Shown here: piece after piece, positions 1 through 60,589 of the stretch
How positions within the stretch are numbered: the stretch's first letter is position 1
Layout: every line of letters starts with the position of its first letter
Assembly: GCA_024280435.1 (NCBI GenBank)
Contig: JAJRQD010000214.1
Span: forward strand, 1 to 60,589
DNA: 60,589 bases
Origin: an archaeon
GTDB taxonomy: Archaea > Asgardarchaeota > Heimdallarchaeia > Heimdallarchaeales > Kariarchaeaceae
Direction of reading: 5' to 3'
The notes under the pieces: generated by a model
The model's input: the letters and a program-made list of their open reading frames with translations, nothing else
What the model was told of the DNA's origin: nothing
Databases searched by the model: none
Program-made: the position numbers and the translations under genes

Positions 1-1
1 A

Positions 2-127
2 AAACATATCCAAGTTCTAAGATTAATGGGTGAAAAATATCTTAAAATGTATGAATCAAAGGGAGAGGACCTGTATGCCTTACTTGGAGATTTGCTTGAC
101 GATAAAATAAGAAAATCGAAAAATTAA
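2..127 (+). CDS. 3' end of an ORF truncated by the window edge (..VLRLMGEKYLKMYESKGEDLYALLGDLLDDKIRKSKN*)
   Basis: Open frame 2 from the window edge to TAA at 125-127; not in the ORF track. Confidence 0.4.
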   Translation, partial: KHIQVLRLMGEKYLKMYESKGEDLYALLGDLLDDKIRKSKN

Positions 128-204
128 CTGCGGAATGTGGGCTATATATCAATAATAATAATATACAAAAATTACATGAAAAAATATTTGATGGTCTGAT
201 AAAC

Positions 205-1014
205 ATGGAAATACTTGATCTTAGTCACAATAGATTGAATACAATACCAAGTCTCAGAACAAATTTAAAGTTACAAAAGTTATTTCTACAAAATAATCAA
301 ATTAATCATATTAAGCAACTTAATTATCCAGATTTAAGATTAATTAACCTTTCAAATAATAATATCAAAATACTTCATAACAATTTATTTTCAAAATGTG
401 CTAAATTAGTTGAAATTAATCTTTTTAGTAATAATATTGAATTAATCTCAGAGAATGTATTCAATAACAATCAACTTATAAAATTAAATCTAGCACATAA
501 TAATATTAAAGATATACCTCCTTTATTGTTCAGAAAAACAATTGAAATCAAATATATATTTCTTAATAATAATCAGATATGTGAATTATCTGAAAAACTA
601 TTTTATGATTTAGAGAAGCTAATACGAGTTAATTTATCAGATAATAATATCCAGGAGGTGGGAAAAGATGTCTTCTCAAATTGTATGAAACTTGAATGGT
701 TAGAATTGAAAAATAATAAAATCAGTAAACTACCCAAGGAAATCTTTATCGACCTTAATTCTTTGTTAAAGCTAGATCTAGCAAATAATTTGATAGTTGA
801 TTTAAATGACGATATATTCAATAGATTATTTAATTTGAAAATACTCGATATTTCACTGAATAGAATTAAAAAACTACCAAGTTCTTTGAAAAAATTAAAT
901 ATTTGGGAACTATATTTAAATTCAAATCCATTAATTATTAGTAATTACACGATTATAGGCCCTGAAGAAAATAAATTATTTATTTCAAACTATTTTAGAA
1001 AAAGTGAAAATTAA
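205..1014 (+). CDS. Leucine-rich repeat protein
   Basis: About ten tandem LxxLxLxxNxI repeats; the repeat pattern continues in frame upstream of the first ATG (106-204). Confidence 0.85.
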   Translation: MEILDLSHNRLNTIPSLRTNLKLQKLFLQNNQINHIKQLNYPDLRLINLSNNNIKILHNNLFSKCAKLVEINLFSNNIELISENVFNNNQLIKLNLAHNNIKDIPPLLFRKTIEIKYIFLNNNQICELSEKLFYDLEKLIRVNLSDNNIQEVGKDVFSNCMKLEWLELKNNKISKLPKEIFIDLNSLLKLDLANNLIVDLNDDIFNRLFNLKILDISLNRIKKLPSSLKKLNIWELYLNSNPLIISNYTIIGPEENKLFISNYFRKSEN

Positions 1015-1254
1015 TTTAAAATTTACCATAGTTGAACTAAAAACAAAAATTGTAAAAAAAATAACAAGAACCATAGTTGAACGTTGGCATATAATATTAG
1101 AATTTATATAGAATGAACCGCTTTAGTATATAGGCACAGAAATTCTTGAGAATAGAAGCGACTGGTATTGGAAAATCGATTAATATGATACATCATCAAT
1201 TAACTACTGAAATTTATTTCTGTAAAAAAAGTCTGTGGCAAGGTTTTGATTAAG

Positions 1255-2220
1255 ATGAAAATTTCAAATAAAGGACAAATTGTCATCCCAAAACATCTAA
1301 GAGACAGACTAAATATAAAACCAGGTATGGAAGTTAACTGGAGAATCAGAGGTCAATTTCTGGTTGTCGAATTAAAAACAGATGTGAAGAAAAATATTGA
1401 ATTTCTGAATAGCAAAGATCTCGGTGCAGAGGGATTAGACGAGGAAATGTGTACAAGTATCATTAGAGACCTGGTATATCAACAATTCTATACTGGTTCT
1501 GATGATAAAATAACCGATAGGATTGGAAACAAAGTAGTACAGGTACGAGGTGCAGATGCAATAATTCGCACCGTAATTGACGTACTAGCCTATGCATCTA
1601 GACATTGGAGAAATGGACATCCTGTTGAAACCCTCAGAGAATTTGCTCATGATTTTGAATTGGATTTTCCAACAGTGATTGCTAGATTTAGTACAAAAAT
1701 TGAGAATATGTTACTTGGCGGAGAGGATTTAATCCAGCTCATGGGTGGTGAGGTGGTCTATGCAATGGCAGTGGGTGAGATCCTATCACAATTTCGTACT
1801 CGTATTGGAGATCTAGTTACAGAATCATTATTCAAAGATGCTCATGAAAGAGGGTATATCGCTAAACTGGATTATGAAACAGTAGAAAATTTGATTACCA
1901 AAAGTTTAGCAGATGAATATTCAATTCTCATGAACTTAAAAGTACTTCAAGAGTTTGCCAAGATCAACCTCAATACAGTTGGAAAATTTGATTATGATAA
2001 ATTGGCAGCAGAAATGTTAGATTCATATAAAAATGAAGAAACTCCGATTCATATTATAAAAAGAAGGGAAAGACGAGCAAAAAGACAAAATAAAAAGATT
2101 AAACCGAGTAAAAAGACTACTAAATCAACAAATATCAGACCTAAATCCTTCAAAGTTTTAGAAAAATCAACTGATAAAAAAGATGAACAAATACCAGATC
2201 TACCTGATTTTGATTTTTAA
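1255..2220 (+). CDS. AbrB/SpoVT-type DNA-binding domain protein with long helical C-terminal region
   Basis: N-terminal MKISNKGQIVIPKHLRDRLNIKPGMEVNW is a swapped-hairpin AbrB signature; basic tail. ATG at 1255 preferred over TTG at 1246. Confidence 0.8.
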   Translation: MKISNKGQIVIPKHLRDRLNIKPGMEVNWRIRGQFLVVELKTDVKKNIEFLNSKDLGAEGLDEEMCTSIIRDLVYQQFYTGSDDKITDRIGNKVVQVRGADAIIRTVIDVLAYASRHWRNGHPVETLREFAHDFELDFPTVIARFSTKIENMLLGGEDLIQLMGGEVVYAMAVGEILSQFRTRIGDLVTESLFKDAHERGYIAKLDYETVENLITKSLADEYSILMNLKVLQEFAKINLNTVGKFDYDKLAAEMLDSYKNEETPIHIIKRRERRAKRQNKKIKPSKKTTKSTNIRPKSFKVLEKSTDKKDEQIPDLPDFDF

Positions 2221-2265
2221 ATTATTTATTTATCTATTTATTTAGTTAGTTAGTTATTTAGTTAT

Positions 2266-3636
2266 TTATTGAAGAGGAACCGGTGCTCTATTTTGCAAGA
2301 TTTCAGGAACCACTCCATTAGTCACTTTATTTGCAATATCAGATTGATTTGATGGATCACCATGAATTAAAAAGATCCTTTTTGGCTTAATTGCAGAGAT
2401 TAAATCTTCGATCCCTGCACCACTTGTATGACCTGAAAAGCCAAATCTTTTCACCCTAGCTTTTATCAAAATATCTTGTTCTTTATTTCTACCAACAGAT
2501 AATTTTATTTTACGCTTACCTTCCATTACCTCTCGACCAGTAGTTCCCTCTGCTTGATAACCAGTCACTGCAATCAAATTTCTTTTCTCACCACCAGCAT
2601 ATCGCAGATGTGTGTGTAAAGGTGAAGGTTCCATCATACCAGAAGTTGTGACTATTATAAATGCATCATTACTCTGTCCTAACTGTCTTCTGAAATTATG
2701 TGTATTCATCTCAGTTGGTAATATCTGTGTTATATTATCATATTTAAATGGTGAATAAATTTTTTCATGCTTCAATCTTGATAAAATTGGTTCATCAACC
2801 CAATCAGGGGTTAAATACAATTCAGTTATTGCAATCATCTTATTTATCATACCATCAATATATATCGGATAGTCTTTAATATGTTCTGTCAATACACAAA
2901 GTAACTCTTGGCTACGACCAATTGCAAAGCTAGGAATAATTACTTTATTTCCACCATCAAGAACTTTACGAATTTCTGAAACAAAATCAACATTTACATT
3001 TTTACGTTCAACAATTCTTCTCAAACCATTAGTTGTCTCAGAAATTAATAAGTCAACTTGTACATCAGGTATATCAAAACCATCAAATAAAGGTGTTTGC
3101 TGATCATTTATATCACCTGTGTATAGTATCTTATAACCTTTCCAATCGATTAGAATCATTGCAGCTCCAAGTATATGACCTGCATTATAAAATTCAGCAG
3201 TTATTCCAGGACCTATCTCAAATACTTCTTTGTATTTTTTGACTGCAATATGTGTATATGCATCATCAAGTGCATCTGCACTCCAATGTCGTCCATCTAT
3301 TTTTATTTGATCCTCCCAAAGAAGTCTCACAATATCTCTTGTGGGAGATGTCATAAATAATTTACCACTGTATCCATTTTCAAAGATTGCAGGTACATAA
3401 CCACTGTGATCAATATGAGCATGTGATAATAGCATAGAAGTAATTTCTGGTGCGTGTTCAAGAATCATCTCAGGAGCCAAAGATGGAGCTCTCTTTGGTT
3501 GTAATTTGATACCACAATCAATTAGTATTTTATTGTCCTCATCCTCAAGAATGAAAGCAGATCTCCCAACCTCAATCGCAGCTCCAAAAGCTGTGAGGGT
3601 TAATTTTCCATTGTTTATTTTATTAGGTTTTGTCAT
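2266..3636 (-). CDS. MBL-fold/beta-CASP ribonuclease (CPSF73/aCPSF2-like)
   Basis: HAHIDHSG metallo-beta-lactamase motif and beta-CASP motifs (GHTSGAG, IHGDPS). Start MTKPN preceded by an SD-like aaagaggt; the track gives 3660. Confidence 0.8.
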   Translation of the reverse strand: MTKPNKINNGKLTLTAFGAAIEVGRSAFILEDEDNKILIDCGIKLQPKRAPSLAPEMILEHAPEITSMLLSHAHIDHSGYVPAIFENGYSGKLFMTSPTRDIVRLLWEDQIKIDGRHWSADALDDAYTHIAVKKYKEVFEIGPGITAEFYNAGHILGAAMILIDWKGYKILYTGDINDQQTPLFDGFDIPDVQVDLLISETTNGLRRIVERKNVNVDFVSEIRKVLDGGNKVIIPSFAIGRSQELLCVLTEHIKDYPIYIDGMINKMIAITELYLTPDWVDEPILSRLKHEKIYSPFKYDNITQILPTEMNTHNFRRQLGQSNDAFIIVTTSGMMEPSPLHTHLRYAGGEKRNLIAVTGYQAEGTTGREVMEGKRKIKLSVGRNKEQDILIKARVKRFGFSGHTSGAGIEDLISAIKPKRIFLIHGDPSNQSDIANKVTNGVVPEILQNRAPVPLQ

Positions 3637-3997
3637 TATTAATAACCTCTTTATCATCATACTATCAAGCCCCTATCATCACCTGTAACCGGGGTTCATT
3701 CAACGTATCGAACTTGGGATAGTACTCTTCTATTTTTAATTAAGGTCACATAGTATAAAAACAATTATTTACAAGTTCTTAAAAGCTTCCCTTTTTTAGT
3801 TGAGGTTACAACAGATAAAAATAAAATAAGGGACATCTTTTAAAGTAAATAATTCACTCTAACTTGATAAATCGTTAATTAATATAAAAAAATCACTCTT
3901 TTATTGATGAATTATAGATTGAAAATTCTACCTATAATCTTGTGAATATCCATAAAATCAAGAATATTTTAATATCTGTATATCCATATTAAATTAT

Positions 3998-4675
3998 ATG
4001 CTAAATGATAGTGAGAAAAAAGAAAATGCATTCGCCAGCTTTGCAAGTGATCTCGTAGATGTGGAAAAAGAGGATGAAAAGGCAAAAAAAGAGATATTAA
4101 AAGAAGGAATTGAAAAAATAGAGAAAGATGAAAAGAAATCTATTTTATCATCAAGAATGATTACATCAGAGATATCTAAATTGAGAGGATATGCAGATAT
4201 GTCTGCTTTTGTTGGTACCTCTGGTAGAATAAAATCACCTAAATTCAAAAGGAGAGAATTTATCAGCTTGCTTGCAAGAGAATTACTATTAATAGGAAAT
4301 GAGGAAATAAATGATAGAGGAGGAATAATATCACTAAAGAAATTAGAAGAATATTTTGCTGAAAAGAGAGATAACTGGGAATTAAGGGAGAATGATATAA
4401 AAGAAGCAATTAAATTTTTAGAGAAAGAAAAAATGATACCTTCCTTTGAAAAATTGGATAAGAACCTTGAACTTATCTACTTCAAACCAATTGAACTCTC
4501 AAAGGATACAAGAAAAATACTTATGGCAGCACATGGGATAGAAGCTACCAAAAAAACAATAAAAGATGTGCTAGGTTGGTCTGAAGAGAGGGTGAATAAT
4601 GGAATCAAACAGCTTGTATCAAGTGGACTTGCTGTTGAAGAAGGAGAGTTTATTTTCTTCCCAGGACTTGAATAA
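3998..4675 (+). CDS. ESCRT-II Vps22/Vps36-like (EAP30/SNF8 family) protein
   Basis: EAP30-like layout: N-terminal helical region, LRGYADMSAFVG, then tandem winged helices (RGGIISLKKLEEYFAEKR..; TKKTIKDVLGWSEERVNNGIKQLVSSGLAVEEGEFIFFPGL) aligning by eye with SNF8. Confidence 0.8.
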   Translation: MLNDSEKKENAFASFASDLVDVEKEDEKAKKEILKEGIEKIEKDEKKSILSSRMITSEISKLRGYADMSAFVGTSGRIKSPKFKRREFISLLARELLLIGNEEINDRGGIISLKKLEEYFAEKRDNWELRENDIKEAIKFLEKEKMIPSFEKLDKNLELIYFKPIELSKDTRKILMAAHGIEATKKTIKDVLGWSEERVNNGIKQLVSSGLAVEEGEFIFFPGLE

Positions 4676-4752
4676 CCAACCCATCTGTTTTCTTTAATGA
4701 AAAAGTCACCACACCTATTTATTTGATTTCTGAAAAACAATTAGGAATGAAT

Positions 4753-5712
4753 TTAAGTATTTTTTATATTACTATTTATCTCGTTGATAATTCTACATGA
4801 ACCACAAAAGTCACCATTGCACGGGTCTCCACAGCCAATACATTCTTTAATAACTCTATTTCCCTTATGTGGTGAGGTATCACCAACAAGTGAACCAAGG
4901 TGATGAAGAGCATCAGAACTTCTAATTATTGCAAAAACAACTGTTGGATCATGTACCATATATTCAGTCAAAATATTTTTCATATGACCTCTGAAAGCTT
5001 CAACAGCGTGTGGACAACTCTCTTCTTGATATGGAAGATTATTCAGGTTGGCATATAGCACTATTTCTTGTTCAGTAGTCTTTCTAAAAGGTTTGACACG
5101 ATTTACAAATGATGAATGTTTGAATTTAGGTTCAGGATTACTATGAAGTGTTTTAAGTAAATCGCCACGCATTAAATTCATCAAAACAGTTTGTGCTTCA
5201 TCATCTGCGTTATGGCCTGTAACGAGTTTTGTAGCACCTATTTTTCTAGCAGCATCGTTCAGGGCTTTTCTTCTAAAAGGTCCACAGTAACTGCACGCAG
5301 GTTTTCGATCACTCCCTAGTAACACAAGAGCGTCATCCAGGTGGTGACCAAATTCCTCTTCAAATGAGAATGTATAGTGTTCAATACCATATCGTTCAGC
5401 AGCCATTGTTGCATATTTAAGACCATCCTGTCGATACCCCTCAATACCCTCATCAATACTTATTGCAATTACTTTAGAGGGATGTTTTTCCTGTAATTTC
5501 ACCATCACATCAAGTAGAACAACACTATCTTTTCCCCCTGATACCCCCACAGCAATAATATCATTTCTCTCAAAAAGTTTGTACTGATTTATTGTCTTCT
5601 GTACCTTTCTCATGAAAGATTTGTTGAAATGTTTTAAGCATAAATTTGTTTTATCCCAAGGCCTCTGCCAAACTGCTTTTTCATCACAATGATAACAAAT
5701 CGGAAATTGCAC
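4753..5712 (-). CDS. tRNA 2-thiolation protein, NcsA/CTU1/TtuA family
   Basis: PP-loop GVSGGKDSVVLLD; N- and C-terminal zinc-binding Cys motifs; TGHNADDEAQT. Confidence 0.85.
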   Translation of the reverse strand: MQFPICYHCDEKAVWQRPWDKTNLCLKHFNKSFMRKVQKTINQYKLFERNDIIAVGVSGGKDSVVLLDVMVKLQEKHPSKVIAISIDEGIEGYRQDGLKYATMAAERYGIEHYTFSFEEEFGHHLDDALVLLGSDRKPACSYCGPFRRKALNDAARKIGATKLVTGHNADDEAQTVLMNLMRGDLLKTLHSNPEPKFKHSSFVNRVKPFRKTTEQEIVLYANLNNLPYQEESCPHAVEAFRGHMKNILTEYMVHDPTVVFAIIRSSDALHHLGSLVGDTSPHKGNRVIKECIGCGDPCNGDFCGSCRIINEINSNIKNT

Positions 5713-5761
5713 TAATTATACTTTATGTATTGTGGTAAATTAATATCTAGATAGATACAGA

Positions 5762-6469
5762 TTATTCTTCTTCTTCAAAGTCTGAAAATACATCTTCTTC
5801 TTCTGTTTCTGCAAAAGATTCTTCCATATTTGGAATATCATCATCATCTTTCCACATCTTCTTGTTGGCTTTTTTATCATCCTTTCTTTTATCTTCAAGT
5901 GATTTGATCACACTTTCAATTGGTGAACCATTAATTAATCTCACAACTGCATCATGTGCAGTGGTGATCTGTTCATAAGTACCAATTAATGACACAGTTG
6001 ACCCAGAAATTACAAGATCTGTTTTTGTAAGCTGCTCAATACTCGCCTTTGTTTTTCCATTTGTACCTATTATTCTTGATTTAATTCTTCTTATCTGTTG
6101 AGGATTCTTTAGCTTACTAGATTTTAATCGAATCACATCTAGATAGTAATCATCTTTAATCAATTTTAATGCAGTTTTATAATAAAATCCTCTGCCAATT
6201 GCTTTGACAATCTCAGCAGCCTTCAATAGCATAACGGGATCACGAAGTTCAGATCCAGGTCTTATTTCAACCTCACCAGTTGCAGAATCTATGATTATTA
6301 CAGATTGAGTATTTTTCTCTATTTCTTTTCGATTATTCCCTCCGGCACCAATTATTGCGCCAATTCTCTTTTGTGGAACTCTAACAAATTGAGAACTCTC
6401 ATATGAAAAACTAGGATTAGATGTTTCTTGTGGATTAGATGTCTTTGAGGAGTGATTAGAGTCTGTCAT
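5762..6469 (-). CDS. KH-domain RNA-binding protein, archaeal Dim2/Pno1-like
   Basis: Two KH motifs (RIGAIIGAGGNNRKEIE; RIIGTNGKTKASIE), GRGFYYKTALKLIKDDYYLDVI, acidic tail; next to RIO1. Confidence 0.85.
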   Translation of the reverse strand: MTDSNHSSKTSNPQETSNPSFSYESSQFVRVPQKRIGAIIGAGGNNRKEIEKNTQSVIIIDSATGEVEIRPGSELRDPVMLLKAAEIVKAIGRGFYYKTALKLIKDDYYLDVIRLKSSKLKNPQQIRRIKSRIIGTNGKTKASIEQLTKTDLVISGSTVSLIGTYEQITTAHDAVVRLINGSPIESVIKSLEDKRKDDKKANKKMWKDDDDIPNMEESFAETEEEDVFSDFEEEE

Positions 6470-6544
6470 ATTATTTCTCTCAAATTTAATAAATTAGACT
6501 ACCTAATAAACTACTTGTTAGTTAATCTAACTTTCTAGTATAAT

Positions 6545-7375
6545 TTAGATAAGATACTTGCTAATCAAGATAGGGTCTGCTTCCTCCCCTCTAATCCATT
6601 TGTAAAGCTTGTTTAATTCAATAGTATTCACTCCAATCCCTGCAAAATAATTATTGAGGTTATTCAAATCCCTCAGTAAAAATTCATCTGCTTTGGGATG
6701 ATCCTCAAGAACTGATTGTGATACATCGATAATGAAAAATTCATCTGTATCCTTATTGTATAATATATTATATGCAGATAGGTCCCCATGGACTAACTTA
6801 GCATCACGATATAATATTTTTACCTTTTCCATTATTCGTTTGTACAGTTTATTTGGTTTAATAGGATATGAATCTTTGAGTAGTGGTAATACATATTCAC
6901 CATCACTCAAATATTCCATCACCAAAATATTTCTCTCCACCAAAATTGGTTTTGGAGAAGGAATATCATGCTGTTTCAACCGTTGAAGGTTTTTGAATTC
7001 CTTTTTGGCCCAAACCTCAATAAAACCAGATCTTTTTCCTGAAACCTTCTTAAAGCGATAATCACCCTCAACATATTGCCTCATTTTTTTGAATGATGGT
7101 GCATCGATTCTGAAAATTTTTATTGCAACAGCAGAATTATCAAAAGTATCTGCATAGTATACATTGGCCTCTTTTCCAGTAGATATAGCACCAGTAATTG
7201 ATTTGAATATACCTTTGTTTATCATTGAAAACAGTATCAGCCTTGTTTTATCATCAAATACTGTCTCAACCAATTTCAACATATTATCTTCTTTTATTCT
7301 GATCCGATTTTTGTCTACCTTTCGATTCAAATCATCAATTTTTTTATCAATAAATTCAGATAAGTCATCTGACAT
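6545..7375 (-). CDS. rio1: RIO1-type serine protein kinase
   Basis: ISTGKEANVYYA, LVHGDLSAYNILY and FIIDVSQSV RIO kinase motifs. Confidence 0.9.
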   Translation of the reverse strand: MSDDLSEFIDKKIDDLNRKVDKNRIRIKEDNMLKLVETVFDDKTRLILFSMINKGIFKSITGAISTGKEANVYYADTFDNSAVAIKIFRIDAPSFKKMRQYVEGDYRFKKVSGKRSGFIEVWAKKEFKNLQRLKQHDIPSPKPILVERNILVMEYLSDGEYVLPLLKDSYPIKPNKLYKRIMEKVKILYRDAKLVHGDLSAYNILYNKDTDEFFIIDVSQSVLEDHPKADEFLLRDLNNLNNYFAGIGVNTIELNKLYKWIRGEEADPILISKYLI

Positions 7376-7532
7376 ACTTAATATGTGTCTTATCCTTAAT
7401 AATAACTAAACTGTTCCTAAATAGATTTTATCTTAAAAAATATATGTAAATTTCATTCAATATCATACTTGTTTTAAAATTTTATTGAAACAGATAGTAG
7501 ACTTAAAAAAGAAGGTAATGATAATAATTATT

Positions 7533-7970
7533 ATGTGGCAGAACTATTCAAAAAATTCTGATGAAATATATGAAAATGCATTGAAAAGAGCAAAAAAAGC
7601 CCTTCCTGAGCACTCAGCTGATGATAATCGGTTCAAAATTCCAGAATTAAATACTCAAATTCAAGGAAAAAGAACTTTTTTTAGAAATTTCAAAGAGGTG
7701 CTTGCAATGTTAAACAGACCTTTAGAACATTTTCTGAAATTCCTATCCAATGAGTTAGGTACAGCTGGCAATATTCAAGGCTCCCAAGCTATATTTGCAG
7801 GAAAACACAGTAAAGCACAACTTAATAGACTGTTAAAGAGATATGTAAATGATTTTATTAATTGTCCAGAGTGTAATAAGCCAGACACTAAATTTGTCAT
7901 ACAGGGAAGAGTATCTATGATGAAATGTGAAGCATGTGGTGCTTCATCCTCAATAAGATCGGTTGGTTAA
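7533..7970 (+). CDS. eif2b: Translation initiation factor aIF2 subunit beta
   Basis: C-terminal zinc ribbon CPEC..CEAC and aIF2beta core; start MWQNYS preferred over 7485. Confidence 0.9.
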   Translation: MWQNYSKNSDEIYENALKRAKKALPEHSADDNRFKIPELNTQIQGKRTFFRNFKEVLAMLNRPLEHFLKFLSNELGTAGNIQGSQAIFAGKHSKAQLNRLLKRYVNDFINCPECNKPDTKFVIQGRVSMMKCEACGASSSIRSVG

Positions 7971-8277
7971 AGTGGAATTCTATCTTAAAATCTACAACAC
8001 AAGTGATGAATATCTAGTTGCAATTTGTGATAAGCATATACTTGGTGAAACTATTATTCATAACGGTGTAAAAATCAAGGTTAGCACTCAATTCTATGGA
8101 AATATAGATTATACATCAGAGGAAGTTCTTGCAGAGATTAATAAATCAACATCAGTGAATGTATTTGGAAAAAACATATGCAAGCTCCTTATTAAACACA
8201 ATCTTGTTTTTCCAGATGCAGTTATCTGGATGAAACATAAAGATGATGAAGTTGGTCATGCAATTTTAATCAGATAG
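7963..8277 (+). CDS. DUF424 family archaeal protein
   Basis: Small conserved archaeal protein downstream of aIF2beta; alternative-codon start overlapping it. Confidence 0.75.
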   Translation: MVKVEFYLKIYNTSDEYLVAICDKHILGETIIHNGVKIKVSTQFYGNIDYTSEEVLAEINKSTSVNVFGKNICKLLIKHNLVFPDAVIWMKHKDDEVGHAILIR

Positions 8278-8290
8278 AGTTGATTGATAT

Positions 8291-9364
8291 ATGAGTAGTA
8301 GAAGATTTTGTTCATCCTGTGGTAAAAAGGGAGTAGTATTACACGATAATTTTTGTGAGGAATGTTTTTGGAAAGATAATAATATAATTGATTTCAAGCA
8401 AAGGAAATTAGAAATTGCTTACTGTCTGACTTGTTATGGTCCAAAACTACCCACAGGCTGGTCCAAAGGGATTGAACAGCAAGAGATACCAGATGTGGTA
8501 GGATATGCATATATGAGAAATATTATTGCAAGTCCTGATGTAGATATACAAGTGGGTGAATATTCCAAAATTAACTGGTTAAATCCGAATCCAGAGTTTA
8601 TGATCACTTATATTGGCATAAGTGATAATATTGATGGCTTTGCACCACATAGAGAAGAAATTGAGGTTGAAATCAAACTACTAGGCGGTATTTGTAAAGC
8701 ATGCGTAAGAAAGAAAACAGGATCACATGATGTTACTGTACAGTTAAGAGCAAAAGATAGATCATTGAGCGAGAAAGAAATTGATATAGCAACTAAAACA
8801 GTTTTCTCAGTTGCAAATGAGTTATTTCAAGAATCAACTGATGCCTATGTTAGTGATATAATAGAGAACCATGGTGGTGTTGATATTTATCTTGGTAGTA
8901 ATTCACTTGCTGATGACTTTATTAGCCATCTCAAAAAAATATGGATTGCACATCATGAGAAGAATTACAAGCTTGTAACTGAGGAAAAGGATAATAAAAG
9001 GGTTTACAGAATTACCCACCTATTCAGATTACCAGGAGTTAAGGGGGGAGAGATTGTTCTATATAAAAAAGAATTATACCGTGTAGATAGAATTACATCC
9101 CAAAGTGTCAGATTGATTAAATACAAAGACCATACAGGAATTCATATCCGGGATTGGGAGAATTTAACAATACCAAACCCTGGACCTTCAAGCATCAGTA
9201 AATTAGTCGTATCAGAGGACAATCAAACTAGTTCCTATTTATTAATGGATCTAGCCAATTATGATACTGAAGAAGTAAATAAAGACCAGTTTCCTAGAAT
9301 TCTGGATATTGGTGAGGAAGTTCAATTGATTATTTGGGAAAACAAATATTTTCTACCAATTTAA
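8291..9364 (+). CDS. NMD3-like 60S ribosomal export protein homologue
   Basis: N-terminal CxxC zinc ribbons (CSSCGK, CEECFW, CLTCYG, CKAC) and NMD3-like body. Confidence 0.85.
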   Translation: MSSRRFCSSCGKKGVVLHDNFCEECFWKDNNIIDFKQRKLEIAYCLTCYGPKLPTGWSKGIEQQEIPDVVGYAYMRNIIASPDVDIQVGEYSKINWLNPNPEFMITYIGISDNIDGFAPHREEIEVEIKLLGGICKACVRKKTGSHDVTVQLRAKDRSLSEKEIDIATKTVFSVANELFQESTDAYVSDIIENHGGVDIYLGSNSLADDFISHLKKIWIAHHEKNYKLVTEEKDNKRVYRITHLFRLPGVKGGEIVLYKKELYRVDRITSQSVRLIKYKDHTGIHIRDWENLTIPNPGPSSISKLVVSEDNQTSSYLLMDLANYDTEEVNKDQFPRILDIGEEVQLIIWENKYFLPI

Positions 9365-9381
9365 ATTCACTTTATTATATT

Positions 9382-10095
9382 TTACAGTATTTCATAGAAG
9401 CCTATTTCAGGCGCAAGAACTTGGCCGTCAACTCTTAATTCTTGCATTAATTTTTTAACAAGATCTTTATCCAATTTTGATCTTTCTGACAACAAAGCAA
9501 TTGAGTTTTCTTTATAATTATCACTAAATGCATTTAATAATCTTTCTGTCTCTGAAAGATCATTATTTACCACAATATCATCTGATACATTATTACTAGT
9601 ATTCTCAAGATCTTTTATTTCATCTTCGGCACTTATTATTCCATTTCGATCAAAATCAATACTTAACAACTGAGCACGTCGATTCATCTCCCATTCAATA
9701 TCATTTCTAATTATCAGATTATAAGGAATCACATAAAATTCATTCTCATATTTTTTTACTTTACCCAAAATATCAATTATATCTCCTTGTTTCACATCTT
9801 TCCCCAGATCTTTACTTTCAATAATTGAACCATCCTGATTTTTGAATTGATTTGGCCAAATCTTTACTCTTATTGTATCAGTTCCATCATCAATTGTCAA
9901 TGAAGTGAATTTTTTCGGTTCATCACGGTCAAATCTAGAGATCACTGTACCAAAAATACGAACTCGGTTAATTGTTTTCTCATCAATTCTGAAGTATAAT
10001 TTCTCATCAAATTCAAATATCTCACCCTTATTATGAATAGTAGATAATCTCATTAATTGACCTGGCTTTCGCTTCATAACTTTCATAATTAACAA
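9382..10095 (-). CDS. OB-fold protein, RPA32-like, with C-terminal winged-helix-like segment
   Basis: RVRIFGTVISRF..SLTIDDGTDTIRVKIW OB-fold; C-terminal LLSERSKLDKDLVKKLMQELRVDGQVLAPEIGFYEIL. Confidence 0.7.
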   Translation of the reverse strand: MLIMKVMKRKPGQLMRLSTIHNKGEIFEFDEKLYFRIDEKTINRVRIFGTVISRFDRDEPKKFTSLTIDDGTDTIRVKIWPNQFKNQDGSIIESKDLGKDVKQGDIIDILGKVKKYENEFYVIPYNLIIRNDIEWEMNRRAQLLSIDFDRNGIISAEDEIKDLENTSNNVSDDIVVNNDLSETERLLNAFSDNYKENSIALLSERSKLDKDLVKKLMQELRVDGQVLAPEIGFYEIL

Positions 10096-10150
10096 TTACT
10101 ATTTAATTTGATATATAATCTAATTAGATTAAGATAAATAATTTTATAAT

Positions 10151-12175
10151 TTATTGGATGATCTCTCTTAAGTCACTAAGTGCTTTATTTATTGATGATT
10201 CATATTTATCAGCATCAATCTTATAATCACGCATCATTTTTTGATAAAGAGCTTTATTTATTTCCTTCTTTGAATATGATTTCCTTGCATTTAAAATATT
10301 CGTTCGGCTATCAGCGATTTTTTGGTTTGCAATCATAATTCTTGATACTAATCTTTCATACTTAGAACCCACCTTAGAAAGATCTGTAATGGCTTTATCA
10401 AGAGGAGAATTATTATCACGAATTCTCTTATTAATTGCTTTCACCTGACCAGTATATTCTCTCTGAGATAATTTATTCTTTCTTCTTTTCTCAGTCAATT
10501 CTGCAATACGATTATTTGCATCAAACTGCTCAGTGAAATATTTAATAAATGCATCAATTTCATCCATTGGGATTTTATCCTTCTCCAATTTAATTGCCTT
10601 GCTTTCTCTGAGCTGAATATTTGAGAGTGCATAAACTGCCATTAACAATAAAATCAAGGTCATGATAAATGTTAAAATATACTGTACATGTCCTAAACCA
10701 TTATACTTGTACTTAATTGTAAATTGAGTATTATCCACATATGAGGCATTAATTATTGATATTTTCATCTCTACATGATTGAAGTAGCTTAATGTACTTC
10801 TTTTTGCATAGCTTGAGATATCAACAATTGATGTACTTGATGAAGATCTAAAATCATTGCTAAGAAGTTCTGCACCTGCTGGAAATTCATAAACTGTATT
10901 CAATTCATAAACAGTAGAATTAAATGAGGAAAATAGAGTTGCATTCAGATTATAGACACCATCATTTACAGATATAATATCAGTTGCATTAATCATATAC
11001 TCTACTGTGAATGTATACTCTTCATTTCCATATATAGGATTTCTAAAATTAACTTCTAGAAAATTATAATTTGTCTGTGGATCTGAAATTGGTGTTCCAT
11101 CATCTTTTAATGCACCAACATTCAAAGATCCTTGATCATCATACAGTTCCAACACTTTAGAGTATTTATACAGTTGCATCTTAAAACCTGAAATGCGGTG
11201 AATTAAATTTAGAGAAGTAGGGTTTTCCATTCGTGGAGCACCTAAATTCCTCATTGTTAATGTTTCAGTAACATAGACAAAACCCCAAGGATCAATTTTT
11301 AATCTTCTATCAGCTTTTGGAAATACAAATCCTGCAATTGATACCAACTCATTTAGAGCAGCTTCGGGATCTGGTTTTGTTGAATCAATTACTACCTTAG
11401 TATAGTCATAATCCAATAATAATCCTTCAATAGGATCAAATGCCTCTCTTGAATAATTATACCATTCAAGAGTAGTTGCATCTTTAAGAGTAGGATAAGA
11501 ACTACCTAGATTTGTTGTTTGATTCATCTCATTCAAATTGAAACTATTACTCTTAGCACCAATTCTCATAGCAATTATACTATTTTCCAATTCTAAATTT
11601 GGGAAAATAGGTCTCACCGGTGAAATAAAACTGCTACGCTGATAGTCTTCAATACCTTCAAATGCCATTAAATTAGATGCTTGAAGAAGTGCATATATCT
11701 GGACCAACTCGGTGTTGTTCGCAAGAGTTCCATTCTCATCAATTCGTATCGAGTAGGTAGTTGCCTCTTCTCCAACAAATTTGGTATACTCTTTCTTATT
11801 ACTCTCAGCAAGAACACCTGTATTTGTTGGTGCCTGTTTAGAAAAGAACTCAGCTGTTACAACGTATTTTTCAAAGCTAGTAGGAATTGTATAATTAAAA
11901 ACGCCAATAAATGTTTGATTATCTTTAATTTCAAGAGTTATTAGATCCTCTACTGCAACACGTGCAGTTGATGTAATTGAGATATTTCTCATCACATATG
12001 TGACTGATGCATTCAAAAATCGGCTTGCTGGATGACCGGCTACATCAGTAGTCAGATTAGAGCTTTCGCTCCTTGTTGCCTCATTTGCAGTTCCTGAAAC
12101 TCCAAAACTTGGAGTTAAAGAAACAAACATCATGAGTATAAATAATACAGATAATGATTTATAATTACGTTTCAA
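10151..12175 (-). CDS. Secreted/type I membrane protein, candidate ribophorin I (OST1)-like
   Basis: Signal peptide, large ectodomain with PWGFVYVTETLTMRNLGA, one TM (VQYILTFIMTLILLLMAVYAL), cytosolic coiled coil; same order as ribophorin I. Confidence 0.55.
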   Translation of the reverse strand: MKRNYKSLSVLFILMMFVSLTPSFGVSGTANEATRSESSNLTTDVAGHPASRFLNASVTYVMRNISITSTARVAVEDLITLEIKDNQTFIGVFNYTIPTSFEKYVVTAEFFSKQAPTNTGVLAESNKKEYTKFVGEEATTYSIRIDENGTLANNTELVQIYALLQASNLMAFEGIEDYQRSSFISPVRPIFPNLELENSIIAMRIGAKSNSFNLNEMNQTTNLGSSYPTLKDATTLEWYNYSREAFDPIEGLLLDYDYTKVVIDSTKPDPEAALNELVSIAGFVFPKADRRLKIDPWGFVYVTETLTMRNLGAPRMENPTSLNLIHRISGFKMQLYKYSKVLELYDDQGSLNVGALKDDGTPISDPQTNYNFLEVNFRNPIYGNEEYTFTVEYMINATDIISVNDGVYNLNATLFSSFNSTVYELNTVYEFPAGAELLSNDFRSSSSTSIVDISSYAKRSTLSYFNHVEMKISIINASYVDNTQFTIKYKYNGLGHVQYILTFIMTLILLLMAVYALSNIQLRESKAIKLEKDKIPMDEIDAFIKYFTEQFDANNRIAELTEKRRKNKLSQREYTGQVKAINKRIRDNNSPLDKAITDLSKVGSKYERLVSRIMIANQKIADSRTNILNARKSYSKKEINKALYQKMMRDYKIDADKYESSINKALSDLREIIQ

Positions 12176-12288
12176 GTACTAAACCCTCGAATTTTAATTA
12201 GCTGTTAGCTTCAAACTCAACTTAAGTCAGATATTTAAAGTCTTTTCGAGATGGTACAGCTAATTTTTACAAAATTGAGATAGGGTGA

Positions 12289-12885
12289 TTATAGTCGTCC
12301 TAATGCCTTGACATCAATAATAATATTTTCTTGACATTTCTCACATGTTAACTTATACTCACCTTCACCTTCATTACCAAGTAATTTACGACCACACTTA
12401 CAAACCCATGCTTTTATCCTACCAGGATTACCCATAATCAAGGCATGTTCCCAAACATGTCTATTAGCTGGAACTAGTGTACCTGCTGCTACAAAAGAAT
12501 ACTTATCCAGTATACTTCCGCATACAATTGTTGAATTTGCACCAATTGATACATTATCTTTAATTTCTGTTTTTGTAATCTCCCAATCATAACCTATACG
12601 CGGATACAGATCATTTGTAAATGCCACATGGGGACCAACAAATACATTATTCCCAATTGTCACCCCACTGTACACAGAAACAAGATTTTGAATTTTTACA
12701 TTATCCCCTATTATAACATCAGAATCAACATAACTACCTTTACCAATAACTGCATTCTTTCCAATAACTGCTTTGGAACGTATATGGGCAAAATGCCAGA
12801 TATATGTTCCCTCACCAATAATCGCTCCATCTTCTACAATTGCTGTTGGGTGTATATACACGTTTTTCATTTTATTCAAATTCAT
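12289..12885 (-). CDS. Left-handed beta-helix (hexapeptide) acyltransferase, WbpD/WlbB-like
   Basis: Tandem hexapeptide repeats (IGKNAVIGKGSYVDSDVIIGDNVKIQ..) and C-terminal CxC..CxxC. Confidence 0.85.
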   Translation of the reverse strand: MNLNKMKNVYIHPTAIVEDGAIIGEGTYIWHFAHIRSKAVIGKNAVIGKGSYVDSDVIIGDNVKIQNLVSVYSGVTIGNNVFVGPHVAFTNDLYPRIGYDWEITKTEIKDNVSIGANSTIVCGSILDKYSFVAAGTLVPANRHVWEHALIMGNPGRIKAWVCKCGRKLLGNEGEGEYKLTCEKCQENIIIDVKALGRL

Positions 12886-13116
12886 GAAAGGTAAGCAATA
12901 ACATAAACAATTCGATATCCTGCATTATTATTTAAAATATAATAACCCAATATTTTCACTTTTAATTCACTCTAGAATAGATTTATTAATTATAATAAAT
13001 ATTTTTTAAAATATGAAAATATATTTTAAGAATACATTATCAATGATGCAATCTTTATTTAGATCAAAATCAATAAATTGTAATAGTCCAAAGGAATATT
13101 TGTGTAATGAGGAATT

Positions 13117-14412
13117 ATGATGAGGAAAGTACATTTTGTTCACACATCTGATTGGCATATTGGTTTTGTTCAATATGGTAAAATAGAAAGATTCAATGAT
13201 TTTTACCTTGCAGCTATGAACACTGTAAACAAAATAATCGATATTCAGCCACAGTTTGTTCTTCATACTGGAGATATTTTTCATCATCAGAAACCATCAC
13301 CAGGTGCAATTAGACAGGCTGTTAAGGTATTGAAAAAGTTGAAGGATAATAATATTCCAGTGTACATGATTAGAGGTAATCATGATGCACGTAACACTAA
13401 GGAATTACAAAGAGGTGGGAATATAATATCATTGCTTGACGATTTAGGATTAATTCAATTTATTGATGACAAAGTTATTTCAATAGATGACAACATAAAA
13501 ATTATGGGAGTGGGTTATTATACGGGCAAATCATCCGTATATAGATTAGACGACATACTAGATGATTACGATCCGAGTGATGAGACTTTTGATATACTTG
13601 CATTACATGCATACATTGAGGGGCAGCTGGAAAGAAATGTACAAATATCTATTAAAGAAATATCAGATTACAAAGTAGACTATATTGGTGTTGGCCATTA
13701 TCACATACCATGGAAAAAGCCTAAGCTGAAAATATACTGTCCTGGAAGCTCTGAAGCCACCTCATCAAACGATTGGAATAGACTTGATCTGATTGATAAA
13801 ATATCAATTTATTCAAGTTTTTTTGAGATTAAATCAGAATACATATCCAGTTGGAGTAGTCCAGAAGTAATTACACATAATATTGCTGTTAGACCTAAAA
13901 TCAATATAGTAATCAGTAGTGATACTTTAGAAATTAATACTCTTGAGAGTGAGATATTAAATGCAATACAAGAGAAAAAATCAATTATAGAGAGAAATGG
14001 TTTAGATCCGGAAAACTCAATTGTAAAATTGAGTGTTTATTCTGAGATTGACGTAGATAATTTATCTCTCTTATCAGAAACAGAGATAAAGAATAAGAGT
14101 AATATTTTTCACATGATGAGTCAGATAAATGGTAAGGAAAAATACCAAGATATTGAGATTGATAGCTTCATTGAGCAAAATCTTGAAGAAATTATACTGT
14201 CAATGTTAAAAGATGAGGATGATCCTCAAAAATTCCTTGAGATAATAATGGATATAATCAATATGTTTGGAGAAAAGAAACATAGAGAACCAAGTGAAGA
14301 AACTATCAATCTGATCATCAATAAAATGAATGAACTGGCAAATGGGAATACACTAGCTGAGGATGAGATGCGCCAACTGGTGGAAAGTGAATTTAAAGGA
14401 GGACTAAAATGA
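13117..14412 (+). CDS. mre11: DNA double-strand break repair nuclease Mre11
   Basis: HTSDWHIG, TGDIFHH, RGNHDA, GVGHYH phosphoesterase motifs; ATGA overlap with rad50. Confidence 0.92.
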   Translation: MMRKVHFVHTSDWHIGFVQYGKIERFNDFYLAAMNTVNKIIDIQPQFVLHTGDIFHHQKPSPGAIRQAVKVLKKLKDNNIPVYMIRGNHDARNTKELQRGGNIISLLDDLGLIQFIDDKVISIDDNIKIMGVGYYTGKSSVYRLDDILDDYDPSDETFDILALHAYIEGQLERNVQISIKEISDYKVDYIGVGHYHIPWKKPKLKIYCPGSSEATSSNDWNRLDLIDKISIYSSFFEIKSEYISSWSSPEVITHNIAVRPKINIVISSDTLEINTLESEILNAIQEKKSIIERNGLDPENSIVKLSVYSEIDVDNLSLLSETEIKNKSNIFHMMSQINGKEKYQDIEIDSFIEQNLEEIILSMLKDEDDPQKFLEIIMDIINMFGEKKHREPSEETINLIINKMNELANGNTLAEDEMRQLVESEFKGGLK

Positions 14413-17207
14413 CTTATCTAAGATTTAATAAGATAATTCTGCATAATATCAGATGTTTTACAGATATGAAAATAGAATTTTCCAAGGGTACAAATGTGAT
14501 TACAGGTGAAAATGGTTCTGGTAAATCAACACTACTGCTATCAATTGGATTTACATTATTCGGTACCAAGTATCTAAATGCTACTGGAATTGATAAGAAT
14601 GATTTAATCAAATGGGGAGAAATTGAGGGATCAATAGATCTTGATTTTTCATGTGTGTCAGGAAATTATACAAGTATCTACAAATTATCCAAAAAAGGTG
14701 GATCATGGGTACTTAAAGAAAATAAAACAGGTAAATTAATTAGCAAGACAATAAGTGAAACAAGAAAAATGATCCAACAATTACTAGGTAATCTAGTTGA
14801 TGAGAATGTATTTAAAAATGCACTTAGTAGTGCACAGGGAGAACTGACCATATTACTTGATGCCAAACCAGCTGATAGAAAAATACAATTGAATAAAATA
14901 CTTGGACTAACTGAGTATGATAATTCATCCAAGTTTCTTAATAAAATTGTTAATAAATTAGAGAATAAGAGGAAAGAATACCAGAATGATATTAAAATTA
15001 GGGAAGAGAGCTATAGGGATCCGGATATTGTGAAAAAACAGTTATTGGATTTTGAGACTGAAGAAAAGAATATTAAATCAAATATAAACGAACTAAATAA
15101 AAAATTATCAACCTCTAATGATACTATGAAAAAATTAGTTTCTAGAAAAGATAAACTACTGGAGCTGAAATCTTATCTAAAAAATAAAAATGAAGAGTAT
15201 GAAAAGAATAAAAGCAAACAGAATGAAGTGAGTAAAAAATTAAATCAAGGTTTTAAAGAGTTAAAATTGAAATTCTCAAAAGAAGAGGAACTTGATAAAT
15301 ATAGATTTGAGATCAGGGAAAAATATAATAAGAATAGTTCTGAATTAAGGAAAATTGAAGAGATAATAACGAAATACAATAGCTATAAAAAGCAATATAA
15401 AGACTATTCTGATAGAAATGCCAATTACAAAGAAGAATTAAAGAAAGTCAATAAAAAATTAGTTGAATTATTAAATATTGATAGCTTAGAGAATTTAATT
15501 GAGATAAAAGAACACGATCAGATGGAATTGAAAAATATAGAAGATAAAAAACAACAGCTGTCAGGAAACAAAGAAGAATTGGAAAGAAAATCTAGTAAAC
15601 TAAAAAACATAAATTCTGAGTTAAAACAAATTTCAGATGATTTCACAAACACTGTAAAGCTAAAGTTCAATACCACAGCCAATATGTTAGAAAATATATT
15701 ATTAGATTATAATTCTAAGATTTCAATTGCAGAAAAAGAGGAAAACTTGTTACAAAAGACAATTAAGGAATTAGACATTAAACTTGGACAGTTAGACGCA
15801 AATAGACAATTATCATTGGAAACAATTGAACTATTAACTAAAATTGGTGAGACTGCAAACTGTCCTACCTGTTTCAGAGTATTTTCCTCAGATGATAAAA
15901 TAAGCTTGATACCAAAACATAAAGAAAAACTGAATGAGATAAATTCTCAGATAAATGAAAGCAATAGAAAATTGAGAACAATCAATGATAAAAAAGAAAA
16001 AATTATTTCTGAAGTAAAAAATATGAACAAGTCAATAAAAGAGATTGAAAAATTGATAAATAGAATACCAGAAATTAACAGAATAAGAAATACAATTTCA
16101 GATAATGAAAAAGAGTTGAATGATCTTGCACTATCAATTGAAAAAGTAAATCTAGAATTGACTAAAATTTCAAAAGTGAAAATTGAACAATTAAAATCAA
16201 AAATTGATAAAACTAATGGATTAATTAATAGTATCAATAATTTAACGAATAATAAAAATATCATTCAAGCTAAACTAGACAATAATAAAGAGAACCTATA
16301 CAAGCTGAGTAAAGAACAAGATAAGTTAGATATTGAGGTAAATATGAAAATAAGGGATGAATTATCTGTTGAAAAATCAGAGATTGAGAAAGAATTATCA
16401 ATCTTAGAAAAGAAAATTCTACCTAATTTTAAGCTAAACAGGACATTGACAATAAATGAGATTACTCTTGGAGATGAAATACTTGAGTGTAAATCTGAAA
16501 TTAGTGAATTGGAAAATACATACAATGAAAAAGAGTTAGTTGAGATTGAAGCCAATATAAATGATTATCGTACCAAACTTGGAGAAAATAAAAGCAGATT
16601 GAACACTCTTTCTACATCACTAATTCCAGAAACAAGAGAAAAGATAGAATTCTTGGAAAAACAGAGTATTAAACTTGAAAATACAAGAGAGAGCCTAAAC
16701 AGACTTGAAACTGCGCTACCAACCACACGAAAAGTAAATACAGTACTTTCATCATTACCCAGTACAATAATGAGTAGAATCACAGATGTAGTATCACATC
16801 AAATAACACAAACCATGAGAAGATTGCTACCAAACAGGGGATTTGACAAGGTTATATTTAAAGAGGATGGAGACATTCATTTAACATATAATGGTATGCT
16901 AGTTGATAGAAAATCAATCTCTGGTGGTGAAAAAACAGTGATTGGGGTAGCCTTGAGATTAGCTCTTGCAGAGTATGTAGCACCAATGAAATTTATGATA
17001 CTTGATGAACCAACCAATCATCTAGACACTGCAAGGATCAATGAATTCATAGAAATTGTGGATAGAGATGATTTATTCTCAGGTAAAAATGGTCAGTTGT
17101 TAATAGTTACACATAGAGAAGAATTCAATAGAAATGCAAATAAAACAATAAAAATTTCAGTTGATAGTGATTTGAAAAGAACAATATCAATTAATGATAT
17201 TGATTAA
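14409..17207 (+). CDS. rad50: DNA double-strand break repair ATPase Rad50
   Basis: Walker A GENGSGKST, coiled coil, CPTC zinc hook, SGGEKTV signature, Walker B FMILDEPTNHLD. Confidence 0.95.
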   Translation: MTYLRFNKIILHNIRCFTDMKIEFSKGTNVITGENGSGKSTLLLSIGFTLFGTKYLNATGIDKNDLIKWGEIEGSIDLDFSCVSGNYTSIYKLSKKGGSWVLKENKTGKLISKTISETRKMIQQLLGNLVDENVFKNALSSAQGELTILLDAKPADRKIQLNKILGLTEYDNSSKFLNKIVNKLENKRKEYQNDIKIREESYRDPDIVKKQLLDFETEEKNIKSNINELNKKLSTSNDTMKKLVSRKDKLLELKSYLKNKNEEYEKNKSKQNEVSKKLNQGFKELKLKFSKEEELDKYRFEIREKYNKNSSELRKIEEIITKYNSYKKQYKDYSDRNANYKEELKKVNKKLVELLNIDSLENLIEIKEHDQMELKNIEDKKQQLSGNKEELERKSSKLKNINSELKQISDDFTNTVKLKFNTTANMLENILLDYNSKISIAEKEENLLQKTIKELDIKLGQLDANRQLSLETIELLTKIGETANCPTCFRVFSSDDKISLIPKHKEKLNEINSQINESNRKLRTINDKKEKIISEVKNMNKSIKEIEKLINRIPEINRIRNTISDNEKELNDLALSIEKVNLELTKISKVKIEQLKSKIDKTNGLINSINNLTNNKNIIQAKLDNNKENLYKLSKEQDKLDIEVNMKIRDELSVEKSEIEKELSILEKKILPNFKLNRTLTINEITLGDEILECKSEISELENTYNEKELVEIEANINDYRTKLGENKSRLNTLSTSLIPETREKIEFLEKQSIKLENTRESLNRLETALPTTRKVNTVLSSLPSTIMSRITDVVSHQITQTMRRLLPNRGFDKVIFKEDGDIHLTYNGMLVDRKSISGGEKTVIGVALRLALAEYVAPMKFMILDEPTNHLDTARINEFIEIVDRDDLFSGKNGQLLIVTHREEFNRNANKTIKISVDSDLKRTISINDID

Positions 17208-17746
17208 TCCTCTTGGATTGCAAGATAATTATCAATCTCCTCTAACAAGTTCTCAAATAATTTTTCTACATTGAGCCCAGTTGCAGCAGATGTTTCAATA
17301 TAGTGTACAGTCATATTTGCCCAATTAGATAATACTGCTGCATATTGCTTACCCTGTGCAGGTTGAATATGATTTTCAGTGACATCTCTCAAATCTGTTT
17401 TGTTGGCCACCAAAATCATTGGTAATACTTTCCCAATCTTAGCAGAAATCTCATCAATCCATTGAGCAATGGCTTGAAATGTTTCAGGCCTAGTTACATC
17501 ATATACAAGGATAATTCCCTGTGCACCTTTATAATATCCGTCACGTACAGATTTATACATGGGTTGACCTGCTAGATCCCATATCTGTAGAGCAGATTTT
17601 CCGATTCTTTTTATAGTAAAATCAGCTCCAATTGTGACCATATAGTTAGCATTGAAACCACGTCCCATATAACGGTGACGTAGTGATGTCTTACCAACTC
17701 TAGGATCGCCAACTAGAACGCATTTGTATATCTGCTGTGAACTCAT
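17204..17746 (-). CDS. Rab/Ras-like small GTPase
   Basis: G1 GDPRVGKT, TIGADF, G3 DLAGQ, YKGAQGIILVYDVT, G4 NKTD, G5 ETSA; no C-terminal prenylation cysteines. Confidence 0.9.
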   Translation of the reverse strand: MSSQQIYKCVLVGDPRVGKTSLRHRYMGRGFNANYMVTIGADFTIKRIGKSALQIWDLAGQPMYKSVRDGYYKGAQGIILVYDVTRPETFQAIAQWIDEISAKIGKVLPMILVANKTDLRDVTENHIQPAQGKQYAAVLSNWANMTVHYIETSAATGLNVEKLFENLLEEIDNYLAIQED

Positions 17747-17885
17747 TACTAACAATCACTCAATTCATGCTAGACTAATTAAAACTAATTATTCTAATTA
17801 ATAAATAAGTAAAAAATCATTGATGAACATAAAATGTAATTACTTATTTATATATATGAATTTGGTTTAGGATAAATTATTATGA

Positions 17886-19010
17886 TTATTTTCTTCGAGA
17901 CAAAATTATGACTGCAATCCCTGTTATTGCAAATATCATATCAATTGGAGTTTCTGCATTATTGGATGCAGAAGGCGATGAAGGAGTAGCTGTTGTGGTT
18001 GTTGTTGTTGCGGCAGATGTTTCTGGTTCAACATAAACAGCTTTCTGAGCAAGTATTGTTGTTATATCAAACACCTGTACCCTATAATTTCCCTGATCAG
18101 CAACAAATAACCGATTATTGACTGAATCATATGCAATACCATCAGGTGAGAAGAAATTACCTTCAATAGAACCAGGAGTTTCACCACCAAAAGCATATAA
18201 AGCAGTATGATTTTCGGGACTGAACATAATAATTCTTGATGGAGTTTTTGCGGTTAAGCTATCTGGACCCTCATCAACAGCCCAAATGAAACCATCTGAA
18301 TCAATCGCCAATCCCTCATAATTCTCGTTGACATCATCTCTTCCGAAATCACCAACTAGAGTGCCATCGTAATTATAATAGGCGATTTTTCGATGACCTT
18401 CAAGGCTTACATATATGTAATCAGCTGAAAGTGCGATATTCTCAGGTGTTGAGTACAAACCAGTTGTAAAAGAGACAGCAGTGGTACCATTGGCATAGAT
18501 ACCATAAATTTGATGTTCAGGTTGATTACTGAAATAGATAATATCTGTATTCATATCAACTGCAAGACCCTGAGTATCAACAGGAGCATCAGAAGTGATT
18601 ATATTGACCAAGTTGATAGTATCCAATAAATCACCATTAGTTTTGTTGAACAAAAAGATATTGCCTGCTTTTTCAACAACCACTAAAGTACCATTTGATA
18701 GCTCACCTATGCCTTGAACTTCATTGCCAGATGAGGAGGTCAGACTTGTAAACCCTGCTGTAATTGCAAATTTAAAAGTACCATCAGAACTAAATACTTG
18801 TACCCTTAGATTTTCAGTATCTCCTGCATAAATGATACCATCACCATCAATATATACTGAATCGGGTTCATTAAATTCACCATCAGCAGATCCTTGTGTG
18901 CCACCAATCACCAATGAAGGAGAGACTAGATCAGTTCCCAATGCATGTATGGGAGACATTGAAATAATTAGAAGTACAAAAACACTTAATGCTAATAATT
19001 GTTTCTTCAT
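17886..19010 (-). CDS. Secreted NHL/beta-propeller repeat protein with C-terminal anchor
   Basis: Signal peptide, repeated DSVYIDGDGIIYAGDTENLRVQVFSSDG blades, Thr/Ser linker, C-terminal TM ending SRRK. Confidence 0.8.
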   Translation of the reverse strand: MKKQLLALSVFVLLIISMSPIHALGTDLVSPSLVIGGTQGSADGEFNEPDSVYIDGDGIIYAGDTENLRVQVFSSDGTFKFAITAGFTSLTSSSGNEVQGIGELSNGTLVVVEKAGNIFLFNKTNGDLLDTINLVNIITSDAPVDTQGLAVDMNTDIIYFSNQPEHQIYGIYANGTTAVSFTTGLYSTPENIALSADYIYVSLEGHRKIAYYNYDGTLVGDFGRDDVNENYEGLAIDSDGFIWAVDEGPDSLTAKTPSRIIMFSPENHTALYAFGGETPGSIEGNFFSPDGIAYDSVNNRLFVADQGNYRVQVFDITTILAQKAVYVEPETSAATTTTTTATPSSPSASNNAETPIDMIFAITGIAVIILSRRK

Positions 19011-19259
19011 ATTAGATTTATTAGAATAGGATAATAAAAATGTATTCCAAATGGAAACCTGAAATACTAAATTAATTTTTTTTTACTAAAATTTCAATCG
19101 AGAGTTGTTATTAATGCTATTTTATTATTCTATACCAAATTAGTCATTCTAGCGTAATTGTAATTTTATATACAAAATAATCTTCTCATTTGTAATATGA
19201 GTTATATATGTCTTATTTTCTTATAATACTGTAATAATTATATAAACAGAGGAAATTAT

Positions 19260-19733
19260 ATGGCAGAAATATCAGATCTATTCATACAATCAACTTCAGG
19301 GCTACCATACAAAGCGTCATGTTATGGCGGAGAGTATTGTAGAATGCATGGTGAACATTCACTTATTACAGGATTTTTTGCAGCTATTAACTCATTTAAA
19401 GGAGAATTTCAACAAGAGTCAATTGATTTGATTAAATTTGACCAATTGACACTTGTATTGGAACAACTTGGTGAATTTATGGTTATAGTTGCTGTGGATG
19501 ATTTCAAAAACCATGAAAGGGTAAGAAATCTGGCAAAAGAGATACTGAAAGAATTCTATGACAGATATGGAGAAGTTCTCACGGACAATAACTATGCAAA
19601 GCTGAGTGATTTCAATGAATTTGATACTTGGTTAGACAATAAAGTAGGTAAGGTAGTTGGAGATCTAACAAAATTGATAGATCAGAGAAAACAGGGATTA
19701 CTATCTAAAATTAAGAATAGATTTAAGCTGTAA
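19260..19733 (+). CDS. Longin-like domain protein (candidate eukaryotic signature protein)
   Basis: ISDLFIQSTSGLPYKASCYGGEYCRMHGEHSLITGFFAAINSFKGEF..; fits the longin/profilin-like fold seen in Asgard ESPs. Confidence 0.6.
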   Translation: MAEISDLFIQSTSGLPYKASCYGGEYCRMHGEHSLITGFFAAINSFKGEFQQESIDLIKFDQLTLVLEQLGEFMVIVAVDDFKNHERVRNLAKEILKEFYDRYGEVLTDNNYAKLSDFNEFDTWLDNKVGKVVGDLTKLIDQRKQGLLSKIKNRFKL

Positions 19734-19870
19734 CACGTAAGCTTCCTAAAGCTTTAATATTACACTATTGTATTTTAATTTGAATAAAATGATAGGTGAA
19801 TACCATATATACACTCTTGATCTTTAATATTAGATAAAATATAGAGTAAAAGATAATTCTCCATATCAAT

Positions 19871-22018
19871 TTGCAGGTGATGATTATGACAAAACAAAAG
19901 AAGAGTTCCACTAAGATATTAGAAGAAGAAAGGATAATTGTAACAAGTGCCTTGCCTTACATAAATGGCGTGAAGCATCTTGGAAATCTAATTGGTTCTT
20001 TACTACCAGCAGATGTGTACACAAGATATTTAAAGTTGATTGGCAAAGATGTAATTTATATCTGTGGTACAGATGATCATGGTACCCCTGCGGAGATATC
20101 TGCATTGGAAGCAAAAAAACCAGTAGATAAATATTGTAATGAGATGTATGAGGTACAAAAGGAAATTTATGATAAATTTGGATTAAATTTTGATTATTTT
20201 GGAAAAACTTCTCATAAAGATAATCATAAAGTCACTCAAGAAATATTTTTGGCATTACATAAGAATGGATATATCAGTGAGAAGACTAGTGAACAACTGT
20301 ATTCTGTTGATGAAGATCGATATCTTCCCGATAGATATGTCATTGGTACATGTCCAAAATGTGATTATGATCAAGCAAGAGGTGATCAGTGTGAGGCCTG
20401 TACTTCTTTATTGAGCCCTATTGAATTAAAATCACCCAAATCCATTACAAATGAGAATTCAAAAATTGAGATCAAAAAAGTGAAACATTTCTATATTAAT
20501 TTACCAAAATTACAGAATAAAATAGAAGAATGGGTTGAAAGCCATACTGAATGGCCCAATACTACACTTTCAATTGCAAGAAAATGGTTAAAAGAGGGAT
20601 TGAGAGAGAGAGCAATCACCAGAAATCTAAAATGGGGTATTGATGTACCATTAGAGGGTTATGATGATCTTGTATTCTATGTCTGGTTTGATGCCCCAAA
20701 TGGATATATCTCAATGACTAAAACATGGGCAGAGACAATCAAAAAAGATAAATCATTGTTTGATAAGTATTGGAAGAGTGATAGTACTAAATTAATTCAG
20801 TTTATGGGTATAGATAATGTTCCATTTCATACGGTCACATGGCCTGGAAGTTTAATTGGTTCAGACCTAGGATACATAGCAGCCAGTTCTGTAAAGAGCT
20901 TTCAATGGTTAACTTATGAAAAAGGTAAATTCTCCACTTCACAAAACAGAGGTATATTCACAGATACTGCATTAGAATTATTTCCAGCAGATTACTGGAG
21001 ATATTATTTGTTATTGATAGCACCTGAAAGACAGGACACTGATTTCTTGTGGGATGGGTTCCAAAATGTAGTGAATAATGATCTGAATAACCTGCTAGGT
21101 AATCTATTGAATAGGTGTATTACATTCACACACAGACACAATAATGGAATAATTCCAAAAGTTAAAGCAATTGGGGATAAAGAGAAAGAATTGTATATAG
21201 CACTTGATGAATGTTTAGTTGAATATCAAGCAACCTTTAATGATATTGAATTTCAAAAACCAGTGCGTGCACTTAGAAAATTCTGGCAAGCTTCAAACAA
21301 ATATTTCCAAGAAAAACAACCTTGGAAAGCAATTATTGACAATCCAGATGATGCACTTGATACTATTGGAACGACTGCACATGCACTGAGGTCCATTGCA
21401 ATACTTTTTGCACCTATTGCTCCATTTACGTCTGAAAAAATATATGAAGCATTAGGTTATAAAAGTAAAAGTGTACATAGAACAAATATTTCACAAGTTG
21501 TTAATTGGAATGTACTCGGTGGTAGAGAGATACCTGAATTCAAATCCAATCTATTTTCAAAGATAAAAGATAAAGAGATCAAAAAACTGAAAGAAAGATT
21601 TGGATCTGTTGAGAGTAAGCAAGTCAAGAAAAAGGAGAAAAAAGATAAAAAGAAAGAAGCTAAAAAGATAAAAAAACAGGAGAAAGATGGATATATTCAA
21701 TATGATGATTTTGCCAAAATAAAACTGATCACTGCCAAAATACTTAATGTGGAAGAACATCCAAAAGCAGATAAATTGCTTGTTTTAACACTTGATGATG
21801 GAAAAAGAAAGGATAGAACTGTATGTGCAGGTATCAAAGAGTTCTACAATCCAGATGAACTGAAGGGAAGAACTGTGATAATTGTAGATAATTTGAAACC
21901 ACGTAAATTACGAGGAATTATGAGTGAAGGTATGGTACTTGCATGTGATATTGATGAAAAATCAATTGCATTACTGCAACCTGATAAAAAAACAGATGCA
22001 GGATTAGAAGTGCATTAA
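19871..22018 (+). CDS. metG: Methionyl-tRNA synthetase with C-terminal tRNA-binding (EMAPII/Trbp111-like) domain
   Basis: Class I PYINGVKHLGN and CGTDDHGTP; Lys-rich linker; DFAKIKLITAKILNVEEHPKADKL tRNA-binding domain. Confidence 0.93.
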   Translation: MQVMIMTKQKKSSTKILEEERIIVTSALPYINGVKHLGNLIGSLLPADVYTRYLKLIGKDVIYICGTDDHGTPAEISALEAKKPVDKYCNEMYEVQKEIYDKFGLNFDYFGKTSHKDNHKVTQEIFLALHKNGYISEKTSEQLYSVDEDRYLPDRYVIGTCPKCDYDQARGDQCEACTSLLSPIELKSPKSITNENSKIEIKKVKHFYINLPKLQNKIEEWVESHTEWPNTTLSIARKWLKEGLRERAITRNLKWGIDVPLEGYDDLVFYVWFDAPNGYISMTKTWAETIKKDKSLFDKYWKSDSTKLIQFMGIDNVPFHTVTWPGSLIGSDLGYIAASSVKSFQWLTYEKGKFSTSQNRGIFTDTALELFPADYWRYYLLLIAPERQDTDFLWDGFQNVVNNDLNNLLGNLLNRCITFTHRHNNGIIPKVKAIGDKEKELYIALDECLVEYQATFNDIEFQKPVRALRKFWQASNKYFQEKQPWKAIIDNPDDALDTIGTTAHALRSIAILFAPIAPFTSEKIYEALGYKSKSVHRTNISQVVNWNVLGGREIPEFKSNLFSKIKDKEIKKLKERFGSVESKQVKKKEKKDKKKEAKKIKKQEKDGYIQYDDFAKIKLITAKILNVEEHPKADKLLVLTLDDGKRKDRTVCAGIKEFYNPDELKGRTVIIVDNLKPRKLRGIMSEGMVLACDIDEKSIALLQPDKKTDAGLEVH

Positions 22019-22297
22019 CTATCCACCACCAGAGGGTGGTACAATAGAAATCTCATCATTCTCTTTCAATATTATTTTTTTATAATCTGTTTTATTAACC
22101 TCATCACTATTTATGACCAGCAATATATTATTATTTATCTCACCATTTTTTATTAAATACTCTTGTAATGCGGGATAATTCAGTACTAGTTGTCTAATAA
22201 CATCTTTTATGTTTACATCATCATTGATAGACATATCAATTCTCTTACTACCAATGATTTCTCTGATCATTGCAAAACTTCGTATATATATTTTCAT
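22019..22297 (-). CDS. MoaD/ThiS/SAMP/Urm1-like beta-grasp protein ending in PPSGGG
   Basis: MoaD fold (NDEISIVPPSGGG*), terminal GG; start MKIYIRS preferred over 22318. Confidence 0.85.
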   Translation of the reverse strand: MKIYIRSFAMIREIIGSKRIDMSINDDVNIKDVIRQLVLNYPALQEYLIKNGEINNNILLVINSDEVNKTDYKKIILKENDEISIVPPSGGG

Positions 22298-22310
22298 AAA
22301 AAGGCTTCCT

Positions 22311-24647
22311 TCAGTCACTTTCTGTTAACTTCATTATCTCAACAATACTTTTATACAGGTTCTCATTACTGATAATACTCATATAGTTCTCAGATATGGG
22401 GAACATACTCATTGATACATCAAATGCATGTATATGTCTGATTATTGGAAATGGCATCTCATTTTTAGACTCTAAATGCTTGCGTAGTCCAATTTGACTA
22501 AATACATTCATTGAGTCCTCAGCAGGAAGATGATAAAGAGAACTAAGATCAAATTCATCACTATTACCACTGAAGGATTTATCAGATGTTGTCTGAATGA
22601 ATGTCTCAAGTCTCTGAATATTACCAAGATATCCCATAATAATCTCATCCTCAATCATTCCAGATAGAGTAGATACTGCCTGTATATTTGAATTTACTAT
22701 TGTCATCTCAAGATTAGTAACTGATTTTTTTATATCATCAATATTCAAAAGATCTTCAACTTTCCACTCTTCTATAATTGCTCTGAATTTATTTGAAATC
22801 TGGGCTCTTTGATGCTGTGATTTACTGTCTTTTGCAACTCTCCAGATCTCAGAACGTCTAATCTCATACACAGAATACTCAAGAAAATAATACATATTCA
22901 GATATGTAAGAAAAGCCCTGTTTATCTGGTTTTTAATAAAGTACTCTCTCATAATCTGTACAAAATTAATTGATACTATTGGTGAGAGGAACATCAGCGC
23001 CTCATTATACAGATCGTCCTCACCAATGAATGTATTTAACCATTCTGTAATGAAATAAACCAAAAATTGATGAACATCTCTTCTATAATCTGTATCCAAA
23101 CTCTCTTCATTCAATAAATAATCAAGTATAATACTGATAAATCCAATTATCTCTTTCTCAAATGTGGGACAGAGAACGATTGTATCAAATTCATTGAACT
23201 CATCATTAATATTAATGAATAGTTCTTTGAATGGGTAAGTACCAAGTAATAGTCTCTCTTTGAGCTCGAAAATTTTTAGCTTCTGTTCATCCATATCGTT
23301 CTCAATTATTAATTTAGCAACTGTAAGCTCATTTTGCCAATTGTCACTAGATTCTTTATACACACCAGTGTGTAACAATAGCTCAACAGTTGATATTATT
23401 AGATCTTTTGTTTCATTTAACAGAATTTTGGATATATCCAATTTACCAAGCTGATACACCCACATACCAGGATCACTATCTTCAATCTTTGGTAAATCGA
23501 GATATTTATGAAGGTAGTTAAACAAAGTATATCTTATATTATTTAATATTAATTTAGAAAGTGTTAACAGCTCATTAGTTATCTCACCTTCAGGTAATTC
23601 ATTTATATGACTATTTAGGCTTATCACAAACTTGGTATAACCTTTTAGGATATAATTGATAACTTCATGTCTCAGTTTAATTGTGGTAAGTGAAAAGAAC
23701 CATTTTTCAATTTCGAAGTCCTTGACTTTGATAAAGTTTGAGATTATTCTACCTAATATCTTTCTTCTTGTAATAAAATCACTCTGTGATACAAAAATAC
23801 GATGTATAACAAATGAGAATGTGGCACCGAGAAGTGTTCGAAATGATATTTTTTCCTGAGGTGATAGGGTATCTACTAATTTCCATATGAGATCAATCAA
23901 TTCTTGAGATTTCATCAATGCTTCATTGCCTTCTTTCACATATGTCTTGATGAATAGAACTGTCAAACCAATTCTTTGATAAACAGTTGTTTTTGAACTC
24001 TCAATGGTATTAATAAAAATATTAGAGATTTTATTATTCAGTTCATCTATTGGTACGTTTTTCTTCTTAAAATATAATTCAATCTTTGGATCGTGAAGCA
24101 CATCATACAAATCGATCAAATCTTTATAATTCCAAACTTGGAATTTTGAATTTATTTTACTATTAAGATCTACCTGATAAACATCAAGCTCTTCAAACCC
24201 ACTGATAATATCTGGAAATATATCGCTAATCGTATCATCTAGTTTCAGATTAATAATTGTTGTATAGATCTCATTCACCATATCATTATACAATACAGTA
24301 TTAGGAAGCTCCCATCTAGGGATATAATGTTTTTTCTCTATTTCTCGTAGTAAATCATCAAAAAGTTCCCATCCAAGTTTATTCTTATTCAAATACAATG
24401 TATGACGGGCCAAATCTGCCAGAAAATTTTTATCCATCTCCCGAATCACGTTGTACATTTGATGTCCAGTAAGATCTTCCAATACATCATGCCAATCGCC
24501 CCCAAGAGTTAAAAATTCATAAATTTTGATAAATTTCTGAGCGTGCATGACACCGCTATTGTTATAATCATAGGGATCATGCGGCCTTAAAGCTATATTT
24601 TCTATGGTAGGGAGTTTTAAAAACCCTTTTTCTTTAAGCCTCTCCAA
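22311..24647 (-). CDS. Large helix-rich protein of unknown function (778 aa)
   Basis: Long ORF with biased coding composition; no recognisable motif. Confidence 0.75.
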   Translation of the reverse strand: MERLKEKGFLKLPTIENIALRPHDPYDYNNSGVMHAQKFIKIYEFLTLGGDWHDVLEDLTGHQMYNVIREMDKNFLADLARHTLYLNKNKLGWELFDDLLREIEKKHYIPRWELPNTVLYNDMVNEIYTTIINLKLDDTISDIFPDIISGFEELDVYQVDLNSKINSKFQVWNYKDLIDLYDVLHDPKIELYFKKKNVPIDELNNKISNIFINTIESSKTTVYQRIGLTVLFIKTYVKEGNEALMKSQELIDLIWKLVDTLSPQEKISFRTLLGATFSFVIHRIFVSQSDFITRRKILGRIISNFIKVKDFEIEKWFFSLTTIKLRHEVINYILKGYTKFVISLNSHINELPEGEITNELLTLSKLILNNIRYTLFNYLHKYLDLPKIEDSDPGMWVYQLGKLDISKILLNETKDLIISTVELLLHTGVYKESSDNWQNELTVAKLIIENDMDEQKLKIFELKERLLLGTYPFKELFININDEFNEFDTIVLCPTFEKEIIGFISIILDYLLNEESLDTDYRRDVHQFLVYFITEWLNTFIGEDDLYNEALMFLSPIVSINFVQIMREYFIKNQINRAFLTYLNMYYFLEYSVYEIRRSEIWRVAKDSKSQHQRAQISNKFRAIIEEWKVEDLLNIDDIKKSVTNLEMTIVNSNIQAVSTLSGMIEDEIIMGYLGNIQRLETFIQTTSDKSFSGNSDEFDLSSLYHLPAEDSMNVFSQIGLRKHLESKNEMPFPIIRHIHAFDVSMSMFPISENYMSIISNENLYKSIVEIMKLTESD

Positions 24648-24769
24648 TTTAACTCAACTAAATTTAACTCAGATGAATTATATTTTAGCATTTCCAATTT
24701 GCAATAAATAATTGTTCTTTAGAAATCAAAAAATCATAATAAATAGCGCAAATTAATTCTTAGATTTAT

Positions 24770-24865
24770 ATGCCAGCGAAGAAAGACACCTACCGGAGTG
24801 TCGATACTGAAAGGATCTACCAGAAACTATGGGTAGTTGACTTTCTTTCGGGTAATTATTTTTAA
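24770..24865 (+). other. Short GC-richer segment with 31-codon ORF (MPAKKDTYRSVDTERIYQKLWVVDFLSGNYF*) that can also fold
   Basis: ORF read directly; stems ACAC/GTGT, CTACC/GGTAG and CGAAGAAAG/CTTTCTTTCG with one bulge. Confidence 0.35.
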
Positions 24866-24958
24866 AATATAACAACCATTAAACGTAATAACTGTTGACT
24901 TCAGTTATTAAGGAGATGCTCAAATTAAATTCTATATTTCTTATTTCAGTTCATAAAT

Positions 24959-25357
24959 ATGGTCAGAATAATCCCCAAATACAATGGGGATTATTTTGAG
25001 ATTGAATTTGTGTATGATCAGGAGATAACAGTACCAGAACTGGACTATAATCATTATTTATCCCTGGATATAGGGCTAGATAATTTTGCCACTGCCGTTT
25101 CTAGCAGAGAGACTGCCTTCATACTTGAGGGACGAGGAATTAAATCATACAATTGCTGGTGGAACAAGAGAAAAGCAAAATTACAGAGTACATACGATAA
25201 ACAGGGGATCAAATGGGGTAAACAAATGAGAATTTTACAAATCAAACGATATAATGTCTTCAGAAACTTCATTGCACATATACTTTGTTCTCTGAAAGCT
25301 ATATTTTACAATTATAATACAAAATATAATATATTTCACATCAACTTTATAAAATAA
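24959..25357 (+). pseudogene. Truncated IS605/IS1341-type TnpB-like transposase remnant
   Basis: RuvC-I-like YLSLDIGLDNFATAVSS and IIPKYNGDYFEIEFVYD; lacks the N-terminus, RuvC-II/III and the zinc finger. Confidence 0.75.
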
Positions 25358-25374
25358 AGTTTATTTAATAAATT

Positions 25375-26325
25375 ATGTCAGAATTACCCTGGAACACTGA
25401 GCTCATGGAGGCTATTGTTTCCAATAGAGTTGATTTTCTCACACCTATATTTTTGTTTTTCACATTGATTGGTGAACTTAATGGATACATACTAGTGGTA
25501 TCAGCGCTCTACGTAACATACAACAAGAAAATAGGATATCGTCTTGCTTTAGTTGCAGCAACTTCTTCTACAATTAATCATCTGTTAAAAATAATAATTC
25601 GTAATCCAAGACCATTTGTAACAGATGGTAGCTATGTTGATAAGTGGGGCCCCATCCCCGATCCAGATACAACCGTTACTGAATTTTCCACTCCATCAGG
25701 TCATGCAATGGGTGCAGCTTCATTTTGGGGTTATCTATATTCTAAATTTAGCAATACTAAAATAAGAGCACTTTTTATATTTCTCATACTAATGATAGGG
25801 TTATCCCGACCATATTTAGGTGTACATTATGTTGAGGACATAATTCTGGGTTGGTTGATTGGTTTCTTATTAGTTTATCAAATAGTTAAAAATGAGAATA
25901 AAATTGAAAACAGTTGGAATAAATTCACATTGCTAAACAAGGTTGTCCTAACCATCACAATCTCAGTTACTATATGGGTTATTGCAGGAATAATCACTAA
26001 TTGGACACTTGATGGACAGACTTTTGCAACAAATGCTGGCTTTGTCACTGGATTCATCATTGGAAGAGAGTTAGAGCTGATCAAAATAAAATTTGACCCA
26101 AAAAGCTCACATATAGCAATCAAGCTACTACGTTTTCTAATCACTGTAATTCTCACTCTAGGCATGCTTCAAGGTCTAGATATTATTGTTGAGAATATTA
26201 CTGTGGATAACTCACCATTGGGCTTTGCATTAAGATATGTACGATATTCACTGACGGGCTTCACTGCGATATATCTCGCACCATGGGTGTTTGTAAAGAT
26301 AAAACTAGTTAATCAAGAGAAATGA
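25375..26325 (+). CDS. PAP2-superfamily membrane phosphatase
   Basis: KIIIRNPRP, TPSGHAMGA and SRPYLGVHYVEDIILGW PAP2 motifs, multiple TMs. Confidence 0.88.
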   Translation: MSELPWNTELMEAIVSNRVDFLTPIFLFFTLIGELNGYILVVSALYVTYNKKIGYRLALVAATSSTINHLLKIIIRNPRPFVTDGSYVDKWGPIPDPDTTVTEFSTPSGHAMGAASFWGYLYSKFSNTKIRALFIFLILMIGLSRPYLGVHYVEDIILGWLIGFLLVYQIVKNENKIENSWNKFTLLNKVVLTITISVTIWVIAGIITNWTLDGQTFATNAGFVTGFIIGRELELIKIKFDPKSSHIAIKLLRFLITVILTLGMLQGLDIIVENITVDNSPLGFALRYVRYSLTGFTAIYLAPWVFVKIKLVNQEK

Positions 26326-26449
26326 AATATTATCCTGTATTCATTCAATATGGAATAAACAAATTAAACACTTGTTACAGTAAACTTTCGATAAATCTTT
26401 TAATGACAAGATTAAATTAAACTTAGCAATAATATCATCTATTATTCAT

Positions 26450-26534
26450 GGCGAGATACTCAAGCTTGGTCCAAGAGGTCAGATTCGAAACCTGATGTGC
26501 TTCGCACGCGTGGGTTCAAATCCCACTCTCGTCA
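26450..26534 (+). tRNA. tRNA-Ser(CGA), type II, no encoded CCA
   Basis: Acceptor GGCGAGA/TCTCGTC, D-stem CTC/GAG, anticodon loop TTCGAAA, variable arm GTGC/GCAC, T arm GTGGG TTCAAAT CCCAC; A31-C39 mismatch and A73 lower certainty of isotype. Confidence 0.8.
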
Positions 26535-26654
26535 TTATACTTTAATGCTACATCCTACAATTATAAGCAAATGACATTATAGTCATATACAACAAAAAAT
26601 CACTTTTAATTACCTGTCTTATTTCTTTATAAACTATAAAACAAACATATTATT

Positions 26655-28151
26655 ATGTCAGTTATATCAGGTCTAGGTACAGTTGTTGCAACACAAGATG
26701 GACCCACACCACTTGAATTTGATTTTGTTATCTCTGAACTGACTGCTAGAGAGACAATAGAGAGTGGTACTTTTGTTCAAATAGAGCAGAAGGATGAACT
26801 AATTATTGGAGTGATACAGACACTCAGACGAACAAATAGATACTTTTCATCAACAGACATGATACATGGATCTTCATTAGGTATGTCAGTTCAATCGATA
26901 TACCCATCTGAGAGATGGGATTATCTCATCGCCAAGGTGAAAATACTAGGTGCATACAAGAATAACATGAAATTTAGATCCACAAAACCGGTATTACCGG
27001 GTTCAAAGGTATTATATGTGAAGGATAAGATACTAAGGCAATTTTTAGGTATTGATGTTGATGGATTAAAAATAGGGAAAATCAGACAATCCAAAATAGA
27101 TGCCAATATCAATATTGACAGGATGTTACAGAAACATCTCGCAATATTATCGATATCGGGTGGTGGTAAATCCTACACGACAAGCGTTGTCATTGAAGAA
27201 ATATTGAGAAGACATCCTAGTAAAGGTCGTCCTGCTCTAGTTTTATTTGATGTTCATGGAGAATATGGAGGATTAAAAGATATTGAGAACAGTCAATATT
27301 TCAAAGAAATCGAGATTGTTAAAGTAGATTCTGAGAATATCAGTATGGCACTTGGTTATATGAGTGTATCTGATTTCAGTAAAATATTTCCCAGTATGTC
27401 AAATCCACAGAAACGAGAATTAAGCATGATCATATCATCTTTAAAGTACAAAAATGAACCAATGACCGTTGACAGTATCATCTCAAAGATCTATGAAACT
27501 GAGATGAACCCATTGGTAAAAGAGGCATTACTAGGTTGGATGAATCAATTAAAGTCAACATATTTATTCAGTAATGAAGAAAAGCCAGATCTGGAGAAAT
27601 CACTAAGCCCTGGGAAATTATTGATAATTGATCTTGCAAGTATCACCTCGCTATGGAAGAAAAGAATTATTCTGCATTATTTTCTTACCAGATTATTTGA
27701 GTTGAGAAGGAATCGAATAATACCCCCTGTTGTTTCATTCATTGAGGAAGCACATCAATTTGCACCTGAAGTAGAGGCAAGTACAACTAAATCAATCATT
27801 CATACAATTGCAAGAGAAGGTAGGAAATTTCTTTGTTCATTAGTTTTAATCAGCCAAAGACCTGTTAATTTATCTACAACTGCACTTTCACAGTGTAATT
27901 CACATCTAATTCTACGAATACTTAATCCATATGATTTAAACTATATTGGCAAAACTTCTGAGGGAATTAATCAGGAAACTTTACAGATGCTAACCTCACT
28001 AGGAGTAGGCGAAGGTCTACTGGTGGGAGAAGCAGTAAACTATCCAGTATTTATCCAAATTAGGCAGAAATTAATCAGTGCAAAATATGATGATACCTCA
28101 CTTGCTGAAGAAGCAAGACGATATGAAAAGCAAAAAATCAATCCGGTCTAA
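26655..28151 (+). CDS. herA: HerA-type DNA translocase/helicase
   Basis: Walker A ISGGGKSYTT, Walker B VVSFIEEAHQFAPE, HerA/FtsK C-terminal features. Confidence 0.9.
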   Translation: MSVISGLGTVVATQDGPTPLEFDFVISELTARETIESGTFVQIEQKDELIIGVIQTLRRTNRYFSSTDMIHGSSLGMSVQSIYPSERWDYLIAKVKILGAYKNNMKFRSTKPVLPGSKVLYVKDKILRQFLGIDVDGLKIGKIRQSKIDANINIDRMLQKHLAILSISGGGKSYTTSVVIEEILRRHPSKGRPALVLFDVHGEYGGLKDIENSQYFKEIEIVKVDSENISMALGYMSVSDFSKIFPSMSNPQKRELSMIISSLKYKNEPMTVDSIISKIYETEMNPLVKEALLGWMNQLKSTYLFSNEEKPDLEKSLSPGKLLIIDLASITSLWKKRIILHYFLTRLFELRRNRIIPPVVSFIEEAHQFAPEVEASTTKSIIHTIAREGRKFLCSLVLISQRPVNLSTTALSQCNSHLILRILNPYDLNYIGKTSEGINQETLQMLTSLGVGEGLLVGEAVNYPVFIQIRQKLISAKYDDTSLAEEARRYEKQKINPV

Positions 28152-29235
28152 ATGCTCTTCTTTTTCTTAGTTCATCTCTTGGAATGCCAAAAGATACGGA
28201 TATTTCATTAACAATATTTTCAAGATAATCACCGGATAATTTTACACGATCATCAGCTTCCAAAATTATTGTTGGTATTGCAATAGGTAGACCATGCTTA
28301 CTGAGAATGGATAATGCACCCAATGCAATATCAACTACTGCATCCAGATCATTGAATTTAATTATCTCTATTTTTATTGCCTGATCCTCTTTTATTGGCT
28401 TAACCATTGTACTCCAGATTTCAAATGGATGTTTTAAAGACACCCATTTAGGTGGATGTGATCTCAGCCATGCAGTTCTCTCACCCTCATGCAGTATTCC
28501 GTCACATAGTGTATGGTCAAGCATATTTGATAAATTCACTCTCCAACCCTTGACAGGTTTGGATATTATTACCTTCGTTCTTATCCATTCTGGAATTGTT
28601 TCAGAAAATGTTAATGAAAGATTTCTAGATCTTGAATCTTTGATTACCCCACAGAGTAACACATTTCTTTCATGTGCAATATTTACAAGATCTCGATACA
28701 TAGCTTTTACAGCCATCTCGATGGTGGTAACATTTTTTGATTGATTATTTAGTTCTTGAAAATCACTAGAGAGAGGTATGACCTTACCATCTATGAACAG
28801 TACAGTTGGATTCTGGAATTTTATCGTCTCAATTGCAATTTCATATTCTACAAGTAATCTATATAAAGTTGCTAATTTGAGAAATTCTTGACGTGAGGGA
28901 AGAGATGGTGCAAGATAAACCATTGGTTCAGGATCAAAATTGGGTGTATAAACCGCCTCCACTTTTTTCCCAATTCCATGAAATGTGACACCCACAGCCC
29001 TATAAAGAATAAGATCTAGTCCTGCCAGAGCTTCTGTTATCAAACCACCATCAACACCAGAGATCTTTGTGATAGAGGGGACAGTATCATTTATTTTATG
29101 AATGAATTTTTTCTCAACCCATGGTATCTCAAGAAAATCAATTGTTCTTGCAAATTGTGAGAACATCTGTAACCACTTCCTTTCTCTGAATATTTTCAGA
29201 CGTAATTCTCGGATGGTATTTGAAAGATCATTCAC
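28138..29235 (-). CDS. nurA: NurA-domain nuclease
   Basis: SGVDGGLITEALAGLDLILYRAVGV and VLFIDGKVIPLSS NurA motifs; next to herA. Confidence 0.85.
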   Translation of the reverse strand: MNDLSNTIRELRLKIFRERKWLQMFSQFARTIDFLEIPWVEKKFIHKINDTVPSITKISGVDGGLITEALAGLDLILYRAVGVTFHGIGKKVEAVYTPNFDPEPMVYLAPSLPSRQEFLKLATLYRLLVEYEIAIETIKFQNPTVLFIDGKVIPLSSDFQELNNQSKNVTTIEMAVKAMYRDLVNIAHERNVLLCGVIKDSRSRNLSLTFSETIPEWIRTKVIISKPVKGWRVNLSNMLDHTLCDGILHEGERTAWLRSHPPKWVSLKHPFEIWSTMVKPIKEDQAIKIEIIKFNDLDAVVDIALGALSILSKHGLPIAIPTIILEADDRVKLSGDYLENIVNEISVSFGIPRDELRKRRAFRPD

Positions 29236-29383
29236 AAGCTGAATAAAAACAAACCTCTTATTAAAAATTCATTTTTTGATATTTAAACAAGTAAATTAAG
29301 AATTTAAAATCAGTCAAACTTTATATTCCAAATAGTGAGAGCTTTACCGATTATTTTTTATTATTACTTTTGTTCTGTATAAT

Positions 29384-31030
29384 ATGCCAAACACTGTAAA
29401 AAAAACCCGATATGTATTTATTTTAGGTTCAGTACTGTCAGGGTTGGGGAAAGGTATTGTAACAGTTTCAATAGGCAAAAATCTACAAGTAAGAGGACAT
29501 GATGTTCAGGTTTGTAAGATAGATCCATATCTGAATCTAGATGCTGGGACGATGAACCCCACAGAACATGGGGAAACATTTGTTACACAAGATGGAGGAG
29601 AACTTGATGTTGATTTCGGTCATTATGAGAGATTTTTATCTATAAATGTATCAAAGAAACAGAATATTACAACTGGACAGGTATATCTAAATGTAATTGA
29701 GAAAGAGAGAAGGGGAGATTATCTTGGTCAGACCGTACAAGTAGTACCACATGTGATCAACGAAATACTAAGAAGAGTTGAAGAGATTGATCAAAATGCA
29801 GATACAGATGTACTTCTTGTAGAAGTTGGTGGAACTATTGGAGATATTGAATCATACCCATTTCTTGAGGCATTAAGACAATTGCAGAGGAACCATCCAG
29901 AGATTGAGGTATGTACTGTGCTATTAACATATGTACCATTTCCGGATCATCTATCAGAACATAAAACCAAACCAGCACAGCATTCTGTAAGAGAATTAAG
30001 AGCTGCGGGTATATTTCCAAATATTATTGTATGTAGAAGTGATGTTTCACTCACACCCAAAGTTATCTCCAAAATTGCGGACTTCTGTGATGTTCCAGAA
30101 CATGCAGTATTCGATTTACCAGATCTTAATAATGTTTTTGAAGCTCCACAACTTCTAGATAATCAAGGTTTTGGAGAATTAGTTGGAAAATTATTGAAAT
30201 TACCAGCTGCACAGCCAGAATGGACAAAAATGGATAAACTTGTAAAATATACTCTTCCAAATCTTGATAAAAAAATTGTAATTGGAGTTCCTGGAAAATA
30301 CACAACACTCCGAGATTCATACATTTCAGTCAATGAGGCACTAAAACATGCAGGTTGGCAAATGGGCTATGATGTTGAATTACAGCATATAAATACAGAA
30401 CAATTTGAAAAAGATGAAGATTTTATCAAAATACTAGATGAAGTAGATGGAATTCTAGTACCCGGTGGATTTGGAGATAGAGGCACAGAGGGTAAAATAA
30501 AAGCTATAAAATATGCAAGGGAGAATAAGATTCCATTCCTTGGAATTTGCCTGGGATTCCAATTGGCAGTTGTGGAATACACTCGAAATGTAATTGGAAT
30601 ACAAGATGCACATTCCACTGAGATGGATAGCACAACAGAGTTCCCAATTATAGATATTCTTCCAGAACAGAAGAATATAACTAATCTTGGTGGCACTATG
30701 AGACTTGGAGGTTATGATATCACACTTACAAAAAATACCACTCTTGCAAAACTGTACAATGCTATACACATCAATGAAAGACATCGTCATAGATATGAGG
30801 TCAATCCGGATCTGATAGAAAAGATCAATGATGGAGAGTTAAAATTTACAGGATTTTGGAATAATCTTGCAGAAACTTTTGAATTGCTAGGTCATCCCTA
30901 TTTTATTGGTACACAGTACCATCCTGAATTCAAATCAACTCCATGGGCACCCTCAGCACCTTACATGGGATTAATCAAAGCAATTATAGAAAAAAAAAAC
31001 TTGAAAATTAAAAGTGAAAAAAAGAGATGA
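29384..31030 (+). CDS. pyrG: CTP synthase
   Basis: GSVLSGLGKGI, DPYLNLDAGTM, glutaminase GICLGFQ. Confidence 0.97.
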   Translation: MPNTVKKTRYVFILGSVLSGLGKGIVTVSIGKNLQVRGHDVQVCKIDPYLNLDAGTMNPTEHGETFVTQDGGELDVDFGHYERFLSINVSKKQNITTGQVYLNVIEKERRGDYLGQTVQVVPHVINEILRRVEEIDQNADTDVLLVEVGGTIGDIESYPFLEALRQLQRNHPEIEVCTVLLTYVPFPDHLSEHKTKPAQHSVRELRAAGIFPNIIVCRSDVSLTPKVISKIADFCDVPEHAVFDLPDLNNVFEAPQLLDNQGFGELVGKLLKLPAAQPEWTKMDKLVKYTLPNLDKKIVIGVPGKYTTLRDSYISVNEALKHAGWQMGYDVELQHINTEQFEKDEDFIKILDEVDGILVPGGFGDRGTEGKIKAIKYARENKIPFLGICLGFQLAVVEYTRNVIGIQDAHSTEMDSTTEFPIIDILPEQKNITNLGGTMRLGGYDITLTKNTTLAKLYNAIHINERHRHRYEVNPDLIEKINDGELKFTGFWNNLAETFELLGHPYFIGTQYHPEFKSTPWAPSAPYMGLIKAIIEKKNLKIKSEKKR

Positions 31031-31048
31031 TCAATAAAACTGTTTATT

Positions 31049-31621
31049 TTGTATGAGGATAATAGTATTGTAGTGCCAATTGAAAACCTAGATATGACAA
31101 GATTGACTTTTGACTTAGAAGAGACAATGGTATCAGTGATAGCATTGGAGGATATACCAGATCTTAGGCTAGACAGGATTAATATCAGGCTGATGAAAGA
31201 TAAAGAGGCAGAAGTCCCATTATGGGTAGCAGAAGTATTAGAAGAGAATAATATTGCAATTATTAAGGATGATCATACTGTTTCACACAAGTATATAGCC
31301 CGTGTTGCACATAAGGAGGGGGATAATAGGATTCTTGAAGAAATTGATTCACATTTATATAGGCGTGTCAGAACATATATACAGAAACTAGATAATATTA
31401 ATACAGCAAAATCTCTTCGTCAGAAGACTAGTATCGAGGGAAATTTCGAGAAACTTCTAAGAATGAGATTTAAGAAGATACTGAACATTGTCATGATAGA
31501 TAATCAACTCGATGGTAATCTTGCATTATCAGAGGAGGAAAAATGGCTATACAGTCAACTGAATATGATTTTCAGGTCGTGGCAAAGAAACGTTGGAATC
31601 TCATCCAATCAGATGAAGTGA
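31049..31621 (+). CDS. GINS complex subunit (probably Gins23-type)
   Basis: N-terminal EVPLWVAEVLEENNIAII, helical C-terminal domain; directly upstream of mcm. Confidence 0.7.
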   Translation: MYEDNSIVVPIENLDMTRLTFDLEETMVSVIALEDIPDLRLDRINIRLMKDKEAEVPLWVAEVLEENNIAIIKDDHTVSHKYIARVAHKEGDNRILEEIDSHLYRRVRTYIQKLDNINTAKSLRQKTSIEGNFEKLLRMRFKKILNIVMIDNQLDGNLALSEEEKWLYSQLNMIFRSWQRNVGISSNQMK

Positions 31622-31626
31622 TATAT

Positions 31627-33729
31627 ATGGCAATTGAAACACATGAAGAATTACTTGAGAGTTACGAGAGCTTTTTTACCAATTTCAAGGATGATAATGG
31701 AGATTACAAATATATCGATCAGATCAATAGAATGGTTAGAGATGGTAAAAGATCAATTAATATCGATTATAATGATCTAGTATTGATAGATGATATGAGA
31801 GATCTTGATCTTGCATCCACTTTGATGGAGAATCCATACTTCATGCTTGCAGCAGGTTCAGAAGCTCTTGCTCTCCATGTAAAGAATGAAAACCTAGATT
31901 ATTACAAAGAAATTCTACTTGAAAAAAATAATTTCTATGTTAGATTTCATGATACACCGTCTAGTATTAGAATCAGAGATATAAGAGCCGCACATGTGGA
32001 TACTCTGAAATGGTTAGATGGTATCGTCATAAGAACAACAGAGATCAAATCAATTATCACCAAAGCATTCTATACATGTGCAGAGGGGCATGAGCTTGAG
32101 ATAACTTTTAGTGATGGAGTATATTTCAAACCAGATAGGTGTATTAATGATGCATGCAAAGCAAAAGAATTCAATCTAGATAATCGAAGGTCAAAATTAA
32201 TTGATTGGCAATACATAACAGTACAGGAAAAACCAGAGGATCTACCACCTGGCGCCTCTCCAAAATCGATCTCATGTAGATTAACAGATGATATTGTGAA
32301 TGCAGTCAGACCTGGTGACAGGGTACATTTTGGAGGTCTCGTAAGAACCAAGGCATCAAAACAGATAAAAAAAGGTCAAGTACTTACTTTTGATTCTTGG
32401 ATTGATATCAACTATATAGAATCACTTACAAAAGATGACGACTTTCTGAACATCACTCCAGAGGAAGAAAAACACTTCATAGATATTTCAAATGATCCAA
32501 AGATACATGAACATATCATTCAATCTATTGCACCATCAATATATGGACACAACGAGGTAAAAGAGGCATCTATGTTATTATTATTTGGAGGTGTAACAAA
32601 AACATATCCTGATGGGTTCTCCACAAGAGGACAACCAAATGTATTATTAATTGGAGATCCAGGAGTTGCCAAATCACAGATGCTCAGATATGTGCAGAGT
32701 ATCGCACCTAGAGGTATATTTACCTCTGGAAAAGGGTCTTCAGCTGCTGGATTGACAGCTGCAATTGTAAGAGATCCAGATACAGGTGAGGTAACTCTTG
32801 AAGCAGGAGCTTTAGTACTTGCAGACCGAGGATTATGTCTGATTGATGAATTTGATAAGATGAGTGAGAATGATAGGTCTGCCATACATGAGGCAATGGA
32901 ACAACACACAGTATCTATCGCAAAAGCAGGAATTGTTGCCACTCTGAATGCAAGAACAGGAGTATTTGCGGCTGCAAATCCAAAATATGGAAGATATGAG
33001 ATAAATAGAACATTTAATGAAAATGTAAATCTATCTGCACCAATTCTTTCCAGATTTGATCTGATATTCACATTGAGAGATGAACCAGAAGAGGATAATG
33101 ATTCTGTAATTGCCAGTCATATTCTAAATTTACATCGTTTCCATGGAAATGCAGCCACTAATAAACCTCCAATGCAAGAGGATGAACTAAAAAAATATAT
33201 TGCATATGCAAAGAAGAACTATCATCCAGTGCTATCAGAGGAAGCAGTAGAATTAATAGAAAATTATTATGTATCAATGAGAAGCGCATATGGTAAATCA
33301 TCTGCAGATGGGAAACAGGGTGATAGGGTGACAATCACTGCAAGGCAATTAGAAGGTATAATTAGGCTATCAGAGGCTAGAGCTAGAGCTGCATTGAGAA
33401 GTGTTGTTACAAAGATGGATGCACAGAAAGCAATTGATCTTGTTAAATTCAGTCTATCACAGATAGCAATTGATCCAGAAACAGGTGCACAGGATATTGA
33501 TGCTCTGTATTCTGGTAGTACAGGCACCAAAAGAAATAAGCTCAACAAATTACTTAGCTTGATTGATTTTCTTTATAAGCAGAACAATGGCCCATTCAAA
33601 GAGGAAGAGCTAATTAATGAAGCCGAAAGGGAAGGTTTAGCCAAAGACTATGTAATTGGAGTATTGACTTCAATGAGACGAGATGGTACACTGTATGAAC
33701 CCCGTCCAGGTATGATTGATAAACCATAA
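31627..33729 (+). CDS. mcm: MCM replicative helicase
   Basis: GDPGVAKSQ, DEFDKM, LSRFDL MCM motifs; start MAIETHEELL preferred over 31543. Confidence 0.95.
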   Translation: MAIETHEELLESYESFFTNFKDDNGDYKYIDQINRMVRDGKRSINIDYNDLVLIDDMRDLDLASTLMENPYFMLAAGSEALALHVKNENLDYYKEILLEKNNFYVRFHDTPSSIRIRDIRAAHVDTLKWLDGIVIRTTEIKSIITKAFYTCAEGHELEITFSDGVYFKPDRCINDACKAKEFNLDNRRSKLIDWQYITVQEKPEDLPPGASPKSISCRLTDDIVNAVRPGDRVHFGGLVRTKASKQIKKGQVLTFDSWIDINYIESLTKDDDFLNITPEEEKHFIDISNDPKIHEHIIQSIAPSIYGHNEVKEASMLLLFGGVTKTYPDGFSTRGQPNVLLIGDPGVAKSQMLRYVQSIAPRGIFTSGKGSSAAGLTAAIVRDPDTGEVTLEAGALVLADRGLCLIDEFDKMSENDRSAIHEAMEQHTVSIAKAGIVATLNARTGVFAAANPKYGRYEINRTFNENVNLSAPILSRFDLIFTLRDEPEEDNDSVIASHILNLHRFHGNAATNKPPMQEDELKKYIAYAKKNYHPVLSEEAVELIENYYVSMRSAYGKSSADGKQGDRVTITARQLEGIIRLSEARARAALRSVVTKMDAQKAIDLVKFSLSQIAIDPETGAQDIDALYSGSTGTKRNKLNKLLSLIDFLYKQNNGPFKEEELINEAEREGLAKDYVIGVLTSMRRDGTLYEPRPGMIDKP

Positions 33730-33799
33730 TTCAGTTTTAAAACACTCTAAGATACTTTTATATGTTATACTTATTCCTATTAATTTGCAAGGTGTGATT

Positions 33800-36013
33800 G
33801 TGAAAATAGAAGATCTGAAATTTGATGAGAGATTAAAAACTAAATTAATTAATGACGGTATATATGAATTATACCCACCTCAAGCTGAAGCTGTTGAAAA
33901 AGGACTGCTTGAAAGTGTAAATCAAGTGGTTGCAATTCCAACAGCATCAGGTAAAACATTAATTGCTATAATGGCGATTTTTTCATCTCTTTTAAAAAAT
34001 GGTGGAAAAGCTATTTATCTTGCACCATTAAGAGCACTTGCATCTGAAAAATATACTGAATTCAAAGAATTTGCAGATCTTGTGGGATTATCAGTTGCTA
34101 TTTCAACAGGAGACCTTGATGAACAGTCTGGATGGATCAAAAATGCCAACATAATAATAGCAACCAATGAGAAATTTGATTCAATAATTAGACATCAGGT
34201 AGATTGGTTGAATGATATTAGAGTCGTAGTCTCTGATGAGGTTCACCTAATTAATGATGCTAGCAGGGGTCCTGTACTGGAGGTAGTTTTATCATTGATA
34301 AGAAGAAATCTACCTGAATGCCAAATAATCGCTTTATCTGCCACAATTAATAATGCAGATGAGATTGCAGAATGGCTGGAAGCGGAGCTGATACTTTCTA
34401 CTTGGAGACCTGTTGATCTGAAAGAAGGTGTCTGGGAAAACGGAACTGTGACCTATGCAAATGGAAAGAAAAAGCAACTAGGTGATCCCAGGGATAAAAC
34501 AGGCTATATATCGCTCACAACAGATATGATTTCACAGAATGGACAGGTACTTGTTTTTGCCAATACCCGAAAATCCACTGTGAAAACAGCTATGGATTTG
34601 AAAAGTAAGGTTAAATCATTGATTAATAACAATCAACTTGGTAAATTGAGAGAGATAGCCAATCAGATTAGATCCACCGGTGAAAAAACTGAATTAAGAA
34701 CTAAATTAGCAGAGGTTGTTGAATGTGGAGTGGCTTTTCATCATGCAGGTTTGGTTTCTAGACACAGAAAAATCGTGGAGCAAGCATTTAAAGATAGAAT
34801 TATTAAAGTAATAACAGCATCTCCCACATTAGCAGCAGGTGTCAATATACCAGGTAGAAGAGTGGTGATTAGAAACGTCACAAGATACTCACAAGGATAT
34901 ATTCAGCCAATTCCAGTTCTAGAATACAAACAGATGGCGGGAAGAGCAGGAAGACCACAGTATGATCCTTATGGAGAAGCAATCATACTTGCTAAAAATA
35001 GTAGCGAGAAAAATCAGTACTTGGATCGTTTTGTGAGAGCAGACACCGAACTCATATATTCAAAACTAGGCACAGAACCTGCCATGAGATCACATATATT
35101 ATCATTTATTGCTTCAGAATATGTGAATGATTTTGACACTGCAATGGATATGATTGCAAATACATTTTATGGATATCAGAATGAAGATGCACTTTTTCTT
35201 GTTGAGGAGGAAATATTCAAAGTATTTGAAATATTAACAGAATCAAAATTAATTTCTAAAGATGAACCTTATCAGATAACACCCTTTGGAAAGAGAGTGA
35301 ATGAGCTGTATCTTGACCCATTATCTGCCAGACTGATTAAAGTAGGTCTTGAAGAGAGTATAGATCGAGACAAACTTGCAGATATTATTTATCTACAATT
35401 GCTTTCAAATACACCAGATCTAAGATCTTACTCTGTTAGACAGAAAGAAATGGATATTCTAATCGATACATACAATAAATATGAGGATGATTGGATAAAT
35501 ATCAATCATGAGACAGACTATGAAGAAGATATTTTTTTCAGCTCTTTAAAAATTGCAAAAACACTTGATATGTGGCTAAATGAAAAAAGTGAGGAGGAAA
35601 TTAATAACACATTTGGAATCGCTTCAGGAGACTTGCATTCACTATTGAACAGAATGGCATGGTTAGTTCACTCTGCAAATGAGATTGCAAGAATTTTTGA
35701 TTGGAAATATCATAAAAAAGCATTATCAAGGATCAATAAACGGATTAAATATGGCATCAGAGCAGATTTGCTACCCTTGGTAGAGCTATCAAATGTTGGT
35801 AGAGTTCGCGCAAGAACATTATACGATGCAGGATACACCAATATTGAGAAAATTAAGAATGCAGACGAGAAACAACTGGCAAAATTACAGGGAATAGGAG
35901 CAAGACTCGCTAAATTAATAATAGATAATTTAACTGTTGATGATACAAATGATACTTTTATCGAGAATATTCCTGATAAAACGCAAACTACTCTTGATGC
36001 ATTTTTTGAATGA
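33800..36013 (+). CDS. Hel308/Ski2-like DEAD-box DNA helicase
   Basis: PTASGKT, DEVH, SATINN, QMAGRAGRPQ; C-terminal HhH; GTG start (VKIEDL) with aaggtg upstream preferred over 33716. Confidence 0.93.
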   Translation: MKIEDLKFDERLKTKLINDGIYELYPPQAEAVEKGLLESVNQVVAIPTASGKTLIAIMAIFSSLLKNGGKAIYLAPLRALASEKYTEFKEFADLVGLSVAISTGDLDEQSGWIKNANIIIATNEKFDSIIRHQVDWLNDIRVVVSDEVHLINDASRGPVLEVVLSLIRRNLPECQIIALSATINNADEIAEWLEAELILSTWRPVDLKEGVWENGTVTYANGKKKQLGDPRDKTGYISLTTDMISQNGQVLVFANTRKSTVKTAMDLKSKVKSLINNNQLGKLREIANQIRSTGEKTELRTKLAEVVECGVAFHHAGLVSRHRKIVEQAFKDRIIKVITASPTLAAGVNIPGRRVVIRNVTRYSQGYIQPIPVLEYKQMAGRAGRPQYDPYGEAIILAKNSSEKNQYLDRFVRADTELIYSKLGTEPAMRSHILSFIASEYVNDFDTAMDMIANTFYGYQNEDALFLVEEEIFKVFEILTESKLISKDEPYQITPFGKRVNELYLDPLSARLIKVGLEESIDRDKLADIIYLQLLSNTPDLRSYSVRQKEMDILIDTYNKYEDDWININHETDYEEDIFFSSLKIAKTLDMWLNEKSEEEINNTFGIASGDLHSLLNRMAWLVHSANEIARIFDWKYHKKALSRINKRIKYGIRADLLPLVELSNVGRVRARTLYDAGYTNIEKIKNADEKQLAKLQGIGARLAKLIIDNLTVDDTNDTFIENIPDKTQTTLDAFFE

Positions 36014-36087
36014 AATTTGATTAACATTCATAATTTAATGTAATCTTCAATAGCATCCTTTTTGATTTGCTATTTTATTAATAATAT

Positions 36088-37104
36088 GTGCTTCATGTTT
36101 ATACCCATCCAAATTCATTATTACATGTTATGGGACCGGAACATCTTGAATCTCCTGAAAGAATAACAATTATTGAAAAAGCTCTTAAAGAGGCTTCATT
36201 CAAGAGTAAATTCATAGAAGCAAGAAGAGCAACTGATGAAGAAATTTTAACAGTGCATTCACAAGGATATCTTGATACAATGTACCGATCAACAGGTATA
36301 GCAAGAATAAAAATGACAGAAGACACCAGTACGAACATGTTCACTCTTGATGCAGCACTCACATCAGCAGGTGGAGGTATACAAATGGTTGAGAACTCAA
36401 AACACAACCATGGTTTTTCACTATTAAGACCGCCTGGTCATCATGCAACTCAGAATGCAGCAATGGGATTTTGTTTTTTCAACAATATTGCAATTGCAGC
36501 AAATGCAATTAGAGATAAATACAAAAAAATTTTGATACTTGATATAGATCAACACTTTGGAAATGGAACTGCAGATATTTTCAAAGATGATCCGGATGTA
36601 CTTTATATGAGTTTACATGCAGATCCACAGATATCATACCCAGGTACAGGATTTGCCAGTAATGTGGGTATCAAAGAGGGGTTGGGTAAAACGGTCAACA
36701 TATCATTACCATGGAAATTAAAAGATAGTGACTATCTTGTAGCTCTAGATGAGATTGCAATTCCAATATCAGAGCAGTTCAATCCAGATATTATACTCTT
36801 ATCTTTGGGTGTGGATGGCTTGGAAGATGATCCATATGGTCATTTATCATTAACCACAGATGTATACTATGAAATCGGTAGGAGAATAGGAGATTTCAAT
36901 AAAAGAAACACAAATAACAAGGTACCTACTTTTTTTGAGGGAGGGTACAAATATGATCTACTTGGAGAGGCAACAGTCAAGTTTTTTGAGGGATTATTGA
37001 ATCCGGATGGTGAAGAAAGAATCAAAGCAGAATTAACCCCAAAATTCAGTTATCAATTGAGAAAAATCAAATCGATCCAAAGAAAACATTGGATAGGAAT
37101 ATAG
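36088..37104 (+). CDS. Histone deacetylase/AcuC-family deacetylase
   Basis: RPPGHHA, DIDQHFGNGT, LSLGVDGLEDDPYG zinc-dependent deacetylase motifs. Confidence 0.92.
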   Translation: MLHVYTHPNSLLHVMGPEHLESPERITIIEKALKEASFKSKFIEARRATDEEILTVHSQGYLDTMYRSTGIARIKMTEDTSTNMFTLDAALTSAGGGIQMVENSKHNHGFSLLRPPGHHATQNAAMGFCFFNNIAIAANAIRDKYKKILILDIDQHFGNGTADIFKDDPDVLYMSLHADPQISYPGTGFASNVGIKEGLGKTVNISLPWKLKDSDYLVALDEIAIPISEQFNPDIILLSLGVDGLEDDPYGHLSLTTDVYYEIGRRIGDFNKRNTNNKVPTFFEGGYKYDLLGEATVKFFEGLLNPDGEERIKAELTPKFSYQLRKIKSIQRKHWIGI

Positions 37105-37150
37105 ATAATAAGACATGAATTCAATGAATTATTTTTAAAAAGAATATTGG

Positions 37151-37843
37151 ATGTTAATTATGGACGAATATTTTTTCAGTAATGCAGTAATTGGACCTGT
37201 GAGTACGAATTGTTTTATTTTTGGGAAAAAAAGTGAAGCAATAATGTTGGATCCAGGAGGGCCTGAAGTGCTACAAATTGTGAAACAGTTGAGTAAAAAG
37301 GGTATCGAGATTAAGCATATCATAGCAACTCATGGACATTTTGATCATATAAGTTGGGCATCAGATGTTATTAAAGAATGCAGAAATGCAAAACTCTATC
37401 TCAGTGAGGCTGAAAAAGTGTATTATGAAGATTATCATAATTGGATGGTTAGATATGGTATCACACCACCAGAAATTGCTAAACCAGATATATGGTTCAA
37501 AGACAATGAAATACTAGATATAGGTGGATTACGTATTGAAGTAATACATACTCCAGGTCATACACCAGGATCATCTGTAATATATATTGAAAAATTCATA
37601 AATGGGAATGATACTGTTAAAGTTGCATTTGTTGGAGATTTATTGTTCAAGGGATCAGTTGGCCGGGTAGATTTTCCATATAGTAATGCAGATGATATGA
37701 AACTATCTTTGGAAAGAATAATTGAAGAGCTTGATGATGATGTATTAATTTATTCAGGACATGGTGAGAGTACAACTATGTTATCAGAAAAGAATGCAAA
37801 CCCATATTTATTGGCAATACAGAAAGGAATACCTATTTTTTGA
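37151..37843 (+). CDS. MBL-fold hydrolase (glyoxalase II-like)
   Basis: ATHGHFDH, HTPGHTPGSS, GDLLF, GHGEST. Confidence 0.9.
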   Translation: MLIMDEYFFSNAVIGPVSTNCFIFGKKSEAIMLDPGGPEVLQIVKQLSKKGIEIKHIIATHGHFDHISWASDVIKECRNAKLYLSEAEKVYYEDYHNWMVRYGITPPEIAKPDIWFKDNEILDIGGLRIEVIHTPGHTPGSSVIYIEKFINGNDTVKVAFVGDLLFKGSVGRVDFPYSNADDMKLSLERIIEELDDDVLIYSGHGESTTMLSEKNANPYLLAIQKGIPIF

Positions 37844-37856
37844 TTATTTCAAATAA

Positions 37857-38972
37857 TTAAGTCTTTCTTCTTTTATTCTTCTTCTTTTTATTTGCTTTTG
37901 ATTTGTCTTTCTTTGGTTTCTCGGGCAATGGTTTTCCAATTGCAAAGAAATTTGAGATTGAAAGTTTACCTTGATACCACAATGAACCAAACCAAAGGAT
38001 AATTAATAAAATACCAATTCCGAGTGCTACAAATATATTATATGTAATAAACCATGATACTTCTTGATTGACAATTTCATTCACCTCAGGTAGTGGTGTG
38101 ATATGTAATAACCAAGCAATTAAATTCTGGAATAACTTTAAGTTATCTTCCTGATCAATCCAATTAGAAGTACTATTATAAGCATATTCTGAAAACATTG
38201 TGGTTGATCCAAGTAGCATAGCCCTACCTTTGGTTGAGAATTCTTTTGCTTCCATCCATCTTGGAGATTTTAAATTCAATTCAGAAGATAATGCATCATC
38301 ATAATTTTGATTTATCGCATATGAGTACTCTGAAGCATTACCATACATCTCAGTAGTAGGATTTTTTGGAGAAACTATTGCAGAGTAGAGTAGAAATTTA
38401 GATTGAGTCAAGTTATTTACCTCAGTTCTAAATACATCTGTCTCCAAATTATCAGCTCCAATATAGACATTAGTTTCATTTCCATTATTATTGAATTCAT
38501 CAACAATTATAGTAGTGTTGTCAATGTCAACAGTACCTGTACTCATGGTAACACCAATATCTGCAAATATTAACTGGTTCATTGTTTCTGCATGTCCTGC
38601 AAGAGATGAATTATAGCTAAAAGGATTGCTCATGTACAATACACCAGTTCCTTTTGATACAAAGTCTTTAATCGCATCAGATTCTCCATCTAAAGCCTCT
38701 GAATCAACTCCGGGATTACTAACAATCAAAAGATCTGCACCTTGAAGACTTGTTGTTGTGAATTTATCAGTATTTACTTTGATCGTTATCTGTACACCCA
38801 ATGCATCTGACAAGCTGTCAAAAGCAGTACTCATCATATCAGATGTGAAAAATTGATCGTGTGATTCATCATACAAAATGATGTAGCCCTTCTCAATTCC
38901 CTGAGCACTAGCAGGCAGGGAAATTGACAATAATAGTAATGATAGGAGGAAATAGTGTTTAAATTTCATCTT
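37857..38972 (-). CDS. Type I membrane protein with GATase1/GIFT-like ectodomain; candidate OST48/WBP1-like
   Basis: Signal peptide (MKFKHYFLLSLLLLSISLPASAQG), DLLIVSNPGVDSE.., RAMLLGSTTMFSEYAYN..NLIAWLL, single C-terminal TM, Lys-rich tail. Track gives 39035. Confidence 0.45.
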   Translation of the reverse strand, partial: KMKFKHYFLLSLLLLSISLPASAQGIEKGYIILYDESHDQFFTSDMMSTAFDSLSDALGVQITIKVNTDKFTTTSLQGADLLIVSNPGVDSEALDGESDAIKDFVSKGTGVLYMSNPFSYNSSLAGHAETMNQLIFADIGVTMSTGTVDIDNTTIIVDEFNNNGNETNVYIGADNLETDVFRTEVNNLTQSKFLLYSAIVSPKNPTTEMYGNASEYSYAINQNYDDALSSELNLKSPRWMEAKEFSTKGRAMLLGSTTMFSEYAYNSTSNWIDQEDNLKLFQNLIAWLLHITPLPEVNEIVNQEVSWFITYNIFVALGIGILLIILWFGSLWYQGKLSISNFFAIGKPLPEKPKKDKSKANKKKKNKRRKT

Positions 38973-39104
38973 AGTATCCCGTATATTCTCACGAAAATTA
39001 AAATTATTTAAAATAATGACGATATTATACTCCAAAATAGTAAGATTGACCAGATATTTTAACTTATATACATAAAGAGTGGTTGTACCACCATAATTTT
39101 AAAA

Positions 39105-39536
39105 TTAATCTTTGATTACCACCCATTTATATGTGAAACGTACTGCATCAACTTGTTGTGCTTGTAATTCTAACTTCATACCAATTTTTGGTTTCTGCAT
39201 TAGTGATGGGATCTGAGCAAGTACACGGATACCAGGTTCTAATTCTGCAATTCCAACAGCATATGGTGCTCTATCTGCCATATTTTCAGGAGCAAAATGA
39301 ATTATAGTCCATGCTTTTAATTCTCCAACATTATTAACTGGGTAATCTTCCATTGTCTCATGAAAGTCCTCACAGGCAGTTCTTGGAGGAAAATACTTTT
39401 TATCACATGTTGTGCATTTGTTGCCAATAAATTTTTTCTTGGCAATATTCATAGCAAATTTCTTTGCGATTGCAGGATAAGATTCCTCTGATACATAACC
39501 GAATTTAGCTGACATTTTATAGATCACTCCTCTCAT
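39105..39536 (-). CDS. DUF35/OB-fold zinc-ribbon protein, thiolase partner
   Basis: CTTCDKKYFPPRTAC rubredoxin-like ribbon followed by OB-fold; overlaps the thiolase gene. Confidence 0.88.
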   Translation of the reverse strand: MRGVIYKMSAKFGYVSEESYPAIAKKFAMNIAKKKFIGNKCTTCDKKYFPPRTACEDFHETMEDYPVNNVGELKAWTIIHFAPENMADRAPYAVGIAELEPGIRVLAQIPSLMQKPKIGMKLELQAQQVDAVRFTYKWVVIKD

Positions 39537-40686
39537 AAATTAAAACATTGACAAATTGTCCAGATTGTCCAACATTGTGTGATAATCCTCTTACTGCACC
39601 ATCAACCTGTCTTTCAGATTCTACCTCGCCTAACAGTTGTTTTCTTATTTCAACTGCCTGACTGACTCCAGTTGCACCTAATGGATGTCCCTTGGCTTTT
39701 AATCCACCATCCACATTGATTGGTATTTTACCATCATGGTATGTTTGTTTATCAAGTACTGCTTGTCCAGCTTCTCCTTTCTTGTAGAAACCAAGATCTT
39801 CCATAGCAATTAATTCTGCAATGGTGAAACAATCATGTACAGTTGCTAAATTTATATCAGCAGCAGTAACTCCAGCCATAGCATATGCCTCTTTTGCAGC
39901 TCTCTGTGCACCTTTCAATTCAGTCAGAGATTCTCTCTGTGCCATCATCATAGTATCAGTTCCCTGTCCAATACCTTTGATAGATATGGGAGTATCTGTG
40001 AATTTTTTGGCAATACTATCTTTTGTCAGAAGAACAGCAGCAGCACCATCAGAAATCAGTGAACAATCATACAGATTAAGAGGTGATGCAATATCAATTG
40101 CACCCATAGCTTCCTCAAGGGATACTTCTTTTCTAATATGAGCCAATTTATTTTTAGATGCATAATAATGATTTTTTACACCTATTGAACTTAATATCTC
40201 ACGTGTAGTGCCATATTCGGCCATATGTGCAGATGCAATCAGAGCATAATATCCAGGAAAAGATACACCAAATGGGAATTCCCAACGGAGATCACCGGCT
40301 CTGGCCATTAGTTCTGTTGCCTCTCCGGAGCTGATCGATGTCATCTTCTCAGCACCAACAACAAGTACAGCATCTCTTAATCCAGATTTAATCATATTAT
40401 ATGCAGAGATTATTCCTGCTGTTCCAGTTGCACATGCACTCTCAACTCTGATTGTTGGTAATCCATGTAACCCAAGTTCTGTATTGATAACTGCTGCTGG
40501 TGAACCCTGGCCATTGAAACCATCTCCAGCCACTCCAATCACAGTTGCATCAATGTCACTTTTACTGACATTTGTTGTGTTAAATAAATCTCTTACCGCT
40601 TCATGAGCAAGATCTCTAAGTCCTGATTCTTTTCGCTTACCGAAAACAGCATGACCGCCGCCTACGATTGAAACTCCTTCAGACAT
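39517..40686 (-). CDS. Thiolase-family acyl-CoA acetyltransferase (SCP-x type)
   Basis: VESACATGTAG active Cys, CFTIAE, GGLKAKGHPLGATG. Confidence 0.92.
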   Translation of the reverse strand: MSEGVSIVGGGHAVFGKRKESGLRDLAHEAVRDLFNTTNVSKSDIDATVIGVAGDGFNGQGSPAAVINTELGLHGLPTIRVESACATGTAGIISAYNMIKSGLRDAVLVVGAEKMTSISSGEATELMARAGDLRWEFPFGVSFPGYYALIASAHMAEYGTTREILSSIGVKNHYYASKNKLAHIRKEVSLEEAMGAIDIASPLNLYDCSLISDGAAAVLLTKDSIAKKFTDTPISIKGIGQGTDTMMMAQRESLTELKGAQRAAKEAYAMAGVTAADINLATVHDCFTIAELIAMEDLGFYKKGEAGQAVLDKQTYHDGKIPINVDGGLKAKGHPLGATGVSQAVEIRKQLLGEVESERQVDGAVRGLSHNVGQSGQFVNVLIYERSDL

Positions 40687-40858
40687 TTTAATCCTCTAAA
40701 GATCATTAGAGATGAATTTAATATATACTTTGCGGGATGTTAATTATAAATTTAATAAAATTTATTAGATTTCTCTACTTACTAGTTGATAGATGAAAAA
40801 TAACCCAACAAGAACTAATGAGTTATAATAGAGAAAAGATATTGTTTGTTAAACAGAT

Positions 40859-41761
40859 TTAATTACTCTGATTTAATAAGTTATTATCAACAAATTTTCT
40901 TATGCATTCAAAATATTCTGCCTGTTCAGGTATATTTGAATGATCTGCATTTTCAAAAATACAGAGAGTTGAGTGCTTAATCACTTTGTGCAAATCCTCA
41001 CTAAAAGTAGATGGTAAAAGATCATCAAGTTTTCCATGAATTAGCAGTGTTGGAATGCTTATTCTCTCTGCATTAATAATAGGGCTGTAACCCTGTGATC
41101 GATATCTGAAGAACACAACAGATATTGCAAATCTTAATCCAATAATAAAAAACGGTGTAAATTTTTTAAATAAAGGTTGATATATTGCGTTCAAATCCTT
41201 TGGGATTGCCCTTACAGGTGCTTCTGCAACAACTGCACGAATTAGGAGATTATCCCTACCAGCAACTAGAATAGATGCTCCACCTCCAATTGAATGTCCA
41301 AGTATAATTACAGGTCTACCCCACCATTTAACAATATCATCTATATCATGTGAGAATTTCACTATACTCATACCAATTCTCTCCCTGCTTGAGTTGCCAT
41401 GATTTCTTACAGAAAACAATATTGTGGTGAAACCAAGTTTACCCCATTGTCTTGCTCTTGCAGTCATACGATCCCGATTGCGTCCCCAACCATGTGTAAG
41501 AACCACAGCAGGGATATTTTTTGCCACCTCATGTTTATCAGCTGTGGATAGATCAGTCCCATCTGGATAAACCACCCAGCATTCAATACTAGCATTTGTA
41601 TGCGTAGTTATTATATGATCTTCCAACACACCCCAGTCTGGAACATCATCAACAGGCCTTCTTGGACCTTTGGCAAGTAAAATGGTTAATAAAAATGTGA
41701 GCACAAAATAAATTATTACAGTAAGTACAATATAGTATAATATTGTAAAAAGTACATTCAT
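40859..41761 (-). CDS. Membrane-anchored alpha/beta hydrolase
   Basis: N-terminal TM, LTHGWGRNRD oxyanion motif, GHSIGG nucleophile elbow, HGKLDD, ADHSN. Confidence 0.88.
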   Translation of the reverse strand: MNVLFTILYYIVLTVIIYFVLTFLLTILLAKGPRRPVDDVPDWGVLEDHIITTHTNASIECWVVYPDGTDLSTADKHEVAKNIPAVVLTHGWGRNRDRMTARARQWGKLGFTTILFSVRNHGNSSRERIGMSIVKFSHDIDDIVKWWGRPVIILGHSIGGGASILVAGRDNLLIRAVVAEAPVRAIPKDLNAIYQPLFKKFTPFFIIGLRFAISVVFFRYRSQGYSPIINAERISIPTLLIHGKLDDLLPSTFSEDLHKVIKHSTLCIFENADHSNIPEQAEYFECIRKFVDNNLLNQSN

Positions 41762-41811
41762 ATATTTGTCAAGACTATATTTTATTATAATTATTATGTA
41801 GATTTGATGTT

Positions 41812-42918
41812 TTATAGTGGATCAACTGTGATTATTGGTCCTTTTTCAATTGGGTGTCTTGATACTATCTCTGCCTGAATATCAGGGATAGATACTCGTA
41901 TCTCATTAATTATTGATACAACCACATAATCAGCAGTCTCAACTGATAAATCATCTACAAAGACCTCCATAAAATCACCCTCAACTTCAAATTCATCCAA
42001 TAAATCCAATAGTTGTGAGAACTCTTCCTCAGTATGCACTACAAACCTTCCATATTCCAAAAGCCCCTCATCGGATACATTGTCAAATTCTCTTTTCACT
42101 TGGTTTGCACGTTTGATGAATCTCTGTACCAACTGAATTGAATCCTTGGATCCAGAACTACAAAAATGCAGACTAATATTTGTATTCTCACGAACACTAT
42201 TTATCACTGATAGGGCTGTATCTTCAGAGCCAATAATTGCCGCATTGGTAAGTACTGATACAAAGCCCCTCTGACTTAATTTATTAAAGTTTGATTCTGT
42301 GAACTCATATTCATTTAAGTTTACAAAATTTAGCCCATTTTTATCTGCAAATTCAATGAGTGCAATTAAATCTGCTTCTCTTCCAGATATTGCAGGTATC
42401 TCAAATCCAATGCTTTTATGAGGAAATCTCTTTTTTGTCCTTGCTGCAATTTCCCAGACAATCTTAGTTTTGAGATTACGGGGATGAAATCTCAATTCAT
42501 CCAATCCAACTTCAAATAACTTATCAATCAATTCTTCATTATCAATGAAAAATTTGCCAGATGTGTAAAGATGTAAATGATAATCAGTACCGAATTTAGC
42601 TCGAATTGATCTGATATAGTTCAATGTTCTTTCAGGTACCTCCATTGGGTCTCCACCAGTTATACCTGCACCAGTAGCTTTACAAAGGTCAGACTCATCA
42701 AATATCGTATCAATACCATCTATTACTCTCTCATTTACAAAAGTATCATCTATCTTCTGTTTATCTTCAGGTATAGGACAATAAACACAACCAACAGAAC
42801 ATGAACCTGTTGTGTAAAGAACAATTTTCTCACCCCTGATACAGCGAATACAGCCTTCTGGTAATTGTCCAACCTTAATACTTGATGATGGCCCATATTT
42901 GATGACAGTTCGATCCAT
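41812..42918 (-). CDS. Radical SAM protein of unknown specificity
   Basis: CSVGCVYCP (CX3CX2C) cluster motif, GITGGDPMEVPERT. Confidence 0.85.
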   Translation of the reverse strand: MDRTVIKYGPSSSIKVGQLPEGCIRCIRGEKIVLYTTGSCSVGCVYCPIPEDKQKIDDTFVNERVIDGIDTIFDESDLCKATGAGITGGDPMEVPERTLNYIRSIRAKFGTDYHLHLYTSGKFFIDNEELIDKLFEVGLDELRFHPRNLKTKIVWEIAARTKKRFPHKSIGFEIPAISGREADLIALIEFADKNGLNFVNLNEYEFTESNFNKLSQRGFVSVLTNAAIIGSEDTALSVINSVRENTNISLHFCSSGSKDSIQLVQRFIKRANQVKREFDNVSDEGLLEYGRFVVHTEEEFSQLLDLLDEFEVEGDFMEVFVDDLSVETADYVVVSIINEIRVSIPDIQAEIVSRHPIEKGPIITVDPL

Positions 42919-42962
42919 ATTTTGATTTATGATTTGTAGATTTTTAACTATGCTATACCTGT

Positions 42963-43787
42963 TCAGAATAATTTTATCTCTGATAGAATATTACTGGAAT
43001 AAATGAATGCAAATATGTTCAGAATTACAAGCATACCCCATACAAGAACATTCCAAGATAATATTTTTTTACCATCTAACAAAGAAATTGGTATCAGATT
43101 GAACAATGCAAAAAATGCATTGATATAAATACCTAATTTCAATATCTGAACAAAGGTGACACCTAGTATAATGAACTCAGGAACTATCAAAATAAGTACA
43201 TAGAGAAGTACTGAAATCAGAAAATTCATCGCAGGCCCTGCTGCTGCAAAAATTCCATTCTCTCTTTTAGATGATGTACCCATTATCATAGTTGCACCCG
43301 GACCTGCAATTCCAAATCCAATAACTGCAACCACTACTGTTAGAATAGTCATTTGTCGTATAAGAGTGAAACGTGCATATTTACCAAAATAAATTGCTGT
43401 GTATTTATGCGATAATTCATGCAAAATAAATGCAGGTGCAATAATTAATGTAAGAATAATTGCAGTATATAATCCCTGACCACCTGATAATAAAGGTCTT
43501 AATCCAAATACAAGGAATAAAAGAGAAGATGCAATTATAAGATCAAGACTCTCTTTTCCAGTGGTCAAAACCTCTGGATTTGCCCTTAAATACTGTTCGT
43601 ACTCTTTTTTAGTTGGTTGCCTCTCTCTATACTGATATTTATTCTGTAAATCCATGAAATATGATCTCTGATCCATATCTGAACAGATATGGCCCTCAAC
43701 ATGTTCTTTACAAAAATACTTGTTGCAGATATTGCATCTCAGTACCATCTGATGATTTATTGAAGGGTCACAAATTGTACATTTCAC
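42963..43787 (-). CDS. AN1-like zinc finger fused to M50 site-2-protease-like membrane peptidase
   Basis: N-terminal CxxC..CxxC..CKEH..H..C; HELSHKYTA and LIPISLLDGKKIL M50 motifs. Confidence 0.85.
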   Translation of the reverse strand: MKCTICDPSINHQMVLRCNICNKYFCKEHVEGHICSDMDQRSYFMDLQNKYQYRERQPTKKEYEQYLRANPEVLTTGKESLDLIIASSLLFLVFGLRPLLSGGQGLYTAIILTLIIAPAFILHELSHKYTAIYFGKYARFTLIRQMTILTVVVAVIGFGIAGPGATMIMGTSSKRENGIFAAAGPAMNFLISVLLYVLILIVPEFIILGVTFVQILKLGIYINAFFALFNLIPISLLDGKKILSWNVLVWGMLVILNIFAFIYSSNILSEIKLF

Positions 43788-43898
43788 AATTTATCTGAAA
43801 TTAGTCATATTAATTAAACTATACATTGGATTTGAAATTATTTCTATCTGAATTTAATATTAAATTTTTATTTGGTTTAAATAATCATTCTAAATATT

Positions 43899-46178
43899 TT
43901 ATGCATCTTCATTTGCAGCTGCTATTGCATCAGCCTGTAAATTCATTTGTATCCATTCATTGAATACATTAACTCTTAGATCAATATCTGCTGGATAATT
44001 CACTTTGAAGATTCTAATGATAGGATAATCATATCTCTGTGTTTCAGTTGCAACACCAATGGATCTGAATACCTCTGTGAAGAAATCTAGACTATCAACC
44101 TGATTTGCTCTTAGATCTGGTGCTAACTGTGTATTGCTATCTGCAAATGGAGGCCTCTCAGCTGCTTCAGCAGTCATATCAGGAGCATGATAAGCCATCA
44201 GTCTAAACAATACGCTATCATAGAATTTGTCCACATAGGAATTTGTATCCTCATCATAATAATGATCAGCATTTACACGATATTCCTTGGCATATTGTTC
44301 TGCAATTCTAATCATCCAAATTGCTTTACCAAGATCAGATCCAAGACCAGTATAGCCACCAGCAGGTACTACCATTACATAATCAACATTATATTTGTAC
44401 ATCAGTGGAAGTGCCATACTCTCATTATACATGAGCATTGCACCAACAGAGGCGATCTGAGTTGAATTAGAAGTAGCATTATCTGCAAGTGTGATCGTAT
44501 CTCCTTTCGCTGTGATATAGTAACCGTAATCCCACCATGATAACATCACAGGTGCTGCAATATTATTCTCATAGCCTTTGAAGTCATTCTCAGATGTATG
44601 ATCATAGTATGATGTTTCTCGTTGCATCCATTCAAATGCATCGGGCCAATCTGTGTAAGCTTCATTTGGATTTCTTCCAGGTGTCAACTCAGGCTGTGAA
44701 AAACGATCTACCGCAGTAGTAACACCGGAAGATAGCATTATTATCAATAATAAGAATACTGTGAAATATGCTCTTGCAGCATCCCCTGAGCCAATACTCT
44801 TCTTAGACATAGTTCTTTTGGTTAGTTTTATTCTACCATGACCTGCTAGTGCATATGGTTTTAATAGTGCATCAATTGCTAATGCAGATAACAAAGCAGC
44901 AGCAGGTGCAAGTAATAACATCAAACGTACCATTGAACCGCTGAATAAAATGGTTGTAACACCAAAGGTTGCAATGAATACATTTTTCTCAGTTGGTTTT
45001 TTCATTGCATAATATACACCCAATGGCATGAAGAATACAAGAATTGATAGATTTGAATAAAGATTTCCCCATGCAAGTGGTAGATGTTCTGATACTGAAT
45101 CAATCAATGGAAGGCTATTACGAGAAGCAGGTAAAAGTACGGAGATAAATTTATCACCGATACCCTGTACAATTCCTGTAAGCAGTAATGCAAGGAATAT
45201 TCCTCCAAGAACCAAAACGATTGCTGCAAAAGAATATACAATAAATCTTCTGAAAGCAGCAGGATTTAGTATTTCAGATATATGTTGCATGAGGCCAAAC
45301 AGAACCAGAAATGCAATAAATGCAACGGGAGCAATACCCTCTGTTTCAAGCAAGAATGAACCGCCGATACGAGGAATAGTAATCATTATCATTGTTGCTA
45401 CACTGATGGTGACTGTGTACACTTTTAACAATCTTGTTGAATAGTTTCCAGATATTACCATAACCAATGCAAAAACAGGTAACAGATCATAGGCAAATCT
45501 GAATGCACCCCATGAGCCACCTAACATTGCCAATGATAAACCTGCAAATATAGCAGATCTATTGCTATCTCTTGTCAAAGCACGTACAAAGAAGTAGAAT
45601 GTCATGATTGTAAATAGAACACCAACAGATTCATTATCTGTAAAACCTGCAATAGATCTTGATAGATAAGCTGGTGATACAACCATTATTATAGCTGCAA
45701 ATAAACCTGCTCTTTTAGAAATTAATTCTTTAGCAAATAGATATGTAAAGTACACTCCAATTGTACCAAAAATTACAGGTGTTAGATATGCGGCAAATTC
45801 AAGTGTAATTGAAAAACCAAAAAATGTGATTATCTTAAATACAAGTACCATAGCGATCGGTACTGCTAGATACATTGATGTACCCATTGCACGTCCATAA
45901 GGATACCATGATAATGAATCATGCCACAATAGGAAATTGAATAATCCATGTTCAAGGATATATTCCCCTGCTCTGACCTGCATATGTGGATCAAAGGCTT
46001 TTATTAGTGGATCCCAACCCTGCATCAATGCTACTAAACGTATAAAGAAAGCAGTTACAAGGATCAATGTTAATGTTATACTATGGAAAACGCTGGACTT
46101 GGTGATTTCATAATCTTCCATGTGGTTCTTAATTTTATAAGATACACGTTCCATAATTTCTTCGAATTCAGGTGCCAT
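43899..46178 (-). CDS. Oligosaccharyltransferase catalytic subunit STT3/AglB
   Basis: Polytopic GT-C protein with DPHMQVRAGEY, SRSIAGFTDNES and WWDYGYYIT motifs. Confidence 0.93.
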   Translation of the reverse strand: MAPEFEEIMERVSYKIKNHMEDYEITKSSVFHSITLTLILVTAFFIRLVALMQGWDPLIKAFDPHMQVRAGEYILEHGLFNFLLWHDSLSWYPYGRAMGTSMYLAVPIAMVLVFKIITFFGFSITLEFAAYLTPVIFGTIGVYFTYLFAKELISKRAGLFAAIIMVVSPAYLSRSIAGFTDNESVGVLFTIMTFYFFVRALTRDSNRSAIFAGLSLAMLGGSWGAFRFAYDLLPVFALVMVISGNYSTRLLKVYTVTISVATMIMITIPRIGGSFLLETEGIAPVAFIAFLVLFGLMQHISEILNPAAFRRFIVYSFAAIVLVLGGIFLALLLTGIVQGIGDKFISVLLPASRNSLPLIDSVSEHLPLAWGNLYSNLSILVFFMPLGVYYAMKKPTEKNVFIATFGVTTILFSGSMVRLMLLLAPAAALLSALAIDALLKPYALAGHGRIKLTKRTMSKKSIGSGDAARAYFTVFLLLIIMLSSGVTTAVDRFSQPELTPGRNPNEAYTDWPDAFEWMQRETSYYDHTSENDFKGYENNIAAPVMLSWWDYGYYITAKGDTITLADNATSNSTQIASVGAMLMYNESMALPLMYKYNVDYVMVVPAGGYTGLGSDLGKAIWMIRIAEQYAKEYRVNADHYYDEDTNSYVDKFYDSVLFRLMAYHAPDMTAEAAERPPFADSNTQLAPDLRANQVDSLDFFTEVFRSIGVATETQRYDYPIIRIFKVNYPADIDLRVNVFNEWIQMNLQADAIAAANEDA

Positions 46179-46559
46179 TTTTTATTCCTCTAGAAATATA
46201 TTTTAGATAAGGAAGCAAAGCTACCAATATCAGTTTATTTTTTCTTCAATCTCGATTTTTATTGTCTATATAAAATTCTTAGGTTATAATATTATCAATC
46301 TACACCGCGATTTGTTAGAAAGTTTATTTTTATCATAATCAACCAGTGTACTCTTAGAATATGAGATTCAGTCTGATTTTTTCCAAAAAAAATAATCATA
46401 ATTCAATTAATATTCAACTGAATTAGTCAACAAAGTACTAAAAAAGAGGATTAGAGAGTTAGCTATAAATATTTAATTATCTAAATTCTGATTCATAATA
46501 GTAACTATAAATAAGATGTCAAATTGTTGACGATTATAGATACTACTGAGTGATTATTA

Positions 46560-47225
46560 ATGAGTAGTGATAAGATTGATAATATTTCACCAACAAGAAT
46601 GGCATTACTTGAGCTTAAAAATAAGATCAAATTAGCCACTCATGGGCATGATTTACTGAAAGAGAAAAATGATGCCTTGATTATGGAGTTTTATGAGGTG
46701 CTAGAGCAGATCAAAGAAGCAAGATCTTCATCTGAAGAAGCTCTTGACACAGCACACAACCAACTCAGAATGGCCAGTTTAAAAATTGGTCTTCTAAGGT
46801 TGAAGGATATTGGTCATTCTGCACCAGAGATCCTCACACTTCAAACATCCACAAGAAGTATCATGGGTGTGAAAACACCTAAATTGGCACTTGTAAAGAA
46901 AGAGGTAGATAAGCCATTTTATGGTTCTGAGTTTACTTCTATCACCCTGGATCATGCAATTGTTGCATTCAGAGATTACACATTCTCAGTAATCAATTTA
47001 GCAGAAAAAATAGCAACTTTACAAAAACTTGCTTATGAGATTTCAAGTACCAAAAGAAGAGTAAATGCACTCAATCACATCATCATCCCCCGATTATCGA
47101 ATACAGCAGTGTTCATTGATCTTGCACTAGAAGAGGAGGATCGTGAACAGTTCTCAAGGATGAAATTCATCAAGAAGAAACTAACAGAGGATGATGCAGA
47201 AATATTAGAGGAGATGACAGCATGA
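46560..47225 (+). CDS. atpD: A/V-type ATP synthase subunit D
   Basis: PTRMALLELKNKIKLATHGHDLLKEKNDAL, central-stalk coiled coil, RRVNALNHIIIPRL. Confidence 0.93.
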   Translation: MSSDKIDNISPTRMALLELKNKIKLATHGHDLLKEKNDALIMEFYEVLEQIKEARSSSEEALDTAHNQLRMASLKIGLLRLKDIGHSAPEILTLQTSTRSIMGVKTPKLALVKKEVDKPFYGSEFTSITLDHAIVAFRDYTFSVINLAEKIATLQKLAYEISSTKRRVNALNHIIIPRLSNTAVFIDLALEEEDREQFSRMKFIKKKLTEDDAEILEEMTA

Positions 47226-47647
47226 ATTGGAAAAAAATAGCAGTTGATAGAGATATTTTATCAGTAGACAGACATTATTACGACATTTATTTTAATGAAG
47301 AGGGATTCGGTGGTAATTTCATTTGGAACACAGGTCATACTTGGAGACATCCTTTTTCACTTGTAAAGGATTATTTTATCAGAAAAAAATATAGTTCAAT
47401 GAACCCAACTGAAGCAATAAAGTTCAATGAGAAAAATTTCTTCTTCAAATATGAAGATATTCAAGGGGTGGTTGATGATGATCTACACAAGATGTTTGAG
47501 ATGCTAACCAGTACTGAATTGATACGAATAATGTTTAGAAAAATACCTGAATATGAGTCATTCTCTGCTACTATTGCAGAAAAAGTGTCTGAGAAATATC
47601 ATAAAAAAGAAGTGGATGTAAAAATATCTGTAAAACAGGGATACTAA
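47222..47647 (+). CDS. Hypothetical protein coupled to atpD
   Basis: ATGA overlap with atpD; soluble, no recognised family. Confidence 0.7.
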   Translation: MNWKKIAVDRDILSVDRHYYDIYFNEEGFGGNFIWNTGHTWRHPFSLVKDYFIRKKYSSMNPTEAIKFNEKNFFFKYEDIQGVVDDDLHKMFEMLTSTELIRIMFRKIPEYESFSATIAEKVSEKYHKKEVDVKISVKQGY

Positions 47648-47660
47648 TTAATAATTTTAT

Positions 47661-48866
47661 TTAATGTTCGGGCAGTAATTGTCCTAATATCCATTTCAAC
47701 TCACCGGGAATACTTTCTGTAACTCCAAATTCAATTGGATTATTAATTGAATTGACCATGATTTTATGTATCCTTGTCAATAATGTATCAAAAGATGGAT
47801 GTGAGCCGTTAGTTACCAGTACTGATTGAAAGCCACTCTCAGTTTTTATATACAGAGCATAATGTGCAAACTCTATTTTCATACTAGTTAATTGTTCACC
47901 AATTATATTTTTAATCATATCCTCAATTGTTGAAAAAGTTGTACCCTCAAGTAATAATGGAGAGGAATTGTTTACACTCCATGAATAAGCAATATTTCCA
48001 TTATTACCCACCAATAACAGTTTTATCGGTTCAAATCCCTCTCTTGTCCAATCAAATGGACGTGACCCTAGTGTCAATATTGGTACTAGTAAAAATAACA
48101 TTGGAAGTTCAAATACAAAATGATGTACACTTGAAGAAGGGGAAAATTTACTCACCACCCAGATTATTAATATCCCCACAGAATAGAATTGCCATGAAAT
48201 CAAGTGGGTAATTGCAGAAGAACGAAGAAATGAATTCTTTGTGCTCTTAATTGTAGATCGGTAGATAATCTCACTATCACGAACCAGCACCAGATAATTT
48301 ATCAATAATATAATTATTAAAACCACATCAAAATAATTAATAATCTGCCCACTAGTGATATACATTAGATTGTTGACCTCAATTATTTGTAACTCATAGA
48401 TTGTGAGAATAAATAGTACTCTATTCAATGCAGACAGTACGCTTATAATAAAAAGATCATAGAATTTTCTTCTTGCCACAAGATGTGCAATAGAAAGCAT
48501 GGAATAAGTCATGAAAGATAAAAATATAGATACTTTGAATAAATATTCATAATTGTATATCAATTTAAAATCAGCTAGAAAATGTAAAACAATGGCAATA
48601 GCAGCAATTAAGGAACCAAATGACCATATACCAATAGAAGGTTCTTTCCATTTTATAAAAATCTTTGAAAGATATACAAATACACCCAGGTAAGTCACAC
48701 CTAGGAATATATCCAATGCAAGGGTCAAAACGTCCATACTGAACAATACAAAAATTAACAAAATAAAAAGATTATTCAATACTATTACACATAATTGACA
48801 AAAATCATGATGAGCAGAACTAAAGAAATTCATTCTGAAATCAAATCTTCGAACTGATATATTCAA
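47661..48866 (-). CDS. Polytopic membrane protein with C-terminal roadblock/longin-like domain
   Basis: About seven hydrophobic segments followed by soluble KLLLVGNNGNIAYSWSV..MKIEFAHYALYIKTESGFQSVLVTNGSHPSFDTLLTRIHKIM. Confidence 0.65.
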   Translation of the reverse strand: MNISVRRFDFRMNFFSSAHHDFCQLCVIVLNNLFILLIFVLFSMDVLTLALDIFLGVTYLGVFVYLSKIFIKWKEPSIGIWSFGSLIAAIAIVLHFLADFKLIYNYEYLFKVSIFLSFMTYSMLSIAHLVARRKFYDLFIISVLSALNRVLFILTIYELQIIEVNNLMYITSGQIINYFDVVLIIILLINYLVLVRDSEIIYRSTIKSTKNSFLRSSAITHLISWQFYSVGILIIWVVSKFSPSSSVHHFVFELPMLFLLVPILTLGSRPFDWTREGFEPIKLLLVGNNGNIAYSWSVNNSSPLLLEGTTFSTIEDMIKNIIGEQLTSMKIEFAHYALYIKTESGFQSVLVTNGSHPSFDTLLTRIHKIMVNSINNPIEFGVTESIPGELKWILGQLLPEH

Positions 48867-48888
48867 AGTTCTCTAGAAAACTATATAG

Positions 48889-48991
48889 AGCCAAAGGTGG
48901 GAGTTGAACCCACGCGCTCTTGATCTCTGGAGGATATGTTTGAATACACATCCAATACAAGTCAAGCGCTCTACCCCTGAGCTACTTTGGC
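48889..48991 (-). tRNA. tRNA-Thr(UGU) with a 31-nt intron (48925..48955) at the 37/38 position
   Basis: Acceptor GCCAAAG/CTTTGGC, D GCTC/GAGC, anticodon stem CTTGA/TCAAG, T GTGGG TTCAACT CCCAC; intron contains GGATGTG/CATATCC hairpin consistent with bulge-helix-bulge. Confidence 0.9.
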
Positions 48992-49165
48992 ATTGTTATT
49001 TTTGATAATTGTAGTTATTTTAGTTTTTCAGAAAAATCTGTTAGGCTTGATATAACTTCAATCTTCATATTTCTCTCTGAATAATGCTTTATAAAAAAAA
49101 CGTTAATGAACAACAAAAATTGTAAACGGATTACAATTTGAAATTACAAATAAGTTATTTTTAGA

Positions 49166-50104
49166 TTATACTTTTACAGGAATACCTGGTATTCGTTTGA
49201 ACAATTGTACCTCGGCAATAGTTTCCACACCTGTCAGATATCTAATCAATCTCTCAACACCAAAACCACCACCTGCACTGGGAAAGAGTAACCCATCTTT
49301 GGCCTTATCTACATAGCTCTGAAAAGAGCTGATACAGAAGCCATCTTTTTCGATTCTAGCTTTAATATGCTCATATTCATATTCTCTTTCTGAACCAGAT
49401 AGTGCCTCAAGAAATCCTTCTGGATAATACAGATCATAGTTGAGAAAATGCTCTCCTTCACGGGACCTATCCTGCATATCATAAAATTCTCTTTTTAAGC
49501 ATGTGACAAAAAAAGGTGTTGTCTCAACAGAGCTAGCTTTGAGTTCCCAATCAGTTCCATATTTAGAAATCATCTCATGTGATGTATAAACAGGGAATTT
49601 GGCATCCCACATTGGGAATTCACGTCCAAGTATCTGAAGTGATTTTGTTGCATGAAGTTTCACATCAAATTTAATTTTCCTCATTAATAATTCAAGCAGA
49701 TCAAAAACATCATGCATCTTAGCACCCAGTATCTCAAAATCCACCTGTGAGAACTCAAAAGCATGGATACCTGTCTTTTGTTTTGCAGGTCCCTCTAGTC
49801 TTACGTTGGGAGAAACAATATACAGTTTCTTAATTCCTTTCCCGATTGCAATCTGCTTGTGCAGTATCATAGACTGTGTCAAACATAATCTCTGACCAAG
49901 ATATTCTATTTCAGCTGTTTTTATGACAGAAGATCCTGGATCAGGTCCAAGAGGATCAGTTATTGGTGAAAGAATCACAGGCATTAATTGTTCAAATCCT
50001 TCCTCAAAGAAAAAATCATGAATAGATTTCAGTGCCACTGTTTGGATTCTGCTTATTGCTAATTGTTTTGTTTCCGGGCTAATCAGTGTTTTTACTGTTT
50101 CCAT
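49166..50104 (-). CDS. AsnRS-related asparagine synthetase (class II aaRS core without anticodon-binding domain)
   Basis: Class II core (LTQSMILHKQ; VSPNVRLEGP; GGGFGVERLIRYLTG) lacking N-terminal OB domain. Confidence 0.8.
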   Translation of the reverse strand: METVKTLISPETKQLAISRIQTVALKSIHDFFFEEGFEQLMPVILSPITDPLGPDPGSSVIKTAEIEYLGQRLCLTQSMILHKQIAIGKGIKKLYIVSPNVRLEGPAKQKTGIHAFEFSQVDFEILGAKMHDVFDLLELLMRKIKFDVKLHATKSLQILGREFPMWDAKFPVYTSHEMISKYGTDWELKASSVETTPFFVTCLKREFYDMQDRSREGEHFLNYDLYYPEGFLEALSGSEREYEYEHIKARIEKDGFCISSFQSYVDKAKDGLLFPSAGGGFGVERLIRYLTGVETIAEVQLFKRIPGIPVKV

Positions 50105-50260
50105 AATTCAATAATAGTATTCAAAACCATATAAACATTGCCTATATTTTATTCGAAAAATATCCAATTTTGTTTTATAGTTTTAATGATATATTGGAAA
50201 ATATCCCATATATTTAAAATATTATTGAACAATACATGGTTTTATATGTATGCTTACATC

Positions 50261-50785
50261 TTAATTAATATCATTTATCTTGCTTTTCAAATAGTGTGGT
50301 GCTAATATACCATCAATCAGGTATGGAGCTGTATTTACATCTTTTATCCTATTCATCACCACATATGTGATACTTCTGCCAATTCCATCGATATTTTTCA
50401 GGGTTTTAGTAGAGAATTCTCCAAGATCCTCTATATTTTTAGCTCTGACTTTTATCAGAATATCATGTTCACCTGCTAGTAGATGGCATTCCTCAACCAT
50501 ATAATTTTCAGAAAGATTTCTTGCCACTGTCTCCTGATCATAATCTGTTCTATGTTGATCAAAATTCACCATTATAAATGCCAATAGTGGATATCTCAAT
50601 ACATTCATATTTAATTTGATCATATATTTCTCAATTAAACCATGTTTTTCCAATCTTTTAATTTTTGCATGAATTGTTGATTTCGGCAATCCTAAAGACT
50701 TTGAAAGTGAGTTCAGAGATTTAGACGCATCAGATAATAATTCACTTATCAAATCAAAATCAATATCATCAAGTCGGATTTTCAT
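50261..50785 (-). CDS. Lrp/AsnC-family transcriptional regulator
   Basis: N-terminal HTH (LLSDASKSLNSLSKSLGLPKSTIHAKIKRLEKHGLIEKY) plus RAM domain. Confidence 0.9.
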   Translation of the reverse strand: MKIRLDDIDFDLISELLSDASKSLNSLSKSLGLPKSTIHAKIKRLEKHGLIEKYMIKLNMNVLRYPLLAFIMVNFDQHRTDYDQETVARNLSENYMVEECHLLAGEHDILIKVRAKNIEDLGEFSTKTLKNIDGIGRSITYVVMNRIKDVNTAPYLIDGILAPHYLKSKINDIN

Positions 50786-50897
50786 AAGATGAAAATTATT
50801 TCATCATTCTTATATTTACAGAATTTGTTTTGAATAATAACAATATTATAGAATTTTATCTTATTAATTTACAAAGATACGGGTAAAAATACAATAT

Positions 50898-51344
50898 TCA
50901 AAAAAAAAATACTGAAATTTGGAAATTAAATAAAGAGATAAATCGAATAGAATTGCAAAATATGAAAAAATGTGAATAATAGAGATGGAACAATATACCA
51001 TGATGAATACAGATCTTACCCATCCCAATTAACCATATTAATGGTGTATATGTGGGTGAAAATAACAATATAGTTCTTAATACTGGGTTGAAATTTTCAA
51101 TAATTGATATGTCAATAACTATCAATAGGATCCAAGAGATGAAATAGAGAATTACACCTATAATATACACAAACAGACCAGAATTGAAATTGAGGTTTTC
51201 ATCACGTTGAATTATCAGTATTAATGAGCTGATAACTAGAATTATTTTGAATAAAATCTCTAAAAACACAAGAATATCATTTGGTTTTCCTGGAAAAAAA
51301 TAATCAAGAGGAAGTTTTGAAGTGAAAGGAAGGTTAAAAATCAA
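50898..51344 (-). CDS. Hypothetical small membrane protein
   Basis: Several hydrophobic segments; flanked by poly-A tracts so frame and ends are uncertain. Confidence 0.4.
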   Translation of the reverse strand: MIFNLPFTSKLPLDYFFPGKPNDILVFLEILFKIILVISSLILIIQRDENLNFNSGLFVYIIGVILYFISWILLIVIDISIIENFNPVLRTILLFSPTYTPLIWLIGMGKICIHHGILFHLYYSHFFIFCNSIRFISLFNFQISVFFF

Positions 51345-51502
51345 TGGAATTAAAAAAAAAAGAAAAATCCATTTTGTTTTAATCTGTTATTATCCATTTG
51401 AAACTATTTTACAATTAAATAAACACATTCTAACTAGCTATGTTGAAATGAAATCTTCGATGTTTTTTATTCCATATTATAATGTAAACTGAATAACTAT
51501 TT

Positions 51503-52642
51503 TTAGAATTTACCAATAGTTTCTCTTGCAATAACTAGTCTCAGTATCTCAGAAGTGCCCTCATATATAGCAGTTATCTTTGCATCACGATAATATCTCT
51601 CAACTGGAAAATCTGAGCTGTAACCCGCACCTCCGTGTATCTGTAATGACATATCAGCAGCTCGAACTGATGCTTCTGAACTGTATAATTTTGCCATTGC
51701 TGCTTCTTTGGTGAAGCGTTCACCATTGTCTTTCATGGTTGCAGCTCTCCACGTCAATAATCGGGCAGCATCTATCTCCATTGCACTATCAGCAATCATC
51801 CACTGTAAACCCTGAAATCTTGCAATTGGACCACCAAAAGCATTTCGCTCCTTAGAGTATTTAACTGCTGCATCAATTGATGCCTTACCAATTCCTAGAG
51901 CTTGTGATGCAATTCCAATTCTTCCACCATATAATGTCTACATCGCAATCTTAAAACCATCACCTTCTGCTCCAAGTAATCTATCACCTGGAATTCTACA
52001 AGAATCCATTGACAAAGGTGTAGTGGAAGATGCACGGATACCTAATTTGTGCTCTTTAGCACCAATTTCAAACCCGGGGTCACCTTTTTTAACGATAAAA
52101 GTTGAAATTCCCTTATGTTTTTTCTCTGCATCTGTGATTGCAAATACAACATAATAATCTGCTTCACCACCATTTGTTATCCACATCTTGGAACCATTTA
52201 GTATCCAGTCATCACCATCCTTCACGGCCTTTGTAGTCATTGCAGCAGGGTCAGATCCTGCATCAGGTTCAGATAGTGCAAATGCACCAATATGATCAGA
52301 GATAATTGGTTCAAGATATTTTTGTTTCTGTTCATGAGTACCAAAAGCCTCCACTGGATAAGCATACAATGAATTATTTACACTCATGGTAACACCTGTT
52401 GAGGCACAGGCAGCAGAAATCTCTTCCATTGCAAGTGCATATGATACAGTATCTAGCCCAGAACCACCATATTCTTCAGATACCATCATAGCCATGAAAC
52501 CCAATTCTTGTAGGTATTTTACAGATTTTACGGGGAATTGTTCTTTCTTGTCATAATCTGAAGCAAGAGGAGCTATCTGTTCCTGTGCCACATCACGAGC
52601 AGTTTCTTTGATTAGAAGCTGATCTTCATTTAATTTGAACAT
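51503..52642 (-). pseudogene. Acyl-CoA dehydrogenase interrupted by one in-frame TAG (51938..51940)
   Basis: The two track ORFs 51938..52642 and 51503..51799 are in the same frame; translation across the stop is ..GDGFKIAM*TLYGGRIGIASQALGIGKASIDAAVKYSKERNAFGGPIARFQGLQWMIADSAM.. Confidence 0.9.
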
Positions 52643-52820
52643 GAAGTTCCGTTTAATACAGGTAATAAATTAGTTATCTTTTGAATTGTTTAATTTTGTT
52701 ATCGAAAATCATTGTAAATAACAAGTTAACTCTACTTGATATAGTAATATTAGAAATATGCTCTCAAGCATAATATTATCAAAATTTATCAGATATACAT
52801 TTAGATGCATATCATCCTAC

Positions 52821-52834
52821 CTACCTATAGGTAG
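52821..52834. promoter_or_regulatory. 14-bp perfect palindrome CTACCTATAGGTAG between divergent beta-oxidation genes
   Basis: Read directly; about 57 bp upstream of the enoyl-CoA hydratase ATG. Confidence 0.45.
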
Positions 52835-52891
52835 ACATTTTTTCATTTATTATACAGTACATTTATATTTTCAAATAACAATTTATGATTT

Positions 52892-53689
52892 ATGAGCGTA
52901 GTATTGTATAGCAAAGAGGGAACCTTTCTCTCAGACGTTGAGAATATCGCAAAAATAACACTCAATAGAGTTGAAGCACATAATGCTTTCTCCACAGAGG
53001 TACTGAATGGTATCATGGATGCACTTGATAAAGCAGAGGCAGACAATGACATCAGAGCAGTGATTATCACCGGTGCTGGTGAAAAAGCATTCTCCGCAGG
53101 TGCAGATCTGAAATCAATGACTGGATTATCACTTGAGGAACAGGGAGAATTCACAAAATTAGGGCAGAAGGTATTCAGAAGAATTGAAAAATTTCCAAAA
53201 GCAGTGATTGCTGCTATCAATGGATTTGCCTTCGGTGGAGGTATGGAGATAGCCATGGCCTGTGATATCAGAATTGCATCAGCAGATGCTAAAATGGGTA
53301 CTCCAGAAGTCAAATTGGGATTGATCCCTGCATGGGGAGGCTCACAGAGATTAATTTATCTGATAGGTGCTTCCAGAGCCAGAGAGATGATCCTTACAGG
53401 AAGAAACATCACTGCAAAAGAGGGAGAAGAATTTGGTCTGATCAACAAAGTTGTTCCAGCAGATGAACTAGAGGCAAGTGCAGGCTTTATGGCAGCACAG
53501 ATCGCAGACAATGCACCACTAGCCATTGCAGCAGCTAAAAAATCACTTGATGCATCAAGGACCATGAGTATTGATGAGGGAAATCAGCTTGAGCTTGAAC
53601 TTGCAGCTGAGCTTTCAAGATCTAAAGATCTAGAGGAAGGTATCACTGCATTGTTCTCCAAGAGAAAACCTGTATTCAAGGGTGAATAA
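52892..53689 (+). CDS. Enoyl-CoA hydratase/isomerase family protein
   Basis: Crotonase motifs AFSAGADLKSM, NGFAFGGGMEIAMACDIRIAS. Confidence 0.93.
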   Translation: MSVVLYSKEGTFLSDVENIAKITLNRVEAHNAFSTEVLNGIMDALDKAEADNDIRAVIITGAGEKAFSAGADLKSMTGLSLEEQGEFTKLGQKVFRRIEKFPKAVIAAINGFAFGGGMEIAMACDIRIASADAKMGTPEVKLGLIPAWGGSQRLIYLIGASRAREMILTGRNITAKEGEEFGLINKVVPADELEASAGFMAAQIADNAPLAIAAAKKSLDASRTMSIDEGNQLELELAAELSRSKDLEEGITALFSKRKPVFKGE

Positions 53690-53769
53690 AAATAATTAAT
53701 TAAAAAGTAAATAAAACAAAGATAACAATTTGAGAAATGTACTTATATTTGAATTGTATTAGAAATTCT

Positions 53770-54105
53770 ATGTATCGAACTAGAGAGAAAATTGATAAAT
53801 CAATAAAGATACTATTAGAGGATCTGAATAATATTGCTCTTGAGGATGAAATTATTTCAGATGATGAAAAAGCAATATTAGACAAAATAAATTATGAACT
53901 GCATAATTTGCAAACACAGATCATGCAAATACTGGAAAGTGATCTTGATGATGATGAATTTCATGATATTCTCAAAGACACACTTCATGATATAATTGTT
54001 AATGTAAAAATAGTGGCAGATGCAGACGGTAAGATAACAGAGGATGAGAATAAATTACTAAAAAGACTTCAAGAATTTATATCAGGAGGAATATACAATG
54101 AATGA
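53770..54105 (+). CDS. Small acidic helical protein, TerB-like
   Basis: Two similar acidic turns (LEDEIISDDEKAILDKI and ADADGKITEDENKLLKRL); track gives 53737, second ATG MYRTREK preferred. Confidence 0.6.
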   Translation: MYRTREKIDKSIKILLEDLNNIALEDEIISDDEKAILDKINYELHNLQTQIMQILESDLDDDEFHDILKDTLHDIIVNVKIVADADGKITEDENKLLKRLQEFISGGIYNE

Positions 54106-54826
54106 GATGGTTAAAAAGAATAAACCGAAGCTACAATTGGCAAAGATTTTGAAAATAAACAGAGAAACAAAAGATACACATACACTCACATTGCAATTAT
54201 CGGAACCATTTGAATGGGCACTTGCACAGTTCATCATGGTACAGGCAGAGATTGATGGAAAATCAGTGAGAAGAGCTTATACTATTTCTTCATCCCCAAC
54301 TAGAAAAAATCTAGAGATTACTGTAAGACAGACAGATACTCCGACTATGAGTAAATACTTGAATGAGAGAGAGGTTGGTGACTATCTTAATATCAAGGGA
54401 CCTTATGGTAGGTTCATATGGAAAGTCGGAATGAGTGAGAAGGTTGTATGCATAGGAGCAGGGTCTGGTATAACACCAACAAGAGCATTTCTACAATTTT
54501 TCATAGATAAGAAACTAGAAATACCAATCAAAGTACTTTATTCCTGTAGCTATGGAGATAATGTCATTTTTCGCAATGAATTGAATGAACTGATTGATCA
54601 GATACCAAATGCAAGCTATTCTCTATCAATAACAAGAGATAAAATGGAATTAGATAATGTCAGAACTGGTAGAATTGATGAAGCCTTTATGAGAACAGAG
54701 TTAACAGATTGGAAAGATGCCTACTATTATCTTTGTGGAGCACCAAGTTTTGTGAATCATATGATAACCCATCTAGAGAATATAGGAATACCTAAAAATC
54801 AGATAAAGAAGGAAAAATGGGGATAA
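54098..54826 (+). CDS. Ferredoxin-NAD(P)H reductase-like FAD/NAD-binding oxidoreductase
   Basis: RAYTISSSP FAD motif, GAGSGITPTRAFLQ, YYLCGAPSFV. Confidence 0.9.
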   Translation: MNEMVKKNKPKLQLAKILKINRETKDTHTLTLQLSEPFEWALAQFIMVQAEIDGKSVRRAYTISSSPTRKNLEITVRQTDTPTMSKYLNEREVGDYLNIKGPYGRFIWKVGMSEKVVCIGAGSGITPTRAFLQFFIDKKLEIPIKVLYSCSYGDNVIFRNELNELIDQIPNASYSLSITRDKMELDNVRTGRIDEAFMRTELTDWKDAYYYLCGAPSFVNHMITHLENIGIPKNQIKKEKWG

Positions 54827-54897
54827 TTCCATTTTATTTTGTATGTTATCCAATTAGTTTTGCAAAGAGTTTCAAAATCAAGTACATTAATTAATAT

Positions 54898-55203
54898 ATG
54901 ACAGAAAACAAAATTATTTGTGAAATAATATGTTCTGCGGTAGGTGTTGGAGTAAGCGTTTCGAAATATGTGAAACATGCAGTCAGAGCAATTGAAAACT
55001 ATCCAGGAATAAGAGTGATGCACCATCCAATGGGAACTGTATTTGAAGCAGATACGATGGATCAAGTCATGGAAGTAACAAAATTAGCACATGAAGCAAT
55101 TTTTGATGCAGGAGTTCAACGAGTAGTAACCCAAATCAGAATTGATGATAGAAGAGACAAACCTCGAACTATGGAAGATAAAGTAAAAGCAATTGAACTC
55201 TAG
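54898..55203 (+). CDS. MTH1187/YkoF-like thiamine-binding family protein (DUF77)
   Basis: GVGVSVSKYVKHAVRAIENYPGIRVMHHPMGTVFEAD family signature. Confidence 0.85.
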   Translation: MTENKIICEIICSAVGVGVSVSKYVKHAVRAIENYPGIRVMHHPMGTVFEADTMDQVMEVTKLAHEAIFDAGVQRVVTQIRIDDRRDKPRTMEDKVKAIEL

Positions 55204-55269
55204 ATATTAGAACATATTAAGTGATACAAACTGTTTCGGTGCACTCAATGAATATTGTCAATGCAAATA

Positions 55270-56028
55270 TTAGTTTTGTTTATAGATAGAATTCATCAGG
55301 CTTTTTAGCATATGTTCGGGTATTCCTTTTCTTTGCCCAAGAATTACTGTATGACCACCTGAAAGATAAATTACCAAGATCCTCCTTCCTAATCTCATAC
55401 CAATAATCAGTATAAATACAGATAATATCAGAATTATCACTATAAGATATGTGGGCAGACTTTTTGGTGCATCCAATTCACGAAGAGTTATTATAACAGG
55501 ACCAATAATTGCAAAGCCAGAAATTATCTTATTTATTGGAGCCCTACCAATATTGAAAGAGACCACATGATTGAGTAAATGTTCCTCATCTGATGGTACT
55601 CTGATTATTCTCTCAATAAAGCCTATCCTACGAATCAATAATCTAATATTAGTTATATATATCTCTTCAATCTCAAAGCCAGTGATAATGAGAATAAAAC
55701 CAAGAACCATAATTATCCATAGCAATTCATCAATGATAAGAGCAATAAATATACCAAAAATAAATAAAAAGAAGCCCAGAAGTATCTGAAATTCATTATA
55801 ATGCCGAATTAAAGTATAGTCCTGTTTTTCTTCTTTTGGAATAAGTTTTTCTTCAAGATCAATCAATGGTGCGAAGGGAGGGATGAACTTATCAATCAAC
55901 TTTATCATATAACTAGCAAGATATGATATTATAGTGGATATTTTTTCGTAAATCAACGTAATAATTGATTTTGAAACAATATTTTGACTTGTTTCAACTT
56001 CTTTAATTTGCATATTTTTTTTATTCAT
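55270..56028 (-). CDS. Membrane protein with bPH2 (PH-like) domain
   Basis: Two-TM hairpin followed by FEIEEIYITNIRLLIRRIGFIERIIRVPSDEEHLLNHVVSFNI..; ATGA overlap with upstream gene; track gives 56070. Confidence 0.65.
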   Translation of the reverse strand: MNKKNMQIKEVETSQNIVSKSIITLIYEKISTIISYLASYMIKLIDKFIPPFAPLIDLEEKLIPKEEKQDYTLIRHYNEFQILLGFFLFIFGIFIALIIDELLWIIMVLGFILIITGFEIEEIYITNIRLLIRRIGFIERIIRVPSDEEHLLNHVVSFNIGRAPINKIISGFAIIGPVIITLRELDAPKSLPTYLIVIILILSVFILIIGMRLGRRILVIYLSGGHTVILGQRKGIPEHMLKSLMNSIYKQN

Positions 56029-58409
56029 AATTTTAAACCTCTTTTCACCCCAAATCTCTGACCAGACCACATTGAGTAGTTTACCTCACTTGCCCTATCT
56101 TTCTTCAGAAAGGGAATTGTATAGTGCACACCTACCCCCTTAGCATTGAAAATCTTCTTTGGGTATCCTTTGATCAACTCAACAAATGCATTTGATGAGT
56201 GCCATGCTACCTTCAATGCCACGATACCAATTACAATTATAAAAAATTGTAGTAGATAAGTAATAAATACTGATTCTATAGGGTGAACTGATAAATAATT
56301 CAGCAATTCAGAGAGCAAGTCAATCATAAAACCCATGATTAACAACCAAATTAACCAGTATATACAGTGATGTAAAAATGATTTCAATGCTATTTTCTGT
56401 GTGAACTGCCGATTTGTGTATGTACTGTGGATCTGATCCCTTAAAGATTCATTTATCACTAATTCATCATGTATACCAAATAAATAAAGCAACCTCAGAG
56501 GTTTTTTTCTATCCTGAAAGAATACCCTGTTCTCTGTTATGATCAGTGATGCTTTGAAGAATGAATAATATTTTATCCAGATAAATAATATTAGAATAAG
56601 TACTCCAGTAAAATATACAACTGAGAAAAAAGCAATGAAATTGGATAGGTTATAAATTGGATTTTTATCAATCATACTAGCTGGTATAGCAATTCCAGGT
56701 ATAATCCAGATCAAAATAGTTACACTTGCAATAGATAGAGTTAGCACACGTCTTGGAACTTTACGTGATACATTTGTCATTAAAACTATATCCTCATCCT
56801 CCAATAATAGGTCTTCAAGGCCCACAGTTGCACTTTGAATAGAGTTTTCCCCCTGTTTATCATGGGTCTGAAATTTCATTGGGATAGATAACTCTTCAGA
56901 TCTAATGGTCTGAACAACATCAATTATCTCGTTCTCTTCCAATCTATTGGTAAAAATTGCTGTTAGGATATTATTATCCTCACCACCAACTATCTCTCTC
57001 AAAATAGTTATGGGATTGGATAACTGATGTCTCATTATCCATACCTCACCTCCTTTTGTTCGCAGATCAAACTGAACATAAGTTTGGTTAATAAAAATAA
57101 ATGATACCATCACAGAGATCAATATTATTATTTTAATCAGTATATTGTCAAAAAATACTGGATAAAAGCTGAAATATAATGACAACATGCCTAATAGGAA
57201 CATACCCATTATTAAATATCCAAAAGAGAAAGCTCTTATTTTTTTGAAGTTAAAACCTGCTACATCACTTCTTCTAATGTCAGATAGCAGGTACATTCTT
57301 CTTCCAAATGCACCTGAAATATCCTTCTCCTCACGTGCAAATATTATTCTCTTATTTGTAATTATCAACTCATTTTTCTTTTTAGAGAATCTAATTGCAG
57401 TTACTGCTAGGAAAATATCAATCAATGTGATACCTATCCATAACATAAAAGATGTATCAAAAATAGTTTCAGGGCTACTTATCCACATTTTTACTCTCTC
57501 TTCCAACCTTGTTAATCCAATCCAAATCACAAATAGCGATATGATCCTATTCAAATGTACTGTTTGTTCCAGATCAGCAATTGTCTGTACCTTCTCATCT
57601 TTGAACCATTGGAATTTCAATTTTTTATAAGCATCTGGAGCATCTGCAGTTTCTTCTTTGTATATCTCAGAATAACATTTTTTCCAGAACGAACTAGGTA
57701 TTCCTGCATTTAACTTGAAATCAGCACCATGCCTCACACGTATCTGTATATGCTGCCTTCTTGGAAGTGTGAACAATACCATTATAACTCCAAAAGCAGA
57801 GAAAAACACACCCAAAATCACCATACCGGATTCAAATGCATTATTGAAATCATAGGCAATTTGCTCACCTTTACGTGTAATTGATGATGCAAGGTCTGTT
57901 AATCCAATACCGGATAAAAGTTGTACTGCAATATCTATAGAGACAGGTAAATCGGGATGTGTAGGGTCTGCCAATAGAGAGATCCCTGTTTGTATAAGAT
58001 TTATTCCGAGATTTGTGGATAGAAATATACCAACAAGTAATATTGTTCTGAATGCCCTTGGACCTGTTGTCAAACCTTCAACCTTATTCAAAGGAAAATG
58101 TAAATCTCTGGTGAAGAAAGTAAAAGGTCTTGGAAATAGTTGTCTAGCAACTATCTGTTTACTAGTGAGGCTTAATCTCCATCTCTCTCTTATAAAATAA
58201 GTACTCCACCACAACAATCCAATGATCATGATTATACCAAAAGGAATAAACCATGAGTCAAAAGCACTCATCATCATACTTATCACCAACAGAATAAAAT
58301 ATATCGGAACAAAAGATCTGAAGTTCCAAACTCTCGCATACACCTCATCCAATAGTTTCTCATCAGCAGTTGTGATAAAATGTCTGATATTTTTTGTAGT
58401 AGAATTCAA
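56025..58409 (-). CDS. Large membrane protein with repeated PH-like (bPH2) domains
   Basis: Three PH-like starts: RLSLTSKQIVARQLF, NELIITNKRIIFAREE, ASLIITENRVFFQDR, each following TM segments. Confidence 0.65.
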   Translation of the reverse strand: MNSTTKNIRHFITTADEKLLDEVYARVWNFRSFVPIYFILLVISMMMSAFDSWFIPFGIIMIIGLLWWSTYFIRERWRLSLTSKQIVARQLFPRPFTFFTRDLHFPLNKVEGLTTGPRAFRTILLVGIFLSTNLGINLIQTGISLLADPTHPDLPVSIDIAVQLLSGIGLTDLASSITRKGEQIAYDFNNAFESGMVILGVFFSAFGVIMVLFTLPRRQHIQIRVRHGADFKLNAGIPSSFWKKCYSEIYKEETADAPDAYKKLKFQWFKDEKVQTIADLEQTVHLNRIISLFVIWIGLTRLEERVKMWISSPETIFDTSFMLWIGITLIDIFLAVTAIRFSKKKNELIITNKRIIFAREEKDISGAFGRRMYLLSDIRRSDVAGFNFKKIRAFSFGYLIMGMFLLGMLSLYFSFYPVFFDNILIKIIILISVMVSFIFINQTYVQFDLRTKGGEVWIMRHQLSNPITILREIVGGEDNNILTAIFTNRLEENEIIDVVQTIRSEELSIPMKFQTHDKQGENSIQSATVGLEDLLLEDEDIVLMTNVSRKVPRRVLTLSIASVTILIWIIPGIAIPASMIDKNPIYNLSNFIAFFSVVYFTGVLILILFIWIKYYSFFKASLIITENRVFFQDRKKPLRLLYLFGIHDELVINESLRDQIHSTYTNRQFTQKIALKSFLHHCIYWLIWLLIMGFMIDLLSELLNYLSVHPIESVFITYLLQFFIIVIGIVALKVAWHSSNAFVELIKGYPKKIFNAKGVGVHYTIPFLKKDRASEVNYSMWSGQRFGVKRGLKL

Positions 58410-58561
58410 TGAACAATATTTAATTGATCAAGTTAATGAATATTCACTTTCACTCCATTATTTTGTGAAAGTTTTTAAGAAGTTATAATTCAGAAATGTA
58501 ATTGTTATTCCATTAATTTCTAGCTAGATATATAAGTATTATACAATCATATAATAGTGAC

Positions 58562-59278
58562 ATGAATAGTAAATATATTGGAAGATCACTGCCAAATAAA
58601 GTTGAGGGCATACTTTTTGATTTTGATGGGACATTGGTTCAACTCGAACCAAAATGGTGGGCACCACTTGAGAAGGCATTTATCAAGGTAAATGGGAGTG
58701 TACCTGAAGAGGAATTAATAAAAAATATACCTAAAATGTTTGCTAATTTCCCCAAAGATCAATCCAAGTTATTTTTGCTTAAAGTGATGTATACAATTGC
58801 CAGAAAGGCAGGATTAAGCAGATGGAAATCTGTGAGATTCATCAAAGAGGCAAGAATTGCCTATTCCAAATCCCGACACATAAATATTCCATTTGATGGT
58901 ATAGAGAATATGATCAGTGATTTACAGAGTAAAGGTATGAAATTGGGTATTGTATCAAGTGCGTCTGGATCTGAACTAGATATTGCGATTGAAGAATTGA
59001 CCTTTCTCAAAGGCATCCCTGTCGTGAGCAGATATGATGTGAAGGAATTAAAACCTAGTGCAGAGCCAATAATCAAAGGATTGAAGTTGATAAATGTAAA
59101 TGCAGCAAATGTTGTGTATGTGGGTGATTTTGCCACTGACATAATAGCTGGAAAGGCTGCTGGAACTATGACATGTGGCATATTAGGACCATACCCCGAA
59201 ATATCAATAACAGGACTTGAGAATGCAGAACCGGATACAATTATTCATAAAACAATAGATCTTCTTGGATTATTATAA
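58562..59278 (+). CDS. HAD-superfamily hydrolase (phosphoglycolate phosphatase-like)
   Basis: DFDGTLV, GIVSSASG, VVYVGDFATDIIAGKAAG. Confidence 0.92.
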   Translation: MNSKYIGRSLPNKVEGILFDFDGTLVQLEPKWWAPLEKAFIKVNGSVPEEELIKNIPKMFANFPKDQSKLFLLKVMYTIARKAGLSRWKSVRFIKEARIAYSKSRHINIPFDGIENMISDLQSKGMKLGIVSSASGSELDIAIEELTFLKGIPVVSRYDVKELKPSAEPIIKGLKLINVNAANVVYVGDFATDIIAGKAAGTMTCGILGPYPEISITGLENAEPDTIIHKTIDLLGLL

Positions 59279-59353
59279 TTCAATAGGAATAAAATTAGTA
59301 ATCATCCAAGTAATATGTGATAATGCTAAAAATGAAGAAACTAATATATCTCT

Positions 59354-59935
59354 ATGGTTGATGTACTGTCAACAGATGATAATTCAGTTCATTGTATTGA
59401 TCACAATACTGAACATCCAAATGGAACATATGTCATGAGAATTAAACTCACCAAAAGTAGGGATATTGTATTTGGAAGATTTAAAAAAGGTAAAATCATT
59501 CATCTTAAACGAGGTTACTATGTTTATATTGGATCAGCACTTGCCAAAAAAGGATCATCTGCATTGGGTAATAGATTGAGGAGACATACATCGAGATCAA
59601 ATGGAGATAAACCACATCAAATACAGAGTATTCTACTCGGCTTTTTTGATAATCTCGGTATTAAATACACAAATAAGCCCAGTCCAAAGAAACTATTCTG
59701 GAATATCGATCATCTATTGGATATGGAAGAGGCAGAGATCTCAGATATAATTTTCACACGGAACCCAACCCCACTAGAGAATTCATGGAGTGAATTTTTT
59801 GAGGGGTTAACTGATACATATATTTTTGAGAAAGGATTGGGAGCCAACGATGGTAAGGGACATACACATGTGCAATATTCCAGAATCTCAGATATACAAT
59901 GGAAAACGATACCATATCAGTTACCTGTGAATTAA
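59354..59935 (+). CDS. DUF123 (GIY-YIG-like) family protein
   Basis: GYYVYIGSA, GNRLRRH, WNIDHLL, GLGANDG DUF123 motifs. Confidence 0.85.
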   Translation: MVDVLSTDDNSVHCIDHNTEHPNGTYVMRIKLTKSRDIVFGRFKKGKIIHLKRGYYVYIGSALAKKGSSALGNRLRRHTSRSNGDKPHQIQSILLGFFDNLGIKYTNKPSPKKLFWNIDHLLDMEEAEISDIIFTRNPTPLENSWSEFFEGLTDTYIFEKGLGANDGKGHTHVQYSRISDIQWKTIPYQLPVN

Positions 59936-60495
59936 AAATTCATTATTTTATTTATAAGATCATCAAGATCTATATGACCATCATTCCAGTCAATCCGGAG
60001 AACACTCATACCACGAGCCCATTGATGTCTACCAAGATTGATCTCATCTATCAGATCATTGTATCCAGCCTTCAGTTTTTTGAGGTAAGAGAACATGGCA
60101 TCATCTTTCACCTCACCTGTGAAATCATCTGAAATATCCATCTCAGCCTTACGATCACGTTTGTTAATTCTAACCAATGCAGTCTCTGGTGATACATCAA
60201 GATATATCATAAGAGATGGAGCAATAAGTGAATTGGTGAATATCTCAAATGAACGCTCGTATGTTTGCCACTCCATCATAGAGATACTTCCCATTTCCAT
60301 CAGTAATTTACAGAATACCCTATCACCGGGTAGGCTACGATCCAAAATAGCCCCAAAATATTGTGTCTCAGAGTAAGCCTCCCAAGCTGCTAGTTTCTGA
60401 ATTGCAAACCTTTCGTTAAGTAGATGAAATTGCATTGGGAAATTCGCAGAGAATATAATGTGATAAAAGATTGAATAAACTTGTACATTTCCCAT
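59932..60495 (-). CDS. Deoxynucleoside kinase-like protein, N-terminally truncated (no P-loop)
   Basis: FPMQFHLLNERFAIQ, DRSLPGDRVFCKLL, PSLMIYLDVSPETALVRINKRDR; no GxxGxGKS; TAA in frame three codons upstream of the ATG. Confidence 0.75.
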   Translation of the reverse strand: MGNVQVYSIFYHIIFSANFPMQFHLLNERFAIQKLAAWEAYSETQYFGAILDRSLPGDRVFCKLLMEMGSISMMEWQTYERSFEIFTNSLIAPSLMIYLDVSPETALVRINKRDRKAEMDISDDFTGEVKDDAMFSYLKKLKAGYNDLIDEINLGRHQWARGMSVLRIDWNDGHIDLDDLINKIMNF

Positions 60496-60589
60496 GAAAA
60501 ATTAAACTGAAAAAATAATTGAACAAAAATCTCAAAATAAGAATATATTACAATATCATAGAAACAACATTTTACTATAAGTTAAAAAT

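Follow-up and report, generated by a model that had tools for sequence, protein, structure and literature searches.

STT3, Ost1 and a GIFT-domain paralogue of OST48/WBP1 encoded on one contig of a Heimdallarchaeia-like Asgard genome

A eukaryote-like, multi-subunit oligosaccharyltransferase (OST) in Asgard archaea bears on the origin of the translocon-glycosylation machine of the endoplasmic reticulum; its presence is already published, and the STT3 and ribophorin I subunits have been described for Asgards (PMC10307638, PMC11417166). A stretch of DNA of 60,589 nucleotides (the window; contig JAJRQD010000214.1), which comes from an Asgard (Heimdallarchaeia-like) genome, raises the question of whether an OST48 subunit is encoded alongside these two, as a preliminary description of the sequence had proposed. 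The window was found, with high confidence in the identities, to encode the STT3 and Ost1 subunits of an Asgard multi-subunit OST together with a GIFT-domain membrane protein that is paralogous to OST48/WBP1 rather than being OST48; STT3 and ribophorin I of the proposed three-subunit set were thus retained and its OST48 was reassigned. The three open reading frames are real, long and conserved, and the minus strand carries all of them, a point that had gone unrecorded in the preliminary description (Table 1).

Table 1. Coordinates of the features analysed in the window, with Pfam matches and E-values.
Feature	Coordinates	Strand	Length	Pfam match
Ribophorin I / Ost1	10151..12175	(-)	674 aa	PF04597 6.7e-12
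PAP2-superfamily membrane phosphatase	25375..26325	(+)	316 aa	PF01569 1.3e-20
GIFT-domain type I membrane protein (family A; claimed OST48)	37857..38969	(-)	370 aa	
STT3 / AglB, catalytic oligosaccharyltransferase subunit	43899..46178	(-)	759 aa	PF02516 4.6e-49

Identification of the catalytic subunit was confirmed by its Pfam match, by PDB sequence search (human STT3A, 5.8e-87; archaeal chain 3vu0, 5.7e-4) and by its motifs. These comprise SVSEH (361), WWDYG (548), a NATSNST double sequon (567) and a DxxK motif at 614 (SDLGKAIWMIRI), so that WWDYG and DxxK accompany the match to the GT-C fold family, the combination by which an STT3 is recognized. This gene is the sole STT3 found in its genome.

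Ribophorin I was likewise correctly named, as judged by Pfam profile and PDB sequence search. The Ost1 ORF scored 45.7 bits against PF04597 (cut-off 25), with the alignment spanning profile positions 33–436 of 437 across the luminal region, and the family profile matched human RPN1 at 4.6e-38, the cytosolic domain of MK-D1 Ost1 (8WHN) at 4.7e-36, covering 8WHN positions 13–160, and yeast Ost1 at 1.5e-20. The domain order and WG motif read earlier from the sequence were borne out: a signal peptide is followed by a two-part ectodomain, a transmembrane segment (500–518) and a cytosolic helical domain of ~155 residues, hydropathy marks only segments 8–26 and 500–518, and the ectodomain motif IDPWGxxxVxE...NLG is kept across the family alignment. 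When the cytosolic domain was submitted as a lone single-sequence query no matches were returned, and the family profile was needed. The ORF product shares its family, its domain order and its cytosolic helical domain with the Asgard Ost1 of MK-D1 (WP_147663064, PDB 8WHN), the cytosolic domain of which binds ribosomes (PMC11417166). The ORF is the only copy in its genome and a new member of the family, being only ~15–23% identical to the other Asgard sequences aligned.

The claim of an OST48 did not hold as proposed. The best start of the ORF is 38969 (ATG, MKFKHYF), the end previously given (38972) being off by one codon, and the layout that had been described is present: signal peptide, single GIFT domain (~25–290), transmembrane segment (312–330) and a basic cytosolic tail of 40 residues, 15 of them K or R. 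The topology is therefore type I with one C-terminal transmembrane segment and a short tail, as OST48 requires; the product contains no cysteine. Signal peptide, luminal GIFT domain and single C-terminal transmembrane segment are all held in common with OST48/WBP1 (PF03345; human 6s7o_G, yeast 6c26_B). Wbp1, however, has two luminal domains (PMC7226087), whereas in this protein the transmembrane segment comes straight after the GIFT domain and the AlphaFold2 model (pLDDT 86) is without the second, beta-sandwich domain. Against OST48_N (PF03345) it aligned over positions 65–245 at 15.3 bits, under the cut-off of 36, and against IFT52_GIFT it scored 31.6 bits, above the cut-off of 27.2.

The anticipated possibility of a better match elsewhere was realized in part, in that IFT52 gave the best sequence and fold match, with the GIFT part of OST48 close behind in fold. 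Searches with the model returned IFT52 as best PDB entry (3.0e-12, TM-score 0.77 on the target) and human OST48 at 2.6e-11, the latter match being restricted to the OST48 GIFT part, and the family A profile matched IFT52 at 1.2e-7 and OST48 at 0.035 in PDB; GIFT domains cross-match generally, so single E-values for IFT52 versus OST48 are not discriminating. A GS..MFSD motif is shared with the N-terminal GIFT domain of IFT52 (PF23355; 5fms, 5fmr). IFT52 itself is cytosolic, works in intraflagellar transport and carries further domains, among them IFT-B-binding ones at the C-terminus. The window protein, in contrast, is secreted and membrane-anchored by a signal peptide and transmembrane segment and ends after its basic tail. 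An IFT52 orthologue was accordingly rejected on topology; moreover, IFT52 is scored even higher by the profile of the WBP1-type family described below.

A GldG/DUF4350-type protein assisting an ABC transporter or an envelope system was also considered, as ABC_transp_aux matches 25 of 47 family A members (best 3.3e-7) and DUF4350 matches eight. GldG usually carries both an N- and a C-terminal transmembrane segment, unlike the signal peptide and single C-terminal segment seen here. In PDB, profile and fold searches both point first to IFT52 and OST48, and no ABC transporter genes lie among the neighbours of the gene in the window (neighbours in relatives were clustered and annotated in part). 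We regard this identity as very unlikely.

A second GIFT-domain gene in the same genome bears directly on the OST48 question. A WBP1-type profile used earlier gave only weak matches in this genome, and a family profile built from the organism's own order found a WBP1-type gene on another contig, outside the window (G000:C192:32679-34388; E 8.4e-106), the product of which would have the full domain order. The gene is divergent, matches none of the OST48 Pfam models by itself and was assigned through its family (family B), the lead member of which scores above the OST48_N cut-off. The short form of this family matches OST48/Wbp1 in fold over its full length (5.1e-11 over 448 columns), at TM-scores of only ~0.36 and with a low-confidence model (pLDDT 60); short and long forms match each other by profile over the full length (8.1e-36 over 383 columns), and the profile match involving family A is confined to the GIFT domain (4.4e-16 over 235 columns). 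We propose the gene on contig C192 as the stronger candidate for the OST48 of this organism. A WBP1 homologue from the same broad group (Heimdallarchaeia, Njordarchaeales among them) was described by Eme et al. (2023; PMC10307638), and its restricted distribution would fit the C192-type family B rather than the pan-Asgard family A, which is present in 102 of 148 Asgard genomes with one main copy per genome.

A 66-row tree of GIFT domains placed family A in one separate clade (SH-aLRT 97) and human OST48, a long branch, with the WBP1-type family at a support of 81, which is weak and under the 95 mark. Both families occur side by side, in this genome and through the class, so neither is a shortened form of the other. 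The reading in which the window protein is a true OST48/WBP1 that lost its second luminal domain and works in a subcomplex with STT3 and Ost1 could draw on the shared topology, the GIFT fold match to human OST48, the sub-threshold OST48_N alignment and an OST3-like gene nearby in relatives. It is largely refuted, and extremely improbable, given this coexistence with a family of full OST48 domain order and the position of OST48 with that family in the tree. OST48 was therefore rejected for this gene, which is a GIFT-domain paralogue of OST48/WBP1. Asgards thus carry two families of GIFT-domain type I membrane proteins easily mistaken for OST48, one alone of which has the full OST48 domain order; this is new here.

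From these parts, whose family identities are established computationally, we infer a physical OST complex. In it, STT3 would transfer a lipid-linked glycan to asparagines of N-x-S/T sites outside the cell membrane, and Ost1 would frame the active site and dock the ribosome-translocon through its cytosolic helical domain. An Ost3-like gene was found on contig C182 of the genome, and this subunit and the WBP1-type one would be supplied from elsewhere in the genome; the scatter of the set over at least three contigs counts against the proposal. No DAD1/Ost2 or ribophorin II/Swp1 was matched in the genome at E <= 0.01, nor over cut-off in 54 genomes; as the methods of Eme et al. were of the distant-homology kind, this marks a limit of sensitivity rather than proof of absence. 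In Hodarchaeota genomes, the WBP1-type gene and Ost1 flank a gene for a 105-aa multi-TM protein that appeared DAD1-like by eye and was set aside when Pfam and PDB searches proved unsupportive. The PAP2 gene, which had been suggested to recycle a lipid-pyrophosphate carrier, is real by its Pfam match; the suggested role is unsupported, no linkage to the OST having been found, and against the NCBIfam undecaprenyl-diphosphatase SepP the protein scored 49 bits, far under the cut-off of 250.

Gene neighbourhoods in related genomes, from which all context counts are drawn, bear on the function of the window GIFT protein. The family A and WBP1-type genes are immediate neighbours in six genomes, which belong to two families (f22 and f24), and an OST3-like gene lies ~2–3 kb away in 19 further genomes of one family (f4) and 6.7 kb away in another genome. 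Family-2 glycosyltransferases adjoin the family A gene in f3, f14 and f16, and a CTP_transf_1-like lipid kinase stands beside it in f5, f14 and f16, the latter call being weak (0.033, below cut-off). Together with the Asgard-wide presence in one main copy, these neighbours are consistent with an extra, previously undescribed GIFT subunit associated with the OST or its lipid-linked oligosaccharide (LLO) alongside WBP1. PolD, RPA, Hel308-like and ribosomal genes are also nearby, however, so the linkage may reflect ancestral gene order, and the neighbouring position of the family A and WBP1-type genes may be left over from a tandem duplication; within a few kb of the gene, no OST genes occur in the family to which the window belongs. 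Such a subunit is a doubtful possibility, and a direct role of the protein alongside the OST or its lipid-linked glycan seems improbable to the same degree. Sugar binding has been proposed for GIFT domains, and LLO recruitment for Wbp1 (PMC7226087). Family A, which occurs in most of the phylum and adjoins the WBP1-type gene in some lineages, offers a candidate, open to test, for an OST partner that has been lost. Should it be a pan-Asgard OST-associated subunit that predates Asgard WBP1 or is more widely distributed, which we think unlikely, the ancestral Asgard OST had two GIFT-domain membrane subunits and eukaryotes retained the WBP1/OST48 one only.

The protein, anchored by one transmembrane segment, would most likely serve as an outward-facing binding platform for a glycan or other surface ligand. 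A cell-surface role unrelated to N-glycosylation, such as surface glycan binding or protease regulation, is given a little under even probability; the recurrent nearness to WBP1-type, OST3-like and glycosyltransferase genes argues against it, and the wider occurrence of the domain argues for it. GIFT domains are found in many secreted Asgard proteins, subtilases included, and in one relative a subtilase with a GIFT region is the next gene on the same strand as the family A gene.

All three ORFs assigned in the preliminary description to an oligosaccharyltransferase (OST) were found in the window (Table), which is contig C248 of an assembly of 4.03 Mb in 342 contigs (~84% complete). STT3 is the catalyst of glycan transfer, and Ost1 (ribophorin I) and WBP1 (OST48) are accessory OST subunits. 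Family identities, domain orders and gene positions were established by computation. Two of the three calls stand, STT3 and Ost1 being new members of published Asgard families, and the third is corrected here.

Table. OST-related ORFs of the window and the Pfam matches of their products
Feature	Position	Strand	Evidence
STT3	43899-46178	minus	PF02516, 4.6e-49
Ribophorin I/Ost1	10151-12175	minus	Ribophorin_I over cut-off, positions 33-436 of 437
Family A GIFT protein P0003 (claimed OST48)	37857-38969	minus	IFT52_GIFT over cut-off

STT3 was confirmed by its Pfam match and was the only copy found in the genome. PDB searches returned human STT3A (5.8e-87, aligned over 30-681) and a sole archaeal chain (5.7e-4); judged by sequence, the protein is strikingly nearer to eukaryotic STT3 than to that single archaeal chain. 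It contains the motifs SVSEH and WWDYG, SDLGKAIWMIRI and a double sequon, NATSNST, as noted for AglB of Asgard and TACK archaea (PMC8993221). Directly downstream lies an M50-family metallopeptidase gene (42963-43787; PF02163, 2.9e-9), the product of which has an N-terminal zinc-finger-like region.

Ost1 was supported both by its Pfam match and by a profile of 14 Asgard members, which matched human RPN1 (4.6e-38), the crystal structure 8WHN of the cytosolic domain from MK-D1 Ost1 (4.7e-36) and yeast Ost1 (1.5e-20; 4.7e-4 with the window protein as single sequence). The MK-D1 domain was shown to bind ribosomes (PMC11417166), and the 8WHN match thus equates the cytosolic part of Ost1 with that ribosome-binding domain. 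Asgard Ost1 has already been published (PMC10307638); the family was detected in 44 of 99 genomes sampled phylum-wide and in 0 of 14 control genomes. An Ost3-like gene is located on contig C182 of the window's genome (L145:1654-2133; OST3_OST6, 30.2 bits, cut-off 27), and searches for DAD1 and ribophorin II detected none, reflecting a sensitivity limit. In Hodarchaeota genomes a conserved 105-aa multi-TM protein (L122:10395-10709, also L123-L130) is encoded between the WBP1-type gene and Ost1; its likeness to DAD1/Ost2, seen by eye, was unsupported by profile and PDB searches.

For P0003 the described signal peptide, GIFT-like domain, C-terminal TM (312-330) and basic tail (40 residues, 15 K/R) were retained and the OST48 identity was not. 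The protein is cysteine-free with a single GIFT domain, and alone it passed IFT52_GIFT (31.6 bits, cut-off 27.2) and missed OST48_N (15.3 bits vs 36). Against the PDB, the profile of its family, family A (n = 47), scored IFT52 (1.2e-7) ahead of OST48 (0.035). With a good AlphaFold2 model (pLDDT 86), the top fold match was the IFT52 GIFT domain (3.0e-12, TM 0.77 on target), followed closely by OST48 (2.6e-11, GIFT domain only). Wbp1 has two luminal domains (PMC7226087), whereas P0003 has one.

P0003 belongs to one of two paralogous GIFT families. Searches of relatives with OST48_N and P0003 yielded two families, A and B, the lead member of B (alignments A2-A5) passing OST48_N at 41.5 bits. In family B a beta-sandwich region separates the GIFT domain and TM; its low-confidence model (pLDDT 60) gave human OST48 and yeast Wbp1 as top folds (430-460 columns, 5.1e-11), with IFT52 behind (1.1e-5, GIFT only). 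In profile comparison, short and long forms of B aligned over 383 columns (8.1e-36), A and B over the GIFT domain only (235 columns, 4.4e-16). Phylogenetic analysis of 66 GIFT rows separated family A from the rest by a single branch (SH-aLRT 97); human OST48, on a long branch, grouped with B at a support of 81, under the 95 mark.

A family B profile built from the window's own order found G000:C192:32679-34388 in the same genome (8.4e-106), encoding 605 aa with signal peptide, extra N-terminal domain, GIFT domain, beta domain and TM. Alone, this product matched no OST48 Pfam model, so its WBP1 assignment rests on the family; this gene, outside the window, is the organism's better OST48 candidate. 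The extra domain, putatively of CBM9/DOMON-type fold by reading, is shared by WBP1-type proteins of the order and is also encoded free-standing, as a secreted protein, on contig C328 of this genome (loci L164:3899-5713 and L165:3120-3887). Cupredoxin_1 matched 4 of 10 A2 members (best 5.9e-6), most likely the four ~585-aa WBP1-type proteins of taxonomic family f6 (L003, L007, L010, L015) through their extra N-terminal region.

Family B was limited to the window's class and f17, f22 and f24, other matches being mostly partial and GIFT-only; this agrees with PMC10307638, where WBP1 is restricted to Heimdallarchaeia and Njordarchaeales, presuming that WBP1 to be family B. A role of B as an OST subunit is supported by the Hodarchaeota, in which its gene lies ~5 kb from Ost1. 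Of 148 genomes taken from across the phylum, 102 contained family A, mostly full length, weaker matches in some families being other GIFT proteins. Family A adjoins B in six f22/f24 genomes, where the two genes are clearly told apart by their respective profiles. In 19 f4 genomes it is separated from an OST3-like gene by ~2-3 kb (6.7 kb in one more), and it neighbours family-2 glycosyltransferase genes (PF00535) in f3, f14 and f16 and a polyprenol-kinase-like gene (weak CTP_transf_1 match, 0.033) in f5, f14 and f16. As a counterpoint, PolD, RPA-like, helicase and Elf1-like genes, named by reading, share the neighbourhood, so conserved gene order alone may account for the linkage. A direct OST role for P0003 is considered rather unlikely; a surface role unrelated to OST has not quite an even chance. 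P0003 would be an outward-facing GIFT platform anchored in the membrane, its ligand perhaps a glycan or lipid-linked glycan; sugar binding has been proposed for GIFT domains and lipid-linked oligosaccharide recruitment for Wbp1 (PMC7226087). The remaining novelty is family A, of which no description was found in the literature searched (no paper pairing 'Asgard' and 'IFT52'; Asgard WBP1 mentions checked).

The order helicase, HDAC-like, metallo-beta-lactamase-like, family A (33716-38969) is conserved in L089, of the same genus, and in L090, of a sister genus. Secreted subtilisin-like proteases with a GIFT domain, similar in architecture to eukaryotic site-one protease, are encoded in this genome (L111:2624-5491, contig C262) and, directly after gene A, in a relative (L061:1777-5604). 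In f8, GIFT proteins of ~300-320 aa (L213:4359-5264 and similar loci) begin with the GIFT domain without an obvious signal peptide, a layout nearer IFT52 than OST48. Beside the PAP2 gene of the window, a short ORF (24959-25357) reads as a putative truncated IS200/IS605 OrfB (TnpB-type) fragment.
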